Source: Trebouxia sp. TZW2008
Taxonomy: Eukaryota; Chlorophyta; Trebouxiophyceae; Trebouxiales; Trebouxiaceae
DNA: 64,000 bases
Assembly: GCA_002118135.1 (NCBI GenBank)
Contig: BDIU01000205.1
Coordinates: 62,001-126,000, forward strand
Direction of reading: 5' to 3'
Positions 1 through 64,000 of the stretch are shown here, one piece after another. The notes under the pieces are model-generated. The model was not told the origin of the DNA. It did no database searches and was given only the letters and a program-made list of their open reading frames with translations. Position numbers and translations under genes: made by a program. How positions within the stretch are numbered: the first letter of the stretch is position 1; each line of letters opens with the position of its first letter.

Positions 1-670
1 CATCGCGCATTCATGCACATATGCATGCACAAGTTACTGCGTGCCCATATGTGCGACCGCTAATGTTGAGTAATGCCAAAGTAAATATTTAGATTGATGC
101 ACTGCGGATGCATGCAGCACTCAAGCCAAACAGCAGGTGTACACAACCTTACTCATTACAAAAAAGAACAGTGCTTGTGGATGTTTGCTGTGAGCAAGAG
201 CATGTCATTGTGACGCGTTACTTATGACAACCGAACTGATGGTTGAATTCCAGAGTTGACATCAAATTGGCTTTCTACCTGCAGATGTCTGCACACCCTT
301 ATCATGTAATGACCAATCAGTTTAGCAAAGCATAGTCAGAACGCAGTTGCAGTTCATCAAATAACTGAAATGAAATCGCAAAGCTGTTCCTGCAAAGCTG
401 CTGTGAAAGAATATGTTTCCAAAACTACTGCTTTACGTTATCTGGAGGTCCTGACCGTGTCCTCTCGCCTGCCATTGTCATGATGGAGATGTCATCAGGC
501 AAGGCATTGGATGAGAAGCTGAAGACCTGCACAGCCCAGCAAGCTCTTGAGATGGCCAGGCTGCTGCTTCAGTGTGGAGTAAGGCGGGGTTAGCACAAAT
601 TTTGGCAGTGACGAATCCCATGCAAGCTGCTTCGGTGTGACACAATTGCATGGGTGAACATACTTGACAT
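1..670. other. Left edge, no assigned gene
   Basis: No gene is assigned here. A plus-strand open segment around 436-579 reads as a plausible exon (it contains PAIVMMEMSSGKALDEKLK) and ends at a good donor, gtaagg at 580. It has no matching start or acceptor that I can defend. It could be an exon of a gene entering from the left, or chance coding potential opposite the SDR 3' end. The rest is AT-richer DNA without visible motifs. Confidence 0.3.
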
Positions 671-3600
671 TCAGGCCTTGATATGAGCCAATGTACAGCG
701 GGATTCCGGGAAATTGTGGCAAGACAATTTCTGCCAAAGCGCAGAGTTCACATACCAATATATGGGTATTGAACCTGCACGGTCATCAGAATCAAGTGCA
801 CACCAGCATTACGGCTAGGCATGTCACTGGGTTGGCCTCCTTTGCACGTATCAGATGATTATGCAATCACACTTGTTGTAAACAACACCAGATTGGCAGT
901 GATATTTAGTCTTGGCATTGCCACCAGGGTTTTGCTCACCAGCATGGCAGCCTTGGCAATGTCACTAGGTTGAGCTTCCTTTTCAGGTACGGGCTCCATG
1001 TCGTCTCTGTCTATAGTCATGGGTGTATACGTTGCTGGAGGGTAGACAGTCACAACCTTGATGCCCTTGTCCTTGAAGAACTGCAGAAGCAATTGGATAG
1101 GGTGACAAAATTGCCAGAAGCATGTTGTGAAGCATACCGTAGTTTCTGATCTTGTACACAATTCTGTATATAAGGATTCTGTATACAAGGACATTGTCAA
1201 CGTAAGGACAATGCTGTTGGAAACCAGTCAAAGCCTTCTGACTACAGCGGTGCCTTTGAGCAAGGCCAATTCGGTACAAGGAAAAATTCCTGGGTACCCA
1301 AAGTTTCTGGGCTACAGAGGCAGATCATTTGCACAAAGCACGGTACAGTGCAAAGAACATGGTGAGGTGAGCTTACCATTGTGCAGCCTTTGCTCCAGCC
1401 CCTGAAGCCCCACCTGCACCACACCACACAACACTGCTCACTTTAGACAGCACTCCAGAACATCACAGACGTTGTCACACCACGCAACCCTGCTCAGCAC
1501 AGGCATTTTGGCGCAGCATAGCAAAGTTGTCACAGCGCAGCAAATTTGTCTCAGCACAGAAAGCATGTCACAGCCATGCATGACACAGTGGCAAAAGCTT
1601 GTCACAGAACAATGAGCTTGTCGCAGCCACCACACAGCACAGCAAGGTTGACACAACAAAGCAAGCTTGCCAAAGCATAAAGCTCAGCATAGTCTCTATG
1701 GCCCAGCACGTGTGACGCAGCATGCACGTGCTGGTGCACGCTGCGTCACCGGCACGTGACGCAGGTGCTAGTGACATGCTGGTGTCATGTCACCAGCACA
1801 TGAGGCAAGACACGTGCCTCACCTCACGTGCTGGTGATGTCACCAGGTCACGTGAGGTCACCGGGTCACCTCACGTGACGTGTTGATGCGAGGGTCCCAG
1901 ACCACAACACCTGAGTATGCCTGGCCTTGGCATGGTTGTCACAGCACAAGCTTGTCGCAGCCATTGTGACACAGCACAGCAAGCTTGCTAAAGTGTAAAG
2001 TTCAGCACAGACTCTATGGCTCAGCACAGCAAGCTTGACAAAGCCAAGTATGACAGAAGACAGCACACGTGACGCATCATAGCAAACTTCCCAGACCACA
2101 ACACTCAGCACAGCACAGCAGGCTTATCAGACCAGGCATTTTCAGGGTAGCGAGCTTGTCACAGCACAAGCTTGTCGCAGCCATCATGACACAGCACAGC
2201 AGACATATGGCAAGAAGCGCTCAGCAAAGCCATCGCTGCTCAGCTTGGCAAGCTTAGCACAGCGCAGCAGGCTTGTCACAGCACAACAAGCTTGTTGCGG
2301 CCATCATGACACAGGACAACAAGCGTGTAGTAACACATCGCTCAGCACAGACATCAGAAACCATTATACCAAACCTTTTACAAGAACAGCTCAGGACAGC
2401 CTGCGCGGCTCAGCATGGCAAGCTTAGCACAGCGCAGCAGGCTTGCCACAGCACAGCAAGCTTGTCTCAGCCACGCATTGCACAAAGCAGCAGATATCGT
2501 GCCAGGTCATGGCAAACTTACTGCAACAAGTGATCAGCACAGCCATCACGGCTCAGCATGGCAAGCTTAGCACAGCGCAGCAGGCTTGTCACAGCACAAC
2601 AAGCTTGTTGCAGCAATCATGACACAGCATAACAAGCTTGTCAAGCATAGCAAGCTTGCTACAGCACAGCAGACTCGTCACAGCCACGCATGGCACAAAG
2701 CAGCAGATATCATGGCAGGTCATGGCAATCTTGTTGCAACGAGTGATCAGCACAGCTGTCACGGCTGAGTATAGCAAACTTGTCACAGCGCAGCAGGCTT
2801 GTCACAGCACAACAAGCTTGTTGCAGCCATCACGACAGAACAGAACAAGCTTGTCAAGCATAGCAAGCCTGCCAGAGCACAGCAGACTTGTCACAGCCCG
2901 GCATGACACAGTATAGCCATAAGGACATAGCACAGCAAGCTTGGCACAGCATATTGAGCCTGTTACAGCACAGCAAGCTTTCTGTAGCACAGCCAACATG
3001 GCACGGCACAACACGCTTGTTGCAGCCATCATTACACAGCACAACAAGCTTGACACAGCCAGGCATGACACAGAAAAGCCGTCCTGACACAGCACAGCCA
3101 TCAGGATGCAGCACAGCAAGTTTGACACAGCACAGCAAGCTTGTCACTGTATACTGCTCAGCCTAGTCACTATGGCACAGCACAGCAGCCTTGACAAAGC
3201 CAGGCATGACACATCAAGGCAAGCTTGGCACAGCCAGGCACATCATGGCACGACAAATTTGTCATATCAGACTGCTCAGCACTGTCATGAGCGTACAGCA
3301 TGCTGGGATCTCTGCTAAACCAGTGCTGGAGTCATTAACAATGGCGACCAACCTGCCCTCCTCCACCATGCTCACACAGTGAAACATTCGAGCCACACGC
3401 ACAGTGTGAGCTTGTTTAAGGAATCAGTAGACGCTGTTAAGGAGGGGAAACCTGTTTGGAAGATGAATAGACAGCATTGCCAGGCTTAGGTGCTAGACCA
3501 GCACTGCAATCAATGGTGATGACAGCACTATTGTCAAAAACGCCAGCATGTAAGTTCTGATTATGCATGTATGCCACAGCTTATACAAAAGGGGAAAGGT

Positions 3601-5061
3601 GGGGGATGGGGGTGCATACTTGGAAGATGAATAGACAGCATTGCCAGGCTTTGGCGCTAGACCAGCACTGGAGTCAATGTTGATGATGACTCCCTCGCCC
3701 TTCTCCACCATGGCTGGTGTGAGGCGGCGCATGAGCCTCATGGGCGCCAACATGTTCACCCTAATCACCTTTTCCCACTCATCTGGATCGCCTGCAACCA
3801 TCCAAAAGCTGTCTCTGTACCCGCTTTCTTGAATGCAGATGGGCTGTGAGTGCAAACTTCTGAAGGGTCATTGTCAGGTTGAGGTGCATGTTCACCTTGA
3901 ACACCTGTTCCCACTTGCCTGTATCGACCACGGTCAGTGAAAGGGTTGCAGACATCTTTCTTGTGCCAGCAGAGATTGTTGGGAAACTAATCAAGTATTG
4001 CAGTACTTACCATCAGTGGGCCCTTGACCCATGTTGGGTCTCTTGGTTGCATCCCCCTCATAACTGATGGGTCCAAGAATGGCTGCGTTGTTGACCAATA
4101 CATCTATGCAGCCATACTTGCTCAGCACCTCTTCTGCAAATTTATCAATCCCTTGCATGTCGCTCAGGTCCAAAGGCATCACGTCAACCTTTTGCGAGCC
4201 CTTCTTCTTGCAGATCTCTGCTACCTAAATGCATAAACAATGCAAATCAAGAAACCACAAGGTGATTCAGCATGACACAGACTGCTTGATAACATGGACT
4301 GTGCCCATATGCACATAAAGTAATGCTGGCCCCTTGAGCGCAAGATGTCAACGGTAGCTGACTGACTGCCCAAGTCAGGCACAAGCATGGAACGAGCATT
4401 ACATTGACACAAAACTGGAGTGCTTTGCTGCGCTGCATTGCATGTAGCATTGTAAGGCCTAGTGATCGCAGACCTCTTTGAGCGCGCCCTCGCGCTGTGC
4501 TAGCAGTATGAGATTTGCACCCTCCTCTGCCATGTTCTCTGCTATAGCCTGGCCTATACCCCTAGATGCCCCTACACCATGCATGAGCTAGGCCATTAAG
4601 AGACAAACACTTTGGATGATGCATTTGCAGCCAATGCGCTACTAAGGCAGCATTTTACCTGTAATGATTACCCATTTGTTCTCCAACACGCGATTCTGCG
4701 GAAGCACCGTCCAGCATGTCAGACGGCAAACAGATCAGCATGCAGACTTGACCGATGCTGTGCAGCTGCGCACCTGCTTCATTGTCGACGCTGTTGCCTT
4801 TGACGCATCTTCATTGGACTTGGTCGACATGGCACGGACAGGTGACCGCTGCACTGGGCTTGACCGGAGGGTGCGAGGCTTTCTATCTGATAGAGGTGAT
4901 GAACGCGACAGGCCTAGGGCAAGTGTGGCTCTCAAGCTACTAGGCTGGACAACGGGACATGCAATCAAGTGACGGCCGAACGATCTAGTCAGCATGATGC
5001 GCGCTAATCTGTTGCCGTCAGTCAAGCAAACATTCAAGTCTTCACGATACGAATCTAACAT
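671..5061 (-). CDS. Short-chain dehydrogenase/reductase, plastid-like leader
   Basis: A classical SDR oxidoreductase using NAD(P)H; substrate unknown. Exons in order: 4774-5061, 4659-4695, 4474-4571, 4011-4224, 3620-3791, 1377-1413, 940-1080, all joining in phase. Joining the second and third exons creates TGASRGIG, the dinucleotide-binding glycine motif. NNAA follows in the fourth, and the YSSSK catalytic Tyr-Lys lies at the end of the fifth. DKGIKVVTVYP is the usual strand after the active site. The first exon is rich in Ser, Arg and Ala, poor in acidic residues, and looks like a transit peptide; translation may start at 5061 or 4995. The last exon is uncertain: 671-730 continues in phase to a stop after 19 residues but is not clearly SDR-like. 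Exons 2 and 6 are 37-bp microexons. Family assignment is strong, 3' end weak. Confidence 0.85.
1140..1265. repeat. AAGGACA-type dispersed repeat, copy 1
   Basis: This stretch has repeated TGTAYAAGGAYA-like words (1150-1215) and then a tract ending near GGTGCCTTTGAGYAAGG. The same order of words recurs at 13553-13680 and 13905-14075, so it is a dispersed repeat and not part of the SDR. It lies in the intron between the 37-bp exon at 1377-1413 and the exon at 940-1080. Confidence 0.6.
1440..3290. repeat. HindIII-type minisatellite in SDR intron
   Basis: About 1.8 kb built from variants of a unit near 19-25 bp around CACAGCAAGCTTGTCACAG, so AAGCTT recurs many times. A higher-order pattern is visible: GGCAAGCTTAGCACAGCGCA starts near 2246, 2418 and 2558, and the AACAAGCTTGTTGCAGCC block recurs near 2286, 2601, 2809 and 3011. 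Open frames on both strands here are by-products of the repeat and were not called as genes. The array lies wholly inside the SDR intron between exons 3620-3791 and 1377-1413. Confidence 0.85.
1705..1885. promoter_or_regulatory. Cluster of CACGTG motifs and nested hairpins
   Basis: Seven CACGTG palindromes lie at 1707, 1725, 1753, 1811, 1825, 1849 and 1872, with an eighth at 2066. Around them are inverted repeats, for example GTGACGCAGC (1712-1721) facing GCTGCGTCAC (1740-1749), and GTGAGGTCACC facing GGTCACCTCAC near 1853-1874. CACGTG is the plant G-box/E-box core bound by bZIP and bHLH factors. Regulation is inference; the block may simply be a diverged segment of the surrounding minisatellite. 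Confidence 0.45.
3285..3945 (-). repeat. Partial copies of SDR exon 3620-3791
   Basis: The 3' part of the exon (from about IDSSAGLAPKPGNAVYSSSK to the donor) recurs at 3457-3530, 163 bp downstream in gene direction, and more decayed at 3285-3370. A copy of the 5' part (reads GKWEQVFKVNM, compare DEWEKVIRVNM) lies upstream at about 3877-3945. Only 3620-3791 has both splice sites and the right phases, so the others are intronic remnants. The stated range includes the intact exon. Confidence 0.75.
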
Positions 5062-5419
5062 GCATGTACAGCCATGTATATAAATGGCCCCTTGTCAGCA
5101 TGCAAACATGATTTTGTTGATTGTCATAACTTTCTTGTTGTCATCTCAGGACTCAAGTCACAAGCCGTCAGCAGATTGAGTGAACCTTGCATGACATTGT
5201 GTTGGCTATGCTGCATGCATGATCCATATGGATAAATAACATGGTTAACACACAAGGATTGCAAGCCGGCGCCATATTTTGACATGCAGAAGGGGTCAAT
5301 TAATGTTGGCGCAACGAAGTCTTACTTGTATTTGCAGGCACCAAGCTCGTATGTACAAATGCATGCATGCCAGGACAATACGATGATGCTTATCAAATGC
5401 CTGTCAGAGTTAGTCACAT
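5062..5419. other. Intergenic, divergent promoter region
   Basis: This lies between the SDR start (minus) and the large plus-strand gene, so it should carry both promoters. I see no clear TATA box or known algal element. Several ATGCATGC-like words occur near 5210-5220 and 5355-5370. Confidence 0.35.
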
Positions 5420-8400
5420 GTGAGTCATGGTCAAACACTTCAGAGCGCGAGCTGCAATGCAAATCGTCAAAGCGGAATGTTTGAGCAATTGACCGAGCGT
5501 TTTATTTGCACACGGAAGGGCTCTTGCAACCACATGCCGATATTTTTGAATTCAGATGCAAGCGAGGGAACAACCATCACCTGCCCAAGAATTGACCTTG
5601 CGGATGCGTCCAAGTTGCCTAGGCAGGATGCAACGTCACCAGGATGGCCATCGAGAAGCAGGAAGCAGCAGTTGGAGGGCTTGCTATTCTCTCCGAGAGC
5701 TCTTTGCTCCAGCCCAGACGAGTTCAGCCAGATGGTGCCTTTCTGACCATCAAAGGGGCCTGAGCTCTCGACTTGCATCTAGTCATCATTGTTCGTTCTA
5801 TGCAGGTTTCTGCAAAAGCTGACCGTAACCCACAGACGGTTCGGCATGGTTCCCCGCGACGTACTGTGCCTCACCAACAGATGCCAGCTATTGCCAGCAA
5901 GCCTGGCAAACTTGCAGTAAGTGGCAACAGGTTCCAATATTGTGCTTATCAACTGCATCAACATCATGTGGCAGGGTGTGCTGCAGGTGTCACATCTGAG
6001 CCTGCCACACTTTGGAGCTCTTGAGACCTCCCAGGAAGATGTCTCCTACCGAGAGGACCTCTCTTCGCAGCGTGCAAGGGCCTTGGACCTCAATAAGGCG
6101 CACCACTCCAATGCTGCCAATGTCTCTGCTGCATTCAGTAGCAGCAGACTGCCTGCCAGAAGCAGGATCTTGCCCTCAAGTCCTGCCCTTGCAGTTGAAA
6201 GTGGTGCAGCCGTTCAACCTGCAACGAACGGGCACCGTAGCCTAGGTCAGGCAATAGGCTTGCTACCCTCTGACAGCGACGCAGCAGAGATATCAGATCA
6301 GCTCAAAACGGGAAGCGCAAAGCATGCTCAGCATGCAAGCTCAGCACGGCCAGCGCTTTTCAAGTTCAAATTGCCTCTGCCCCCTGAGCCATCTAGCCAT
6401 CCGCAACCTGGCAGGCCAACTGCGCATTCAAAAGCATGGCAGGCAGCTGGCACAGCGCGCACAGCACGCGAGGCTTTTGGCCAACCTTCAGGTCGTGTGA
6501 TGTCGCGAGATTGGCAGCAGCTTCCCGCCGATTTGTCAGCACATGAGCAGTGGGTCATGCACCGTCAGGCTCAGCATGGAAGGATGTCTGAAGCTGGCGA
6601 TGAAGAGCAATGGGGTGAGCTGACAGTGCAGCTGCCAAGAGGAGGAGGGGGAGTCATACAGCAGCTATTGCAGCAGCTTCCAGAAGGCCTAGGGAATATA
6701 GCAGACATGTGCACAGTCTCTCAGGTAACTTTTGTCTGGTGAACAATCATGATGAAGAGCTTGGTCATGATCACGATCATGCTCATGACTGTGATTATGG
6801 CTATAATTATGAGTATGGTTTGCAGCACGTGTGCTAGGGATGTGTGGCACAAGTCATGTATTGCTAAGCTGGCTTGTTCATGCCTGGTTCATGTCAGGTA
6901 GCTTTGTCTGGCAGAGCATAGGCAATGCCTCACCTCCTGTGTTGGTGAGCCTGGTTTTGAGATGGTTTACACTGCAAGCGGTCTGCTCATCTCACTTGAG
7001 ATTGCCCATCACACATGTGCTCGTCAGATGCTTGCATTCTTCAGAATCCTGTGACAAAAACAGCTCGCTTCACAAGCCTGACTCTTGTGATCAATTTGCT
7101 GTGTGCTACCTGGGTGTCGTGTTGAGTTCAGGCGTCTTGCAAGTCCACACAGCGTCTCCTATTTACAACGCAATTTTGTGAATGTACTGCAATATGTCCT
7201 GATACTGATGCCATGGCTGCCAAACCAATTTGCTAGTCCTTGCAGGCTGCACAGGTTGAGGCACAGCTAGTGCTGCACAACCCTAGCGGGCATTAGCACA
7301 CTTTCCTGATGATTTTATGGCTCCCAACCCAAATTGCTCCTCCTTGCAGGCTGCAGAGACTGGGGCACAGCTGGTGCTGCACATGCGGGGCAACCCTAGC
7401 GGCCGGCAGCAAACCCTGCTGCTGGCATCATGGCTCCAGAACCAAATTGCAGCCTGCAGCGAACCCACCCAAGAGAGCCCACGCATGCAGACAATGCTCA
7501 GACAGATTCAGCACTCGGTTGCAGCAGCATCAAGCACACCGCAGGCTGGTGACATGTCACTGAAGATTGCAGACAATTCAGAATCAGCATTGGCTGCAGC
7601 AACTCACTCAACCACCAAAGTTGATGCAGATGAACAATCTGTCAAAGCTGCAGTTGTTGGTACCATTTCTGAGGTCATCAATGATCAGCAGCAGCAGCAG
7701 CAGCAGCAGCAGGGGAACAGAAACCACTCTCATGCTGTCATGGCGCAGTCTCAAGGGCAGAGTAGAAGCACTTCCGCAACCAGCACAAGGCAGAATGCAA
7801 AAAGCCCTGCTCCTGACCCAAGCCAGGTCCCAAACAGCCCTACCCTGCCAGTGCCAGCTCACCAGCACAGCGCCAGTTCTGCTAAACAGCTTCTGCTGCC
7901 TGCCTGGCAGTTGCCTAAACAGGCAGAGGGTACCACCCCTCAGGCTGCGCCAGACAGCCCTGAACCAAAGACCAGCCGGGTGACTCAACCCATGCCATCT
8001 GGAAGACAACAGGCACCAGCAGTGCAGCGATTAGGCATCCATCAGTCACAGCACAGCATTCCTAGTTGGCAGGAGTTCCTTTCTGATGGCTTGAGCAGTT
8101 CTCAGATGCGTTCCTGGGCCTCAGAGCTTGTACAGGATTACCATGGGAAGGCTAAAACAGTGTTGGCCTTGCTGGGCACTGCCTATGGAGTCCTTGTTCA
8201 TCAAGTAGCAATGCATTGCTATGAGAGGGGAGCGCTGATGGCTAGGCTATGGAACATGTTGACTGCGCTGATGGACGCAGAAAATGTATCACTACAACAG
8301 CATGTACAGGTCAGGCTTATGCAGTCTCAGAGTTTCATGCTGCTCTTCTGCTGGCTGCTGCTTGTACCTGCGCTCCATGCTGTTACTGTTGGCGCCCGTG

Positions 8401-11400
8401 TCATTGTACTGTTTCCCCAGCTTGACCAGCAAGCAGCCACAGCTGAAAAGCATGACCTCAACAAAAACAAAATTTGTACGCATGCACGAGCTGAGCTGCC
8501 TTTGCTTCGACAAGATAGCAGATCTGGTTGACAGGCACCTAGACAGTATACCAGCACTCATGTCTCATCAGCATGCAGGAAATGGTGTCTGGAGATGTGC
8601 TGGGTCCAGAAGGCAGCTTGACCAGCAAAAGCTGCAGCGCATGGCGACAGCACTGGACCTGGCGTCAGACAAAAGTGACCAGATCAAAGGTCTTGGAGCT
8701 GAAATATTGCAATGCTGTTGTCAGCACATCACAACTCATGTGTTAGTGGCATGCAGGAGGTGATGTCTGGTGATATGCTGGGTCTTGAAGGCAGCTTGAC
8801 TGGCAAACAGACTGGAATTGGCGTCAGACCAGGGTGACCAGATCAAAGCTCTGGGAGCTGAAACATTGCAATGCTGTTGTCAGCACATCGAAACTCATGC
8901 GCAAGTTATGCAGGAGTTGATGTCTGGTGATATGCTGGGTCCAGAAGGCAGCTTAACCAGCAAACAGCTGCAGCGCATGGTGACAGCACTGGACCTGGCG
9001 TCAAACAAAGGTGACCAAATCAAGGCTCTGGAAGCTGAGCTGCTGCAAGCCCAAAGCAAAGCCTTGCTTTATGAGGTGCGTATACAAAGGGACAGATTGC
9101 ACAAACTCTGCAGCGCGTGGTAACAGCACTGGATCTGGCATCCAACAAGGGTGACCAGATCAAGTCTCTTGAAACTGAGCTCCCGCAAGCTCAAAGCGAG
9201 GCCTTGCTGTGTGAGACATGCATGCAAACTGGTTCATTGCTCAATGTTTGGCTGCCTATGGTGACTCACCTAACATGGCCTTGCAGAGCTGTTGGACGTG
9301 CAAGCAAGGTCGGTTGAGCTCATCATAGATGCAGAGAGGGTCAACTGATCTTGCCGCATTGCATTCTTGCAAACAATGTGTGTGGATCTCGCCAAGATGC
9401 GTGCTTGCAGACAATGCCAACTGATCTCAACAAGATGCTTGTGCGCAATCTCCTCTGGGAGATTATCAAGGCGCGTGCTTGTTTGCGGCCAGTCCTGTTT
9501 GGCCTTGACCATGAGTTGTCAATCTGCTGGCTTGAAGACATCAAAAACATTCATCCTGAGCCTCTGACAATCTCTAATGGCATTCCAAGATCCCTTCACA
9601 CATCAAGAAAGACACTGTCAATTAAGCTTCCTGCTTGCAGACAGTGTCCCACAAGCTGGAAGAAGAAGCATTGCAGAGGGAAGCAGAAGCAGAGAAGCAA
9701 GTCAAGGCTTTGCAGCCTGCTTCTGCTGAGCAGAACCAATACTTCATCCAAGCCCCCTAAAACCAAATTTTAACCTTCTATATCTTTTGGACATGCGTCC
9801 TTGCCTGCAGACAGTGTCCCATGAGCTGGAAGAAGAAGCACTGCAGAAGGAAGCAGAAGCAGAGAAACAGGTGAAAGCCTTGCAGGCTGCCTTTGCAGAG
9901 CGTGAGCGCAAGCAAGCTGAGGAGCTGCAAGCAAAAGATCAGCAGCTTGCAGAGCTTCAGGTACACAAAATAACAACATTCATCATGCCACAGCAAATTT
10001 CAGTAACACCAGTAATGACAAGAAGTGCAGTGACCATGAGCTCAAGATCAGCAGCTTGCAGAGCTCCAGGTAAATGTTGCCTCTGAAACCCACACACACC
10101 AGAATCTGTGCCTTGAGGGCATTGCTTGAAAGCCAACGACTACCTGGAGTCCTCAAAAGGTGGAAAGCTGAGGAACTGCAAGCAAAACACCAGCAGCTTG
10201 CAGAGCCCCAGGTATCTAATGCCTTAGCATTGCACCATACCTTTCACAGCAAGGATGTGTTCTCAACCACATCAGCAGCTCTGTCTTGCCAACAGTGTCA
10301 TGTGTGCTTTCCCAACAGCGAGCAGCTGATTGCGTACAAGTCTGTTGTTATACACTGCAAGTTTTGTTGTCAAAGCCCCTCATGCACAGATTGTCTGTTG
10401 AACTTCTTGCTCTCAGCCCTCAGGGCAGTGCATGATGAAATACTCCCCAGATGCGTTGCTCTCGTTGTGACGCTGGTAGATTTGCCTCCAGAAAACAGCA
10501 GGTCTGAGGGAGTTCATTGATTCTGTGCGTACCTAGTTGAGGCTGCTGAGCCTGCCTAGCCCACATTTACAATTAAGGATTGAATGGATGAGTGAATGAA
10601 CGAACGAATGAACGAATGAACAAACAAATGAATGAATGAAAGACCTGCATTGTTTTCTGCAGGCAGAAATTGATGAGCAGTCCAACCTGATGAAGGAGAT
10701 GGCAAACAAGCTGGAGATTGTCACCACAGACGTTACAGGTTTGGGCAGGTAGGCTTGCTCCATCCAGAAACCTCTGCTTATGCTTGTAGGTTATGCCACA
10801 GTCTGTGACTGCCAAAGCTGAGGCTTACATTGATGTATGCGCGTGTACAACGTTTGCAGTGCCTGGCACTGCCGTGTCAGTCTTCCCTACAAAAGGACTG
10901 TATGATTCATCCCTTCTGTGCAAGCACTTGGTGTGGCATTCAGCAGCTATGTTGGATACTCTGCACTGGTACCGGCGGCATGTACGTGATGACAAGGCGG
11001 CCATATTTGTCTTGCAGCTGGGCAGCTGGTGCCTGCCGCTCCTGAAGTGCCTATCAGCAGCAACGGGGATCCTACAAGGAGCTACAATGTAGGATGCCCG
11101 TCGGTCGCCCTGTGTTCCAGAGCAGGCCTTTGTACCAAATGCCAGATGCTTCTTGGCAGCACCGCCAAGCGTGCTGCAGATGGCTACATGCTTGGCGATA
11201 TTTGTAAGCAATATTGCAATACATATGTGTGGGGTTGGATGGACTCTTACCATGGGGCTGTGTTTGTGCTGCAGGTTTGTGACTGAGCAACTGGTGCCTG
11301 CTACCCCTGAAGTGCCCGTCAGCAGCAAGGGGCATTCACGTTACATATGCGTTGGGTTGGATGCGTTGAGTGCTACTGATGAACTAGTGGCTGGAGTGGC

Positions 11401-14400
11401 GAATGACCTCCAGCAGGTCATTGTGCAGATGAAGCAGGCTATTCATGTGCAGTACTTGCCCACTGTCAAGGTTGGGGCAATCAACAAAGGCACACTACAC
11501 ACGCTAATCCAGGTAAGGTCTGTTGTGCCGTACCCATTGGATGTCAGGTTTCTTGCTTGTCTCCAGCATAAACTGATTCGAGTATTTTGTTGCATTGCTA
11601 CACCAGACAGCTACCCATGTGCAAGGCTTGCCCACTGTTAAGGTTGGGGCAATCAACAAAGGCATGCTACACACATTGATTCGGGTACGGCTTTTCATAC
11701 TGCTGTGTGGCTTGTTTTGAGCCAACACAACTTGAAACCAGACCTGTTGCATTGCAATAAAAGCTCAGATTGGGGTCTTGCACTTGTTGCTGGAGCAAAA
11801 TCTGTGCTGTGCTACTGCTTGACTGTGCCTGCATGTCACGCTGGCAGCAAGGCTGGGGCAATCGATAAAGGCATGCCCCACACGCTGACCCAGGTCAGGT
11901 CTGCTGTTCTGTGACACTAGGCAATAAGCTGTCTGAAGCAGTGACTGTGCTTTGACTGCCTGCATGCATATGCCAGCCTTGAATGAGCACATGCACACAT
12001 GCTGACCCTGTGGAAGCATATTTGCATGGCCAATCTTGCCTATGAAGATGATAAACAATTCTGAATTTGGCATTGCACACAGCATGCAAGAGGCAATGGT
12101 ATGTGCTGTTTGGCTGTTGAATGTCATACATGTGATATTAATGGGCAAAGTTCCAATGCATTGCACATCCCTCCAACCTGTCTCTAATTCTGCAGAAAGA
12201 AAGCAAGAATTTCAAGGCTGAAGCGGCTGCTGCTGCTGCTGTCAAGACAACAGAGCAAGAGATGCGAGAGTACAATGAAGGCAGAGCAGCAGCTTCTCGA
12301 GGATCACAGAGAAGTGCAGCCTCCAGTGATCAGGGTGAGTGTGCAAGTGTGGCCTTTTCTGCTTCAGCAGCAGCTGTGACGCAGCCAGTGGAATCTGTTG
12401 TCGCTCTTCTGGCAGGTTGTCTTGCAATGCAAGAAGTGGTCCAGTGGCATGATTGACAAGTACTGGCAGACACTGCTGCGCTATGTTGCAGTGCTGGTAT
12501 AAGAGTTGACAGGGTGTGCTGGCATGCAGGGCCTTCGCAGCAGCAGAGTGTCAAACTGGTGATTAAAGTTGAGGAGCCTATCGTGCTCACCTTGCAAGTC
12601 GGCAATGTCGAGCAGTCAGAGGCTCAGCTGGAGCGTGTCACCGGCGAGCTGTCAAGCCTGCGGCAGCAACTGGCGGACTATCAGGCACAGCTGGCGGACA
12701 AGGGCGGCGTCTTGAAGACCGCTCAAGGGCAGCTGGCAGCGTCCAACCAGGCTCTTGGCCTCGAGCGTCAGCGAACGCACGACCTGTCTCAAGAGGTGTC
12801 AGCGTTGTCAAGCACCGTCGAAGCTGCTCGCAAGGCTGCTGAGGCAGCCGCGGCCGCGGGCGAGGGGCTCTCCGCTGTTGTGCGGCAATACAGCCTCAGT
12901 GCGCCTTCATCAAGGCGGACGACTGATGCTGTCAGCGATAGCAACAATGGGCCCAGCAGCAGTGTGCAAGACACCATCGCGAGTGCCACATCCTTGGCTG
13001 GTCACAAAAGCTTCAAGCCAAGCCCCTCCATTGTGAGTCAGGTGTGTGCGTTTCAAAGACTCAAATGCCTCCCATATAAGCTTGCTACTATGGTCTACAT
13101 GTCCACAAATTTGTAGTTGGACGCACTGCACATGCAGCACAGGCCATCCACAGCAACTTATGACCTTGTAAAGGTCAAACACCCCAGCGAGCAAACATGC
13201 CCCTTTTGGCTGCATGTTAGGCAACGTCACAACAAAGTGGGATGTGCCAAACCAAATGGGCTTCAATGCCAGTTCTGCTGTGCTGTCAAGGGCAAGCTCT
13301 GAGGACTCGCCACGCTCCTCTTTTCTGATGTGGGTTAGGCACTGTTTTCTTGTTCCATATCCATTCGGAAGAGTCTGATTCCTGATCTCCGTCTGTATTG
13401 CGCTGTATTGAATCACTTTTTGGAGTCATTTGACGATCTGATTGCCTCACTTGAGTTCTGTAAATGGTCTGAACACTTAGTGGCACCTATCCAACGTCAT
13501 GCCATGCAATGCTTTGGCTCCATCGTACACCACTGTTGCTGTTGTATCTATATAGTGACTTCTCCTTGTAAGGACTCACAATGCAAGGACACACTTGATG
13601 TAAGGACAATATCATGAGGGACCAATCACTGTATCCTTACTGCAACGGCACCTTTCAGTAAGCACATTCAACACAAGGACTTTTTTTGGGTTAGCAAAGC
13701 AGTCAATGTAAAGACAAGTCAGTGTACGCAGTTTGGCAGTGAATCATCATACTCTCATCTCCTACGACTGATAGATTTAGATTACTCGTGTATTGTGTAT
13801 GACGTATCGGCATCAATGTATTGCAAACTTTACAGTTTGCACTGCACCTTCATGGTCATACTCTTAAATACCATGTATTGAGTCTTATGTACTGCGTATT
13901 GAGTATGACGTAGACTCTTGTTGTAAGGACACTCTATGTAGAGACAATCTCGATGTAAGGACAATCTCGATGTAAGGACAGTGCCATTGGTGACCAATCA
14001 CTTCACTCTGACTGCAGTCGTCCCTCTGAGTAAGGACAACTTGATGTAAGGACAGATTTCTTGCTGACCAGAGCAGTCGTTTCAACAAGAGTTTACTGTA
14101 GTTCACTGCAAATGGATCACGCAGAGCACTGATGTGCTGCAGGGGACTGGTGGGGATAACCTGTCCAGATTTGGAAGTTCACTGACCCGTGCGGCCTTGC
14201 AAGGAAGCAAGTCGATTGCCTCTGGGCTCTGGGCGCAGGTAGACTTGTCAGCATGGAACCTTCCATATTTTGATTTTCAGCAATCAACACCTTCAAATAT
14301 GTGTTACCACGTATCGGCGCCAAAGCATTGCGCATTTCCCAGTTTGCACTGCATCTCAGTGGTGCATATCGTGAAATGCCACGTACTGTGTATCATTTAT

Positions 14401-17400
14401 TGCTTATTTCGTACGGTAAATTGCTGCTTGTCAGTCTAACAAGCACCTACAAGCGTCTCAGTGAAAGTGCTTAACAGACGTCATTGTTCCCAAAGTCCAT
14501 GCCGGTCTGCATTGGAACAGGCCCTCTGATACCATACTATGATACCAACAATGCGAGCTGATTTAGATTGCATTCATATAGTGGACAAAGAGCCCTCAGC
14601 AAATCAACTGAAAGATAGCAGCAAACTATACGTTCTGGAAACCCCCACAAAAACTGAAAATTCAAGTGGTGAAACAGCACTGAAGAGGAGAGGCCAAAAT
14701 CTTCACTTGGGCTTGTTCACTGTGATCGACGGCGTGCTCAGCAATTTGTCTGGTTGGTGATTTTGCTGACACCTACAGATACTTGAGTGACGTGTCTTGT
14801 CACATGGCCATGTTTGCGTGTTGTGCAAGAGACAGTTTCAGTATTGGCTACTTGTGTCACAAACAGTGATTATGCGCACTGGTCCTGCGCACCTTGGGCA
14901 AAATTGCTTTCTTCTTCTTGTCATCTGTCAAAGTCTGCTGAGTGTTTTGTCCTTCCTCAGAAACCTCATCAGTGTATCCTCAGGTTACCATGGCTTCATT
15001 GCATGACTAATGAACACTGGTCATTGAGTCTGCCTGCCTGCTGCAAGACATGCGCTCCTCTTCAATCCTGCATGTTGGCAAAGTCAGGTACAAGAGGTCA
15101 TAGTGCCTTTGCATGACTGACTGAAACCTTTCACAGCAAAGATCACTCAACGTCAACACTTCCTGCCTGCTGCAGGACATGCGTTCCTCTTCACCACTGC
15201 CTGTTGGGAAGGTGAATCAGCTGCAGGAAGCCATGGCAGCTTATCCTGATGCCAAGCCACGCAGCATGGAGTGGTGCCTGAAGCTTGTTGATGCTCTCTT
15301 CAAGAGCAAGCGTGTCAAGGTAACACAACCTCACTCATGCAGATGTCATAGGGAGCTGCTTATTTGATGCATTGCCTCTGTGATGGAGAATGGCTGCAAT
15401 GGAGAGTGTCTCTGATGGAATGTGTGATGCCAAGCCATGCAGCATGGTGTGGTGCTTCAAGCTTGCTGATGCCCTCTTAAAGAGCAAACGTGTCAAGGTG
15501 ACGCATTCTCAACTCCAAGCGCTAAGGCACCAATTTTGAGATCCTTGCTGCATTATCTCCAGTATGCACTGTCTCCATGGCGTCTTGTTTCTGTGATTGA
15601 ATGCCAACTTATGCAGCATGGAGTGGTGCTTGAAGCTTGTTGGTGCGCTTTTCAAGAGCAAGCGTGTCAAGGTGCCGCATCCCTCCTTCTCAATGCTGCC
15701 TTGCCTCTTACAGACAGCTGTCTCTGTTATGCACTATTGCTGGCATGGAACGTCTGATGCCAAGTCGCGCAGCATAGAGTGCTGCTTGAAGCTTGCTGAT
15801 GCTCTCTTCAAGAGCAAGCGGGTCAAGGTGCCTCATGCTCAACTTCAAATGCTTATAACCCAACTGCAGAGAGCTGTCTCTGTTTGCATTGTATGTAGTA
15901 TGCAGTGCCGTCATGGTGCACTGCCTGTCTGTTTAATTGTCCAGCTGCACAGCGTGGAATGGTGTTTGAAGCTTGGTGACGCCCTGTTCAAGGGCAAGCA
16001 GGTCAAGGTGCTACTCTCTCAACCTCTCAGGTCGTCTTGAAAAATGCTATCTTGGTGATGACCTGTATGCTCATCGTTTGCTGTCTGCCTGTTCCATTTG
16101 ATGTGAGATGCTGTTCCAACTGGCTGTGATCACAGCTTAGCTCTGGTGCAGCATTCATGTATATTGGCGGTCCTCCTCAGCAAAGTCTGCTGGTTGCAGG
16201 ATGCTGAGTGTGACAGGGCAAATGCACCCCGGGCACTCTTCATGGACCATGTGTTTGCGCACCTACTGATGACATACGGGGCCAAGAACATGGTGACAGA
16301 GTTTGCTGCCTGCCTCATGGTCACTGTCAAGCGCCACAAAGCCTTTGATCTCAGGCTTGAGGTACGCATGTGTTCATTTCTTGTGTGACCTTTCATCATC
16401 TCTTACTTTTCATCTTGGCAGTAAGAAAGCTACTTCTTGCAAATATTTTAAATCCACCAATGAAACCATAATGGGTCCTTACAGATATGCAGCTACGAAT
16501 GTTATATATTTGGATGTGATTTGGCGGCGTTTGGCAAAACAAGCCACTGACCGTCGATATGCAGCCAAAAAAGAATAAATTTTGCTTTTCCATTGCAACT
16601 TTGTGTTCATGCCTGCCTCATGGTCAAGCGCCCAAAGCCTTTGATCTCAGGCTTGAGGTACGAATGTGATTCACATCTTGTGTGACCTTGTTGTGACCTT
16701 GGGTCACAAAGTTGCCAAATCAGATGACCTATGCATGCTCACCTGCCCTTTGAAGGAGGTTTTGGAACAGGGTCATCTGCCTGAAAACTTGCCAGGCAGA
16801 TGTGCCATTGCAGGCTCAGGTACACCTGAGCAGACTCTGCATATGCGCATGCAAGTCAATATGACTGGTGAAGAAGAAATACAGGTGCAAACCTTGAATG
16901 TGAGGTTGAAAGGTCGATTTTTGTCGCTGTGCTGAATTCTAGTACAAAACCAAGGAGGGGGAAGCGTCACTTCATTACTTTCATAAAATGTCACCCGGAA
17001 CACATTTTGATCATTTGAATTTTTATCAAATGGAGAAGGCCCTCTCAAGGCCTTGACATCTATTTGTCACCACCTATCAAATATCTTCGAAATGCAAGCA
17101 CCTGCAGCTGTTTGCAGCCATCCAGTAGAGCTTGTGCATTCTCTGCTTCAAACGTTTGATCAGGCTGAGCTGTCTTTGCAGGTGTTTGAACGCTTTGCAA
17201 CAGCTGAGTGGGACCTGCGGATTCTGAGCGGCTTCCTGGCTGCTGATCAGCTGCTGGGGGAGCCCACCCGGGTCCCCTGCTGTGACTACCCCCAGACCTA
17301 TGCACCTGTGTACGCACAGTCATCGTGGATCTTCTCGTCAAGAAACGCACTGCCAGCTGCTGTCATTGAATGCTGATGCCTGCCAGTATGCAGTTGCTTG

Positions 17401-20400
17401 CATTTCGAAGCAAAAGCACAACCAGGGTGCCTGAGTACAGTTGCTTCCTGACAGTGATGAGATCCTGCTGAGCTCTGCATTGTTTCTGCATGTCCCTTAC
17501 ATACCTGTGCATACCTGTGTCCCCCCCCCTCCCTTCTTACCGCCCAGCTCTCCTCATGGTGCGCTCGTTTGTGCAGGAGATATGGATCGCCCTGGGTGTG
17601 TATACACAAGTGCATCTTTGTGGCAGACTTAGTGCTGGGCAGAAGGAGCGCTGCAACCGCACACGCCTTTGCTGCCAGACTAGTAGAGCTAGCCGAGCCT
17701 GCTGAAGAGCAAGAAGTGCAAAAGTACTTCATTGACCCTCAGAACTCAGGAGACAGGTATGCCTTTCTCTTGAGCAGAAGCATGTAGTTGGACGCAACCT
17801 GAATGTGGTAGCAGAGCCAGCACTCATACAGTCCTGCATGCCTGAGTCACAGAACTGGCTCCTGATAAGCAATTTCTGCATGCTGCTTTCAGTGTCCTTG
17901 CATGTGATCCTGTGAAGGTCTCACACTGCTATACTGCTGTTTGACTGCTGGTGCTGAGCTTGAGAACAGAAGCAGATATTGCTGAGCTTGAGGACTGTCT
18001 CAGTACTGTTTCAGAGAGCCATAGCCGGTGCAGCATGCAGGGATGTTGAGTCAGTGGCCCTGTGAACACGCGACTGTGTAGGTGATGAACATTATTCACC
18101 CTGTCAAGTGTATTCAAAATCACCCCATTTCATTTACCAAAATGACAAAAACTGTCTGTTCGTCAAGGGACGCTGAGTCAGCGACTTTTGCCAAAAGCCT
18201 GATGGAGGGTGGCGTGAAGAAGATGAGCATGCTGACAGTCGCCCGTGTTCAACAAAAGTAGCCGACATTACTTTAAACAAAGAGAAGTTTTGTTTCTATG
18301 CAGGGAGGCTGAGTCAGCGGCATTGGCTAAGAGCCTGATGAAGGGCGGCATGAAGAAGATGAGTGCCATCCAGTTCAAGCAGGCCCTGTGCCTTGAGCTA
18401 CTGCGGTGTGAAGCTGTCATGAAGGAAGCCCTTCCCGCCATCATCAAGGTAGGGTTTCAAGAAAGCCCTTGTCATTATGATCAAGGTACGATTGTAATAT
18501 TACTTGTAAGGCAGGTCTTAGAATGCATGTTGACTGAAATTTTCAGACCATTCAGCTGTTGCGATGTCAATCTGTCATGAAGTAACATGTTGCCGCCATC
18601 ATCAAGGTAGGGTTTCAAGGAAGGACTCAAGATCCATACTTTGCATGATCTGTGTCACTCAATCTGATACAGCCTAGGCATGGCAGAACCAGTGCCTCGA
18701 TTGAACGTGTGACAACTGTACTTGAGTCCAGGGCTTTTGCCTTGAAGGTCCCACAAAAAGATTTTGACAAGCACAATTCTTGCACTCAGGGAATTTTGAC
18801 CGTTTTCTCGATTGCTGGGTGCAGGGCTTTGATCTGGATGACAGTGGCGGGATTTCTCAAGTGGAGTTGTCTGACATGATGGCCATGTTTGAAGGGCCTG
18901 ATTCAGACCCTGTCATGTGAGTTCTGTCACTCTCCTGACAGTAGTCATCACCATTTTCATGATTTTGACTTACATGCATGGTAGTGAGGTTCTGTGGCTC
19001 ATCCAGATGCATGCAGAACCAATGCGCTGCCTTCAAACAACTCTGTCCAAAGCCTTTTTGTATTGACGCAAATGCAACCTCAACTCACTCAAATGACTGT
19101 CATGTTCCTGCATTGTAGCTTGTCATGATGTCTATTGCCCGCCAGACACGCATTGGGGGTGTAAGTTATGTGCGTATCTGCCCGGTCAAGCTGTGAGTGC
19201 GTTTTGCCTGGCATAAAAAGGGCTGTAAGCATTGAGCAGCAGCGTATGTCTGGCCATGTCTGCAGGGCGCAACCCAGTTCCTGTCACGCAAGCCATTCTG
19301 CACGTCAAGGCAGTGACTGCATGACACGTGACCAACCCTTCTGCTTGCAATGCAACAGACCTTGTCAGACGGCCCATTACAGACACTGGCATGCAAACCC
19401 TTGGGGTCTGCCCAACAACCCCAAGACTGTGTTGTTTGTCCTCAACCTTTCTGCCTGCAGTGAACACTTGTGAATGTATTGCCATGCTTGAAGGGTCCAG
19501 CGTGAATCATGGCCACCCGAGCCCTTCTGCCCAGCAAAGTGTCTCAGCAGCAGTATCACAAATTCGAAATAAGACAGAACAACCGTCACTCAGCTCATGA
19601 TCTGTTGCGAGGAATCAGTCTGGAACCCTCTGGATCCTGTACAGGTTCAAGAAGGAGTGTAACAAAGTGTGGAAGGAGGCACAGCAGCTGAGCATGGCCG
19701 AGTCTAGTCAGGCCAGCGTAACTGGCGAGCGTAACAGCCTGAACGACATCTCTTCCTCTTCTTCTTCAGCTGAGGTGGACATCAAGGCCGCTGCTAGGGC
19801 TTGCAGGAACGTTGAAGTGCCCAGGAGGTAAGCCTTGTCTTACGCTGCATAGTGCTGATTAACGCCGTGTGACAGTATCCTGTGCCTGAATGACATCTCA
19901 CCCTCTTCTTCTTCAGCTGAGGTGGACATCAAGGCCGCTGCTAGGGCTTGCAGGACCGTTGAAGTGGCCAGGAGGGAAGCCTTGTCTTACGCTGCATAGT
20001 GCTGATTAACGCCGTGTGACAGTATCCTGTGCCTGAATGGCATCTCACCCTCTTCTTCTTCAGCTGAGGTGGACATCAAGGTTACTGCTAGGGCTTGCAG
20101 GAATGCTAAAGTGCCCAAGAGGTAGTGATGCATTACAGACCGCCATTGCCTACCAATGAGTCAGCAGAGGCCTACACAAAGACATCTGTGCAGACATTGG
20201 TCTCCTTTCCAGAATTCAGAAAGTCACAAACTTTGGAAAAGAAAAGGGGGGGAAAAAAAACACCAAAAAAGGGATTGTGGTTATGTTGCAGGCTCATCGG
20301 GCTGCACTACACACCACCATTGCCCACCAATGAGTTAGCAAAGGCAGAGGCAATGATGTTTGTGATTGTGAAATGGTAGTAGGAGCAGCGCCATGAAAGT

Positions 20401-22219
20401 TTTCCCACGACTTGTTTGCTGTGTTGCAGGTTCGTCACGCTACACTTCTCACCGCTGTTGCGTACAAGTCAATCTATTAAAAACCAAGCTCAAACTTATC
20501 AGCCTGTTCAGAGGTAACTGACTCTGATTGCAAATACGCTGCAGATTCATCAGGCTGCATTACACACCCCCCTTGCCAACCAACGAGTCTGCAGAGGCGG
20601 AAGCAAACATGGCCAGGATGATGTTTGTGATTGTGAAACGGCATTGGAAGCAGCACCAGGAGGGCTTCACCAGATTCTTTGCTGTGTGTGGGCACAAGGA
20701 GAACTACCTCAAAGATCAGGTACTTTACTGTGCTGTATTGTTGCTATGTGACAGGGTTGGCTTCAGGGTTGCAAACAGCCATACTTGACAGCTTTACCAG
20801 GATATTTGCTGTGTGTGGCCACAAGGAGAACGACCACAAGGACCAGGTATTCGCTCAAAAGCGGTCCAGGCGTCCACTGTCATTGTCACTAGCATTGTTG
20901 TGATTGACACTGTTGCTGTCTGTTTTGATCAATTGCTGACTTAGTCACTGTCATTTCCACCACTGTCACTGTCATCACTGTCATGAGTCAATGTCACTGA
21001 GGCAACGCGCCTGTTCCTGCCAATGTCTTTGGCATTGTTACTTTTACTGTGCCAACCACCATCACTACCGTGCCATGGTTGTCACCATCACTGCCACTAT
21101 TATTGTTCCAGCCAGCGTCTTTGTTGTCATCACTGCGCTTACTCCTTTCACTGTGCCTGCCATTGCCATGATCATCGCTGCTGCTGTCACTGAAATCACA
21201 GACCTAATGAACATGTCACTGCTGGTGTGCAGGCAGCCAGATTTGAGGAGGAGGGCGACTGCCAACGTAAGGTGCAGCTCTTCTTCACCATCACGCTCAC
21301 CCTGCTGGAGAACCAGCTGCTGGACCTGAAGCAGAAGTGCTCGCCAGCAGCTCTGGCTGCAGACCCTGGAACGGATGTGGAGGCCATGTTTGGTCGCATC
21401 GCCAACGCCATCAAGGTAACTTACTATGAGTTCAGAAAACAGCCAAGTGAACAATGCAGACCCTGAAACGGATGTGAAGGCTATTTTCAGTCGCATTGCC
21501 ATTCCATCAAGGTCATATGCTTTGCTGTGGGACTATGGCATTATTCAGGGACAGTGTTTGCCAGCAGTCCTTGCTGCAGACCCTGGAACAGATGTGGAAG
21601 CCATGTTTGGCTGCAGTGCCAAAGCCATCAACGAAGCAGTTTTTACCATGTACTCTTTGGAATCACCAAGGTACAGTGTGTGCCAGCAGTGCTTGCTGCA
21701 GACCCTGGAGCGGCTGTGTAGGCTATGTCTGGCTGCATTGCCAATAGCACCATGGTAACACCTTTTGACCAAGAGGTCTTGGATGCACTGCAAAGTCGCG
21801 GTCTGTGTGAGCATGCGCACAGAAAAAAGATCCAGCTCTTCCAGCATCAAAGGCGGGTTGTGGTCCAAAGCAGTCTGAGTTTCTAATGAGTCCATGAGGC
21901 TTGCACTGAGTGCGATCCCCATTGCAAATGGGTAATGTCATCAACTTGCTGTGCTGTACTGCAGGTGCTGTATGGCTACAAGTGCCTGCTGCAAGATGAC
22001 TTTGCCCCAGACCAAGTCATTAGGGCTGCAAGTCCAAACGGTATTGTCATTGGCAGAGCCAGGAAGCTGAAGCAGGATCAAATGCTAGTATACAATTCTG
22101 TTCAAGCCAAGATTGAGCAATATGCTGCTCAGTTGATTGGTCAGAAGTACCTTGTTGGCATACAGAGGTGGCGCAAGCGTGCAGAGGCTGCATTGCAGCG
22201 TAAACGCAAAGCGCTCTGA
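5420..22219 (+). CDS. Large coiled-coil EF-hand protein, unidentified
   Basis: A 21-exon gene for about 1,720 residues. Exons: 5420-5734 (start uncertain, 5477 possible), 5806-5916, 5975-6724, 7350-8309, 8914-9075, 9811-9960, 10663-10748, 11275-11512, 12196-12334, 12530-13041, 14143-14238, 15176-15319, 16200-16361, 17182-17309, 17577-17756, 18304-18448, 18825-18916, 19645-19827, 20545-20719, 21233-21415, 21965-22219. Every junction keeps phase; lengths from exon 2 to the stop sum to 1,617 codons. The order is a Gln/Ser/Pro-rich N-terminus, a helical segment, Glu/Lys/Gln coiled coils, conserved helical blocks, one EF-hand and a basic C-terminus. There is no signal peptide or membrane segment. 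I do not recognise the family; HCYERGALMARLW and the coiled-coil plus EF-hand design recall axonemal proteins, which is weak inference. Exon 10 may end at 13032 instead. Confidence 0.8.
5975..8309 (+). CDS. N-terminal block: low-complexity then helical segment
   Basis: Two large exons (5975-6724 and 7350-8309), together 570 codons, belong to the large plus-strand gene. The first is rich in Ser, Ala, Pro and Gln, with a Gly stretch near 6642. The second has a polyglutamine run encoded by CAG codons at about 7687-7711, then Pro/Ser/Gln-rich sequence. From about 8060 it becomes a compact helical region (IPSWQEFLSDGLSS, then LALLGTAYGVLVHQV and CYERGALMARLW). The change suggests a disordered N-terminal half followed by a folded domain. 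A 5' partial copy of the second exon, with acceptor and ending in a stop, lies at 7239-7292. Confidence 0.7.
7239..7292 (+). repeat. 5' partial copy of exon 7350-8309
   Basis: CCTTGCAG followed by GCTGCACAGGTTGAGGCACA and on to CCCTAGCGGGC matches the first 50 or so bases of the exon starting at 7350, including the preceding intron end. The reading ends in TAG within 20 codons. It lies about 111 bp upstream of the intact acceptor. Confidence 0.7.
8579..9214 (+). repeat. Four tandem copies of one coiled-coil exon
   Basis: Copies begin at 8579, 8757, 8914 and about 9102, each reading a version of GDMLGPEGSLTSKQLQRMV or its continuation. Copy 1 lacks one C in the AGCAAACAGCTG region and is frameshifted; copy 2 has an internal deletion; copy 4 lacks its 5' end. 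Only 8914-9075 is intact with both splice sites, phase 0 at each end, encoding GDMLGPEGSLTSKQLQ. Start-to-start spacing is 178, 157 and about 188 bp, and the intron sequence between copies is repeated as well. Confidence 0.85.
9353..10211 (+). repeat. Partial copies flanking coiled-coil exon 9811-9960
   Basis: The intact exon 9811-9960 encodes 50 residues of coiled coil (TVSHELEEEALQ, KQAEELQAKDQQLAEL). Its intron end and 5' part are repeated upstream at about 9640-9750 (TVSHKLEEEALQ) and, as short acceptor pieces, near 9370 and 9400. Its 3' end with donor is repeated downstream at 10045-10071 and 10158-10211 (ELQAKHQQLAEPQ). Confidence 0.7.
10528..10645 (+). repeat. SINE-like element, 5'-truncated copy
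   Basis: GTGCGTACCTAGTTGAGGCT, then GCTGAGCCTGCCTAGCCCACATT, then a tail of GAAT/GAAC tetranucleotides (about 10585-10640). Core and tail match copies at 33905-34080 (minus), 39067-39383, 40856-40925 and 51770-51842. It lies in an intron of the large plus-strand gene. Confidence 0.6.
11018..11892 (+). repeat. Partial copies around exon 11275-11512
   Basis: The intact exon reads FVTEQLVPATPEVPVSSKG through AINKGTLHTLIQ, phase 2 to 0. A 5' copy (GQLVPAAPEVPISSNG) lies upstream at 11018-11090. Two 3' copies with donors lie downstream at about 11600-11683 (PTVKVGAINKGMLHTLI) and 11835-11892. Confidence 0.7.
12196..14238 (+). CDS. Central coiled-coil exons of the large gene
   Basis: Three exons: 12196-12334 (AEAAAAAAVKTTEQEMREYN, phase 0 to 1), 12530-13041 (phase 1 to 0) and 14143-14238. 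The 512-bp exon has a long heptad-like stretch (QSEAQLERVTGELSSLRQQL, then RTHDLSQEVSALSSTVEAAR) and ends in a Ser/Thr-rich region. Its 3' end has two possible donors, gtgagt after 13032 and gtgtgt after 13041; both keep phase 0. No partial copies are obvious around these exons. Confidence 0.7.
13553..14075. repeat. AAGGACA-type dispersed repeat, copies 2 and 3
   Basis: Two further copies of the repeat at 1140-1265, at 13553-13680 and 13905-14075. Each has several GATGTAAGGACAAT-like units followed by GGACCAATCACT or GTGACCAATCACT and a CTGACTGCAG-like segment. They sit in a long intron of the large gene. Confidence 0.6.
13803..14415 (+). repeat. Pair of diverged intronic repeats (GTATCGGC type)
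   Basis: The stretch 13803-13915 (CGTATCGGCATCAATG, CAGTTTGCACTGCA) matches 14305-14415 in the same orientation and order (CGTATCGGCGCCAAAG, CAGTTTGCACTGCA). They are about 500 bp apart and separated by the exon at 14143-14238. Confidence 0.5.
15047..16007 (+). repeat. Five-copy array of exon 15176-15319
   Basis: The intact exon encodes 48 residues including AKPRSMEWCLKLVDALFKSK. Its 3' half plus donor and intron start recurs four times; the five donors are at 15320, 15498, 15672, 15828 and 16008 (spacing 178, 174, 156, 180). All four copies still read versions of WCLKLADALFKSKRVKV but lack an acceptor and the exon 5' half. A 5' copy with acceptor-like sequence lies at about 15047-15080. The cleanest array of its kind in the window. 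Confidence 0.9.
16200..18916 (+). CDS. Helical blocks and EF-hand of the large gene
   Basis: Exons 16200-16361 (RALFMDHVFAHLLMTYGAKN), 17182-17309 (FATAEWDLRILSGFLAADQL), 17577-17756 (VADLVLGRRSAATAHAFAAR), 18304-18448 (ESAALAKSLMKGGMKKMSAI) and 18825-18916. The last has a single EF-hand loop, DLDDSGGISQVE, with Asp at positions 1, 3 and 5 and Glu at 12, so Ca2+ binding is likely. The donor at 17310 was chosen over one at 17272 because only it keeps phase with the next exon. The EF-hand exon joins straight to 19645 (VM then FKKECNKVWKE). Confidence 0.7.
16611..16655 (+). repeat. 3' partial copy of exon 16200-16361
   Basis: GCCTGCCTCATGGTCAAGCG through TTGATCTCAGGCTTGAG and the donor gtacga repeats the last 45 bases of the exon, with a short deletion. 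It lies 294 bp downstream of the true donor. Confidence 0.75.
18165..18608 (+). repeat. Partial copies around exon 18304-18448
   Basis: An upstream copy at 18165-18245 reads DAESATFAKSLMEGGVKKMS, close to the exon's EAESAALAKSLMKGGMKKMS, with an acceptor-like AAG before it and no donor at the matching place. A downstream copy of the 3' end with donor (GCCGCCATCATCAAGGTAGG) lies at about 18575-18608. The range includes the intact exon. Confidence 0.7.
19744..20122 (+). repeat. 147-bp near-identical tandem units
   Basis: The 3' part of exon 19645-19827 (CTGAGGTGGACATCAAGGCC to the donor) and the following intron are repeated at about 19891-19977 and 20038-20122. AGCCTTGTCTTACGCTGCAT starts at 19831 and again at 19978, a 147-bp step, and the repeated intron pieces differ at very few positions. 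This is the youngest duplication seen here. In the second copy the donor GT has become GA (AGGAGGGAAG). Confidence 0.9.
20124..20847 (+). repeat. Partial copies around exon 20545-20719
   Basis: The intact exon reads LHYTPPLPTNESAEAEAN and ends in HKENYLKDQ. Copies of its 5' part lie at about 20128-20175, 20288-20376 (acceptor plus LHYTPPLPTNELAKAEAMM) and 20428-20460. A copy of its 3' part (FAVCGHKENDHKDQ, with donor) lies at 20783-20847. Confidence 0.8.
21233..22219 (+). CDS. C-terminal exons of the large gene
   Basis: Exons 21233-21415 (LFFTITLTLLENQLLDLKQK, ending AMFGRIANAIK) and 21965-22219 (85 codons including the TGA stop). The last exon ends in a basic stretch, QRWRKRAEAALQRKRKAL. 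Three decayed 3' copies of the first lie between 21458 and 21760, for example AADPGTDVEAMFGCSAKAIN. The last exon has no visible copies. Confidence 0.75.
21458..21760 (+). repeat. Three 3' partial copies of exon 21233-21415
   Basis: Segments at about 21458-21511, 21552-21638 and 21680-21757 repeat GCAGACCCTGGAACGGATGT through the exon end. The first and third keep a GT after the copied end (gtcata, gt in ATGGTAACA). Confidence 0.8.
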
Positions 22220-23060
22220 GTCATGTTCTGTCGCTAAGATTTTGTAGCTGAGTTGTGTACAGATATGTGATTGATCTGGGCCTTTGTGCCAAGCAAGGCT
22301 AGGCAGCTGAGACAGTATAGTATTGCGTGCGCAGCATATGCTTAACGTCCTGTTATAGCCACACTATCAAGTTTCACATAAGCCCACAACTTTGTGGGCT
22401 GCCCAGCAGTGTCAGAAGATGCTGCATTGACCTCAGCTGTCCAGCAATCACTTGCATTGTCGCACAGTATCAGCACATTGATGCACTCAGCCTACCAGAA
22501 AGAAATGCACTGGCAGCCAAAGCATCAAACACAGCACATTGTCGCGTGCTGTGGAGTCAGTGACCATGTGACTCCAAACTGCAAGCAAGTCTTTCACGGC
22601 AATGTGTCAAGCACAAATGCGAGTGTGGCAAGGAAGCCGCTATCGATCCGTCTCTCCGCCTGACACGCTTTGAACAGTAGGCCTAGGAATCACAAGTGCT
22701 CAGGCATAAAGTTGCACTTGGCTGCCCAGAGTCTGTCAATCATGTGTCGATTCCGCCTATCAGTGTATTTGGAATGTATGTAAAACAGTATGGGGCAATG
22801 TTGCACGTTACAATCGTACATGCTTTACGGCTGAAGTATATGGGAACAATGCTCACACCAATCGGTGAAATAGTCTTAGGCAAAAGCTGCTGCCTGTGGT
22901 TTGCCATAAGCGTATCTGTATAAGCTTAGAAAGCATTGCTGCATTTAGCGAAGGCACCCTGTACACATTGGTGCTACCCTGCACGCTGCTAGTCTGTTTT
23001 GACAATAAGCAAAAACAACTGAGAAACGCTTCAGTATGGGGGCAGTCTGCATCTGTTAAT
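22220..23060. other. Convergent intergenic region
   Basis: This is the gap between the 3' ends of the large plus gene and the charged coiled-coil gene on the minus strand. TGTAAA, the usual green-algal polyadenylation-type word, occurs at about 22780. Short open frames here show no family likeness. Confidence 0.4.
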
Positions 23061-26000
23061 TTACTCGTGGTCCTTGACACCGGCGCCTTCTGCAACCTGC
23101 TGCTGAGGCTTGTTGCTAGCAGTCCCAGACTTGCTGCTGCTGTGGGTCTCAGACTTGCTGGTCACCTTGCCCTCCTTTACCTCCTCATGCTTCTCAGAGC
23201 GGTGCTCCTCAACACGAGTCTTGCTGGCAAACTCCTTGGAGATGAGGTCCTCCTGGCGAGCCTGAGCCTGCTGAGCATCTGCATCAGCCTTGTCACCAAG
23301 CTGCAACAAAGCAAAGTTGTCAGCACCAGTCTCCTTACTAATCGGCAGAGTTAATGCAGATCAAGGTTGTGGGGACAACAGATGATTGCCCACTGCTGTG
23401 AGAGAGTGGTTGGCCAGGAGATCAAGCCTGCTGGGGTCAAGCAAGCGGTGTGACAACTCTTGTGGCCTTGTCTGGGATGGAACAAGGGTTGCTGTCTGAA
23501 GTCAGATTGCTGACTGTTGTTCTTGTGAGGAGGCAGTTGAACTTTGCAACGGGCTAACAAATTCCAGGCAGTTTGAACAATGACCAATAGCAAGGACAGT
23601 CTACAATCTAAGCAAGGCAGTCAGCAGCTTGATTCAACAGACAGGATCAGCAGACTTGCAGATGTTGCAATGCTACAGACCAAACATTCTTCACAAAAAC
23701 TTGTTTGCAAGCCATAAGAAAGGTGACAAGACAGAATTACAGCAGCAAAGCCTGACCTGCATGGCGCACTCCCAGTGCTTGCACTTCTCAGCAATGCCAC
23801 AAGATACACCTTGCATCAGTCTAAATCATGCATACGAAACCAAACGAAGCAAGGCATTCTTAGTGCAGCATGTCCTGCTTGCTGGCAACACAAGACGTGT
23901 GCCACACACACCTAGCACACCTGCAGAAAATGCGAGAAGCTGTTGTGATTGTGAACTGCTGACCTGCCTGGCACGCCCCCAGTGCTCACGCTCACGGTTC
24001 TTGGCCAAAGCACAATCAGATGCTTGCAATGTGTTGAGTCATGCACATGGAATCAAGCATAGTCAATGTAACAAGACATAGTCAGTGCAGCAACCACTGA
24101 CCTGCTTGGCGCGCTCCCAGTGCTCACGCTCACGGTTCTTGGCAATGGTGACCTGCTGCTTCATCTGCTCCCACTTGTCTCTGTACTCATCAGCCTCGGC
24201 AGACTTCTTGCCGGCTGCCACAGTCAGGTCATCAGCCTTCTTCTTCACTGCTGCAGCATCCTTCTCAGCCTGGGCCACCTCTGCCCTTGCAGCGTTCAAA
24301 GCCTCAGCTGTCTGACCAACCTGCATGAGACGCACCAACACACGGTCAAAAGTGAGATTATCAGCCTGTCTGATGTGGCAACTGCCGATATGTCCAGACA
24401 ATCAGGCAGCTGGGCATGTGTTGTGCAGCACAGCTCCCCATGCATTGCATAACATGATCAGCATCTGAACGATTCTCTGCCGTCGGTGCAAATGCTCCAG
24501 CAGTTGCACTGAAATCAGAGGCTGTCAAGATGCAGGGCACAATCTGCACTACACAGTGTAGCATTGCACATTCTGAACAGGCACAGACAGTCAGGCAACT
24601 GAGCATGATTCACAATGCATGATGAAACGTTTGCCTTGCCGCAACATTTGCTTGGTGCTCATGATCAGTCAGCATGCAGATCACGATCTGCATTGTTGCT
24701 GTCTCTAAGTTTTCAGCAAATGCTCAGCATGATCTGCACTGGGGCAAAAACACACATTGCCTTGACTGCAGGTTTGCACTAGGCCTGCAGATGGTCAGAA
24801 GCACATGCAAGTCTGCACTGTAGAAGTAAGCCCTGCACTGACACTGTGACATGACCAGGCCTGCAAAGTCATGCATTACGACAAAAGGTCTAGCGCAGGT
24901 CAAGACACCCCTGGGGCAAATGCAGTCGTAAGACCACAGCAAGGCAATGACGCATGGTGAACCTCCTGAGTCTCATGCAGATGGTGCCGTCCTTTACAAA
25001 CTGCGGATGCAATACAACGACGCTGAGCACTGCGGGGCAACGGCGCTCAAACCATCCTCAGCTGATCGATCAAAGTCTGCTTGATGGGTGTTGCAAAGGT
25101 GCTGCTGTAAATGACAGTGTCAGAGACGCAACAGCAATGTAACAGAGGTGCTTACATCGTCCTCAGCTGCCCTGAGGGCCTGCAGCAGCTCGTCAGCCTT
25201 CTGGCGCAGCTCCTGAGCCTCTCTCTTGAGGGCATCTGCCTCATCCTTGGCACGCCTGGCGTCACTCCTGGCCTGCCTGCAGAACACCACACAGTCCTGC
25301 TCAACAGCTGTAGTGTATGACAGCAATGCCACAGCTGATAACAGAGCAGGAAAACACTCTGAGCAGCGGTGAGGTGCATCTGCATTCTTGACCTGGGTGC
25401 AATTTTGAGAAAATAACACAAAATCTGGAGAAGCAGAGACCAACAGAAAACAGAGACAAAGCTTGCTGTATCTGCAAAGGTAACCAGGCATGCATGAAAA
25501 TAGATGGACGCAGAAGTTGTAAGCACGAAGCACGTCAAATGAAGATGCATGCAGGTGCAAGGCTTGAATGCAGACTGGGCAGAAAGACTTACTGGGCCTT
25601 CTTCTGGGCTTCCTCCTCCAAGGTGTGCAGGCGGGCAGCCTCCATCTTGGCCTTGTTGGCAATCTCAAACTTCTCCTTGGACCACTTCTCCTTGTCCTGC
25701 AGGTATGCAACAAGGTGTTCAGCTCCTAGGAACATATGGTGTACTGCAATGTGTTTGGCCTGTAATGGAAGTGCACATTGGCTGGCAATACTTGCTGCCA
25801 TAAAATCAAGGTTGCAAGGTCAGTAACAGTGCTTTGTACACAATTTGCATGACAGTGGTATGCACAGGCAGCATGGTATGCATACAGCATGAGGATGTGC
25901 TCTGCACTGCACAGCAGGGACCCGGGACTACTAGATGCACACCCAATGCAGGGAGCTTTTACACCCAACTCAGTGTTGATGACAGGTGCTTTCAACAGAG

Positions 26001-28828
26001 TGCTGAAACGGTCTTTGCCAAAGTTGTCGATGGCACAAGGTAAGCATTGATCATAGCTGACCACCTATACAGCAGTGTTAGATGTACAAGCTGATTTGAA
26101 CAGCAAACTGCATGCCCAGAGACAAGACAAGTCAACATCTTCAAATCTGCAACAAGCAGCACTTTGTAACAATGCAACAGCAGCAGCAATGTCTTGTCTG
26201 CAGTGCCTTACTTGCAAGCTTGACAGGTGTTAATTCAAGCTAAAGTTGAAGATGGTGGGGTGTGAACTGAAACGTACAACACAAGTGTTATGTAAAGAAT
26301 CAAAACAACAGTGACAGTGTGCTGACCTGGACTTCACGGTCAGCCTTCTCAGACTCCTTCTTGGCCTGAACATACTTCTTGCCCAAGGTGTCTGCCTTGT
26401 CCTTCAGGGCAGCCAGCCTGTCCTCCAGGTCACCAATCTCATCATTCACACCAGTCAGCTCCTCATACAGCCTGCATCAGTACAACATGTGACCCAGGTG
26501 TATGCAAAAACCAATGGCAGCACCAGTCCTTGCAAAGACCAATCAACCATGATGGGGAGGGGAGCTCCTCATGCAGTCTGCACAGGGAACGCTCTGCACT
26601 CTGCACACATGCTACAGACATCATGCAACGTCAACCAGCTCCAGCAGCAGTTGGATAACAGCCGACTGCTGCCAATTCAATGTCATCTGCTAATATTTCA
26701 AGGTAGCTGTCATGGAACAGACACACCTCAAGCAGCTAAGTGACTTTGCTACTCTGCAAAAGTGTTTGGGTGAGTTTGGACAATGCATGCCGCCTTTGAA
26801 TGCTGTACTGCTGATATTGTAACATGCAAAAGTTGCCTGACATGTTGCAACCCCTGCTGAGAGAAAGCTGCAGCAAGTCAGCTTGCTTTCAACGTGTCTG
26901 TCTTACTACAGCTGCCTCAAGCCACTGAAATTGAAGAAGACGACCTAATGTCTCAAAATGCTGATATTGCAAGCTGGCATCCTACGACAAATTTGCAACC
27001 CATTTCTTAGCTGCTGAAATCGAAAGATGAAAACCTACTTTTCGGCTGCTTGTCTCTTGCCCTTGGCATCGCCGCTGAGACCAGAAAGGCCTGTCCTGAC
27101 ATTGTGGGCCTCCTTCTCAGTGGCCTCTGCCTTCTCCTGTGCCTTCCTTGCACGCTCTGCCAGCTTGGCTGCTTCATCCTCAAGCTTGCCAGCCTCGGCG
27201 TCTTGTGCCTTGGCAGCCTTCTGCTTGTCTGAGACAGTGGCATCCTTGGACCTGGCATCCTTGCTGCAGAGACACAGCATCAGTCAGGCAGTGCAGAATG
27301 CTTGTCTGAGATTTGTGCATTGCCAAGCTTGCCAGGCTCGACTCTGGTGCCCATGCGGGCTTCTGCTTGTTGGAAACTGTTGCGCCTGTGTACCTGGCAT
27401 CCTTGTTGCAGGAGAAAAGTGAGCAGTCAGACAAAGTATTCTGCTTGTTTGTGACCATTGCATGCTTGCACCTTGCATCCTTACCGCCAGAGTGTTGCTG
27501 CCAGAGCTTTTGCTGCCAGAGCATCACAGAGCGTCACAGCAAGAAGGCACCGCACCAAAATGCAACTTGTTGACGAGCTTTAACAACACTGCTGCAATAT
27601 CAAACTGGCACAGGCAAAGTTGGAGTGAGGCCCAAGCAGAACAGCACAAGCTTGAGAGCAGGAGCTGCGTAAAGCTCATGCTAATTTCAGTCTGCCGCAA
27701 TACAGATGTGTAATGAGTGCTGCATGAGCGCTGGCATGCACATGCACCAACAAGAATGACAAATAGCTCACGCTTGATGCGCTGCCAACTTGTCTTGACT
27801 CATACCAGACACGGTGACATGGCAAAGACTGAGCAGCACTCTGAGATGCACATGTATGCTCTGTTGGAAGACAGCACGCGAAACTTTGCAATATCTCTCT
27901 ACACTACAGCTGAAGGCTGCAAGACAATCGGCGCAAGATAAGAGGAATGCAGCAGGCTGTGAGTCCTAATGGTATAGATCCATACAGCAAAGCTGACTGA
28001 GATGTCACTTTTGCTGCAAAGATGACCTCAGCAAGCTTACTTGACAGGAGTGAGGTTGTCCTGCGCGTCCCTGACTCTCTGCTTTGCAGCGTCCAACTCT
28101 CTCTCCTCTCCTGGGATTGCTGCTCTGCTAGACTCCTGAGCTTTGAGAATGTCGTCCTGCTTCCTTTCTAGGGCGGAAGCCTTGTCAGCGAGTTCATTGG
28201 CCTACGTAAACGCAACTGACTTGAGGTCCTGAATTGGCGTCGGGATGCATTGCCATATCAACGAACTTCAAACGCACCTCGTGCTTCTTCTGAGCGGCTA
28301 TCTCGGCTGTCTCAGTGGTTTTGCTGGCCGTGACTTTCACGTTGCAAGCCTCCTGCTTTGCAAGTTCTGTTTCCCTCTCAGCAGCATCCCAAGTCTGGTC
28401 GTTTTCTGGACCGCACTGCAGCAATCACCATCGTCAGTATGCATGCCTTGAAGATAGGTCACAGAACGAAACGAGCGAAGCAATCGAAACAATCGGCGAG
28501 AGACAGCAGAAACAAGCTGCAGCACTGACAATATGCAACGCGACAGGTCAGTCGCAAATCTGGGAAACCCTGCAGGTGAAGACCATCAGCCAGCATGTAC
28601 CTTGGTGCTGCTTGTTGAGGAGCTAGTCACTTTGCTCTTGGCAGAAGAGAAGGTGCTGGAGGTCTTCTCCTGAGCCTGCTGGCCAGCCTCCTTGGCTGAG
28701 CCAAAAATGCCGCTCAAGAAGCCCTTGCCCTGCTCTTTTGTCTCAGTTGTCTTCTGGCTAGTTTGATCTTTGGCGTCATCAGCGTGTTCGGGTGCCTCAA
28801 TCTTGACCTGGTCACTGGCGCGAAACAT
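23061..28828 (-). CDS. Highly charged coiled-coil, LEA-like protein
   Basis: A complete 9-exon gene, 526 residues. Exons in order: 28601-28828, 28278-28415, 28041-28201, 27039-27263, 26327-26471, 25593-25696, 25156-25276, 24102-24320, 23061-23300; every junction keeps phase and the sum is 1,581 nt. Start ATG at 28828-28826, stop TAA at 23063-23061. There is no signal peptide or membrane segment. Composition is dominated by Ala, Lys, Glu, Asp and Gln with long heptad-like stretches (AKLAERARKAQEKAEATEKE, RAKDEADALKREAQELRQKA). The N-terminal part (GSAKEAGQQAQEKTSSTFSS) and Ser/Lys-rich C-terminus recall group-3 LEA proteins, which protect cells during drying. LEA-like function is inference from composition; a structural coiled-coil protein is the alternative. 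Confidence 0.85.
23745..24010 (-). repeat. 3' partial copies of exon 24102-24320
   Basis: Two segments (about 23961-24007 and 23754-23795) repeat the exon's last 45 bases and donor; on the minus strand the first reads AKNREREHWGRARQ against AKNREREHWERAKQ in the exon. They lie downstream in gene direction. Confidence 0.75.
27281..27490 (-). repeat. 5' partial copies of exon 27039-27263
   Basis: Two segments upstream of the intact exon read KDARYTGATVSNKQKPA (about 27350-27407) and KDARCKHAMVTNKQN (about 27443-27483) against KDARSKDATVSDKQKAA. The nearer one is preceded by TTGCAA where the intact exon has the acceptor CTGCAG. Confidence 0.7.
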
Positions 28829-29811
28829 TTCCGCTGGTATGTATTGACAAAAGCGATGCTTACTGAGCGATTTGGATGTATGTGTAGCGATTGCAGCGGG
28901 ATTCTGCTCGATTGATGATAGTCTCCCCTGACTGGCAATGTCGCAGTTACGGCTTAGCTGCAACAATTTAGATTCCTCGAAGAGCTATTCGGGATTTGAC
29001 AAAAGTCTAAAATCCCACTTCTCCGCTTACTTTTCAGCAATTTCAGGCCCAGGGATGTCTAAAGCCGTTCGGGACATGTCCTCGTGGACACCGCATCATC
29101 CGAAGCCCAATTCCGGTACAGTCAGCCAGATAGGAGAAGCTGGCATTGCCAGCTTCTGAAAGAGTACTGCCTATCGTCTTGACTCGTTGCAAGATTGGCA
29201 TTGACACCCTTTGATGCACGAAAATCATGCTATCCTGAGACTTTTAGTAAGCAATGCTTGGCATTGCACAGTGTGCAGGTGGCCGCCATGTCATTGTGAG
29301 CATAATGAATTGCGAAGAACGTCTGCAGGCTACCTTTCACATCCTGGGCAACAAAGATGTCTTTACAACAGCTCTGCAAATTTGAAATTTGATCCTGAGA
29401 GGAAGTAAAGAAATTGAGATGCAGGTGTTTTTGGATGTCTGATCACATCTGAGAGCATAAATGCCAACAAGCAGCATTTGCACATGATGGTACATCTGCA
29501 TTGCACTACTATTAGTAGCTCATTCAATGAGCTTGTCAAATTGACAAGCTCAAAGCGTATGTTTAGCCATGCACCACCCAGCAGTAGGCTATACTATAAG
29601 GTGTCAGCTGTGCTACTGCATCTAAAATTGCTTCTGCACCATGCGAGGTCTCTAAACAAGATATCAGACAGCACAGAACAGCATGCATATTGTGGAGCAC
29701 GCAACTACATCCTGCCCTTTCTTGAAGACAAGCTGTTCTATGCAGTCTGACCAACCTGAGCAATGATCGGCATCACTAAACAGCCAGCATCTATTGCAAT
29801 CCATGTTCCTA
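28829..29811. other. Intergenic region between two minus-strand genes
   Basis: This holds the promoter of the charged coiled-coil gene and the terminator region of the antiporter gene. No gene is supported. A plus-strand frame near 29056-29159 (MSKAVRDMSSWTPHHP) is short and isolated. No clear TATA box is visible. Confidence 0.35.
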
Positions 29812-30525
29812 AAACAGAACTAACTGCAGCTGGTGCTAGTCCAACTGTTGTGTGTAAAAACGTGCAGCTGAGTCTATTGACGGCAACAAACTTGACACAG
29901 TGGTGCCTGGCTGGCTTTCGGTGTATTGACGGCAACAGCGTTTGGGCAGTTGGCGCTTGTCTGTTGCTCAGTAAAGCTTGTTGGTGGCAACAACCTTGAG
30001 TCAGCTGGTGCTTGTTTGTGCTGCATTGGCTATGCCCAGCAACGCATGTCCTCAGCCACATCATCTTTGTTTGCAGCTCAGCTCAGTTTGTTGACAGCAA
30101 CAACTTTGAGGCGGCTGGTGCTTGTCTGCGCTGCAGTGGAAGGGGCCACCATCTCAGAAGTGCCTGATACACCCTTCAGCCTGCATGGGTACAGTCTTTT
30201 CAAAATGAACTTTCCATTACTTTCCATTTGTAGAGCACAATGACCAGTCCCTTTGCCTGTGCAAAGGGCAGCAAATGAAAGAAGTGCCTGACTCACCCTT
30301 CGGCCTTCATGGGTATGAGAGTCTTGTGTGCACATCAAACTCATACTGTAAAGCAACCTTTTGACCCAAGCAAAAGCAAAGGGACAGCAATTGAGTTGAC
30401 TGGCACACCCTTCAGCCTGCATGTCTGTAACGTTCTTGGGCCCATGTCAGGTCTACATAGCACAAGAAACAGAACAGCAAATGGACCATTTGCCTGACAC
30501 ACCCTTCAGCCTGAATGAGTGCGCT
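29812..30525 (-). repeat. Partial copies of the antiporter's last exon
   Basis: The intact terminal exon is 30078-30180. Downstream of its stop, variants of TTGTTGACAGCAACAACTTT plus GGCTGGTGCTTGT recur at about 29876-29925, 29925-29970 and 29977-30025. Upstream, its acceptor and first bases (CCCTTCAGCCTGCATG on the plus strand) recur at about 30285-30312, 30405-30432 and 30500-30525. The range includes the intact exon. Confidence 0.7.
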
Positions 30526-33500
30526 AGTCTTTGATCTGGACCAGTTCGCTATAGAGTAAAAACAAGCCCTCTTGCACCCAACCGAACAAAGCAGGACAGC
30601 AGAAAAGGGAGGTAGACGATAGGGCGTCGGCCTCTTGAGATGCAAACAAGCATATTGTCCAGGGTTGGCTGCACTGTTGCGGCCACGCACAACCATGGCA
30701 AAAGACACAGCCAGAAATGGCTAAGTCAAGCATGGGCAGGCTATCAAAACAGCTGTTTCTATTTGCAGTTGCAATGGTCTCCCGACCAAAAGGTGGCGCA
30801 GACTTACTTCTTGAGCCTGAAGTGGATCTGCTGACTCCAGAATCCCCTGAGGTTACCATCTGCCATCATTTGGCGCTGCTTGCGTCATGACGCAATTGCA
30901 ATTTTCAAGTCAATGCAAGTGAACAAGTGAGATACAGAAGTCAATGCAAACAGAGGAACAAGCTATTGTTGGCTTACTTCTTGAGCGTGAAGCGACCCCT
31001 GCTTGCTCCAGAATCCTCTGAGATTCCCCCATCAATCATCATTTGGTGCTGCTTTCCATATTGTGCAGTTGCAGTTTTCTAGTCCTTGCAAGTGATCAAG
31101 TGAGGTAAAGCAGTCAATGCAAGCAGGAAAGTAAGTTACCGTTGGCTTACTTCTTCAGCCTGAAGCGCCCCATTTTGCTCCAGACCCTCTGAAGTTGCCA
31201 TCAATCACATTTTACAACCTATGCATGTCCTAAAACAAGCACAATTTGCCACATGATGTCATTGATGCAACCGAGATGTGTGCCACAAAAGCTATTTGCA
31301 ACATGCTGCAACCAAAGCAGGTAGGGCACTTACTTCTTCAGCCTGAAGCGGCCCTGCTTACTCCAGAACCCTCTGAGGTTTCCATCAGCCATCATTTGGC
31401 GCTGCTTGCTCAGCTGATCCCGTACTTCACCTGAAGACTCCCATGCACCCCTGCAAAGCACAGATCGACGGTCATCAACTAGAGTCCAATTGCTCGCTTG
31501 ATGCCATGCTCCATCTGCAGAATTCCAAGCCTAAACCCTAAACCCTAAACCCGCTTACTCCATGTGCGGACTTTGATGATCATTGTCTAGCACTGCTTGC
31601 TCAAACACTTCAGTGCTGCGCAATGTGGCGTTTGGGGTTTGGAGATGTAATGCTTCAGCTGAAGAATCCCAAGCACCTCTGCAAAGCGTAACGTGGCCTT
31701 GATTGTCTGAACAAAAGATTGATGTTAGCGCAGAAGTCCAGCATGCGAGTGCTGAATGCAACAGCTCAGTGATCCTGTACTTCACCTGAAGACCCCCACG
31801 CCCCCCTGCAATGCGTTGCACTATGCAAGACAGATCTTGCAATGGAGAGGCCTCACAACATGAGGGCAAGATGGTACAACAAGCACAGTCAGCTGGTCAA
31901 CTTTCGATGGGAGTTTGAGTACCGTCAACGTGCGCTGCCCAGCATAAGTGTCAAACAACAGTGAAAAGAAAATCTAAACATGAGCTCACAGCATGTTTCC
32001 ATGTCAAGCAATGAAATCATCCCAAGCGTTAAGATGAGGGTGTATGAGGGGCACAGCCAAAGTGCAGTTGAACAGCATGACTCAGCTGACCTTGTCTCCT
32101 CTGACTCAGTCTGGCCATCAGATTGGTCAAGACCTGACTCAGCTGGCTCCTGCTCTGGCTGATTCAAATTCAAAATGGCAGGAACAGGTGGGCAGACCAT
32201 CACCACAGCCCCTGCATTGATCAGAGTGAAAGGATTGTGTCAATGATCGGAATTGCATCATTTGGCTTGTGTGGTAAATCCCGTATTTGGTTAAAATTCA
32301 AAATGGCGGGAACAGGTGGGCAAACTGTCACAACAGCTCCTACATTGACCAGAACGAAAGTATTGTGTCGACGAACTAATTTGCGTCTTTTGGCTTGTGT
32401 GGTCAATGCAAAATTTGACTCAAACGGCTGGAACAGGCGGGCATACCATCACCACAGCCCCTGCGGTCACCATGATCAAGGAGTCAACTCAAACATTCAA
32501 ACTTTTGGCCACAGACAGGACCTGGCTTAGTCAATCACTGCTCTGGCTCAAGGGCAAATGGAATCTGGCGGGCAGACTAAGGCAGGCAGACCTGCATGCT
32601 GGCTTCATCTTTCAGCGAATTGTCACATGGTAAATAGAGCTGTTACATTGTCAAAGACATGCGTTTGGCGTCCTGGGGCTTGAGACTCAGAGGTCACTTG
32701 GGCATGAGAGTATCTGTGACACCATTCACACCATCCTGGGGTTTATGTAAGACCATATTGCTGCAGGCATTAATCAATGTCGAGGCAGCAGCTAAGAGAC
32801 AAATGCCTGCATTACTGAGACTGGCTGTCTACTGCTTCTGACACTACACATGAGCAAGCGCTGTCTACAGCAAAAGTGGACAGCATCCGCATGAGCTGTG
32901 GACAGCGTCCTGTGCACCTCTTGGGGCTGTTTCACAGTGCACAATATGCACTTCAGGAGTGTATCTGTGGTGCCAGCAATGTTCCTGATGGCAGTGCAAC
33001 ATCTGCATTCATTCATTATGAATCTCTGCACGGCAGGCTTCAAACCTCAGCAATTACGTGCATATAGGCGCATTCAGCTGCCTCCATGCAAGTCTGTCAC
33101 AAGCTGTCTTGCATCAAACCTTGTGACAAGTTGCTGCGGGTCTATCCATATGCATCGACTTTGGCGTTGGCTAATGTATTGGGACACTCTTTTGCCCGAG
33201 ATATAAAAGCTGTTCTGCACCACTAGATCGGACATGCAAGGCAGGCAAGTTGAGCACCTTGACTGCTGTGGGTTTAGTAAGGAGCACATGTCTCACACTG
33301 CCAAACTTGGTGTTACCAACTGCTTTTGTTTACGCTTTTGGAGTGCCACCGGTGATTGTCAACAGTACGCTTGATGGCATGTGCCCTCAATTCAGTGTCG
33401 ACACTGCATAACTTCACTGCCACAGTAGACAGTGTCCACTGCTGACGTGCACAATGTCTACAAGTCCAGTGGACAGTGTCTACTGCAGGAGCATGCCTGT

Positions 33501-36256
33501 GTTCCCAGGCCTCAATCTAGTGTCTTCACTGTTGTGGGTTGATTCTGCACACAAACTGAAGCTTTCTACCAGACAGATACTTGCTCAGTAGGCGCTGTCC
33601 ACTTGATTTGTAGGCAGAACTACCCTGGGATGCTGAAACAGTGCCTTGTACAAAAATACACAGCACTGAAGGCACTGGACTGAGGCACGTGCCCTCAGCA
33701 CACTGCTGGCAACACAGCTCTCGAGCTCAGTTAGACATGGCGCACTTTAAGTCAAGTCGTCTACACTCCAAGTGGACCACGTCTACCTGAGCTTGAGAGC
33801 TGTGTCGCCACCAGTGTGCTTGATGGCATGTGCCCTCAAATCAGTATCTTCACTGCTATGGGTTGAATAGGTCAGAGCAACAGATGATGTCCAATGCAAT
33901 TGTCGTTCATTCATTATAAATGTGGGGTAGGCAGGCTCAGCAAGCCCAACTAGGTACGTATAGCAGCAATCAACCGTCTTCATCCAATCCAATCATGTGC
34001 TGACCTGAACCAATTAGATTGGACATGAAGGGCGGAGAGGTCCTTGTACACAGTTGACTGCCAAGTATCTCTGGCTTGACCCTTGGCCTGGCAATGCTGG
34101 ACAATGTCTACTACAGAATCTGACCTGTGTTGCCAGCATGGGCCCTCAGTCCAGTATATTTGCCGCTGCCGGCTTTGCTCCATAGCCAAGCAGACAATGT
34201 CTACTGCTCAAGTGGACATTGTCTACTTCAGGGCTGATATTGCTTATGAAATGAAGATTTTGAGCCTGTACTATAGTGTCTACAATGCATGAGGATGTTG
34301 TTTACTATACCTGTGTTGCCAGCAGTGTGCTTGATGGCATGTGCCCTCAGTCCAGTGTCTTCACTGCTGTGAGCATTACTCCACAGCCACAGTAGGACTG
34401 CAGGGCCGTTGTACTGCAGGGACACTTCAAAAGGCCCTTGGCCCTGGCTACCCGGCCCCTCCTGGTCTTCACTTCCTACAACACAGAGATGAAGAAGATC
34501 AGAGTTGTGAAGAGCAGCAAGAAGAAGGGGTCAAGGCAGGACTGCAAAGCCGTCGTACTGCAAGGACACTTCACAAAGGGCCCTTGGCCCTGGCTGCCTG
34601 GCCCCTCCTGATCTTCACTTTTTACAACACAGGGGAAAAGATGATCAGATTGATGACGAGCAGCAAGAAAAAGATGAAAAGGAAAAGAGGTTTGGGTAGG
34701 ACTGCAGGGCTATTGTACTGCAGGGACACCTCAAAAGGCCTTTGGCCCTGACTGCCTGGCCCTCCCGTAGCCAGAACAGGATTGCAAACCACCAAAGCTG
34801 CAGCAACACCTTTTCACAGCCCTGAACTCTGCTGTCTACTGCCAGAGCGGAGACCAGCATCAGGATAGCATGAAGGAAGTGAGAGTAGTACAGGGAACTC
34901 CTTGAAGAAGAGGAAGATCATTGCCAGGGCAGCTCAACAGGCCTCTTGGCATCTGGCTGCCTCGAGTATAGGTTTTTAGATGAGGGAAATGGCAGGAAAC
35001 TTAGCATCTGCCAGGTTTCTAACCCTGGCAGATGCAGGGTCAGAAATGGTTTGGCAAATTACTAGGCCAGGCAGCTTAGTCAAAGGATGCTCAATCTTTT
35101 GGACAGCTTGTCCTGCGCTTTTGTCAGCGCTTGAACTGGTTTGTGAAGTCGTGCAGTAGTAACATCATTGGTCACTTGGAAGCTAACCTGGCAACTGCTG
35201 AAGAGGAACTGAGTCAGCCTGGCCGGTGGTGAGCAGCTTCCCACGCAGCAGCACCACGCTTGATTCCTGCCAGAAGGCCTCTCCAGGGTTTAGCTCTAGG
35301 ACTAGGGCATCCCGCAACCCACATCTCAGCTCAGCCAGTGCTGCAATAAGACACATGCATTCAAAATATTCACAAGCAAACATGTCAGTGATGACTAATC
35401 GTCGGGTGTGTCAATTCCCAGCCTTAATGTTGCGTTGAAACATGCTGCATTCTGAATGGTATTGAAAGTCCTATCTATACTGCAACAGCACTAAATATGC
35501 GATGCGTCAGAGTCAATCTCACGCAGTATTGCAGGTTATAGACGTAGCAGGGCACCTGACCAATGCAGTACAATGAAGAACCAGTATCCAAAGCACAAAT
35601 CAGGATGATGATGCTTGGATTTAGTGGTGTATGCATTATACAGTGTCGATTTCTTGTTTTGCCTGACTGGCATGGACTCAGAGTTACAGGAGCTAGATTT
35701 GACAGCTGATAATCTCTCAATCTGCTTTTGGTCTCAGGCGCTTTCTGGCAGATGTAAAGTGTCACGAACTAGACACAATGTCAAAAGGAGAGCAGCACCT
35801 TCAAACAAACTGTCACAGCTACGGCTTTCAACAAAACAATGAGCCCTGACTCCTCGATATGGAGAAAGCTTCACCTTCAGACGCTCTCTCTTGCATGTTG
35901 CCCCAAATCTTATCAGCTGGCAGGCTAGTCAAAATTTCCCGGTCTGAAGGCACATTCAGCGGTGGCCGCAGCTGCTCAGCAGTGGCATCCCGCTTACCGC
36001 CACCCTCCTTCCCGCCACCATCCTTCCCGCCAGCCTGGTTCCCGCCATCTTCAGCTGCTGGCTCAACTTCTGCAGCGCTTGTCTCAGTTGCTCTGAAAGA
36101 CCTTCTGAATGGGTTCCAAGTAGAATGGACTGCTTGAGTGGAAGCTGGGGCAGGGCTGTTTTGGTCTGCAGGGCTGCTGCCCTTGGCCCTGTCCTGGTCT
36201 GAAGGGCTGCTGCCCTCAGCCCCATCCTGATTGCTGTCTGCCCGCGCTTGTGGAGA
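30078..36256 (-). CDS. C-terminal tail exons of the antiporter
   Basis: Exons 35851-36256 (low complexity: Gly-Gly-Lys repeats, Asp/Ser-rich, then DREILTSLPADKIWGNM), 35188-35340 (LAELRCGLRDALVLELNPGE, then FWQESSVVLLRGKLL), 32091-32154 (acidic), 31334-31450 (RQMMADGNLRGFWSKQGRFR) and 30078-30180 (TSEMVAPSTAAQTSTSRLKV to the stop). Phases are 1, 1, 2, 2. The first depends on a donor at 35850 (AGGA then gtcagg). If it is not used the frame stops at 35828 and the tail is lost, so a short isoform is possible. The sequence around AELRC and the GE..W.ES..VLL pattern resembles the second regulatory segment of plant SOS1. Confidence 0.7.
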
Positions 36257-39200
36257 CTGCAAACCACAATGACAACCCATCACTCAATGACATTGAGTGG
36301 CATGAAAGGAGTCCAACTGAAGTGATCAGTCACAGCAGTCTCAACAGCCCTGATGCCGTTCTGCTGTGCCCCAAAGAGCCCCAAACAGCGTCAAACCTCC
36401 CAAACACAAACCCAGTACCCTAGCTGTACCCCAGAACTCGGAGACAAAGATGGGCGATAGTCATGCATAGTGAGACAACATATTGATTGACACAATTGTA
36501 TCAACAAGCTTAAAATACCTTGCAGTAGGGGCAGTAATCCAGGGCCGCCTTAGACAGAGGCTCCAGACATGAGGCCCAGCGGCGAAGCCTTTTCTGTTTC
36601 TTTTCTTCTTCTTGCAGTAGGGGAAAGTTCTAACTCACCTCAGCCTCATGCTTCATGACTTTATCAGTTGACAGGTCTGCAAGGGCTCTCTCAAATTCCT
36701 GAGCCACTATGGCCCTGAATGCCCCGCTGCCCTTGTGCTGAGCCCACAATAGCTTCAATGACTGCAGAAACACATGTATGAAAACAAGCATCCAGCGCGG
36801 CTATCAGCCTAACCCTTCATTTGCAGCAGCCAGCAAAAGTCACAGAAGCAGCAGCAGTAGCAGCAGAAAAGAAGAAGGAAAAAACCACAACACACAACAA
36901 GGAGGAAGAGAAACAGAAGAAGAGGAAGAAGACTAGAAGTAGGTAAGCATCTCACGCATGCTAAGGAGCAGGGTTCTGACATTGGGTTGTTTTGGATGCT
37001 TGACTTGGTGGCGATTGATGGTATGCTTGACAGTGTGACAGCGCAACTGCAGCATTGCCACAGGAAAACAAAGGACTACAAAGAAACGGAGACTACAAAG
37101 AAAAGGAGCAGTAGTAAACAAAGTTCCAGGGTAAAACCCTGACCTTGGACTGGTCTGGATGCTCGACTTTGTGTCGATTCATGATACGCTTGACGATGTG
37201 ACAGCGTGACTGTAGCACTGCTGCAAGACGAAAAGGAGAGCAATGTAAAGGAGCAGTAGTAAACGAAGTTTGCAACAAGCAACAAGCTGACCTTGAATTT
37301 GTCTGGATGCCTTTTTTGGCGGCGATAGATGATATGCTTGCTGATGTGACTGCGTGACTGTAGCACTGTCGCAAGACAAAAAGGAGAGCAGAGTCAAGGA
37401 GCAGTAGTAAACAAAGCTCAAGGGCGGATTTCAAAACTTGGGTTGTTCTGGGTGCTTGATGGCTGATGACAGACTTGACAATATGCCGGCGCGACTGCAG
37501 CAATGCCATAGGAAGAAGAAGACAACAAAGTAAAGGAGCAGGTGCAAGGAGACATTCAGGGCAAAATGCAAACCTTGTGTTGATCTGGATGCTTGACTTT
37601 GTGGCGATTGGTGATACGCTTGACAATGTGACGGCGTGACTGTAGTACTGCCACATGCTGGAAATGAGTAATGGCTGACGTGATGACCTCTGTCTTCAGT
37701 CTATCCACCACATACAGTGCAGCCAGCCTGCACAGCATACACACACTGAGACGTAACACATGAGTAACAAAACTCATCATGGAAACTTGCTGGGTTTGCT
37801 ATATGCTGGAAATAAGTAATAGCTGAAGTGATGACTTCTGTCTTGAGCCTGTTCACCATGTACAGTGCGGCCAGCCTGCACATCATACACACGCTGTGAC
37901 ACACTCAACACAAGAGTGACAAAAGCAATGGGTAAGCATGGCTTAACGCTTGCAGATGTGTCTGAAGCCTTGCCATCATGCAGCAAAGCTTGATGTGCTG
38001 TACCGGGCACACACAGTCTGAGCAAAGTTGACCAGAGTTGCCTGAGCCACAAGGACCGATAAGTAGAAGCTTCCAAGTCCGGTCACAGACATGACTGGAC
38101 ATAGAGGACTCCACTGATTGATCATAGTGGTCCAGGCAGCTATAGCAACATGAGCACAGCTTGAATGCGTGCCAGAAGATCTGCCTGAAGACTTGCCATC
38201 ATGCATCAAAGCAAAATGTGCTGTACAGGGCACATGCAATTGGAGCACAGTTGGCCAGAGTTGCTTGAATTGCAACAGCCAATCACTTGAAGCTTCCAAG
38301 TCCGTTCACAGACATGACTGGACTCATGCAGAATCATGTGATTGGTGAATGTGGCTCAGGCAACTCTGGCAAATTGTGCACAGCTTGAATGTGTGCCAGA
38401 AGATCTGCCTGAAGACTTGCTATCATGCATCAAAGCTCAATGTGCTGTACAGGGCTCATGCAATTGGAGCACAGTTGGCCAGACTTGCTTGAATTGCAAC
38501 AGCCAATCACTTGAAGCTTCCAAGTCTGTTCACAGACATGACTGGACTCAGGTAGACTCATGTGATTGACTCAGTGTGGCTCAGGCAACTCTGACATTGA
38601 GTGGCAAATAGATTGAGTGTGTGTGTGTGAAGATATGCCTGGAGACTTACACCGAGCAGCAGAACTCCGTGCAATGCACAGGACACTATTGAACAGCACA
38701 CAGTTGCCAGAGTTGCCTCAATTGCAACAACCAACCAATCAAAGCTTACAAGTTCGGTCACAGACATGACTGGATCTGCAAAGCCGCTACTGATTGATGA
38801 TTGTGATCCAGACAACTCTGGCAAACTGTGCACAGATTGAATGCGTGTCTGCAGATTGCCTGAAGAGTTTGCAACCAAGCAGCAAAGCATATATGCAAAA
38901 ACTAAAAGTTTCTGCAGGAACCAATCAGGTTCGGTGTTGAGGTATTCACATGCAAGCCCCATAGGAGGCTTAGATGGCTTGGTCACACGGCACGTATGCC
39001 ACAGACAGACTGCCTTATCAGTGTATGTTGAGGCAGTTGTCAGGCACTCAGGCCAAGGGTAAACCCAGAGATACTTGGCAGTCAACTGTGTACAAGGACC
39101 TCTCCGCCCTCATGTCCAATATAAATGGTTTAGCTTAGCACATGATCGAACTGGTTGGAGACAAGTTATTGCTTCTGTACGTACCTAAATGGACCTAAAG

Positions 39201-42200
39201 TGACTGAGTGAGTGAGTGAGTGAGTGAGGGAGGGAGGGAGGGAGGGAGCGAGCGAGCGAGCGAGCGAGTGAGGGAGTGAGAGAGGGAGGGAGGGAGTGAG
39301 TTAGTGAGTTAGTGAGTGAGTGAGTGAGTGAGTGAGTGAGTGAGTGAGTGAGTGAGTGAGTGAGTGAGTGAGTGAGTGAGTGAATCAAGCCCCAGTCTTG
39401 GAGCATTCCCACGCCGTGGCAAAAGTTCTTGACCCCATGTTGTATCACCTGTGAGTGTCAACTAAGGGCTACATGAGATTCTGATCTGTGTTCATCGCCC
39501 CCTCTTTGGGGATTTCTGCCACACATTCAAAAAGGCAAAAGATTTACTGTTGATGTTGAGGGTTTGTCTCATGAAGATCATGGTCATACAGTTCTCAGAC
39601 AGGTATAACGGCAAAGGAAGCAGGTTTTCAATCACCTGTACATGTCAACTAGCAACTGCATGACATCTTGGTCTCCGTTCATCGCCCTCTCTTTGATCCT
39701 TCCGACCACATACTGGGGAATATGAAACACCACAGGGCCTTGAAGAAGAGCATTTCCCACTGCCACACATTTGGCGGAACCGGGCAGGGGCTCTCCCACT
39801 AGGGCTTGCAGCAGGCCGAAGATCCCACCATTGCCCAGAAAGAATCCCTGGGCAGCAGAGAAACATTTCTATACGGCACATAATGATTGGTGAATATGCA
39901 ACAACACTTGCCATTGCAGTAGGGCAAAATATTAGATAGGGCATTGCCAACTTCCACACACCATAACTGGTCCACAGCAGGATTAGATGCGAGCTTACAG
40001 ATTCATTCTGCATTATTGTCGGCTGTGTTACGTAACAGCCCCTTTGCAGGAGTGCTCACAGCATGCAACAACTGCTGACTAAACTCAGCACAGATGCAAC
40101 TGATGAGTTGGGGCCCAGGGGGGGGCGGGGGGCAGGGGCAAGCAGCATGATGTTTAGGATTCAGCGTCTAGAGACTTGTATACCTGGGAATCACCATCAG
40201 GAGTGAGGTAGGAGCTCTTGATGAGGCCTGCCATCACAATGTAGATACCTTCTCCATCTGCATCATTATCGCCTGCACACAAACGCAGATATGCCTTTAC
40301 TCAAGAACAGCAAAAGAAGAAGAAGAAACGATTTGGGCTGAATTATATCAGCAGACCTGCCATCACTATGTAGATGCCCTGCACATCTGTGCCAATATTG
40401 CCTGCACACACACACACACACACGGACAGAGTGTCAGATGACAGGTGTACATGCTGTCACCAGATACAGACAGAGAAGAAGAGTAGTGCAGCAAACTATT
40501 TTGCCATTTGACATCTGCAAATTGGCACTCACTGTATGTAAGCATGACTTACAGCAAAATGTCAGGTCATGTCTGTAAAATTGTCATAATGTGCACCTGC
40601 TTGCAAGACAGGAGCTGCATTGTGCGTAAGATAGGCAGAGAAGCAGAGCAATGCCGCTAAGCACTTGATCAGCCAAGCACGACGTCTTGGCAGTCAATGC
40701 ATTCTGATGTGTCATGACATATTGCAGGATGTATGTCTTATGCTCTGTTGTTACGCAAAATAGCATTGAATGTACTGTGGCGGCTCCCTCCGTGCACAGT
40801 TGATATGATTTAGGATAGCACAAAACCAAACTAGGTGGAAATAGTGGGTTGCTCCAGTACGTACCTAGCTAGGTCTGCTAAGCCTGCCTACCATATGTCT
40901 AGAACGAAATGAAAATGAATGAAGCTGCATCACAAACCTGTGGGTGGCTGCCACATGACTTCCCCCTTTTTGTACTTGACTAACTGCCCGCGCTGCAGCA
41001 GCCGCCTGAAGATCTCTGCTGAGGTGTTTTGAACAAATGGCAACTGCTTCAGAACCTGCAAGCCCAGACATAGGGGTTCATGTCATCATCATTGTAAGTA
41101 GAATGGTGATGACTGACTTTGACTAATTGTTTGTGCTGCAGCAGCCGCCTGAAGATCTCTGTGGATATATTCTGGACAAAAGGCAAATACTTCAGCACAA
41201 GACACAACAAGGGAGTAACAAGATGCTGATGTGGTCTGGATTCTGATTCGTGTTGGACAAACGGCAGCTGCTTGAGCATCTGCAATCATATCAAAGATGT
41301 TACTGTGACGCTGATTCGCTGTACTGACCGCCTTCACTGCGATCAAGTTCATTAGTTTATTGTGAGGCTGATACCGTCTGAACAAAGCGCATTTGCTTCG
41401 GCACCAAACACACTTGCAACTTTGCTATGCAGTCTTAGTTTATGTGCAGGGTAGTTTGACCTAGACATTGCTTGAAGATGCAACAAGGAGAAACACAGAG
41501 AGGGTTGAGCGCTCCTGTATGTACCTAGCTGGCTCTCTGGGCCTACCCAATGCAAGCCATCTCATAGGTCAAGCAACATACCTAAGGCTGGGCAGATTCC
41601 TTTGAGCCAGTGACCAAGACCCGCCTTATGAACACTCTCCATCTGCTGTTTGGATGTCTGCTGTCTACTATGTGAGTGGCTTACGCCTACTGTGTCTTGG
41701 GGCTGCCCCTTCCACTGCTGCCAAGTCTGGGCAAATGACGTCTACTGACTTGTGCTCAAAGCAAGCTGCCCTTCTTATGGAGTACCCGAGCTTGCATAAG
41801 AGGTCTACCCGGTCAGTGGCTTACGTCTACTATCTTGGGTGCTCGCCACACTGCCCCTTTCCTGTGCAGCATGCGTTCCTGCTCCTCGATTGGTTCCAAA
41901 AGCTGTTCTTGCTCTTGTTCATCCACCATGCCGCTGCTGTACAGTTGCTCCACAAAATTTGCTTGCTGCCTCAAGATGGCCATGGCAGCCCTGCGCACAC
42001 ACAAACATTCAGGTTGTATGAACCGACATTGCCATGTGATATGTTCAGTTTGTGATGCTCGTCCACCATATCGCTGCTGTATAGTTGCTCCACAAATTTT
42101 GCTTGCTGCCTCAAGATGGCCATGGCAGCTCTGCACATGCAATTAGTCATCAGTCATGGCAAGGAGACGCCTGATGCCCATTTGCCCATACAAGTTCCGA

Positions 42201-45200
42201 CAAAATGCTATGCATGCATGACACACAATGATACGACCATGAGTATGAGCACACACTCACACAAGCATCACTGACAAAGTCACCTGTGGGACTGGATGGC
42301 TTCAAAGTGGGCTGGAGCCTCAATTTCCCGATTAATGATCAATGAAATGCTCGCAATATGAGCACCATCATAATGGACTTAGGGTGGAGCTAGGTAGGAG
42401 GCAGGGTGGAGGTAGGGTACCTGTAGGACTGGATGGCTTGGAAGCGGGCAGGAGCCTCAATCTCCCGGTCAATGATGAACTTCCACACCTTCTTGCTCTC
42501 AGCCTTGATCTCATCTCTGAGTGGGCTGTCGTGAGTTGAGTCGCTGAGCCACTGAGCTTGAGGGCTCCATGTGAGCGATAGCCAATATTCAACAGCCACC
42601 TCAATGCTCAGCAGCATTGTCTTACTCAACCATCCCCCCAACAGCTGCATGCGTGTAACAGCATTAGTCACCCCTTGTGCATAGTCATGATTCTAAAGTG
42701 AGACTGCTGAGCTTAAAGGCTCCATGTCAGTGACAGCCAATACTCCACTTCTTCCTCAATGCTCAGCAGCATAGTCTTACCCAACAATCTCCCCCAAAGA
42801 GCTGCATGCATGCAATACACTTGTCAAGTTTTGTCGATGGCCCTGACCTTGCGTCAGCCTTCAGTGATATATTCTGCCTCGTCCATCTGTGTAAAGGGAG
42901 CAGAAGGGGGGAGGAGGGGCAAAAGAGAGGGAACATTGAATAAAACAGCTTGACTGGCAGCTCGCAGGGCATACAAACATGCGGACGCACTCCCCAAGCT
43001 GGTGTGTTGAGACAGCATCTGAGTCACACACACCTAGCGTCCAAGTCGCGCATGTGGAATGGAACTCAGCTGTTATGAACATAATAATGGGAACATTTCA
43101 TGCGCACTGCTAGCTAAGTCAAGAAGCAGAGTTTGGCATGAGATCCTGAATGTATCTCTGAAAGTTTGAGGCTGGGCCACTAGCACCATCCAGGCATACA
43201 AATTAAAGCCTTGCACTAACAGCGATTTGTTCATTATGATGTCAGTTATTGCTTTTCAAGACGGTATTCTTTACAGAAGACATCAAGGGTTTTGTCTCTA
43301 CGCAAGCATACCTCTCCTATTTTGAAAGTGGGCCATTGAACCACCAGCCAGATGGGCAGCCCGCCCCAGCGCCAGTCATGGCGGGAAACATTGTACCGAC
43401 GCAACAAGAAGAGGAAGTGCGCCAGGAATGCAACGCCCCACCCGCCACACAGATCTCTGCATCACCGTCTATAATTAGTTGAAGGGGTTGGTACCAAGCT
43501 ATAGCAGACAAAGAGTAAGATTGCCAGCAGCACAACCTCAGATGAGCAGCCTACTCATTTGGGCAGCTCAGACGGGAGGGCTGTGCTTTGCCATCACTGC
43601 AGGCATGGTCCAACTGCCGAGTTTTACCCAGCACGATCATCAGAGCTTACACAAAACCTTAAAGACAAACACCCAACATGGATACCCAGCAGGAAGGTGG
43701 TAATGCATCAAGCAGCTGTTAGGCATAGATGTGACACAGCTTACTTTCCAATGTTCCTCCAGATGCTGAGGAGTTCAGAAGGCTGGTCTTTAGCACCGCA
43801 AGCGTGGTCCAGCAACTAGCATGCAGCTTCAACAAAAAACATGGCAGAGCTCATCTCAAACCCAGCAGAAATGATGGCAATGCAGCAAGAAGTTTTCAAG
43901 CAAAAGCCTGGATTGGCTTACTTTTCTATGTTTTTCCAAATGCTGAGGCGTTCAGAGGGCTGGTCTTTGGCAGCGCCGCAAGCGTGGTCCAACAGCTGAA
44001 CGCCCTCTGCTGAAATGAGGCCCCTAGCTCGCTTGTCATGGAAATACCGCTTGAGACCTGACACCAAGCGGATGCGGCCCTCACTCAACACCTGCATCAG
44101 ATGAGTCAGAAGTTATGCGCATGTCTCATATATTGCACCCGCTTGCTCGGTTGACTGATTGGTTGATATGCACTGACAGTTGGCTGAATTCAGGCCACAC
44201 AGCTTGCTTGTCATGGAAGTAGTGCTTGAGACCTGACACCCAACAGATGCGACCCTCTCTCAACACCTGCGTTTGACGTAATAATTGACATTTGATTGAT
44301 TGATTTGACACCTGTGCCTGCGCAAAAGTGAGGTAGAAAGCAGGTGTGCTTCACCCTGTACCTGAAGGCAATTGACGTTTGCTTGCATGATAAATATGAG
44401 CCTGGTCCAACAGTTGAACCCCCTCTGCTGCAATGAGACCTCTACCTCGCTTGTCATGGAAGTAATGCTTGAGACCTGACACCAAGCGGATGCAGCCCTC
44501 ACTCAACACCTGCATTAGACAAGGTCATTAACACTTGCTTGCATGCTTATAAGATGATGATATGTTTGGTCCAATAGCTGCAACCCCTCTGCTGACATGA
44601 GACGCCAGGCCCGCTTGTCATGGAAGTAGCGCTTGAGACCTGACACCAAGCGGATGCGACCCTCGCTCAACACCTGCATCACATTGTTTGTCTGGTTACT
44701 GCTGCTCATTGGCACAGGCAATTAGTCTTGTAGGCTGGCTAAAGCCAGTGAACTACATCGTCTTTGTCTGTGCGCGCCATATCACTGCAATCTTTCGCAT
44801 CTAGCAAATGCTACCCTCGCTCAAGACCTGCATTAGATTGATCTAGCACTTTGTGCGCAACGACATCGTTAGCGCATGGTTGCATTCTTTGCAGTGGAAA
44901 ATTTGAGGCAAGTACAGGGGAAACAGAAGGAAGCCTCATCATGGAAGTAGCGCGTGACACCTGATACCAAACAGATGCAAACCTCGCTGAACACTTTCGT
45001 CCATCTGCATGCACCACAGCTATACACTAAATCTTGGCTGATTCCAAGAACGCCTCAACAAGTACTAAACAAAGAAAAGAAGGGAGAAAAAGCAGCGCTC
45101 AGGCAAGGATTCAGGATTTCTAGAGCAAGCAAGCTAGGTTCAGCGACTGGATCATGTTTCAAACAAGCTTGGCAAACTAAAGCTGTGCTGACAAGGTGAC

Positions 45201-48200
45201 AATATGTTTATGCACTCATTAGCCTTTTTGAAGGTTTCAACATTTGCATGCAGCCTTGAGTAACACTGCAAGACCATTGCATGAGTCTCAGATTGCATGT
45301 TGGTACCTCAGACTTGCTCAGCCCTTCTTCATCTTCAGGTTGAACCTCTGGTCCAGCCAGATCATCGGCTGAAAGCTTGTCCTGATCCTGCTTGGCCCCC
45401 TCCTGGGGGCCCCCTGAGGCCCTCCCGCGACCCCCCATGGTCAGCGGCCCACTGACTGACCGATCCAGCCTGTTGCCACCTGTCAGTGCTCGGCCGCTTG
45501 CACTCTTGCTTCCCTTCTTCTTCCTCTCGCTGTCTGCCCGCCTTAGAGCTCTCTGCCCTGGCTGGCCAGGGAGTTGAACCGCTGTGCTCTCTTTTTGCTT
45601 TGCCAGCTGGTGAAGATCTACAGTCATCCAGGACATGCGCGGTAGCTTCTTCTTGGCTTCATTATCCCTGCAGGAAGCACGGGATGGCAAAGAAGAATGC
45701 AGCACAGCACAGCACAGCACAGCACAGCACAGCACAGCACAGCACAGCACAGCACAGCACAGCACAGCCGCCACGATTCAAACTCACCCTGGCTTGATCA
45801 TACGAGGCGCGATGATAGGCTGAGGCACAACATTGTAGTGTTCCCCGTCATCACCCTGCCTGGTGTCATTTGCAAGCGCAATGGACTGAAGCGATGCAGC
45901 ATCATCATTGTCATCATCCATGCCATCATTGCCGCCATGAGACTGCTCTTCTTCTTCTTCTTGCTCTGCAGCCCAGAAGGGGCTAGTGAGGGGGGCTGGA
46001 GAGGATGCTGCCTGGGGTACAGACACAAGCGCAGCTCAGTCATGAACCAGAGCAGTGCGTGTCATCATTGCCGCCATGAGACTGCTACTCTTCTTCTTGC
46101 TCTGCAGCCAAGAAGAGACTGGTGGGGGGGACTGGGGACGATGCTGCCTGGATACAGAGTCACACACAGCTCAGTTCTGAAGAAGAATGGTGCACATCAT
46201 CCATGTAGTCATTGCGGCCACGAGACTGCTGCTCTTCTTCTTGTCTGGTGGGTAAAACTGGAGATGAGGCTACCTGGAGTACAGACAAATGCACAGCTCA
46301 ATGGAGAAGAAGAAGAATGGTGCACTGCATGACAAGGGGCTGGTGAAGGAGGCTGGAGGTAATGCTGCTTGACCATGACACTGCTCTTCTTCTTTCTTGC
46401 TCCTTCTGGGCTGGTGGGTAAAACTGGAGATGCTGCTACCTGGAGTACAGGCACATGCACAGCTCAATGAAGGAGAAGAAGAAGAATGGTGAACTGCATG
46501 ACAAGGGGCTGTCGAGGGGGGCTGGACGTAACGCTGCTTGGGGTGCAGACAGATGCACAGCTCAACGGACGAGAAAGAAAAGGGTAAGCTGCATGAGAAG
46601 GGGCTAGCTGGGGGGACTGCAACCCATGCATCGTCCAGAGAGTGCAATGCATGGGTTGCAGACAAATGCACATGGCTGAGCAGAAAAGAAAGAATGCGTG
46701 CTGCACAGAACCTTGCCACATGTAGCCTACGCGGGCATTACTAGCCTTTCTGCCAATGCCGCTCCAGGATGATATAATTGCCAGCTTAGGGTATGCAAAT
46801 TCATCATCACATGTTCTGCTGTTGAGCATTGACAAGTTTGGCTGAATGATATCGTGGTCAATTTTGTTAGCATGACTTACCCAACATATTCAGCAGTTTG
46901 CAGCCTACTGAGAGGGTGGCTAGACCACAGCAATTGTTCGAAAAAATTGATTTCAGTCCTTGCTGACCTGAGCATTTGCTGATGATCCAGCTGCATCATC
47001 TTCCTGAGCCTGCTGATTTTCAACATCAGGCAAATCCCCCTGGGGTGCGGGGGGCTGCCCCCCCTGACCCTCCTGCTGAGACTCAGATTCAGACTCAGGG
47101 ATGGTTGCTGGGCCCTGGGTTGCATTGGGGTCAGCATCAGGTTTGGGGTTAGGGTGGGGGTGGGGGTCTTGGGGTTTGGCGATGGATCTTCTTCGGCTGC
47201 CCTGAGATCTGAGACTGCGGTTTGACCTGAGACTGTATTGGTGCTGCATTGATGGGCGAGGCGCAAAAGCCTGGTTGCTTGACTGGCATGCTGACATTGG
47301 TGTGTCCTGCAGGCAGAATCCAATTGGGTTTTGTTTCTTCTTGGAAAAGCAAAACTAAGGAAGAAGAACGAAGATTCTGCAGCCAGACAGCCTGACTGTA
47401 CTGGTGCTCATTGAAGGGTGAGGTGCAAAAGCCCGACTGCGTGACTGGCGGTTTGACACCAGTGTCTCCTGCAGTTGGGGACAGGACTAAATCTCTGTCA
47501 CAGTTTGTTCTTTTGAGCGTAAATCGACATACAGAAGAAGCAGCAGAAGGAGGAAGAAGAAGGGCATGACAACCACATAGGATGCTTGCACCAGTGCTGT
47601 AATTACGCATGAGGTTTGACACCATGACACTGGACTGCCGTCCTGACAGTGGCGTCTCCTGCATATGGGGACATGGACGAGACTGTCAGCGCACTACCAG
47701 CCTATACCCTGATGGCCAGTAATCACCGGTCACGTGCGCCTACCCCAACCCGATGGTCATCAGCAAGACCAAGCACAACTCTATGCAATGCTGCGTATGA
47801 TAGGGAGGCTGCTCACAGGCTGAGGAATGCTGTAGCCCAGATCTTGCCCCAAATTGATTACCCAACAACCAACACAACGCCAGCTCTAAACTATAAAAAT
47901 CACAACATAGACACAGAGCTGTAGCGGCGTCACTGCATTCTTTCAGTGATTGCTGTGTTTGCTTTAAGGCTACAAATGCATAACTCAACAGAAAACGGGC
48001 AGTTCTCCTGGGAATGTTGACCAGGATCACAGATGCCAGTGCCTTCAGCCTATCAATCTTGACAATGTCATTGTCCTTAGGCCACCGTCGCGCTGTCACC
48101 AGTACAATGTGATCTCACAGCGACTATCTTGTTTGCTCAGTGCTTGATGCCAAGAACATAGAGGCAGAAAAGGATAATCTACCTGGAAATGATGACCAGG

Positions 48201-51200
48201 ATCCAAGATGACAGTGCCTTCAGTCAGTTCGGCTCGGCAACTGTCTTTATCCTCCATTACACTGTCATCATTACAGCGCAATCTTTCAGTGGCCTCTTGA
48301 TGTGCTCAGTACTGAGCAAATACTAGTGCTTGGCAAAGTCTGCCATGGAGATCAGAGCACAGAGGCAAAAAAGGGGCAAGGGCCAGTCACCTAGGAATGA
48401 TGACCAGGATCAAAGATGCCAATGCCTTCAGCCTGTTCATCTTCAGCACTGTCTTTGTCCTCCCGCATGAATGGTACATCTTCAGCGAACTAGTTGTTCT
48501 GGGGCTATGTTTGCTCAGTGGATTCACGACAAAATTATGAAGGCAAATTAAGGCAAAAAAAGGACAACTCACCTGAGAATGATGGCCAGGATCAAAGATG
48601 CCAGTGCCTTCAGCCTGTTCATCTCCGCTGCTGTCTTTGTCCTCCCGCATGAATGGCACGTCCTGGGCAAACTGGTTGTTCTGGTGCTGTGTCATCACTT
48701 TTTGCATGTCTCCTTTGCCAATCACTGTGCCGGTGCTCAGTCGGCCTGCAAACATCAAATATATAGCATGACAGAGCCTGTGCTGCATGGAAATGATCTG
48801 TTCTGCTGTGTCTTCACCTGCTGCATGCCTCCTTTGCCGATCACAGTGCCGGTGCTCAGTCGACCTGCAATTAGCAGATCTTAAAAACTCACAGGGGGCA
48901 ACCTGAAAGATGTGGAGTGGCAACAGTGTACCTGAACATTTGACAGTATGCACAGAAAGCTAGCAAGGTCTTGTCATCACGATGTCATTGCATCATCTAC
49001 AAAAACATGACTAAAATTTCGTGGATTGAAGACAACATGCACAGAGAGTCAGCACTTTGGTGTCATGCATATGCACATTGCATATCTTGATGTCCATGAT
49101 GATCATAGGCATCAGTACCTTCACCCATTTCACGCAACATTGCTTTGCATGGATATTGTGTGCATGTGTCTATGCCCATTGTGTTCTGAAGGCATCATAG
49201 AAATGCCAAAGATTAAAGTAATTTTGCATGGCATGCTTTTGTGACTCAAAAGGGTTTCTTGGACTTACTGGAGGGTGCATTGGAGTGAGCCTGGGGCGTC
49301 CTGGGCGCCTCTTCATCTTCATCACTGTCACTGCCCAAAGGGTCCACTTGCCTGAACAGGCACAATCGGTCATGCTTTAGTCAATGATGACTTGAGACTG
49401 GCTCTTCGGCTTTGTCACTGTCACTGCGCAAAGGTTCCCTTGCCTGAAGAGGCAAACCATCAACAGTGACATTGAGCAAGCAGTGAGTCAGCACTGAGTA
49501 AGCAGTAAGCAGTAAGCATGGGGCGTCATAGGCGCCTCTTGATCTTCGTCACTGTCTTTGCCCAAGGTGTTCACTTGCCTAAATAGGCAAATCATCAACA
49601 GTCACATTGAGTAAGCAATGAGTCAGCATTGGGTAAGCAGTAAGCGTGAGGCGTCTTGGGCATCTCTTCCTCTTTGTCACTGTCACTGCCCAAAGGGTCC
49701 GCTTGCCTAAACAGGCAAACCAACAACAGCCAAATTGAGTAAGCAGTGAGTCAGCATTTTGTAAGTACTGAGCCTGGGGCGTCCTGGGCGCCTCTTCATC
49801 TTCATCACTGTCACTGCCCAGGGGGTCTGCTGGCCTGAGAAGGCACAATTAGAATATGAGAGTAACCCTTCATCTTCATCAGTGTCGCCGCCCAAAAAGT
49901 CCACTTGCCTGAGCAGGCAATGCTCAGACATTGACTCAACATGGAGTCACCAGTGAACTGACACTGGACAGTGACAAAATAGAGCATCTTATTGCCTGAA
50001 AAAGCAAATCAACCACAATTGAAATAAGCAACACAATAGTGAGTTGACTGTGAGTTGGCAAGGACTATGAGAGGGTCAACAGAAGGTGTTGTTGCCTGAA
50101 TAGGCACATCAGCAACAAACACTGTGACTCAAGCGTCAGTCATTGAACAGTCACTGACAATCACTGCTGAGTGACTGTTGAAAGATTTGATCTTACCTGT
50201 CAGCTGAAGCACTGCCATTCAATCTGGAGGGCTGTTCAGATCGGCCCTGCTGAGAAGAGCCCTGGCGCTGGCCAGCTTCCAAGTCCACCTCCTGTATGTC
50301 CTCCAGCCGGCCGTTGCCCTGCTGCTCTTCTTGAGCCCTGTGCTCTTCTTCACCGCTCAAGAGGGGCTCAGCCAGCTCATCTCGCCGCTGAGTCTCGCTG
50401 TCAGATTCCTGGCTGGTCACTAAGCCAAAGCAGGCTTTCTTGAACACGTTGGCTGCCTTCCTGAATTTGCCTGGACCCCTGTCGCTGCAAAGACAGACAT
50501 TTCTGTGCATACAGGCGTTCACAAATGTTACAACACGCAGTGGTGAGAACAGCAAGTTGTAAATTTTACTACTTTACTACTTTCGTCAATAAAAGGGTTA
50601 CAGCTCACACATCATTTCACAGTTGAGGAAACAAGTGGGGCGTCTGTGCATGCATGCAAGCATGCCATTGTGTGTGGGGAGTGCTGGTAGCAAGTAAGCT
50701 AACAACCCATTTGCTTCGGGCCTCATTTGTAATGCAAATGTCAGACTGTTGCTGATCTAGCAGCTCAGGGTTAGTCTGCTGCACCTCAGGGTTCTGTTGC
50801 ACCCATAAGCTATCCTTACCTGTCTGGAGGGCTGGGAATGCCATCAGGGTGTGTAAACTGTGGCATTGCATGCAGCTTGTGGCAGATTCAAGCAGCTTAG
50901 GGTTTCTCGCTGTTGATAAGGGTTTTAATGCACCCATAAGCTGGCACTACCTGTCTTGAGGAGTGGGGATGCCGTCAGGGTGGGCAAATTGGTGAAGGCT
51001 GTCGCTCATGTCCACAAACTCCTCCACTGCTTGCCAGTCAACCCCTGCACACGAACGCAGACAATCCTCAGTCTACATCTGCATTTTGACCACGGAGGCT
51101 TGGGCGCCCCCTAGGGATTGTGTTGTTAGGCTCTTGATCCCAGGTGTGATATACAGTCAGCTTTTGCGGTATCATGTCACCAAGCTGAGTTAAGCCAGTT

Positions 51201-54200
51201 AAGCTTTGGTGCCTCTTGAGTAGTTCCACTGCCTGCCAGTCTACCACTGCACACACACAGAGACAGATCTCAGGCTGCAACAGCAGCAGCGCTGATAGTG
51301 CCTTTTGGTTCAAGCACATGTACAGTTTGCTTCACTTACATGATCAAGCTGACTGATGCAGCAAGCTTTGCTACACTACTGTGTCCAACCACAACTTGTT
51401 GAACAATCAAACTTCGGCTGCTGTCCCCTTATCATCCCTTCCCAGGGCCTTTAGTTTGTCAGCTTTCTTTGCATGAGCTGTTTGAGTTCATCCATTTTGC
51501 TGAAAGGTTTGGCAGCCTGTGACACTGATAATTTTGGCCCAAAGTTACCCCAAAGCGCCTAGGTGACCAATGATTAAGAGCAAATGAAGCCCTCTTGCAA
51601 AGATACTACACACAACTTTGATGCATAATGTTACAGCCCTTCCCTCTGAGCATCTTGTCTTCATTGTTTTTGAGCTCAGTCACAGCGTTCTGGGCGTATC
51701 TGGTGAATTTTCTAACCGCTTTGGCCAGCTTGTGAACAGACTTGGTTGCTCAAAGACAGTCGCTTGGTGACTATACGTACCTAGCAAGGCCCTTTGAGCC
51801 CAACTAGCATGCATTATTATGTATGTATGTGTGTATGTATGCTTTGGCCCTTTTCCTACTTGGGCGTAAAAGCGTCCAAAACTAGGCAAAACTCTTACTG
51901 AATATGCTGTTTGTATGCTGATACAGGGTTCATGTTTCTTCTGACACAGGCTCACCTCTGTGCATCATGACTCTTGAGCTCAGTTGCGACATTCCGGGTG
52001 TGTCTGGTGAATCTAACCGCTTTGGCTCTGATCTTGCTTGAGCTCAAAAGTGCGCAAGAGTCTCCCAAAACGCACACATTGCCAAAACTTGTGCAAGCAT
52101 TGCTTTCTGCAAATCTGTCTGTGCACATTGTTGCGTTTTCTCACCTCTCAGCATCTCATCTTCATCATTCTTGAGCTTAGCCACAGCATTCTGGGTGTAT
52201 CTTAGAAACGCTCTAGCCGCTTTGGCTCTAATCTTAGCTTTCACAGAAATGCCAGAAACGCCCAAAGATGGTCAGAAACATGCAAACATCCTCTTGAGAA
52301 AAGTGATTTGCTCAGGGACACCGCTTGTTTTCATGAAATTTACCTCTAAGCATCTCGTCTTCATCGTTTCTGAGCTCAGTCACAGCATTCTGGGTGTATC
52401 TGGTGAATGCTCTAGCCGCTTTGGCTCTGATCTTGGCTTTCACTGGTGAGACTTCAGTCAAGCCGGTCCACTTGAGTAGCAAAGGGATCAAAGGTGCGTT
52501 TACCAACAGTGTCAGCACAACAACACCGGCAGTCCATAGAGACATCTGCATGGCAGGTAAGCCACATCAGAAGTTTCGTGTGTTTGAAAGCGTCTGCTGT
52601 CCCCTTTTTCATGTTGCTTTGAGCATATTTGGTAAAGCCTGTCCACTTGAGTAGCAAAGGGATCAAAGACAAACTCACTATTAGTGTCAGCACCACAACA
52701 CCGGCAGTCCATAGAGACATCTGCATGGCAAGCAACGTCTGGTTCTCCCCGTTCTTGAACAATTTGATCAGTTTTGCACATCCTGGTGAAACCTGAGTGA
52801 GGCCAGTCCACTTGAGTAGCAAAGGGATCATAGGCGCTTTCATCAATAGCGTCAAGACCGCAATCTTGGCTGTCCATAGAAACATCTGCATGGCAGGCGA
52901 TGTCAGGTTCTTCTTGTCCTAATCAGTTCGATCTTTTTTGCACATCCCCCTCCCATCTGGTGCCCAGCTTCAAAGTAGGGAAAGCACAAGAAAAGGCAAC
53001 ACTTTGGTCAGGCCAGTTCAATTGAGTAGCAAAGGGATGAAAGGTGCATTGACCAGCAGCTTCAGCATTACTGCTCCCGCAGTCCACAAGGACGTTTGCA
53101 CAGCGAGCAAACTACTTTTGAGATGAATTCTGTGTTTGTCCAAAGTGTCTTTGGTCAGCCAACAATTATGCAGCCTGAGCTATTTGCAGCATGTCTTTGA
53201 AATTTTGCAGCTTGCCCTGTTGGATGACCACAATCCGAGCCAAGATAAGAGAGACCGCCCTTCTCAAGTCCTCAAAGGTAATGAACAGAATGACTGACAT
53301 TCCTGTTGGTCAATCGTTGGACATCTTCACTATTCAGTACTCGCAAGTGAGGAAAAGAACATACCTGAGCTGTTTGCAGCATGTCTTTTGACTTTTGCAG
53401 CTGATCTTGTTGAGTGACCAGCATCTGACCCCCGATGAGGGAGACTTGCCCCCCTCAAAAGTTTGTGATCCGGGTTTGAGACGGACCCCACTATGATACA
53501 ACTGACTGATGTTCTCTATGCCTTGAATGCAAGACAACTTGCCTGAGCTATTTGCAGCATGTCTGTGGACTTCTGAAGCTGGTCCTTTTGGTGATCAGCA
53601 TGTGAGCCAAGATGTCTGTGTTGCTGCTGGACCACCGTGTTTACTGAATTGTGTTCGTGCAGAGAACTTGTGCGTTGACTGTCTGAATGCCAAGGGATGT
53701 ACCTGAGCTGTTTGCAGCATGTCTTTGGACTTTTGCAGTTGGTCTTGTTGTGTGACCAGCATCTGAGCCAGGATGAGGGACACTGCCCCCCTCAAACCCC
53801 CAAAGGTGGTGAAAAGGATGACTGGCCCTGGCAGATGAGCATCTGCCAGCTTGAACATAGGGTTGAACATTGCAATCAGGACTCCTGCGACAGGAATCAC
53901 GGTTACCACATTGAATGCAGTAGCCAAGACTGATTTTGGGGTCCTTCATGGACCCTTCAACCTAAGATAAGCCTTCTCTGGACCAGGTCTGACCCCAAAG
54001 GTGAACATGATGGCTGGCCCTGGCCCAAGAGCATTTGCCAGCTTGGACATAGGGTTGAACATTGCTATCAGAACCCCTGTATGCAAAGCAATCACCACAG
54101 TAAATGCAACAGCCAAGATTTATGTCAAATACCGCAATACAAGCCTTTCTTGCCTCAAGATAAGCCCTTTTTGACCCCAAGATAAGCCTTTTTGACCATT

Positions 54201-57200
54201 CTTTTTGCCCCAAAGACGGGGAAACAGATGCCTTGATCAATATCAATGCTCAAGCTGGCAGATGAGCATGTGCCAAGGCCAATCAGCCTGTGCATTTTTT
54301 TAAGGGTCAAAGAAATGCTAAAAGACGTGCAGAAGATGACTGGCCCTGGCAGATGAGCATCTGCCATCCTGAACATAGGGTTGAATATTGCAATGAGGAC
54401 GCCCTAAATGTAAGGCAGTGCCAATGTTCAGTGCCGCTCTCAGAGAGAAAACTCAGCTGCTCAAAGCCAAACATTGGCCATCAAACACTGCCAATGGCAA
54501 AGTGAACATGCAAAGTAGTGCTGGCGTAGGTGAGCAGCCCAGACTGAATATGTTTTATCATTGGCCATCGAACTGGCAATCAAACAGGCTTGAACACCAT
54601 CCAGCAGACAAGCTGTGTGTCATGAAGCACACATTTTACAACAAACATGACAATGAAGATCAGGCTAAGTGACCCAAGCCATTCAAGCAAGCCCAAGCAC
54701 TATGTAACAGGCAAGCTGTGTGTCATGAGTTGTACCTGGCACAGTGAACATGACAGAGAAGGTGACCAAAAGACTCTGGGTGATGTCAGACCAGCAAACA
54801 CGCTTGAACAGTATACAGCAGGCAGGTATAACACACACTGTGTAAATGATCACACCTCGCACGATGAACATGACGATGAAGATGACCGGAAGGCGCCAGA
54901 AGGTGAGAGCCACTGTCTTGATTGCAAATTGCTCCACGTCGTACAGCTCCTGTAATCAAACAAGAAAATGTCTCAGAACAGACAAAAACAGGTGCAGACG
55001 AGGAGTATGAATAAGAGGAGCAGCAAAACATGAGGGTCACTGTCTTGGTAGCAAACTGCTGAAAGTCACACAGCTCCTATGACAAGCGAGCCATGAGCAA
55101 AAAGAATCACACGGCAAGGTGCTGAGGTCATACAAACTCTGCAAGGCAAGGGCAACAAACAGAAACACTGGAGCATGAGAGTCTGCAAGGGAAGGAGAGG
55201 AACGGTGGCTACCACAGGGACAATGGTCCCAACAGCAAAACTGCTTGATGACCCACAGCTGCTTTGAAGCCATGGCCATGACTACGCACAGAGAAGAAGA
55301 AGGGCTTGGTATGCTTGCAGTCTAGTCTAACATCAAAAACCTCAGCAATAACAGTGCCACTCTTGTTGGCTATTGCTTTTTTCACCTTAGCAGAGCGTAA
55401 AGTCATGGCTTCTATGCAATGCCTGTGGAGAGGAAAAGGAAGCAAAGGCTTATGAACAACAACAGCAGCACTGCGGATGAGTCACAGGAACTGTCAACAC
55501 CTTGATGACTAACCTGAGCAGACCTGACAACAAATGTCATGCTTGGAGATGCAGAGAAGAAGAAGGCCACAGACTGAAAGCAGCCAGATGACTCACCTGG
55601 GCAGACCTGACAAAGAAATTGACGCTGGAAACCCCAGAGAAGAAGAAAACCATGCCAGTGACGGCAAATCCGACAGTGTCCCAGAAATCATCAAAGATTC
55701 CAGATTCTGCAACTTTTGGTGAAAGACCCCATTTGGCTGTTGCACTGCCATACAGACCAAACACCACCACGGCTATGACGCCACTCACTTGTGCTGCACA
55801 CACCAAAGACGCTGTGCCAATCATGATACCGCTGATATCAACTGACAGCCAAAGAGAGTGTTTCATGCGTCATTAGATACATTTGACTGTTGCACTGCCG
55901 TATAGACCAAACACCACCACTGCTATGACTCCACTCACTTGGGCTGCGTGCACCAAAGACACTGTGTCAAACACATACATGCAGAAGAAGAAGACCATGC
56001 CAGTGACGGCAAAGCCAACAATGTCCCCAGCATCAAAGATTCCAGATTCTGCTACTATTGGAGACAGGCCCCATCTGGCTGTTGCACTGCCGTACAGACC
56101 AAACACCACCACTGCTGACACCCCATTCACTTGTGCTGCACATCTGAAACAGTGTGCAAACAGCATGACAACACTTTTCACTGTGGCACTGCCAACAGGG
56201 CCAGACACTGACGGTGCTACAAGCCCACTCACTTGGGTTGCACGCATCCAGAACACTGTGTCTCACACCAGAACATATACTGAGCTGCTGTTGGGTGTCC
56301 ATGTAACAGGCCAAACAAAGCAAATGACACATGACAATGTGAACTTGTCTGTTGCACATTAACTTTGGTCTGATGCCCCAAGCAAATGGAGTCATAGCAG
56401 TGGTGAAATTTAGTCTGTATGGAAATGCAACAGCCACATGTGCAGTGTCATACGCGACACATTGGCTCATGTACAAGACCCTGTTGCATTGCTTCAGAGG
56501 ACCAAACATCACCACTGTTATGAGACCGCTCCCTTGTTCTATACACATGAAAGACAGTGTGTCGTACATGAGCCGACGTTTGACACTGTACATGTGGCTG
56601 TTGCACTTCCATGCAGATTGAATTTCACCACTGCTATGACTCCATTTGCTTGGGCATGAGACCAAAGACAATGTGCACAGACCAAAGTGACCACGTACAC
56701 ATTGCAAGCAGAGAGTTGCGTTACGTACAAAAGGCTATTACAGAAAATCTGTGGACATGAACATTGCAAACCCTCACCTGGTGCATTAGCTAGGTAGAAA
56801 GCCAGGTAGGCCATTGCGACAGTAAGCGCCATCTCCTCAGGCGCTTTAGCTCCTCTGGACCTCAGCAGGCTCAGCAGCCACTTAGTCACCCACCCACAGG
56901 CAAATCCAATTGCAAAACCCCCTGAAGCAAAGGTTAGGAAGCGTAAGAAAGGGTTACTGTTGACAGGCAGGGGCATGCTTTTGCTCTGCAGCAAATTTGA
57001 TACAGGATGTTGGCCCTTGCTTCCAAAGGACCGGTTTCATGGGCTGCAGATGTTTTTCATGATCAATAGATATGCAACATTAGCAGCCAAAGTCCAGTTG
57101 AGGCGAGACCAGGGGAGGGAGCTTGGGTGGATTACTGGGTGGTAGCAATTACCTGCTGTGAGACGGCAGATCTGGTATAGGATGTTGGCACCTTCTTCCA

Positions 57201-59626
57201 AAGGACCAGCCTCAGTGGCAGCAGACCCTTCTCCAAGCTTCTTGACCATCTCAAAGAAGATCTCAAACAACACGATCGATGTCGCATCATTGAAGAGGGA
57301 CTCCCCCTCCATCAAAACCACTATCTTGTCAAGGCCACCGCCTAAAGCGAAATCACCACGGCTGGTCAACAAAGTCAAGAAAGTCCAAAAAGAGCCTCAG
57401 TGGCTGCTGACCCTTCTCCAAGCTTCTTGAAAATCTCAAAGAAGATCTCAAACAACAACATGAATGTTGCGTCACTGAAGAGGGATTCAACTTCCATCAG
57501 AACCACTATCTTGTCAGGGCTGCTGCCTGAAGCCATATCACCACAGCTGGTGTCAAAAGAAGAACAAGAGGAGAAGAAGAAGAGATAACGACTCCTGTCC
57601 AAGGGCTTACACCATTTCAAAGAAGATCTCAAACAGCACGATGGATGCTGCGTCATTGAAGAGAGATTCTCCCTCCATCAAAAGTATCGATTATCTTGTC
57701 AAGGCTGCCACCTTTCAAAGATGTCTGAAACAACAGGATGGATGTTGCATCATTGGAAATGACTGATGACTTGAAATGACTAATCTTAGCTTTTGCGTAC
57801 TTTTTGACCACAAAACATACTGTAACAGCGTCTGTAGGGGCAATCATGGCGGCAAACAGCGCTGTGTGACTTTTGCATGCAGTTCATGGACGCATATGTT
57901 CAGAGACCTCCAAGTGCACATGCCCACTATTGGACCAACAGACACTCTGCTCATGGGTGGCTTTCCCTTACCTTTTTTGAGCACAGAGGACACTGAAACA
58001 GCATCTGTGGGTGCAATCATTGCTGCAAACAGCGCTGTCTGACTGTGGCATTGATTTCTGAAACGCATGTGATCATAATCACCATCATACAGGGCCCAGC
58101 ATCAGACCAACAGCCGCTGAGTGCTCACCTTTCTTTAGCACAGAAGATACTGAAACAGCGTCTGTGGGTGCAATCATTGCTGCAAATAGCGCTGCATGCT
58201 GCCACTTCCAGTTGACTCCCCTCAGATCAAATAGGTACAGCAGGATGGGCGTCATGACGGCCGTAAAGGCGATGACGATCAGGAAGGCGAAGGTAATCAC
58301 ATGGTATAGCATCTGCACAACACACAGGTTAATGAGCATGCTGTCAACTGCATTTGACTCCTCTCCAGTCAAACAGGTACAGCAGGATGGGCGTCATGAC
58401 GGCTGTAAAGGCCATGACGATCAGGCAGGCACATGTAATCACATGATACAGCATCTGCAAAACACATGGGCTGATGAGCACATTGATAATAAAACAGTCA
58501 TACCCCCACATTCCAGCACATGCGCTAGGTGTGTGTGGCCTCGTCCTGTCTCGTCAGGCAGGCTTGTTCTGGAGCGCCTCTGAAGGGCACTCTGCTATTT
58601 AAAGAGCACAGTGGAACAGTGCATCTATCATCAGGGATGTGTTAACAGCTTCAGCGATCATTGTGCTGCATTGCATATCTGTTGGATGTGTTAACAGCTT
58701 CAGCAATCATTGAGCTGCATGCATGTCTGCTGGATCTGAAGTTTTGCTGCAGAAACCGGCCTGTCAAAATGCAGCATGCCTCATACTGTGAGATTCACAT
58801 CATGAATTGGCCTGCTCACAAACATGAGCACAGTCAGGCAGATGCAGATGACATCAGGTGAATCTGTGCTTGTCCAAGACTGTAGATGTTGCTATTGCAA
58901 GAGCCTTTGAAGCTGCATGAACTAGCAGCAGCTGTTAAGGGTCTTGCCTTCAACTGCCTGAGGAAGGAAACCCTGCCTCAGTGCAGCATGTATTGTTTGA
59001 TCACAGTGCTGTGAGTCATTTGTGTGCAGGCACATACGTTGTCGAGACAGGACTTGTACGATATAAACCTCAAAGTTTCGCCGGCCAATGTAAACATTGT
59101 TTCTGTTACTTACATTGCATGTGTCAACATTGCAACCCAAGATGCATACCTTGCGAAAGATGAAGTAATCTATCCGCACTGCAGAGTCCACCAGCATTGG
59201 TGGCAAGAAGATGTACAGAAATAAATCTGCAGGCTCAATACCAAGCCAAATGGCTATGCCATTTCCCACTGGTCCTGTCTTTATAGGAAAGGCTATTGCC
59301 TGAAGCACACCGCCTGTGTACAAAGCATGCCTTGATTGATTGTCTCGACACGTGTGCCCGTGCAAAGGCAAAGTAGGCAAAAGCGTGCACTCTTTGTTTC
59401 AGTTTGATTCAGAGCGCATGCTAATTAGGCTCAAGACATGCGCTGTGGCTCCAGTCTACATTAGGATTGCTGTCAACCGATCAAGAGGCCGTTGATGATA
59501 TACCTGCAATCAGTGTCCACAGAGCCGAAAATTTGCCCTGACACATGGCAGCAACGACCACAGCCATCGCCCCAAACAAGACCGCATCGAACCCTTTATC
59601 CGGTACCACGCACCAATTATAGTGAT
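30078..59626 (-). CDS. SOS1/NHX7-like Na+/H+ antiporter
   Basis: A plasma-membrane-type CPA1 cation/proton antiporter of about 1,672 residues plus an unresolved first exon; it would export Na+ in exchange for H+. About 30 exons over 29.5 kb were joined with all phases matching, and groups are described in separate entries. The order follows plant SOS1: membrane domain, cytosolic linker, regulatory helices, cyclic-nucleotide-binding-like fold, conserved tail. Diagnostic sequences are LPPMLVDSAVRIDY, AAMIAPTDAVSV, GESLFNDATS, GGLRGAVSL, GEGIYIVMAGLIKSS and the C-terminal TSRLKVVAVNKLS. The first exon is not resolved: a candidate ATG exon at 59757-59794 ends in phase 2, but the next exon needs phase 1. 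Assignment to SOS1-like rather than vacuolar NHX rests on the long tail with the cyclic-nucleotide-binding-like fold. Confidence 0.85.
30808..31205 (-). repeat. Three 3' partial copies of exon 31334-31450
   Basis: The intact exon reads RQMMADGNLRGFWSKQGRFR. Its 3' part with the donor gtaagt/gtaagc recurs with exon ends at 31151, 30978 and 30808 (spacing 183, 173, 170 from 31334). The copy at 30808 still reads RQMMADGNLRGFWSQQIHFR. Copies of the 5' part lie upstream near 31660-31690 and 31785-31815. Confidence 0.85.
31530..31552. repeat. Interstitial telomere-type repeat CCCTAAA
   Basis: CCTAAACCCTAAACCCTAAACCC, just over three units of the plant-type telomere repeat. It lies inside an antiporter intron, so it is not a chromosome end. 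The type fits land plants and many trebouxiophyte algae; Chlamydomonas has TTTTAGGG. Confidence 0.8.
32160..32560 (-). repeat. Three-fold repeat upstream of exon 32091-32154
   Basis: A block with TTCAAAATGGCRGGAACAGG, then CCATCACCACAGCCCCTGC and TTTGGCTTGTGTGGT recurs at about 32164-32285, 32295-32405 and 32412-32470, roughly 120 bp per unit. A further trace near 32510-32575 repeats the acceptor side of the exon (GCTCTGGCT). Confidence 0.75.
32685..32760. repeat. Dispersed repeat (TCACTTGGGCATGAGAGT), copy 1
   Basis: GAGACTCAGAGGTCACTTGG through GCATGAGAGTATCTGTGACACCA matches 60748-60830 and 61140-61260. It lies in the antiporter intron between exons 35188-35340 and 32091-32154. Confidence 0.65.
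32850..34350. repeat. Palindromic GTGGACA/TGTCTAC motif array
   Basis: GTGGACARTGTCTACTGC-like words and their complements recur near 32862, 33425, 33455-33480, 33590, 33760-33785, 34098 and 34190-34235. AGACAATGTC and GACATTGTCT (about 34192-34225) form a perfect 10-bp inverted repeat. Interleaved is GTGTGCTTGATGGCATGTGC plus CAGTGTCTTCACTGC, at about 33367, 33817 and 34325. All of it is intronic. Confidence 0.55.
33905..34080 (-). repeat. SINE-like element, near full-length copy
   Basis: Read on the minus strand: AGAGATACTTGGCAGTCAAC, GTACAAGGACCTCTCCGCCC, CATGTCCAAT, CACATGAT, then TACGTACCTAGTTGGGCT, GCTGAGCCTGCCTACC and ATAATGAATGAACGA. The same order occurs on the plus strand at 39067-39383, 5 kb away. 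A related older copy is suspected at 33005-33245 (minus). Confidence 0.7.
34393..34770. repeat. Three tandem units of 143-159 bp
   Basis: GGACTGCAGGGCCGTTGTAC and its variants begin at about 34397, 34540 and 34699, each followed by a GGCCCTTGGCCCTGGCT-type segment and, in the first two, CTTCACTTYYTACAACACA. They lie in an antiporter intron. I could not link them to a present exon. Confidence 0.7.
36639..39847 (-). CDS. Antiporter exons after the nucleotide-binding-like fold
   Basis: Exons 39636-39847 (GFFLGNGGIFGLLQALVGEP, then GPVVFHIPQYVVGRIKERAM), 37574-37727 (ALYVVDRLKTEVITSAITHF, HIVKRITNRHKVKHPDQ) and 36639-36761 (GAFRAIVAQEFERALADLST). Phases 2, 0, 0 match their neighbours. The first completes the cyclic-nucleotide-binding-like fold: FGLLQALVGEP stands where active folds have FGELALL and a later Arg. 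The Glu and Arg that hold cAMP are not evident, so binding of cyclic nucleotide is doubtful, as in plant SOS1. The donor at 39635 is supported by a downstream copy with the same donor at about 39446. Confidence 0.75.
36970..37880 (-). repeat. Copies of antiporter exon 37574-37727
   Basis: The 3' part of the exon (LQSRRHIVKRITNRHKVKHP) recurs four times downstream, at about 37437-37505, 37292-37367, 37141-37215 and 36979-37050, spaced about 136-162 bp, each still readable as LQSRxHxxKxIxNRHxVxHP-like sequence. A copy of the 5' part (MVNRLKTEVITSAITYFQHI, acceptor CTGGC side) lies upstream at about 37793-37880. The range includes the intact exon. Confidence 0.85.
37935..38830. repeat. Four-copy tandem array of about 225 bp
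   Basis: CACAGACATGACTGGA recurs at 38086, 38307, 38531 and 38759 (steps 221, 224, 228), each unit also carrying GTGCTGTACNGGGC, GCAACAGCCAATCA-like and AAGATCTGCCTGAAGACTTG blocks. It fills the intron between exons 39636-39847 and 37574-37727. No exon match was found. Confidence 0.85.
39067..39383 (+). repeat. SINE-like element with long GAGT tail
   Basis: Head AGAGATACTTGGCAGTCAAC, GTACAAGGACCTCTCCGCCC, CATGTCCAATATAAATGG, then GTACGTACCTAAATGGACCT, then about 180 bp of GAGT with some GAGG/GAGC units (39201-39383). The head matches the minus-strand copy at 33905-34080 nearly base for base over its first 50 bases. Confidence 0.7.
40184..45667 (-). CDS. Antiporter regulatory region and CNBD start
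   Basis: Exons in order: 45308-45667 as part of the linker (its lower limit is 45307), 43922-44091 (VLSEGRIRLVSGLKRYFHDK), 42848-42886 (39-bp microexon), 42421-42525 (AESKKVWKFIIDREIEAPAR), 41825-41990 (FVEQLYSSGMVDEQEQEQLL), 40938-41055 (VLKQLPFVQNTSAEIFRRLL, GEVMWQPPTG) and 40184-40272 (DGEGIYIVMAGLIKSSYLTP). All phases agree. The segment from LKQLPFV to IKSS is the first half of the cyclic-nucleotide-binding-like fold. The donor at 41824 (gtaagc) is preferred to 41852 because a downstream copy near 41655-41735 carries the same site. The microexon is the least certain. Confidence 0.75.
40856..41560 (+). repeat. Two 5'-truncated SINE-like copies
   Basis: AGTACGTACCTAGCTAGGTC with GCTAAGCCTGCCTACCAT and an AATGAATGAA-like tail (40856-40925), and TGTATGTACCTAGCTGGCTC with a shorter tail-less end (41513-41560). 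Both share the core of the element at 39067-39383. Confidence 0.6.
41103..41408 (-). repeat. 5' partial copies of exon 40938-41055
   Basis: Upstream copies at about 41128-41196 (LKYLPFVQNISTEIFRRLLQ), 41253-41283 (MLKQLPFVQHE) and a trace at 41370-41405. They carry the exon start and lie on the acceptor side only. Confidence 0.75.
41655..42345 (-). repeat. Copies around exons 41825-41990 and 42421-42525
   Basis: A 3' copy of exon 41825-41990 with its gcttac donor lies at about 41675-41735, and a 5' copy with acceptor (AAMAILRQQAKFVEQLYSS) at 42054-42131. A 3' copy of exon 42421-42525 lies at about 42282-42345. The intron stretch at 42535-42665 is also repeated at about 42697-42815, showing that pure intron sequence is duplicated too. 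Confidence 0.7.
43732..45000 (-). repeat. Copies of exon 43922-44091
   Basis: Five 5' copies lie upstream, ending at acceptor positions near 44270, 44513, 44675, 44833 and 44995; those at 44405-44513 and 44568-44675 still read EGRIRLVSGLKRYFHDKRA or close. One 3' copy lies downstream at about 43748-43815. The range includes the intact exon. Confidence 0.85.
45307..51044 (-). CDS. Antiporter cytosolic linker, low-complexity exons
   Basis: Exons 50951-51044 (VDWQAVEEFVDMSDSLHQFA), 50197-50484 (RKAANVFKKACFGLVTSQES, then acidic and Gln-rich), 49269-49351 (DPLGSDSDEDEEAPRTPQAH), 48573-48745 (MREDKDSSGDEQAEGTGIFD), 46968-47306 (SQGSRRRSIAKPQDPHPHPN), 45788-46011 (EQEEEEEQSHGGNDGMDDDN) and 45307-45667 (Lys/Arg-rich then acidic). 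All junctions keep phase. This roughly 520-residue, mostly disordered and acidic stretch stands between the membrane domain and the regulatory helices and is much longer than the same span in plant SOS1. It is likely a phosphorylation-rich regulatory loop, which is inference. Confidence 0.75.
45699..45768. repeat. CAGCA pentamer microsatellite
   Basis: About 14 uninterrupted AGCAC units in the intron between exons 45788-46011 and 45307-45667. Confidence 0.95.
46060..46700 (-). repeat. Six or seven 5' copies of exon 45788-46011
   Basis: The acceptor side and first part of the exon (CTCTTCTTCTTGCTCTGCAG, GGGGCTGGNGG, GATGCTGCCTGG on the plus strand) recur near 46070-46185, 46210-46300, 46325-46365, 46380-46475, 46497-46570 and 46590-46690. 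Intron pieces such as CAAATGCACAGCTCAATG are repeated with them. Confidence 0.8.
47385..47660 (-). repeat. Two 5' copies of exon 46968-47306
   Basis: Segments at about 47395-47475 and 47575-47660 repeat the start of the exon (ACTGTATTGGTGCTGCATTG-like, GCCCGACTGC, GTGTCTCCTGCAG). They lie upstream in gene direction. Confidence 0.7.
47667..47999. other. Antiporter intron part without clear content
   Basis: This is intronic sequence between the copies of two exons. Open frames occur on both strands, but none has splice support or a family likeness. Confidence 0.35.
48000..48868 (-). repeat. Copies of exon 48573-48745
   Basis: Three 3' copies downstream at about 48386-48500, 48178-48265 and 48000-48085 repeat GAACAGGCTGAAGGCACTGG and on to CCTGGTCATC-type ends. 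One 5' copy with acceptor (RLSTGTVIGKGGMQQV) lies upstream at 48788-48868. Confidence 0.8.
49400..50105 (-). repeat. Five to seven 5' copies of acidic exon 49269-49351
   Basis: Versions of RxxDPLGSDSDEDEEAPRTP recur upstream with acceptors near 49440, 49578, 49705, 49831 and 49908, and acceptor-only traces near 49995 and 50092. The copy at about 49770-49831 reads PADPLGSDSDEDEEAPRTPQ, as good as the chosen exon. The chosen one alone has the in-phase gtaagt donor. A cassette-exon role for the better copies cannot be excluded. Confidence 0.8.
50815..51250 (-). repeat. Copies of exon 50951-51044
   Basis: A 3' copy with donor (reads DGIPSPPDR then gtaagg) lies at 50815-50860 and a 5' copy with acceptor (VVDWQAVELLKRHQ) at about 51210-51250. 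The range includes the intact exon. Confidence 0.7.
51645..53100 (-). repeat. Symmetrical copies of exon 52344-52545
   Basis: The intact exon reads LWTAGVVVLTLLVNAPLIPL and ends RYTQNAVTELRNDEDEMLR. Three 3' copies lie downstream (about 52150-52245, 51955-52045, 51645-51735) and three 5' copies upstream (about 52640-52727, 52793-52894, 52995-53100). The 5' copies still read LWTAGVVVLTLIVSLSLIPL and LWTAKIAVLTLLMKAPMIPL. This is the clearest example of 5' fragments before and 3' fragments after the intact exon. Confidence 0.9.
51770..51842 (+). repeat. 5'-truncated SINE-like copy with TATG tail
   Basis: CTATACGTACCTAGCAAGGC, GAGCCCAACTAGCATGCATT and a GTATGTATGTGTGTATGTATG tail. It shares the GTACCTAG core with the other copies. 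Confidence 0.55.
52344..59626 (-). CDS. Membrane domain exons of the antiporter
   Basis: Exons in order: 59504-59626 (GFDAVLFGAMAVVVAAM), 59150-59274 (DLFLYIFLPPMLVDSAVRID), 58129-58312 (FLIVIAFTAVMTPILLYLFD, then AAMIAPTDAVSVSSVLKK), 57153-57341 (DKIVVLMEGESLFNDATS), 56778-56921 (GGFAIGFACGWVTKWLLSLL), 55597-55793 (VSGVIAVVVFGLYGSA, TGMVFFFSGV), 54856-54949 (FWRLPVIFIVMFIVR), 53703-53884 (FTTFGGLRGAVSLILAQMLV) and 52344-52545 (LWTAGVVVLTLLVNAPLIPL). All phases agree. LFNDATS holds the Asn-Asp pair of the CPA1 ion site and GGLRGAVS the conserved Arg helix. About ten or more hydrophobic helices are present. Confidence 0.85.
53170..54405 (-). repeat. Copies of exon 53703-53884
   Basis: Three 3' copies downstream (about 53170-53280, 53365-53465, 53540-53630) repeat LxxSKDMLQxAQ with donor. 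5' copies upstream (about 53983-54085, 54325-54405, trace at 54256) repeat NPMFKLADAHLPGP-like sequence. Confidence 0.85.
54617..55300 (-). repeat. Copies of exon 54856-54949
   Basis: 3' fragments at about 54721-54763 and 54617-54660, and 5' fragments at about 55027-55078 (DFQQFATKTVTL) and 55228-55265 (QLWVIKQFCC). Weakly conserved, but in the expected order. The range includes the intact exon. Confidence 0.6.
55880..56680 (-). repeat. Seven copies of exon 55597-55793, one inverted
   Basis: 5' copies lie upstream at about 55880-55965, 55985-56145 (nearly the whole exon: GVSAVVVFGLYGSATARWGL, ESGIFDAGDIVGFAVTGMVF), 56173-56238, 56496-56555 and 56585-56665. A further copy at 56352-56474 is on the plus strand (NGVIAVVKFSLYGNATA). 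It faces the copy at 56564-56680, giving an inverted repeat with arms near 120 bp and a 90-bp spacer. The copy at 55985-56145 keeps an open frame and reads on into the next copy. Confidence 0.85.
57390..58453 (-). repeat. Copies of exons 57153-57341 and 58129-58312
   Basis: For 57153-57341, upstream copies lie at about 57390-57530 (DKIVVLMEVESLFSDATFML, still open), 57605-57712 and 57713-57760. For 58129-58312, 3' copies lie downstream at about 57968-58040 and 57780-57868 (ALFAAMIAPTDAVTV), and one 5' copy upstream at 58364-58453 (LIVMAFTAVMTPILLYLF). The range includes the acceptor side of the second exon. Confidence 0.85.
58454..59149 (-). other. Antiporter intron, little visible structure
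   Basis: Intron between exons 59150-59274 and 58129-58312. A short direct repeat, TGTTAACAGCTTCAGCRATCATTG, starts near 58640 and again near 58690. Nothing else stands out. Confidence 0.4.
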
Positions 59627-59794
59627 CTGCATGATGAAGCGGGCATTAATGAAATCTTTCACGCAACTGCGTCGTCTGCGCTCTGACTGCGCAGGACATG
59701 CATGTGATAGTGCAGAGAGCGCATCGTCACGCTGACGTTGCAGTCGCACAACTCACGCAGTTTCAAGCGTGACAATATTGTTCACCTTCGTCAT

Positions 59795-61925
59795 TGACAC
59801 GGTGAGTGTACGACACATTGTGGTGATGGCAGAACGCAAAGGTGTCCTCTTCCCACGGATCTGCCCAAAGCCCGTGCGCCAGCGTGCTATTCATCGCGAT
59901 GCAGGAGATGTCACATCTGCCGCTACCGAGCACCAAGCACAAATTCCAGTGCGGCACCTGGCGAATTTGCTTCCGCTTCCGAAACGGTGCATCGGTTGCA
60001 GTGCGTGGTTTCGGAGCATGCCAGCTACTGAGGCACTTGGTCACAGCTCCTTCCCGTGCGACTGACTTCAAGCGCTGTACGCAAGCTGGTGAACACAGCA
60101 GAGCTTCTCCAGGAGCTTCACAAGCTTGGTGCTTGATGCTTGAGCAGCAGTGACATGAGTCGTAAGTCATACGCCACAAAAAGGACATCAATATGTCAAC
60201 AACGGCACTGCTGTTCATGTATAGCTCGGTTGTCCGAAATCAGACGTTGCTCTACTGGCACGAGTTCTGCTGTAGCTAGCATGAAAACAGCTCATGTCTG
60301 GCTATGCTGACTCACCGCAGGCAGGCTGGCAGGCCAATGTGACATGTGACCACTAGAGCATCCTGTTCAGCAACTGTCACTACAAATCTGCTGCATATTG
60401 AGGTCTGCAGTTGAGGCGGCCTACAGCAGATGCGGTCTGCAGTCAGGTAATGCATGGCACCAAACCAACACAATGATGACTGCATCAACAGCACTGCTGC
60501 AGCATGATGCCATGAGGCTGATTTCAGCAACCTGATATTCAGGCAAACACAAATCTTGCTGCCACAACAAACTTGTCAAGTTGTGTGGCATCATCGTTTA
60601 TAAGCATTAGATCATCAGCTCTGCTCGGTCTTTTCATTTTGCCGAGGCTGCTTGATCCTCAGACCTTCAGTGCAGCTTTTTACACAGATGCACAGCTAGC
60701 AGACTACACACATGCAGATTTAACTGCAGCTGTACAACCGGTTTGAGAGTCAGAGGTCACTTGGGCATGAGAGTGTCTGTGACACCACTCTCACCCAAGC
60801 TGATGCATATGCCGCACAGAATATAGTTTTCAAAGTTGCTGCTGCTGTTGCTGCTGCACAAGTAGTTTTCAAAGCCACCACACCAGTCAGACTCACCAAC
60901 TGAAACTGTGCTTCCTTGACATGCTTGTTTTTGCTGCTGCTTACAATTGTTGACTAGACAGGCAGCCTGCCTTTGTAGCCATGTCTTTTCTCTCAGCAGC
61001 ATGTTTTGCATGGACTCCAGGAAGCGCAGCTGCCGTTGCCTGTTTGAATCAGGCCTTACTGCAAGGCTTCATTGCTGTGGATGTTGGTGCACCTTTGTGT
61101 GCTGTGTTGGCAAGGCTTTGCAACATGCATTGCGCTGTGTATGAGACTCAAGGGTTACTTGGGCATGAGAGTATCTAGAACACCAGTCACACCTAACCTG
61201 ATGCATATGCCACACAATTCCGCACAATGTGTAGTCATTCTAGTTGCTGCTGCATCTGCATCAAGCTGTGCTGTGTCTATATTGCCGAAGACCCATGTGT
61301 CGCAAGTCATGCACAACCAGGCCGTCGTATCAACCTAGCGTACCACAGCTCTGAAGCAGGTGGAGGTGACTGTACAAGCTTGCAGTCATCAACCACTGGC
61401 CGCATCGCCTGTGACCCTGTGCTCATTTATAGTGCCGCAGTGGCTGCTTTATATCATGCTGTTGGCACAGCTCTTCACTCCACGTCTCTATGTTCAACTG
61501 CACAGGGCACCTTGTTGTTAGGTCTTACCTTGCTTGCGAGGGCAATTGCAAATTGTGCCTTGCAGAGTCTAGACCTAGACAGTGCATCAAATGACCAACA
61601 GCAAGCTCTGCAGGTCCAAGTCAGGTCGGCGAGGCCGCTTTGAAATTACATTGCTGAACCTGCGCCTCAGCATGCGCAGCATGGCATGTAGGCATCAGAA
61701 TCTCCAGCAGGACAAGAAACAAATCGCCCTGGCATTTGCATGAGCTGCCACTAGAACCGGGGCCTTTCCAGCAATGCCCTGCGTACAGGATCCGGCCTTG
61801 CTCCTTTTGGATGGATGTTTGCGGCCAATAGTGCTTCAGTCCAAAAAAATGACGCACGAAGCGCGACTCTCTATCGACTGCTGACTGCACTTGTTTGCAA
61901 TCGCTGCGTTGATGGTATAAGCAGG
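59795..61925. other. Divergent region before antiporter and PSY
   Basis: This lies between two genes running apart, so both promoters should be here. It holds two copies of the TCACTTGGGCATGAGAGT repeat (60748-60830 and 61140-61260). Open frames at 59842-60153 (plus), 59763-60218 (minus) and 61227-61643 (plus) have no recognisable domains. One may hold the missing first antiporter exon, but I cannot choose. Confidence 0.4.
60748..61260. repeat. Dispersed repeat (TCACTTGGGCATGAGAGT), copies 2 and 3
   Basis: GAGAGTCAGAGGTCACTTGG (60748) and TGAGACTCAAGGGTTACTTGG (61142), each followed by GCATGAGAGTRTCT, ACACCA, CTGATGCATATGCC and RCACA, with matching GTTGCTGCTGC stretches further on. A third copy is at 32685-32760. 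Confidence 0.65.
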
Positions 61926-64000
61926 ATGGCGTTTCAGCTACCAGCCGTGGGTCAGCTGCCGGACGTCAGCAGTCATGTCCCTTGCAGACAAGCCCTCAGC
62001 CATACGTCTCGCAGGTACGCATGATGATGTGCCAAAGCTGTGCAAGCCATTTGATCTGTGATTGGAGGCAGATTGCGTGTATCTTGGGCATCAGGCTCTG
62101 CAGAACTCACAACACTCTATATGTGTGCGATTCAGGTCAAATGGCTGCAGGATTCCCCGGTTGAGGCCACGCCACACATCAGTAAAGGCGCGCAGCAACG
62201 AAATTGCAACAGTGTCAGCAGCAACTGTGACAGCTAAGCAGTCGCCAGCTACTGTACAACCCGACGGCAGCGTATTGTCAGCTCCTGGTTTCAGCAGCAC
62301 ACAGACGCTAGAACGCAGACAGCTACAAGGAAGGGAGGTTGAGGAGCGGGCTTTGGACTGCTGCGTTCAAGCACATCAGGAACGCCCGAATGGCTTGCAG
62401 TTGCCCAGCAGATTTGGCGACGGAGGTCTTGACGAAGCATATGAACGATGTGGAGTTGTTACTGCGAGTTATGCCAAAACATTCTACTTGGGCACACAGC
62501 TGATGACACCAGAAAAAGCCAAAGCCGTGTGGGCCGTCTATGTCTGGTGCCGACGGACGGATGAGCTCGTTGATGGACCAAATGCCTCTCGCATCACGCC
62601 TGAGGTACACAGCACTGATCTCTGTGCCAGGTGTCGTTGCTCAGCAGCTTGGCTTTGTAAACAGTGTACAGCAACCTGCTGGTTCAAAACAGAGATATCA
62701 GGCAATACAGCAGCAAGCAGGCACACATTTGCCGCTCAGCAGGATTGTCACGATGCTGCAATCATGACAACACTGTTCGTGTAGTACAGTAGTTCAAAGC
62801 TCCCTGCTCTACTGTTCTTGGTTGCAATGAGGCAACAGCTGTGTTGCAAGGTAGTCACAGCATCCAGTGCCCTATTCTGCAGCGTCATCGCTGAACTCAT
62901 CATTATTATGCACCAAATATGTGTTATCAAATTTGGCACTCAATGATTACTGATGTTGTTGCAGGCACTAGACAGATGGGAGGAGCGATTAGAAGGTATC
63001 TTTGAGGGCCGACCATATGACATCCTAGACGCAGCACTGACGGACACAGTCAGCAAATTTCCAGTCCACATTCAGCCGTTCCGAGACATGATCGATGGGA
63101 TGCGGATGGACCTTGTCAAGCAGCAATATGAGAGCTTTGATGAGCTGTATGGCTACTGCTATAGGGTAGCCGGCACTGTAGGGTTGATGACAACGCCTAT
63201 CATGGGCATTGACCCCTCATATAAGGTGGAGTCCCTGAAAGCTGTCTTTACGTCTTTGTCAATGTGCTACAAATCTGATTGCGCCTACCACGGGCATTGC
63301 CCTTTTTACAAGGTGGCCAGCAAAAGCTGTCTCTGCATGTTTCTCAATGCATCTATGTAGGTGTACATGGTGGGTGACTGCTTCAGGCAGTCCCCTTTGC
63401 ATGCTTGTTGCCTATCAACAGTGCAAACAGTGCATGTGACATTGCAAATTGACCAGCTTGACCAGGGCCACTGATCCAGGAGCAGCCTTTGCATCTTCCC
63501 AAAAGCACTAACGCAAAGGTACATAGCTGGCTGACTGCGTCAAGCTTATCTGTGGACTTACTGTGTCTCCAGGTACAGTTCAACAATTTTGGCTTGTGCA
63601 TTGAGTTGCGCACTGCTGCGATGTGAAGGCTGTTGCGCAGACTGTGATGAGTGCTGCTGTTTGCAGGTCTGGTGGGTAAAGATGCGTCAATCTCAGCAAA
63701 CATAACAAATGCAGGGCTGTTGCGGCTTTAGCATATTGCATTGAGCATGTGCTGCACACAGATCAGCGTTAATTGCTAAGCAATTTTCAGCCAACCAGGT
63801 CAGCATCCGTTGCAAGCTGGCGGCTTGCATTCATATTCTCCAAGACACATCGCCAGATCAGGGAGGGATGTGTACAATGCAGCGGTAGCATCAGGCACTG
63901 CACTGGTTTTACGCTATTGACTGGCCATACCTATGATGACTGCAGGGCCCCTTCAGAGATGTACAAGGCAGCACTTGTTGCAATCGCTTGTCAAAATTAT
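61926..64000 (+). CDS. PSY: Phytoene synthase, 5' part
   Basis: Joins two geranylgeranyl diphosphates to phytoene, the first committed step of carotenoid synthesis, in the plastid. Exons: 61926-62014, 62136-62604 and 62965-63225, all in phase (273 codons). The start gives [18 protein letters not shown], followed by an Arg/Ser-rich leader typical of a transit peptide. [36 protein letters not shown] (first Asp-rich motif, DELVD) and [11 protein letters not shown] are family signatures. The second Asp-rich motif and the C-terminus lie beyond the right edge, so the gene is truncated by the window. The start at 61926 is chosen because the exon 1 donor (gtacgc) leaves phase 2, which the next acceptor needs. 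Confidence 0.93.
63283..63312 (+). repeat. 3' partial copy of PSY exon 62965-63225
   Basis: GCCTACCACGGGCATTGCCC to TTACAAG and gtggcc repeats the exon end (GCCTATCATGGGCATTGACC to TATAAG and gtggag), 87 bp downstream. Intron sequence after the donor is repeated as well. Confidence 0.75.
63946..64000 (+). pseudogene. Decayed 5' copy of the next PSY exon
   Basis: After TGCAG the sequence reads, with one extra base near 63952, as [16 protein letters not shown], which resembles the family stretch following the exon end at 63225. In the phase needed (0) the frame is shifted, so this is probably a broken 5' copy and the real exon is to the right. A real exon with a base error is the alternative. 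Confidence 0.45.

Follow-up and report, generated by a model that had tools for sequence, protein, structure and literature searches.

Genes and exon copies in the window

The window analyzed here is a 64,000-nucleotide (64-kb) stretch of Trebouxia sp. TZW2008 contig BDIU01000205.1. Its firmly named genes encode a short-chain dehydrogenase, an SOS1/NHX7-like Na+/H+ antiporter, and phytoene synthase, and the exon counts reported below come from the antiporter gene only. This 29.8-kb gene was modeled by tblastn searches with homologs and by refinement of splice sites and phase, wherein the start codon and the inner edges of exons 13, 15, and 16 are approximate. The exons were set by orthology, independent of the repeats. 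Once spliced, the gene reads through 1,839 codons with no stop, and its product shares 1185 of 1658 aligned residues (71%) with Trebouxia protein P0121. Most of the exons (22 of 32) have at least one partial copy, hereafter called an echo. In the features listed here, a seam is the exon position at which copies of the 5′ edge end and copies of the 3′ edge start.

30081..59893, minus strand: SOS1/NHX7-like Na+/H+ antiporter gene, 32 modeled exons, 1839-codon open frame
58129..58312, minus strand: exon 4; echoes upstream 58480-58336 (5′ edge), downstream 58037-57967 and 57864-57801 (3′ edge); seam at exon position 119
57153..57341, minus strand: exon 5; echoes upstream 57551-57393, 57713-57611, 57755-57715; downstream 57050-56991
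55597..55793, minus strand: exon 7; six 5′-edge echoes upstream (56676-55880; one inverted, 56363-56440), one downstream 55564-55504
53703..53884, minus strand: exon 9; echoes upstream 54403-54327, 54118-53993; downstream 53614-53542, 53459-53362 (91%), 53296-53174; copies match the ortholog at the protein level
52344..52545, minus strand: exon 10; echoes upstream 53100-53001, 52897-52783, 52730-52632; downstream 52244-52143, 52036-51975, 51725-51640; seam at position 103
49269..49351, minus strand: exon 13; upstream echo array 49402-49919, in part a 128-bp tandem array
48573..48745, minus strand: exon 14; echoes upstream 48870-48804; downstream 48510-48363, 48255-48168, 48059-47989
43922..44091, minus strand: exon 18; echoes upstream 44270-44183, 44519-44399 (90%), 44684-44567, 44838-44808, 44994-44939; downstream 43817-43684, 43620-43576
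41825..41990, minus strand: exon 21; upstream echo 42137-42056 (90%)
37574..37727, minus strand: exon 25; upstream echo 37924-37797; four downstream echo matches 37508-36979, starting at exon positions 73-78
34311..34475, minus strand: exon 29; echoes upstream 34762-34538; downstream 34188-34136, 33860-33800, 33717-33659 (inverted, 90%), 33536-33510, 33428-33348, 32997-32962
31334..31450, minus strand: exon 31; echoes upstream 31814-31764, 31687-31653; downstream 31212-31146, 31054-30973, 30883-30785; seam at 42-44
37954..38889, no strand: 224-bp tandem array in intron 24, one of two exon-free local repeat families in the antiporter gene
19737..20122, plus strand: youngest array, exon 3′ edge and intron start, 147-bp unit, 2.6 copies; unnamed gene, exon inferred from frame and donor
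20664..20849, plus strand: exon 3′ edge and echo (85%) in the same unnamed gene as the 19737..20122 array; exon inferred from frame and donor
3456..3686, minus strand: short-chain dehydrogenase gene; exon 3′ edge 3620-3686, downstream echo 3456-3522 (92.5%)
63194..63349, plus strand: phytoene synthase; exon 3′ edge 63194-63264, downstream echo 63282-63349 including the intron start (positions 1733-1888 of L004)

A self-BLAST comparison of the window (word size 7, E ≤ 1e-3, dust) returned 193 repeat pairs, wherein 186 are less than 2 kb apart (180 direct and 6 inverted) and 7 are at least 5 kb apart. The initial annotation held that decayed partial exon copies fill the introns, and that word-based self-alignment should yield an excess of repeats over shuffled sequence. 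Both points are borne out. Five Markov-1 block shuffles of the window gave 0 local pairs versus 186 in the natural sequence. The latter figure is 149 (143 direct) outside a minisatellite-like block at 1.4–3.3 kb that holds the other 37 and is not an exon echo.

There are 83 echo matches within the antiporter gene, with 1 to 8 per exon when overlaps are counted. One lies inside its own exon, and the other 82 occupy 72 non-overlapping places totaling 6.7 kb. A single match among the 83 is found beyond a neighboring exon, and of 84 matches in the window, one falls beyond the gene, immediately after its 3′ end. Because nearly all matches are near their own exon and within their own gene, each set is specific to its exon, as had been proposed. 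This distribution rules out a single mobile element.

The order of the copies is strict. Among the 82 remaining in-gene matches, all 44 that carry the exon 5′ edge lie upstream of the exon and all 28 that carry the 3′ edge lie downstream, while none carries both edges and 10 carry neither. Orientation is direct in 79 of the 82. In intron 9, for example, copies of exon 9 are followed by copies of exon 10. Moreover, the ends of 5′ copies and the starts of 3′ copies nearly coincide within the exon (median gap 6.5 bp versus 25 bp permuted, p = 0.003, 10 exons), and random breakpoints would not give such a shared seam.

Repeats constitute 42% of the antiporter intron bases, in agreement with the suggestion that echoes add to intron length. 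An exon is involved in 34 of the 36 local repeat families of this gene, versus a share of 20 to 24% when random short-range duplication is simulated with the same detection. The first simulation used hand-entered offsets and lengths, with round guesses for roughly half of the latter, and a repeat with data-derived offsets and lengths and with higher indel (four times) and age settings still gave 20 to 24%.

Inspection by eye shows the same kind of copy in the short-chain dehydrogenase and phytoene synthase genes and, away from the window, in a CCT chaperonin gene. In the phytoene synthase and CCT genes, the same order holds at four more exon edges, and intron sequence is clearly part of three of the four copies. 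A pair described earlier as near-identical at 19.8–20.0 kb corresponds to the 147-bp unit, in which the second copy has 96% identity. An ortholog search for one unnamed plus-strand gene found nothing.

Decay and intron content of the echoes

The copies drift neutrally. Across 60 echoes, differences from the exon at the three codon positions are 0.112, 0.112, and 0.249, as would be expected for a drifting echo and a constrained exon. Most gap events (21 of 26) shift the frame. The splice dinucleotides persist in 29 of 38 echoes for AG and in 11 of 21 for GT, which is not above what echo divergence predicts. The antiporter matches are 68 to 95% identical to their exon, with most below 92%, and identity shows no steady fall with distance from the exon. 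Copy ages differ, as the initial annotation had claimed. At codons where exon and ortholog differ, the echo matches the exon in 195 cases, the ortholog in 9, and neither in 54, and the copies are mostly younger than the split from the P0121 Trebouxia.

Many of the duplicated units contain intron sequence. Paired intron flanks past the splice motif are more alike than mispaired flanks (p = 1.5e-5 and 7.2e-6), and intron homology (p < 0.05) is present at the place expected for a tandem unit in 17 of 34 nearest echoes, and likewise in 5 of 6 tested nearest echoes with exon-part identity of at least 0.88. Thus, spliced RNA is ruled out as the sole origin, since intron sequence was copied too. Intron-less copies across exon junctions were also not found; among 38 pairs of a 3′-edge echo and a 5′-edge echo of the next exon in the antiporter gene, the closest are 73 bp apart.

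The intron parts are nevertheless too unlike for simple whole-unit tandem duplication with equal decay, which simulation rules out as a sole account. Equal age would predict detection of intron parts in 29.2 of 30 nearest echoes, yet they were detected in 16, and the scores of 24 of the 30, including all six with the highest exon-part identity, fall below the simulated 5th percentile. Homology as long as the offset, equivalent to the whole period of a minisatellite array, was found in 1 of 25 pairs at 91% identity or more (and in 1 of the 12 whose offset does not exceed 220 bp), and therefore most pairs are not clean tandem duplications. Some older arrays and the 1.4–3.3 kb block do look tandem.

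Other flank comparisons gave mixed outcomes. An earlier test of 24 hand-picked copies gave intron homology above the 95th percentile on the acceptor side in 9 of 14 cases, but on the donor side in 1 of 10. All 14 edge echoes with match identity of at least 88% extend 15 bp or less into the intron (two further such matches are at no edge), a count skewed by the effect of intron bases, which reduce match identity. In an anchored flank comparison, no excess identity appeared past the splice motif, an unreliable result in that the alignment penalizes large indels and picks pairs by overall match identity, which favors intron-poor copies. Given this bias in both tests, exon-part identity was weighed more.

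Repeat density and spacing across the genome

Stretches were sampled from evenly spaced contigs, always at the same position; of the 20 intended, three were absent and another, 1,957 bases long, was left out. In the remaining 16 stretches of 10 kb, local direct repeats cover 0 to 37% of bases (mean about 9%), compared with 13 to 43% in the six full pieces of the window and 7% in its last 4 kb. The repeat density of the window is unusually high and is not typical of the genome.

Outside the minisatellite block, the nearest-copy offset in the window has a median of 171 bp (IQR 138–201, n = 80), and that in the sampled stretches a median of 160.5 bp (IQR 125–197, n = 74), wherein both share a peak at about 160 to 170 bp. 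The interpretation offered in the initial annotation is therefore upheld in part. Support for local duplication, as opposed to one mobile element, comes from sets that are exon-specific, local, and mostly direct and from repeats of the same spacing in the sampled stretches, and the age spread and intron growth also stand. Its action “everywhere” at the density of the window is unsupported, given the 0 to 37% range elsewhere.

A codon-phase test on the sampled loci, itself weak, is in line with the antiporter control (p = 0.023 versus 0.017). At locus L020, an 83-bp, 96% identical copy ends no more than one or two bases from the inferred exon end and donor, and a near-identical exon part has unrelated flanks. 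The copy at locus L011 extends about 15 bp beyond the inferred donor. PRP8 exon matches revealed no clear duplicates; the PRP8 loci nonetheless contain some local repeats, and no contrast is therefore drawn from this gene. Two contigs with squalene/phytoene-synthase-like matches are identical, sharing a 3.4-kb stretch, and thus provide no allele comparison.

Possible origins of the echoes

Introners belong to a single family that occurs across many genes, in bursts that enlarge intron content. The echoes are likewise sequence bursts enlarging intron content, but the algal sets are private to each exon, with 83 of 84 matches in the exon's own gene rather than one family in many unrelated genes. 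Introners and introner-like elements are treated in PMC4457414.

Pace et al. 2009 (PMC2671141) describe proximal duplications in vertebrates that are repair-mediated and related to “doublets”. The average distance in that paper is 1.2 kb, and the copies, with a mean of 162 bp and a median of 147 bp in the human proximal set, are attributed to synthesis-dependent strand annealing. Few of the 824 donors in Table 2 of that report are at coding exons (4 partial exon/intron, 2 full exon, and 2 intron/full exon/intron, with 278 intron). Like the vertebrate copies, those in the alga are short, local, and DNA-level, and lie near their donor. Unlike that set, their nearest distance is about 160 to 170 bp, and 34 of 36 families in one gene touch an exon, so that donors are not drawn from any sequence. 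The echoes therefore work like repair-mediated proximal duplications or doublets, rather than being counted among them.

Tandem genomic duplication as a source of introns is treated in PMC3443670 and PMC4974935; in the model reviewed in PMC3443670, duplication of an exonic AGGT creates the new intron. The model implies that the intron start copies the downstream exon and the intron end the upstream exon. As in the model, the echoes involve short tandem duplication with exon sequence and splice sites, but their order is reversed and they reside in introns flanking whole exons. Because copies of the 5′ edge occur exclusively upstream of the exon they derive from, and those of the 3′ edge exclusively downstream, the order rules out intron gain through tandem duplication of exonic sequence. 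In yeast lacking FEN1 (rad27), PMC13334657 reports small inverted triplications with duplicated arms of 148 bp on average and a rise in tandem duplications, and names the inverted triplication as the main product of Okazaki-maturation duplication in mutant yeast and tumors. A unit near 150 bp and, presumably, phased breakpoints are common to the alga and to the events in that paper, but direct copies dominate in the alga and the FEN1 link is by analogy. Literature titles and abstract starts yielded no description of exon copies in trebouxiophyte introns, which is not proof of absence. The available Coccomyxa and Asterochloris passages make no mention of them, the word intron is absent from PMC11523091, and its sole occurrence in PMC12712428 is in the reference list.

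We consider it probable, though far from assured, that the echoes derive from recurrent nucleosome-sized tandem or near-tandem DNA duplications, among which those straddling a junction survive and stay readable. Such small duplications would arise repeatedly along the genome and leave copies mostly 130 to 200 bp from their source, an offset about as long as a nucleosome repeat or an Okazaki fragment. If the unit spans one exon–intron junction, the reading exon would retain both splice sites and the extra half-exon would end up in the intron, and therefore the mRNA would be unchanged and the copy would drift neutrally until unreadable. Duplications within an exon or of a whole exon would alter the protein and be lost. 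Intron-internal duplications would survive, yet fade faster because both copies drift, whereas a frozen exon partner would keep junction-straddling copies readable. At the level of replication or repair, the step would presumably be flap or strand-annealing mis-processing at nucleosome-phased ends, and a selective filter and splicing-out of the copies are likewise presumed. Exon-edge duplication need not imply exon targeting, since survivorship and visibility favor junction-straddling copies. In simulations, survivorship and visibility alone fail to account for the size of the exon bias.

Tentatively, exons could instead be the preferred substrate, wherein a nucleosome-phased or transcription-coupled process recurrently places copies of half-exons, each exon being broken at a single reproducible seam, about 160 bp away in the adjoining intron. 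Introns would go on growing under such a process, and the copies would be left as dated relics of what the exons once were. One particular form of the junction-straddling duplication account makes exons true hot spots, in that Okazaki ends at the midpoint of an exon-positioned nucleosome would be subject to flap mis-processing that duplicates half-exons. The 160 to 170 bp spacing and the seam fit this form, as do breakpoints at nucleosome midpoints, aligned with Okazaki termini, in the FEN1-lacking yeast of PMC13334657. We regard it as quite unlikely, given that the main yeast product is an inverted triplication whereas the copies here are mostly direct, and nucleosome positions here are putative. 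Gene conversion from the exon, which would keep ancient echoes alive by resetting the exon part while intron flanks drift past recognition, is also unlikely. It would explain why intron parts look older than exon parts, why identity does not track distance, why the L020 flanks are unrelated, and why intron-only families, which have no frozen template, are almost absent. Mosaicism, however, is slight (longest identical run 19.3 bp versus 17.2 bp permuted; 3 of 47 echoes at p < 0.05), and intron-only pairs should be homogenized too.

Copying guided by RNA or the spliceosome, such as repair synthesis templated by a gene's own nascent transcripts or splicing intermediates, with splice sites delimiting the copies, strikes us as distinctly improbable. 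It would accommodate the strong exon bias, the L020 copy that ends at its inferred donor, and, subject to their shared selection bias, the 14 intron-poor edge echoes and the anchored comparison. It is at odds with intron homology past the splice motif, which is also seen by eye in the CCT and phytoene synthase genes, with the L011 copy, with the existence of inverted copies, and with the finding that no 3′-edge echo in the antiporter gene abuts a 5′-edge echo of the next exon. A functional role for the echoes, as selected alternative or decoy exons, is highly improbable; many do keep AG or GT, but retention is no higher than divergence predicts, codon positions 1 and 2 differ equally, and most gaps shift the frame. 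Assembly error or collapsed reads are barely conceivable as a source, even though the assembly is a draft of 527 contigs and two contigs have an identical 3.4-kb stretch in common. Artifacts would be near identical, unlike the antiporter matches, and the 32-exon frame is open throughout.

If general in the lineage, the echoes would constitute a natural record of short duplications, dense enough for study of their size, direction, rate, and fate, and would permit a direct test of replication or repair breakpoint phasing on exons. They also offer introns a way to grow without transposons. Gene annotation is affected as well, as half-exon copies resemble coding sequence and could lead gene finders astray. 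A few echoes retain ortholog-shared residues that have been lost from the exon (the 9 codons noted above).

Genome setting and the antiporter gene model

The window spans positions 62001-126000 of contig C197. The assembly that holds it (68.5 Mb in 527 contigs, with 47-52% GC in the stretches inspected) fits the published Trebouxia genomes (63.1-73.9 Mb and 49.6-51.1% GC; PMC11523091). Three window genes can be named firmly, namely a dehydrogenase (PF00106), a phytoene synthase (PF00494), and the antiporter; other frames gave coiled coils and a stretch resembling an EF hand, all under Pfam cut-offs. Gene modeling covered the antiporter alone.

30081..59893, minus strand: SOS1/NHX7-like Na+/H+ antiporter gene, 32 modeled exons

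Because defining exons from repeats would have been circular, the antiporter exons were set by orthology, wherein conserved exons were placed first, the Trebouxia protein was used next, and splice sites and phase were refined last. The model runs from 59893 to 30081 and its spliced frame of 1,839 codons has no stop, although the start and, in exons 13, 15, and 16, the inner edges are less sure. The best full-length relative, with 1185 identical residues out of 1658 aligned, is the protein of Trebouxia sp. C0010, followed by those of Myrmecia (744/1617) and Coccomyxa (710/1599). The 29-kb antiporter gene read from sequence alone in the initial annotation is correct.

Exon echoes: geometry, divergence, and exon bias

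Each antiporter exon with 150 bp was queried against the entire window (E ≤ 0.01, at least 20 exon bases) for echoes, which are partial exon copies in neighboring introns. The search gave 84 matches, which are not independent events; some echoes derive from other echoes. Of the 84, 83 lie within the antiporter gene, including one inside its own exon. Echoes accompany 22 of the 32 exons and occupy 72 places free of mutual overlap. Among 82 matches, 79 are direct and three inverted, and only one of the 83 in-gene matches lies past a neighboring exon. Where a match reaches within 5 bp of the acceptor (5′) edge, it is always upstream of its own exon (44/44), and where it reaches the donor (3′) edge, it is always downstream (28/28); none carries both edges and 10 carry neither. 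Ten exons have clear copies of both kinds, and along these exons the end of the upstream copies and the start of the downstream ones fall close together (median gap 6.5 bp versus 25 bp permuted, p = 0.003), with exon 20 breaking the pattern (73 bp). The proposal that exons are echoed in their introns stands, and in the antiporter, the sole gene modeled, it holds in a stronger form than could be seen by reading.

Compared with the exon, 60 antiporter echoes differ at 156/1396 first, 156/1392 second, and 345/1388 third codon positions. Positions 1 and 2 differ equally, as expected without selection, and we attribute the surplus at position 3 to synonymous change of the exon itself. These echoes contain 26 gaps, 21 of them frame-shifting. 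The AG is kept in 29/38 echoes and the GT in 11/21, the latter count taking in two at the last exon, which itself lacks a donor. Of 258 codons that distinguish the exon from its Trebouxia ortholog, the echo agrees with the exon at 195, with the ortholog at nine, and with neither at 54, so that most echoes arose, or were reset, after the split from the ortholog. The nine codons, in the echo at 44519-44399 and in others, share with the ortholog an amino acid absent from the exon and are possible molecular fossils.

An exon is included in 34 of the 38 antiporter repeat families. Two of the other four connect places more than 5 kb apart; an intronic pair 5 kb apart (33951-34090 and 39049-39187, 86% identical) is probably not an echo but a dispersed element. 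A null of random short-range insertion under the same detection limit, with offsets and lengths taken from the data and three age/indel settings, predicts that 20-24% of detected events involve an exon (20% in an earlier version with partly guessed lengths). The bias survived a fourfold indel rate, and even at even odds, 34/36 exon families gives p of about 1e-8. Because the null is a simple one of our own making, and families cannot be equated with events, we take this result as strong evidence for some degree of bias of the repeat families toward exons.

DNA-level or RNA-level copying

Copies of spliced RNA would lack intron sequence. Past the splice motif, the intron sequence flanking an exon and that flanking its echo matched better than mispaired flanks did: 9/29 and 7/19 exceeded the 95th percentile (p = 1.5e-5 and 7.2e-6). 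Intron homology (p < 0.05) was present where a tandem unit predicts it for 17 of 34 nearest echoes (median unit 149 bp), and intron sequence is visible by eye in CCT exon copies (contig C87 of the assembly) and in a 3′-edge copy of phytoene synthase. Antiporter 3′-edge and next 5′-edge echoes are at least 73 bp apart, and therefore no joined-exon copy is among them. Copying is thus at the DNA level in at least about half of cases.

A clean tandem model fares less well. The intron part of nearest echoes was found in 16/30, versus 29.2/30 expected from a simulation matched to exon-part identity. Scores fell under the simulated 5th percentile in 24/30, including all six with exon-part identity of at least 0.88, five of which had a detected intron part. 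Homology as long as the offset occurred in 1 of 25 pairs at ≥91% identity. Both the shortfall and this rarity count against that model. Among sampled loci of the same assembly, a 96% pair (L020) has a copy stopping at the inferred exon end, or a base or two off, and the copy in a 95% pair (L011) extends ~15 bp into the intron.

Local repeats in the window and the genome

Self-alignment of the window yielded 193 repeat pairs and five block shuffles yielded none, confirming the claimed excess. Less than 2 kb apart are 180 direct and six inverted pairs, and seven are farther apart; 149 local pairs lie outside a minisatellite-like block (1.4-3.3 kb) and 37 inside. This block (1491-3240; ~19-bp units, 213-bp higher-order period) lacks a codon-phase signal and is therefore unrelated to the echoes. 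The idea that local duplication acts everywhere stands in part: local direct repeats are found elsewhere, but patchily, covering 0-37% of bases in sixteen 10-kb genome stretches versus 13-43% in six full window pieces, which places the window close to the top.

Offsets to the nearest copy have a median of 171 bp in the window without the block (IQR 138-201, n = 80) and 160.5 bp in sampled genome stretches (IQR 125-197, n = 74), the same scale as nucleosome repeats and Okazaki fragments. Short local duplication, a known kind of event, is the most economical cause. Human repair-mediated duplications have proximal copies (median 147 bp), but coding exons are involved in few of the 824 donors (PMC2671141). 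Breakpoints in FEN1-mutant yeast are tied to nucleosome midpoints (PMC13334657). Our literature search found no described case matching the density and exon bias seen here.

Locus L013 holds a dense local array (1147-1876) with several inverted matches amid direct copies; most loci differ. Loci L005 and L006 (contigs C50 and C432), both with squalene/phytoene-synthase-like matches, share 3,381 identical bp, which may reflect either assembly redundancy or very recent duplication. Antiporter introns hold long (AGTG) and (CAGCA) microsatellites (39199-39383 and 45700-45768), and intron 30 carries short, interstitial CCCTAAA repeats (31536-31549) of the plant telomere type, possibly a break-repair scar.
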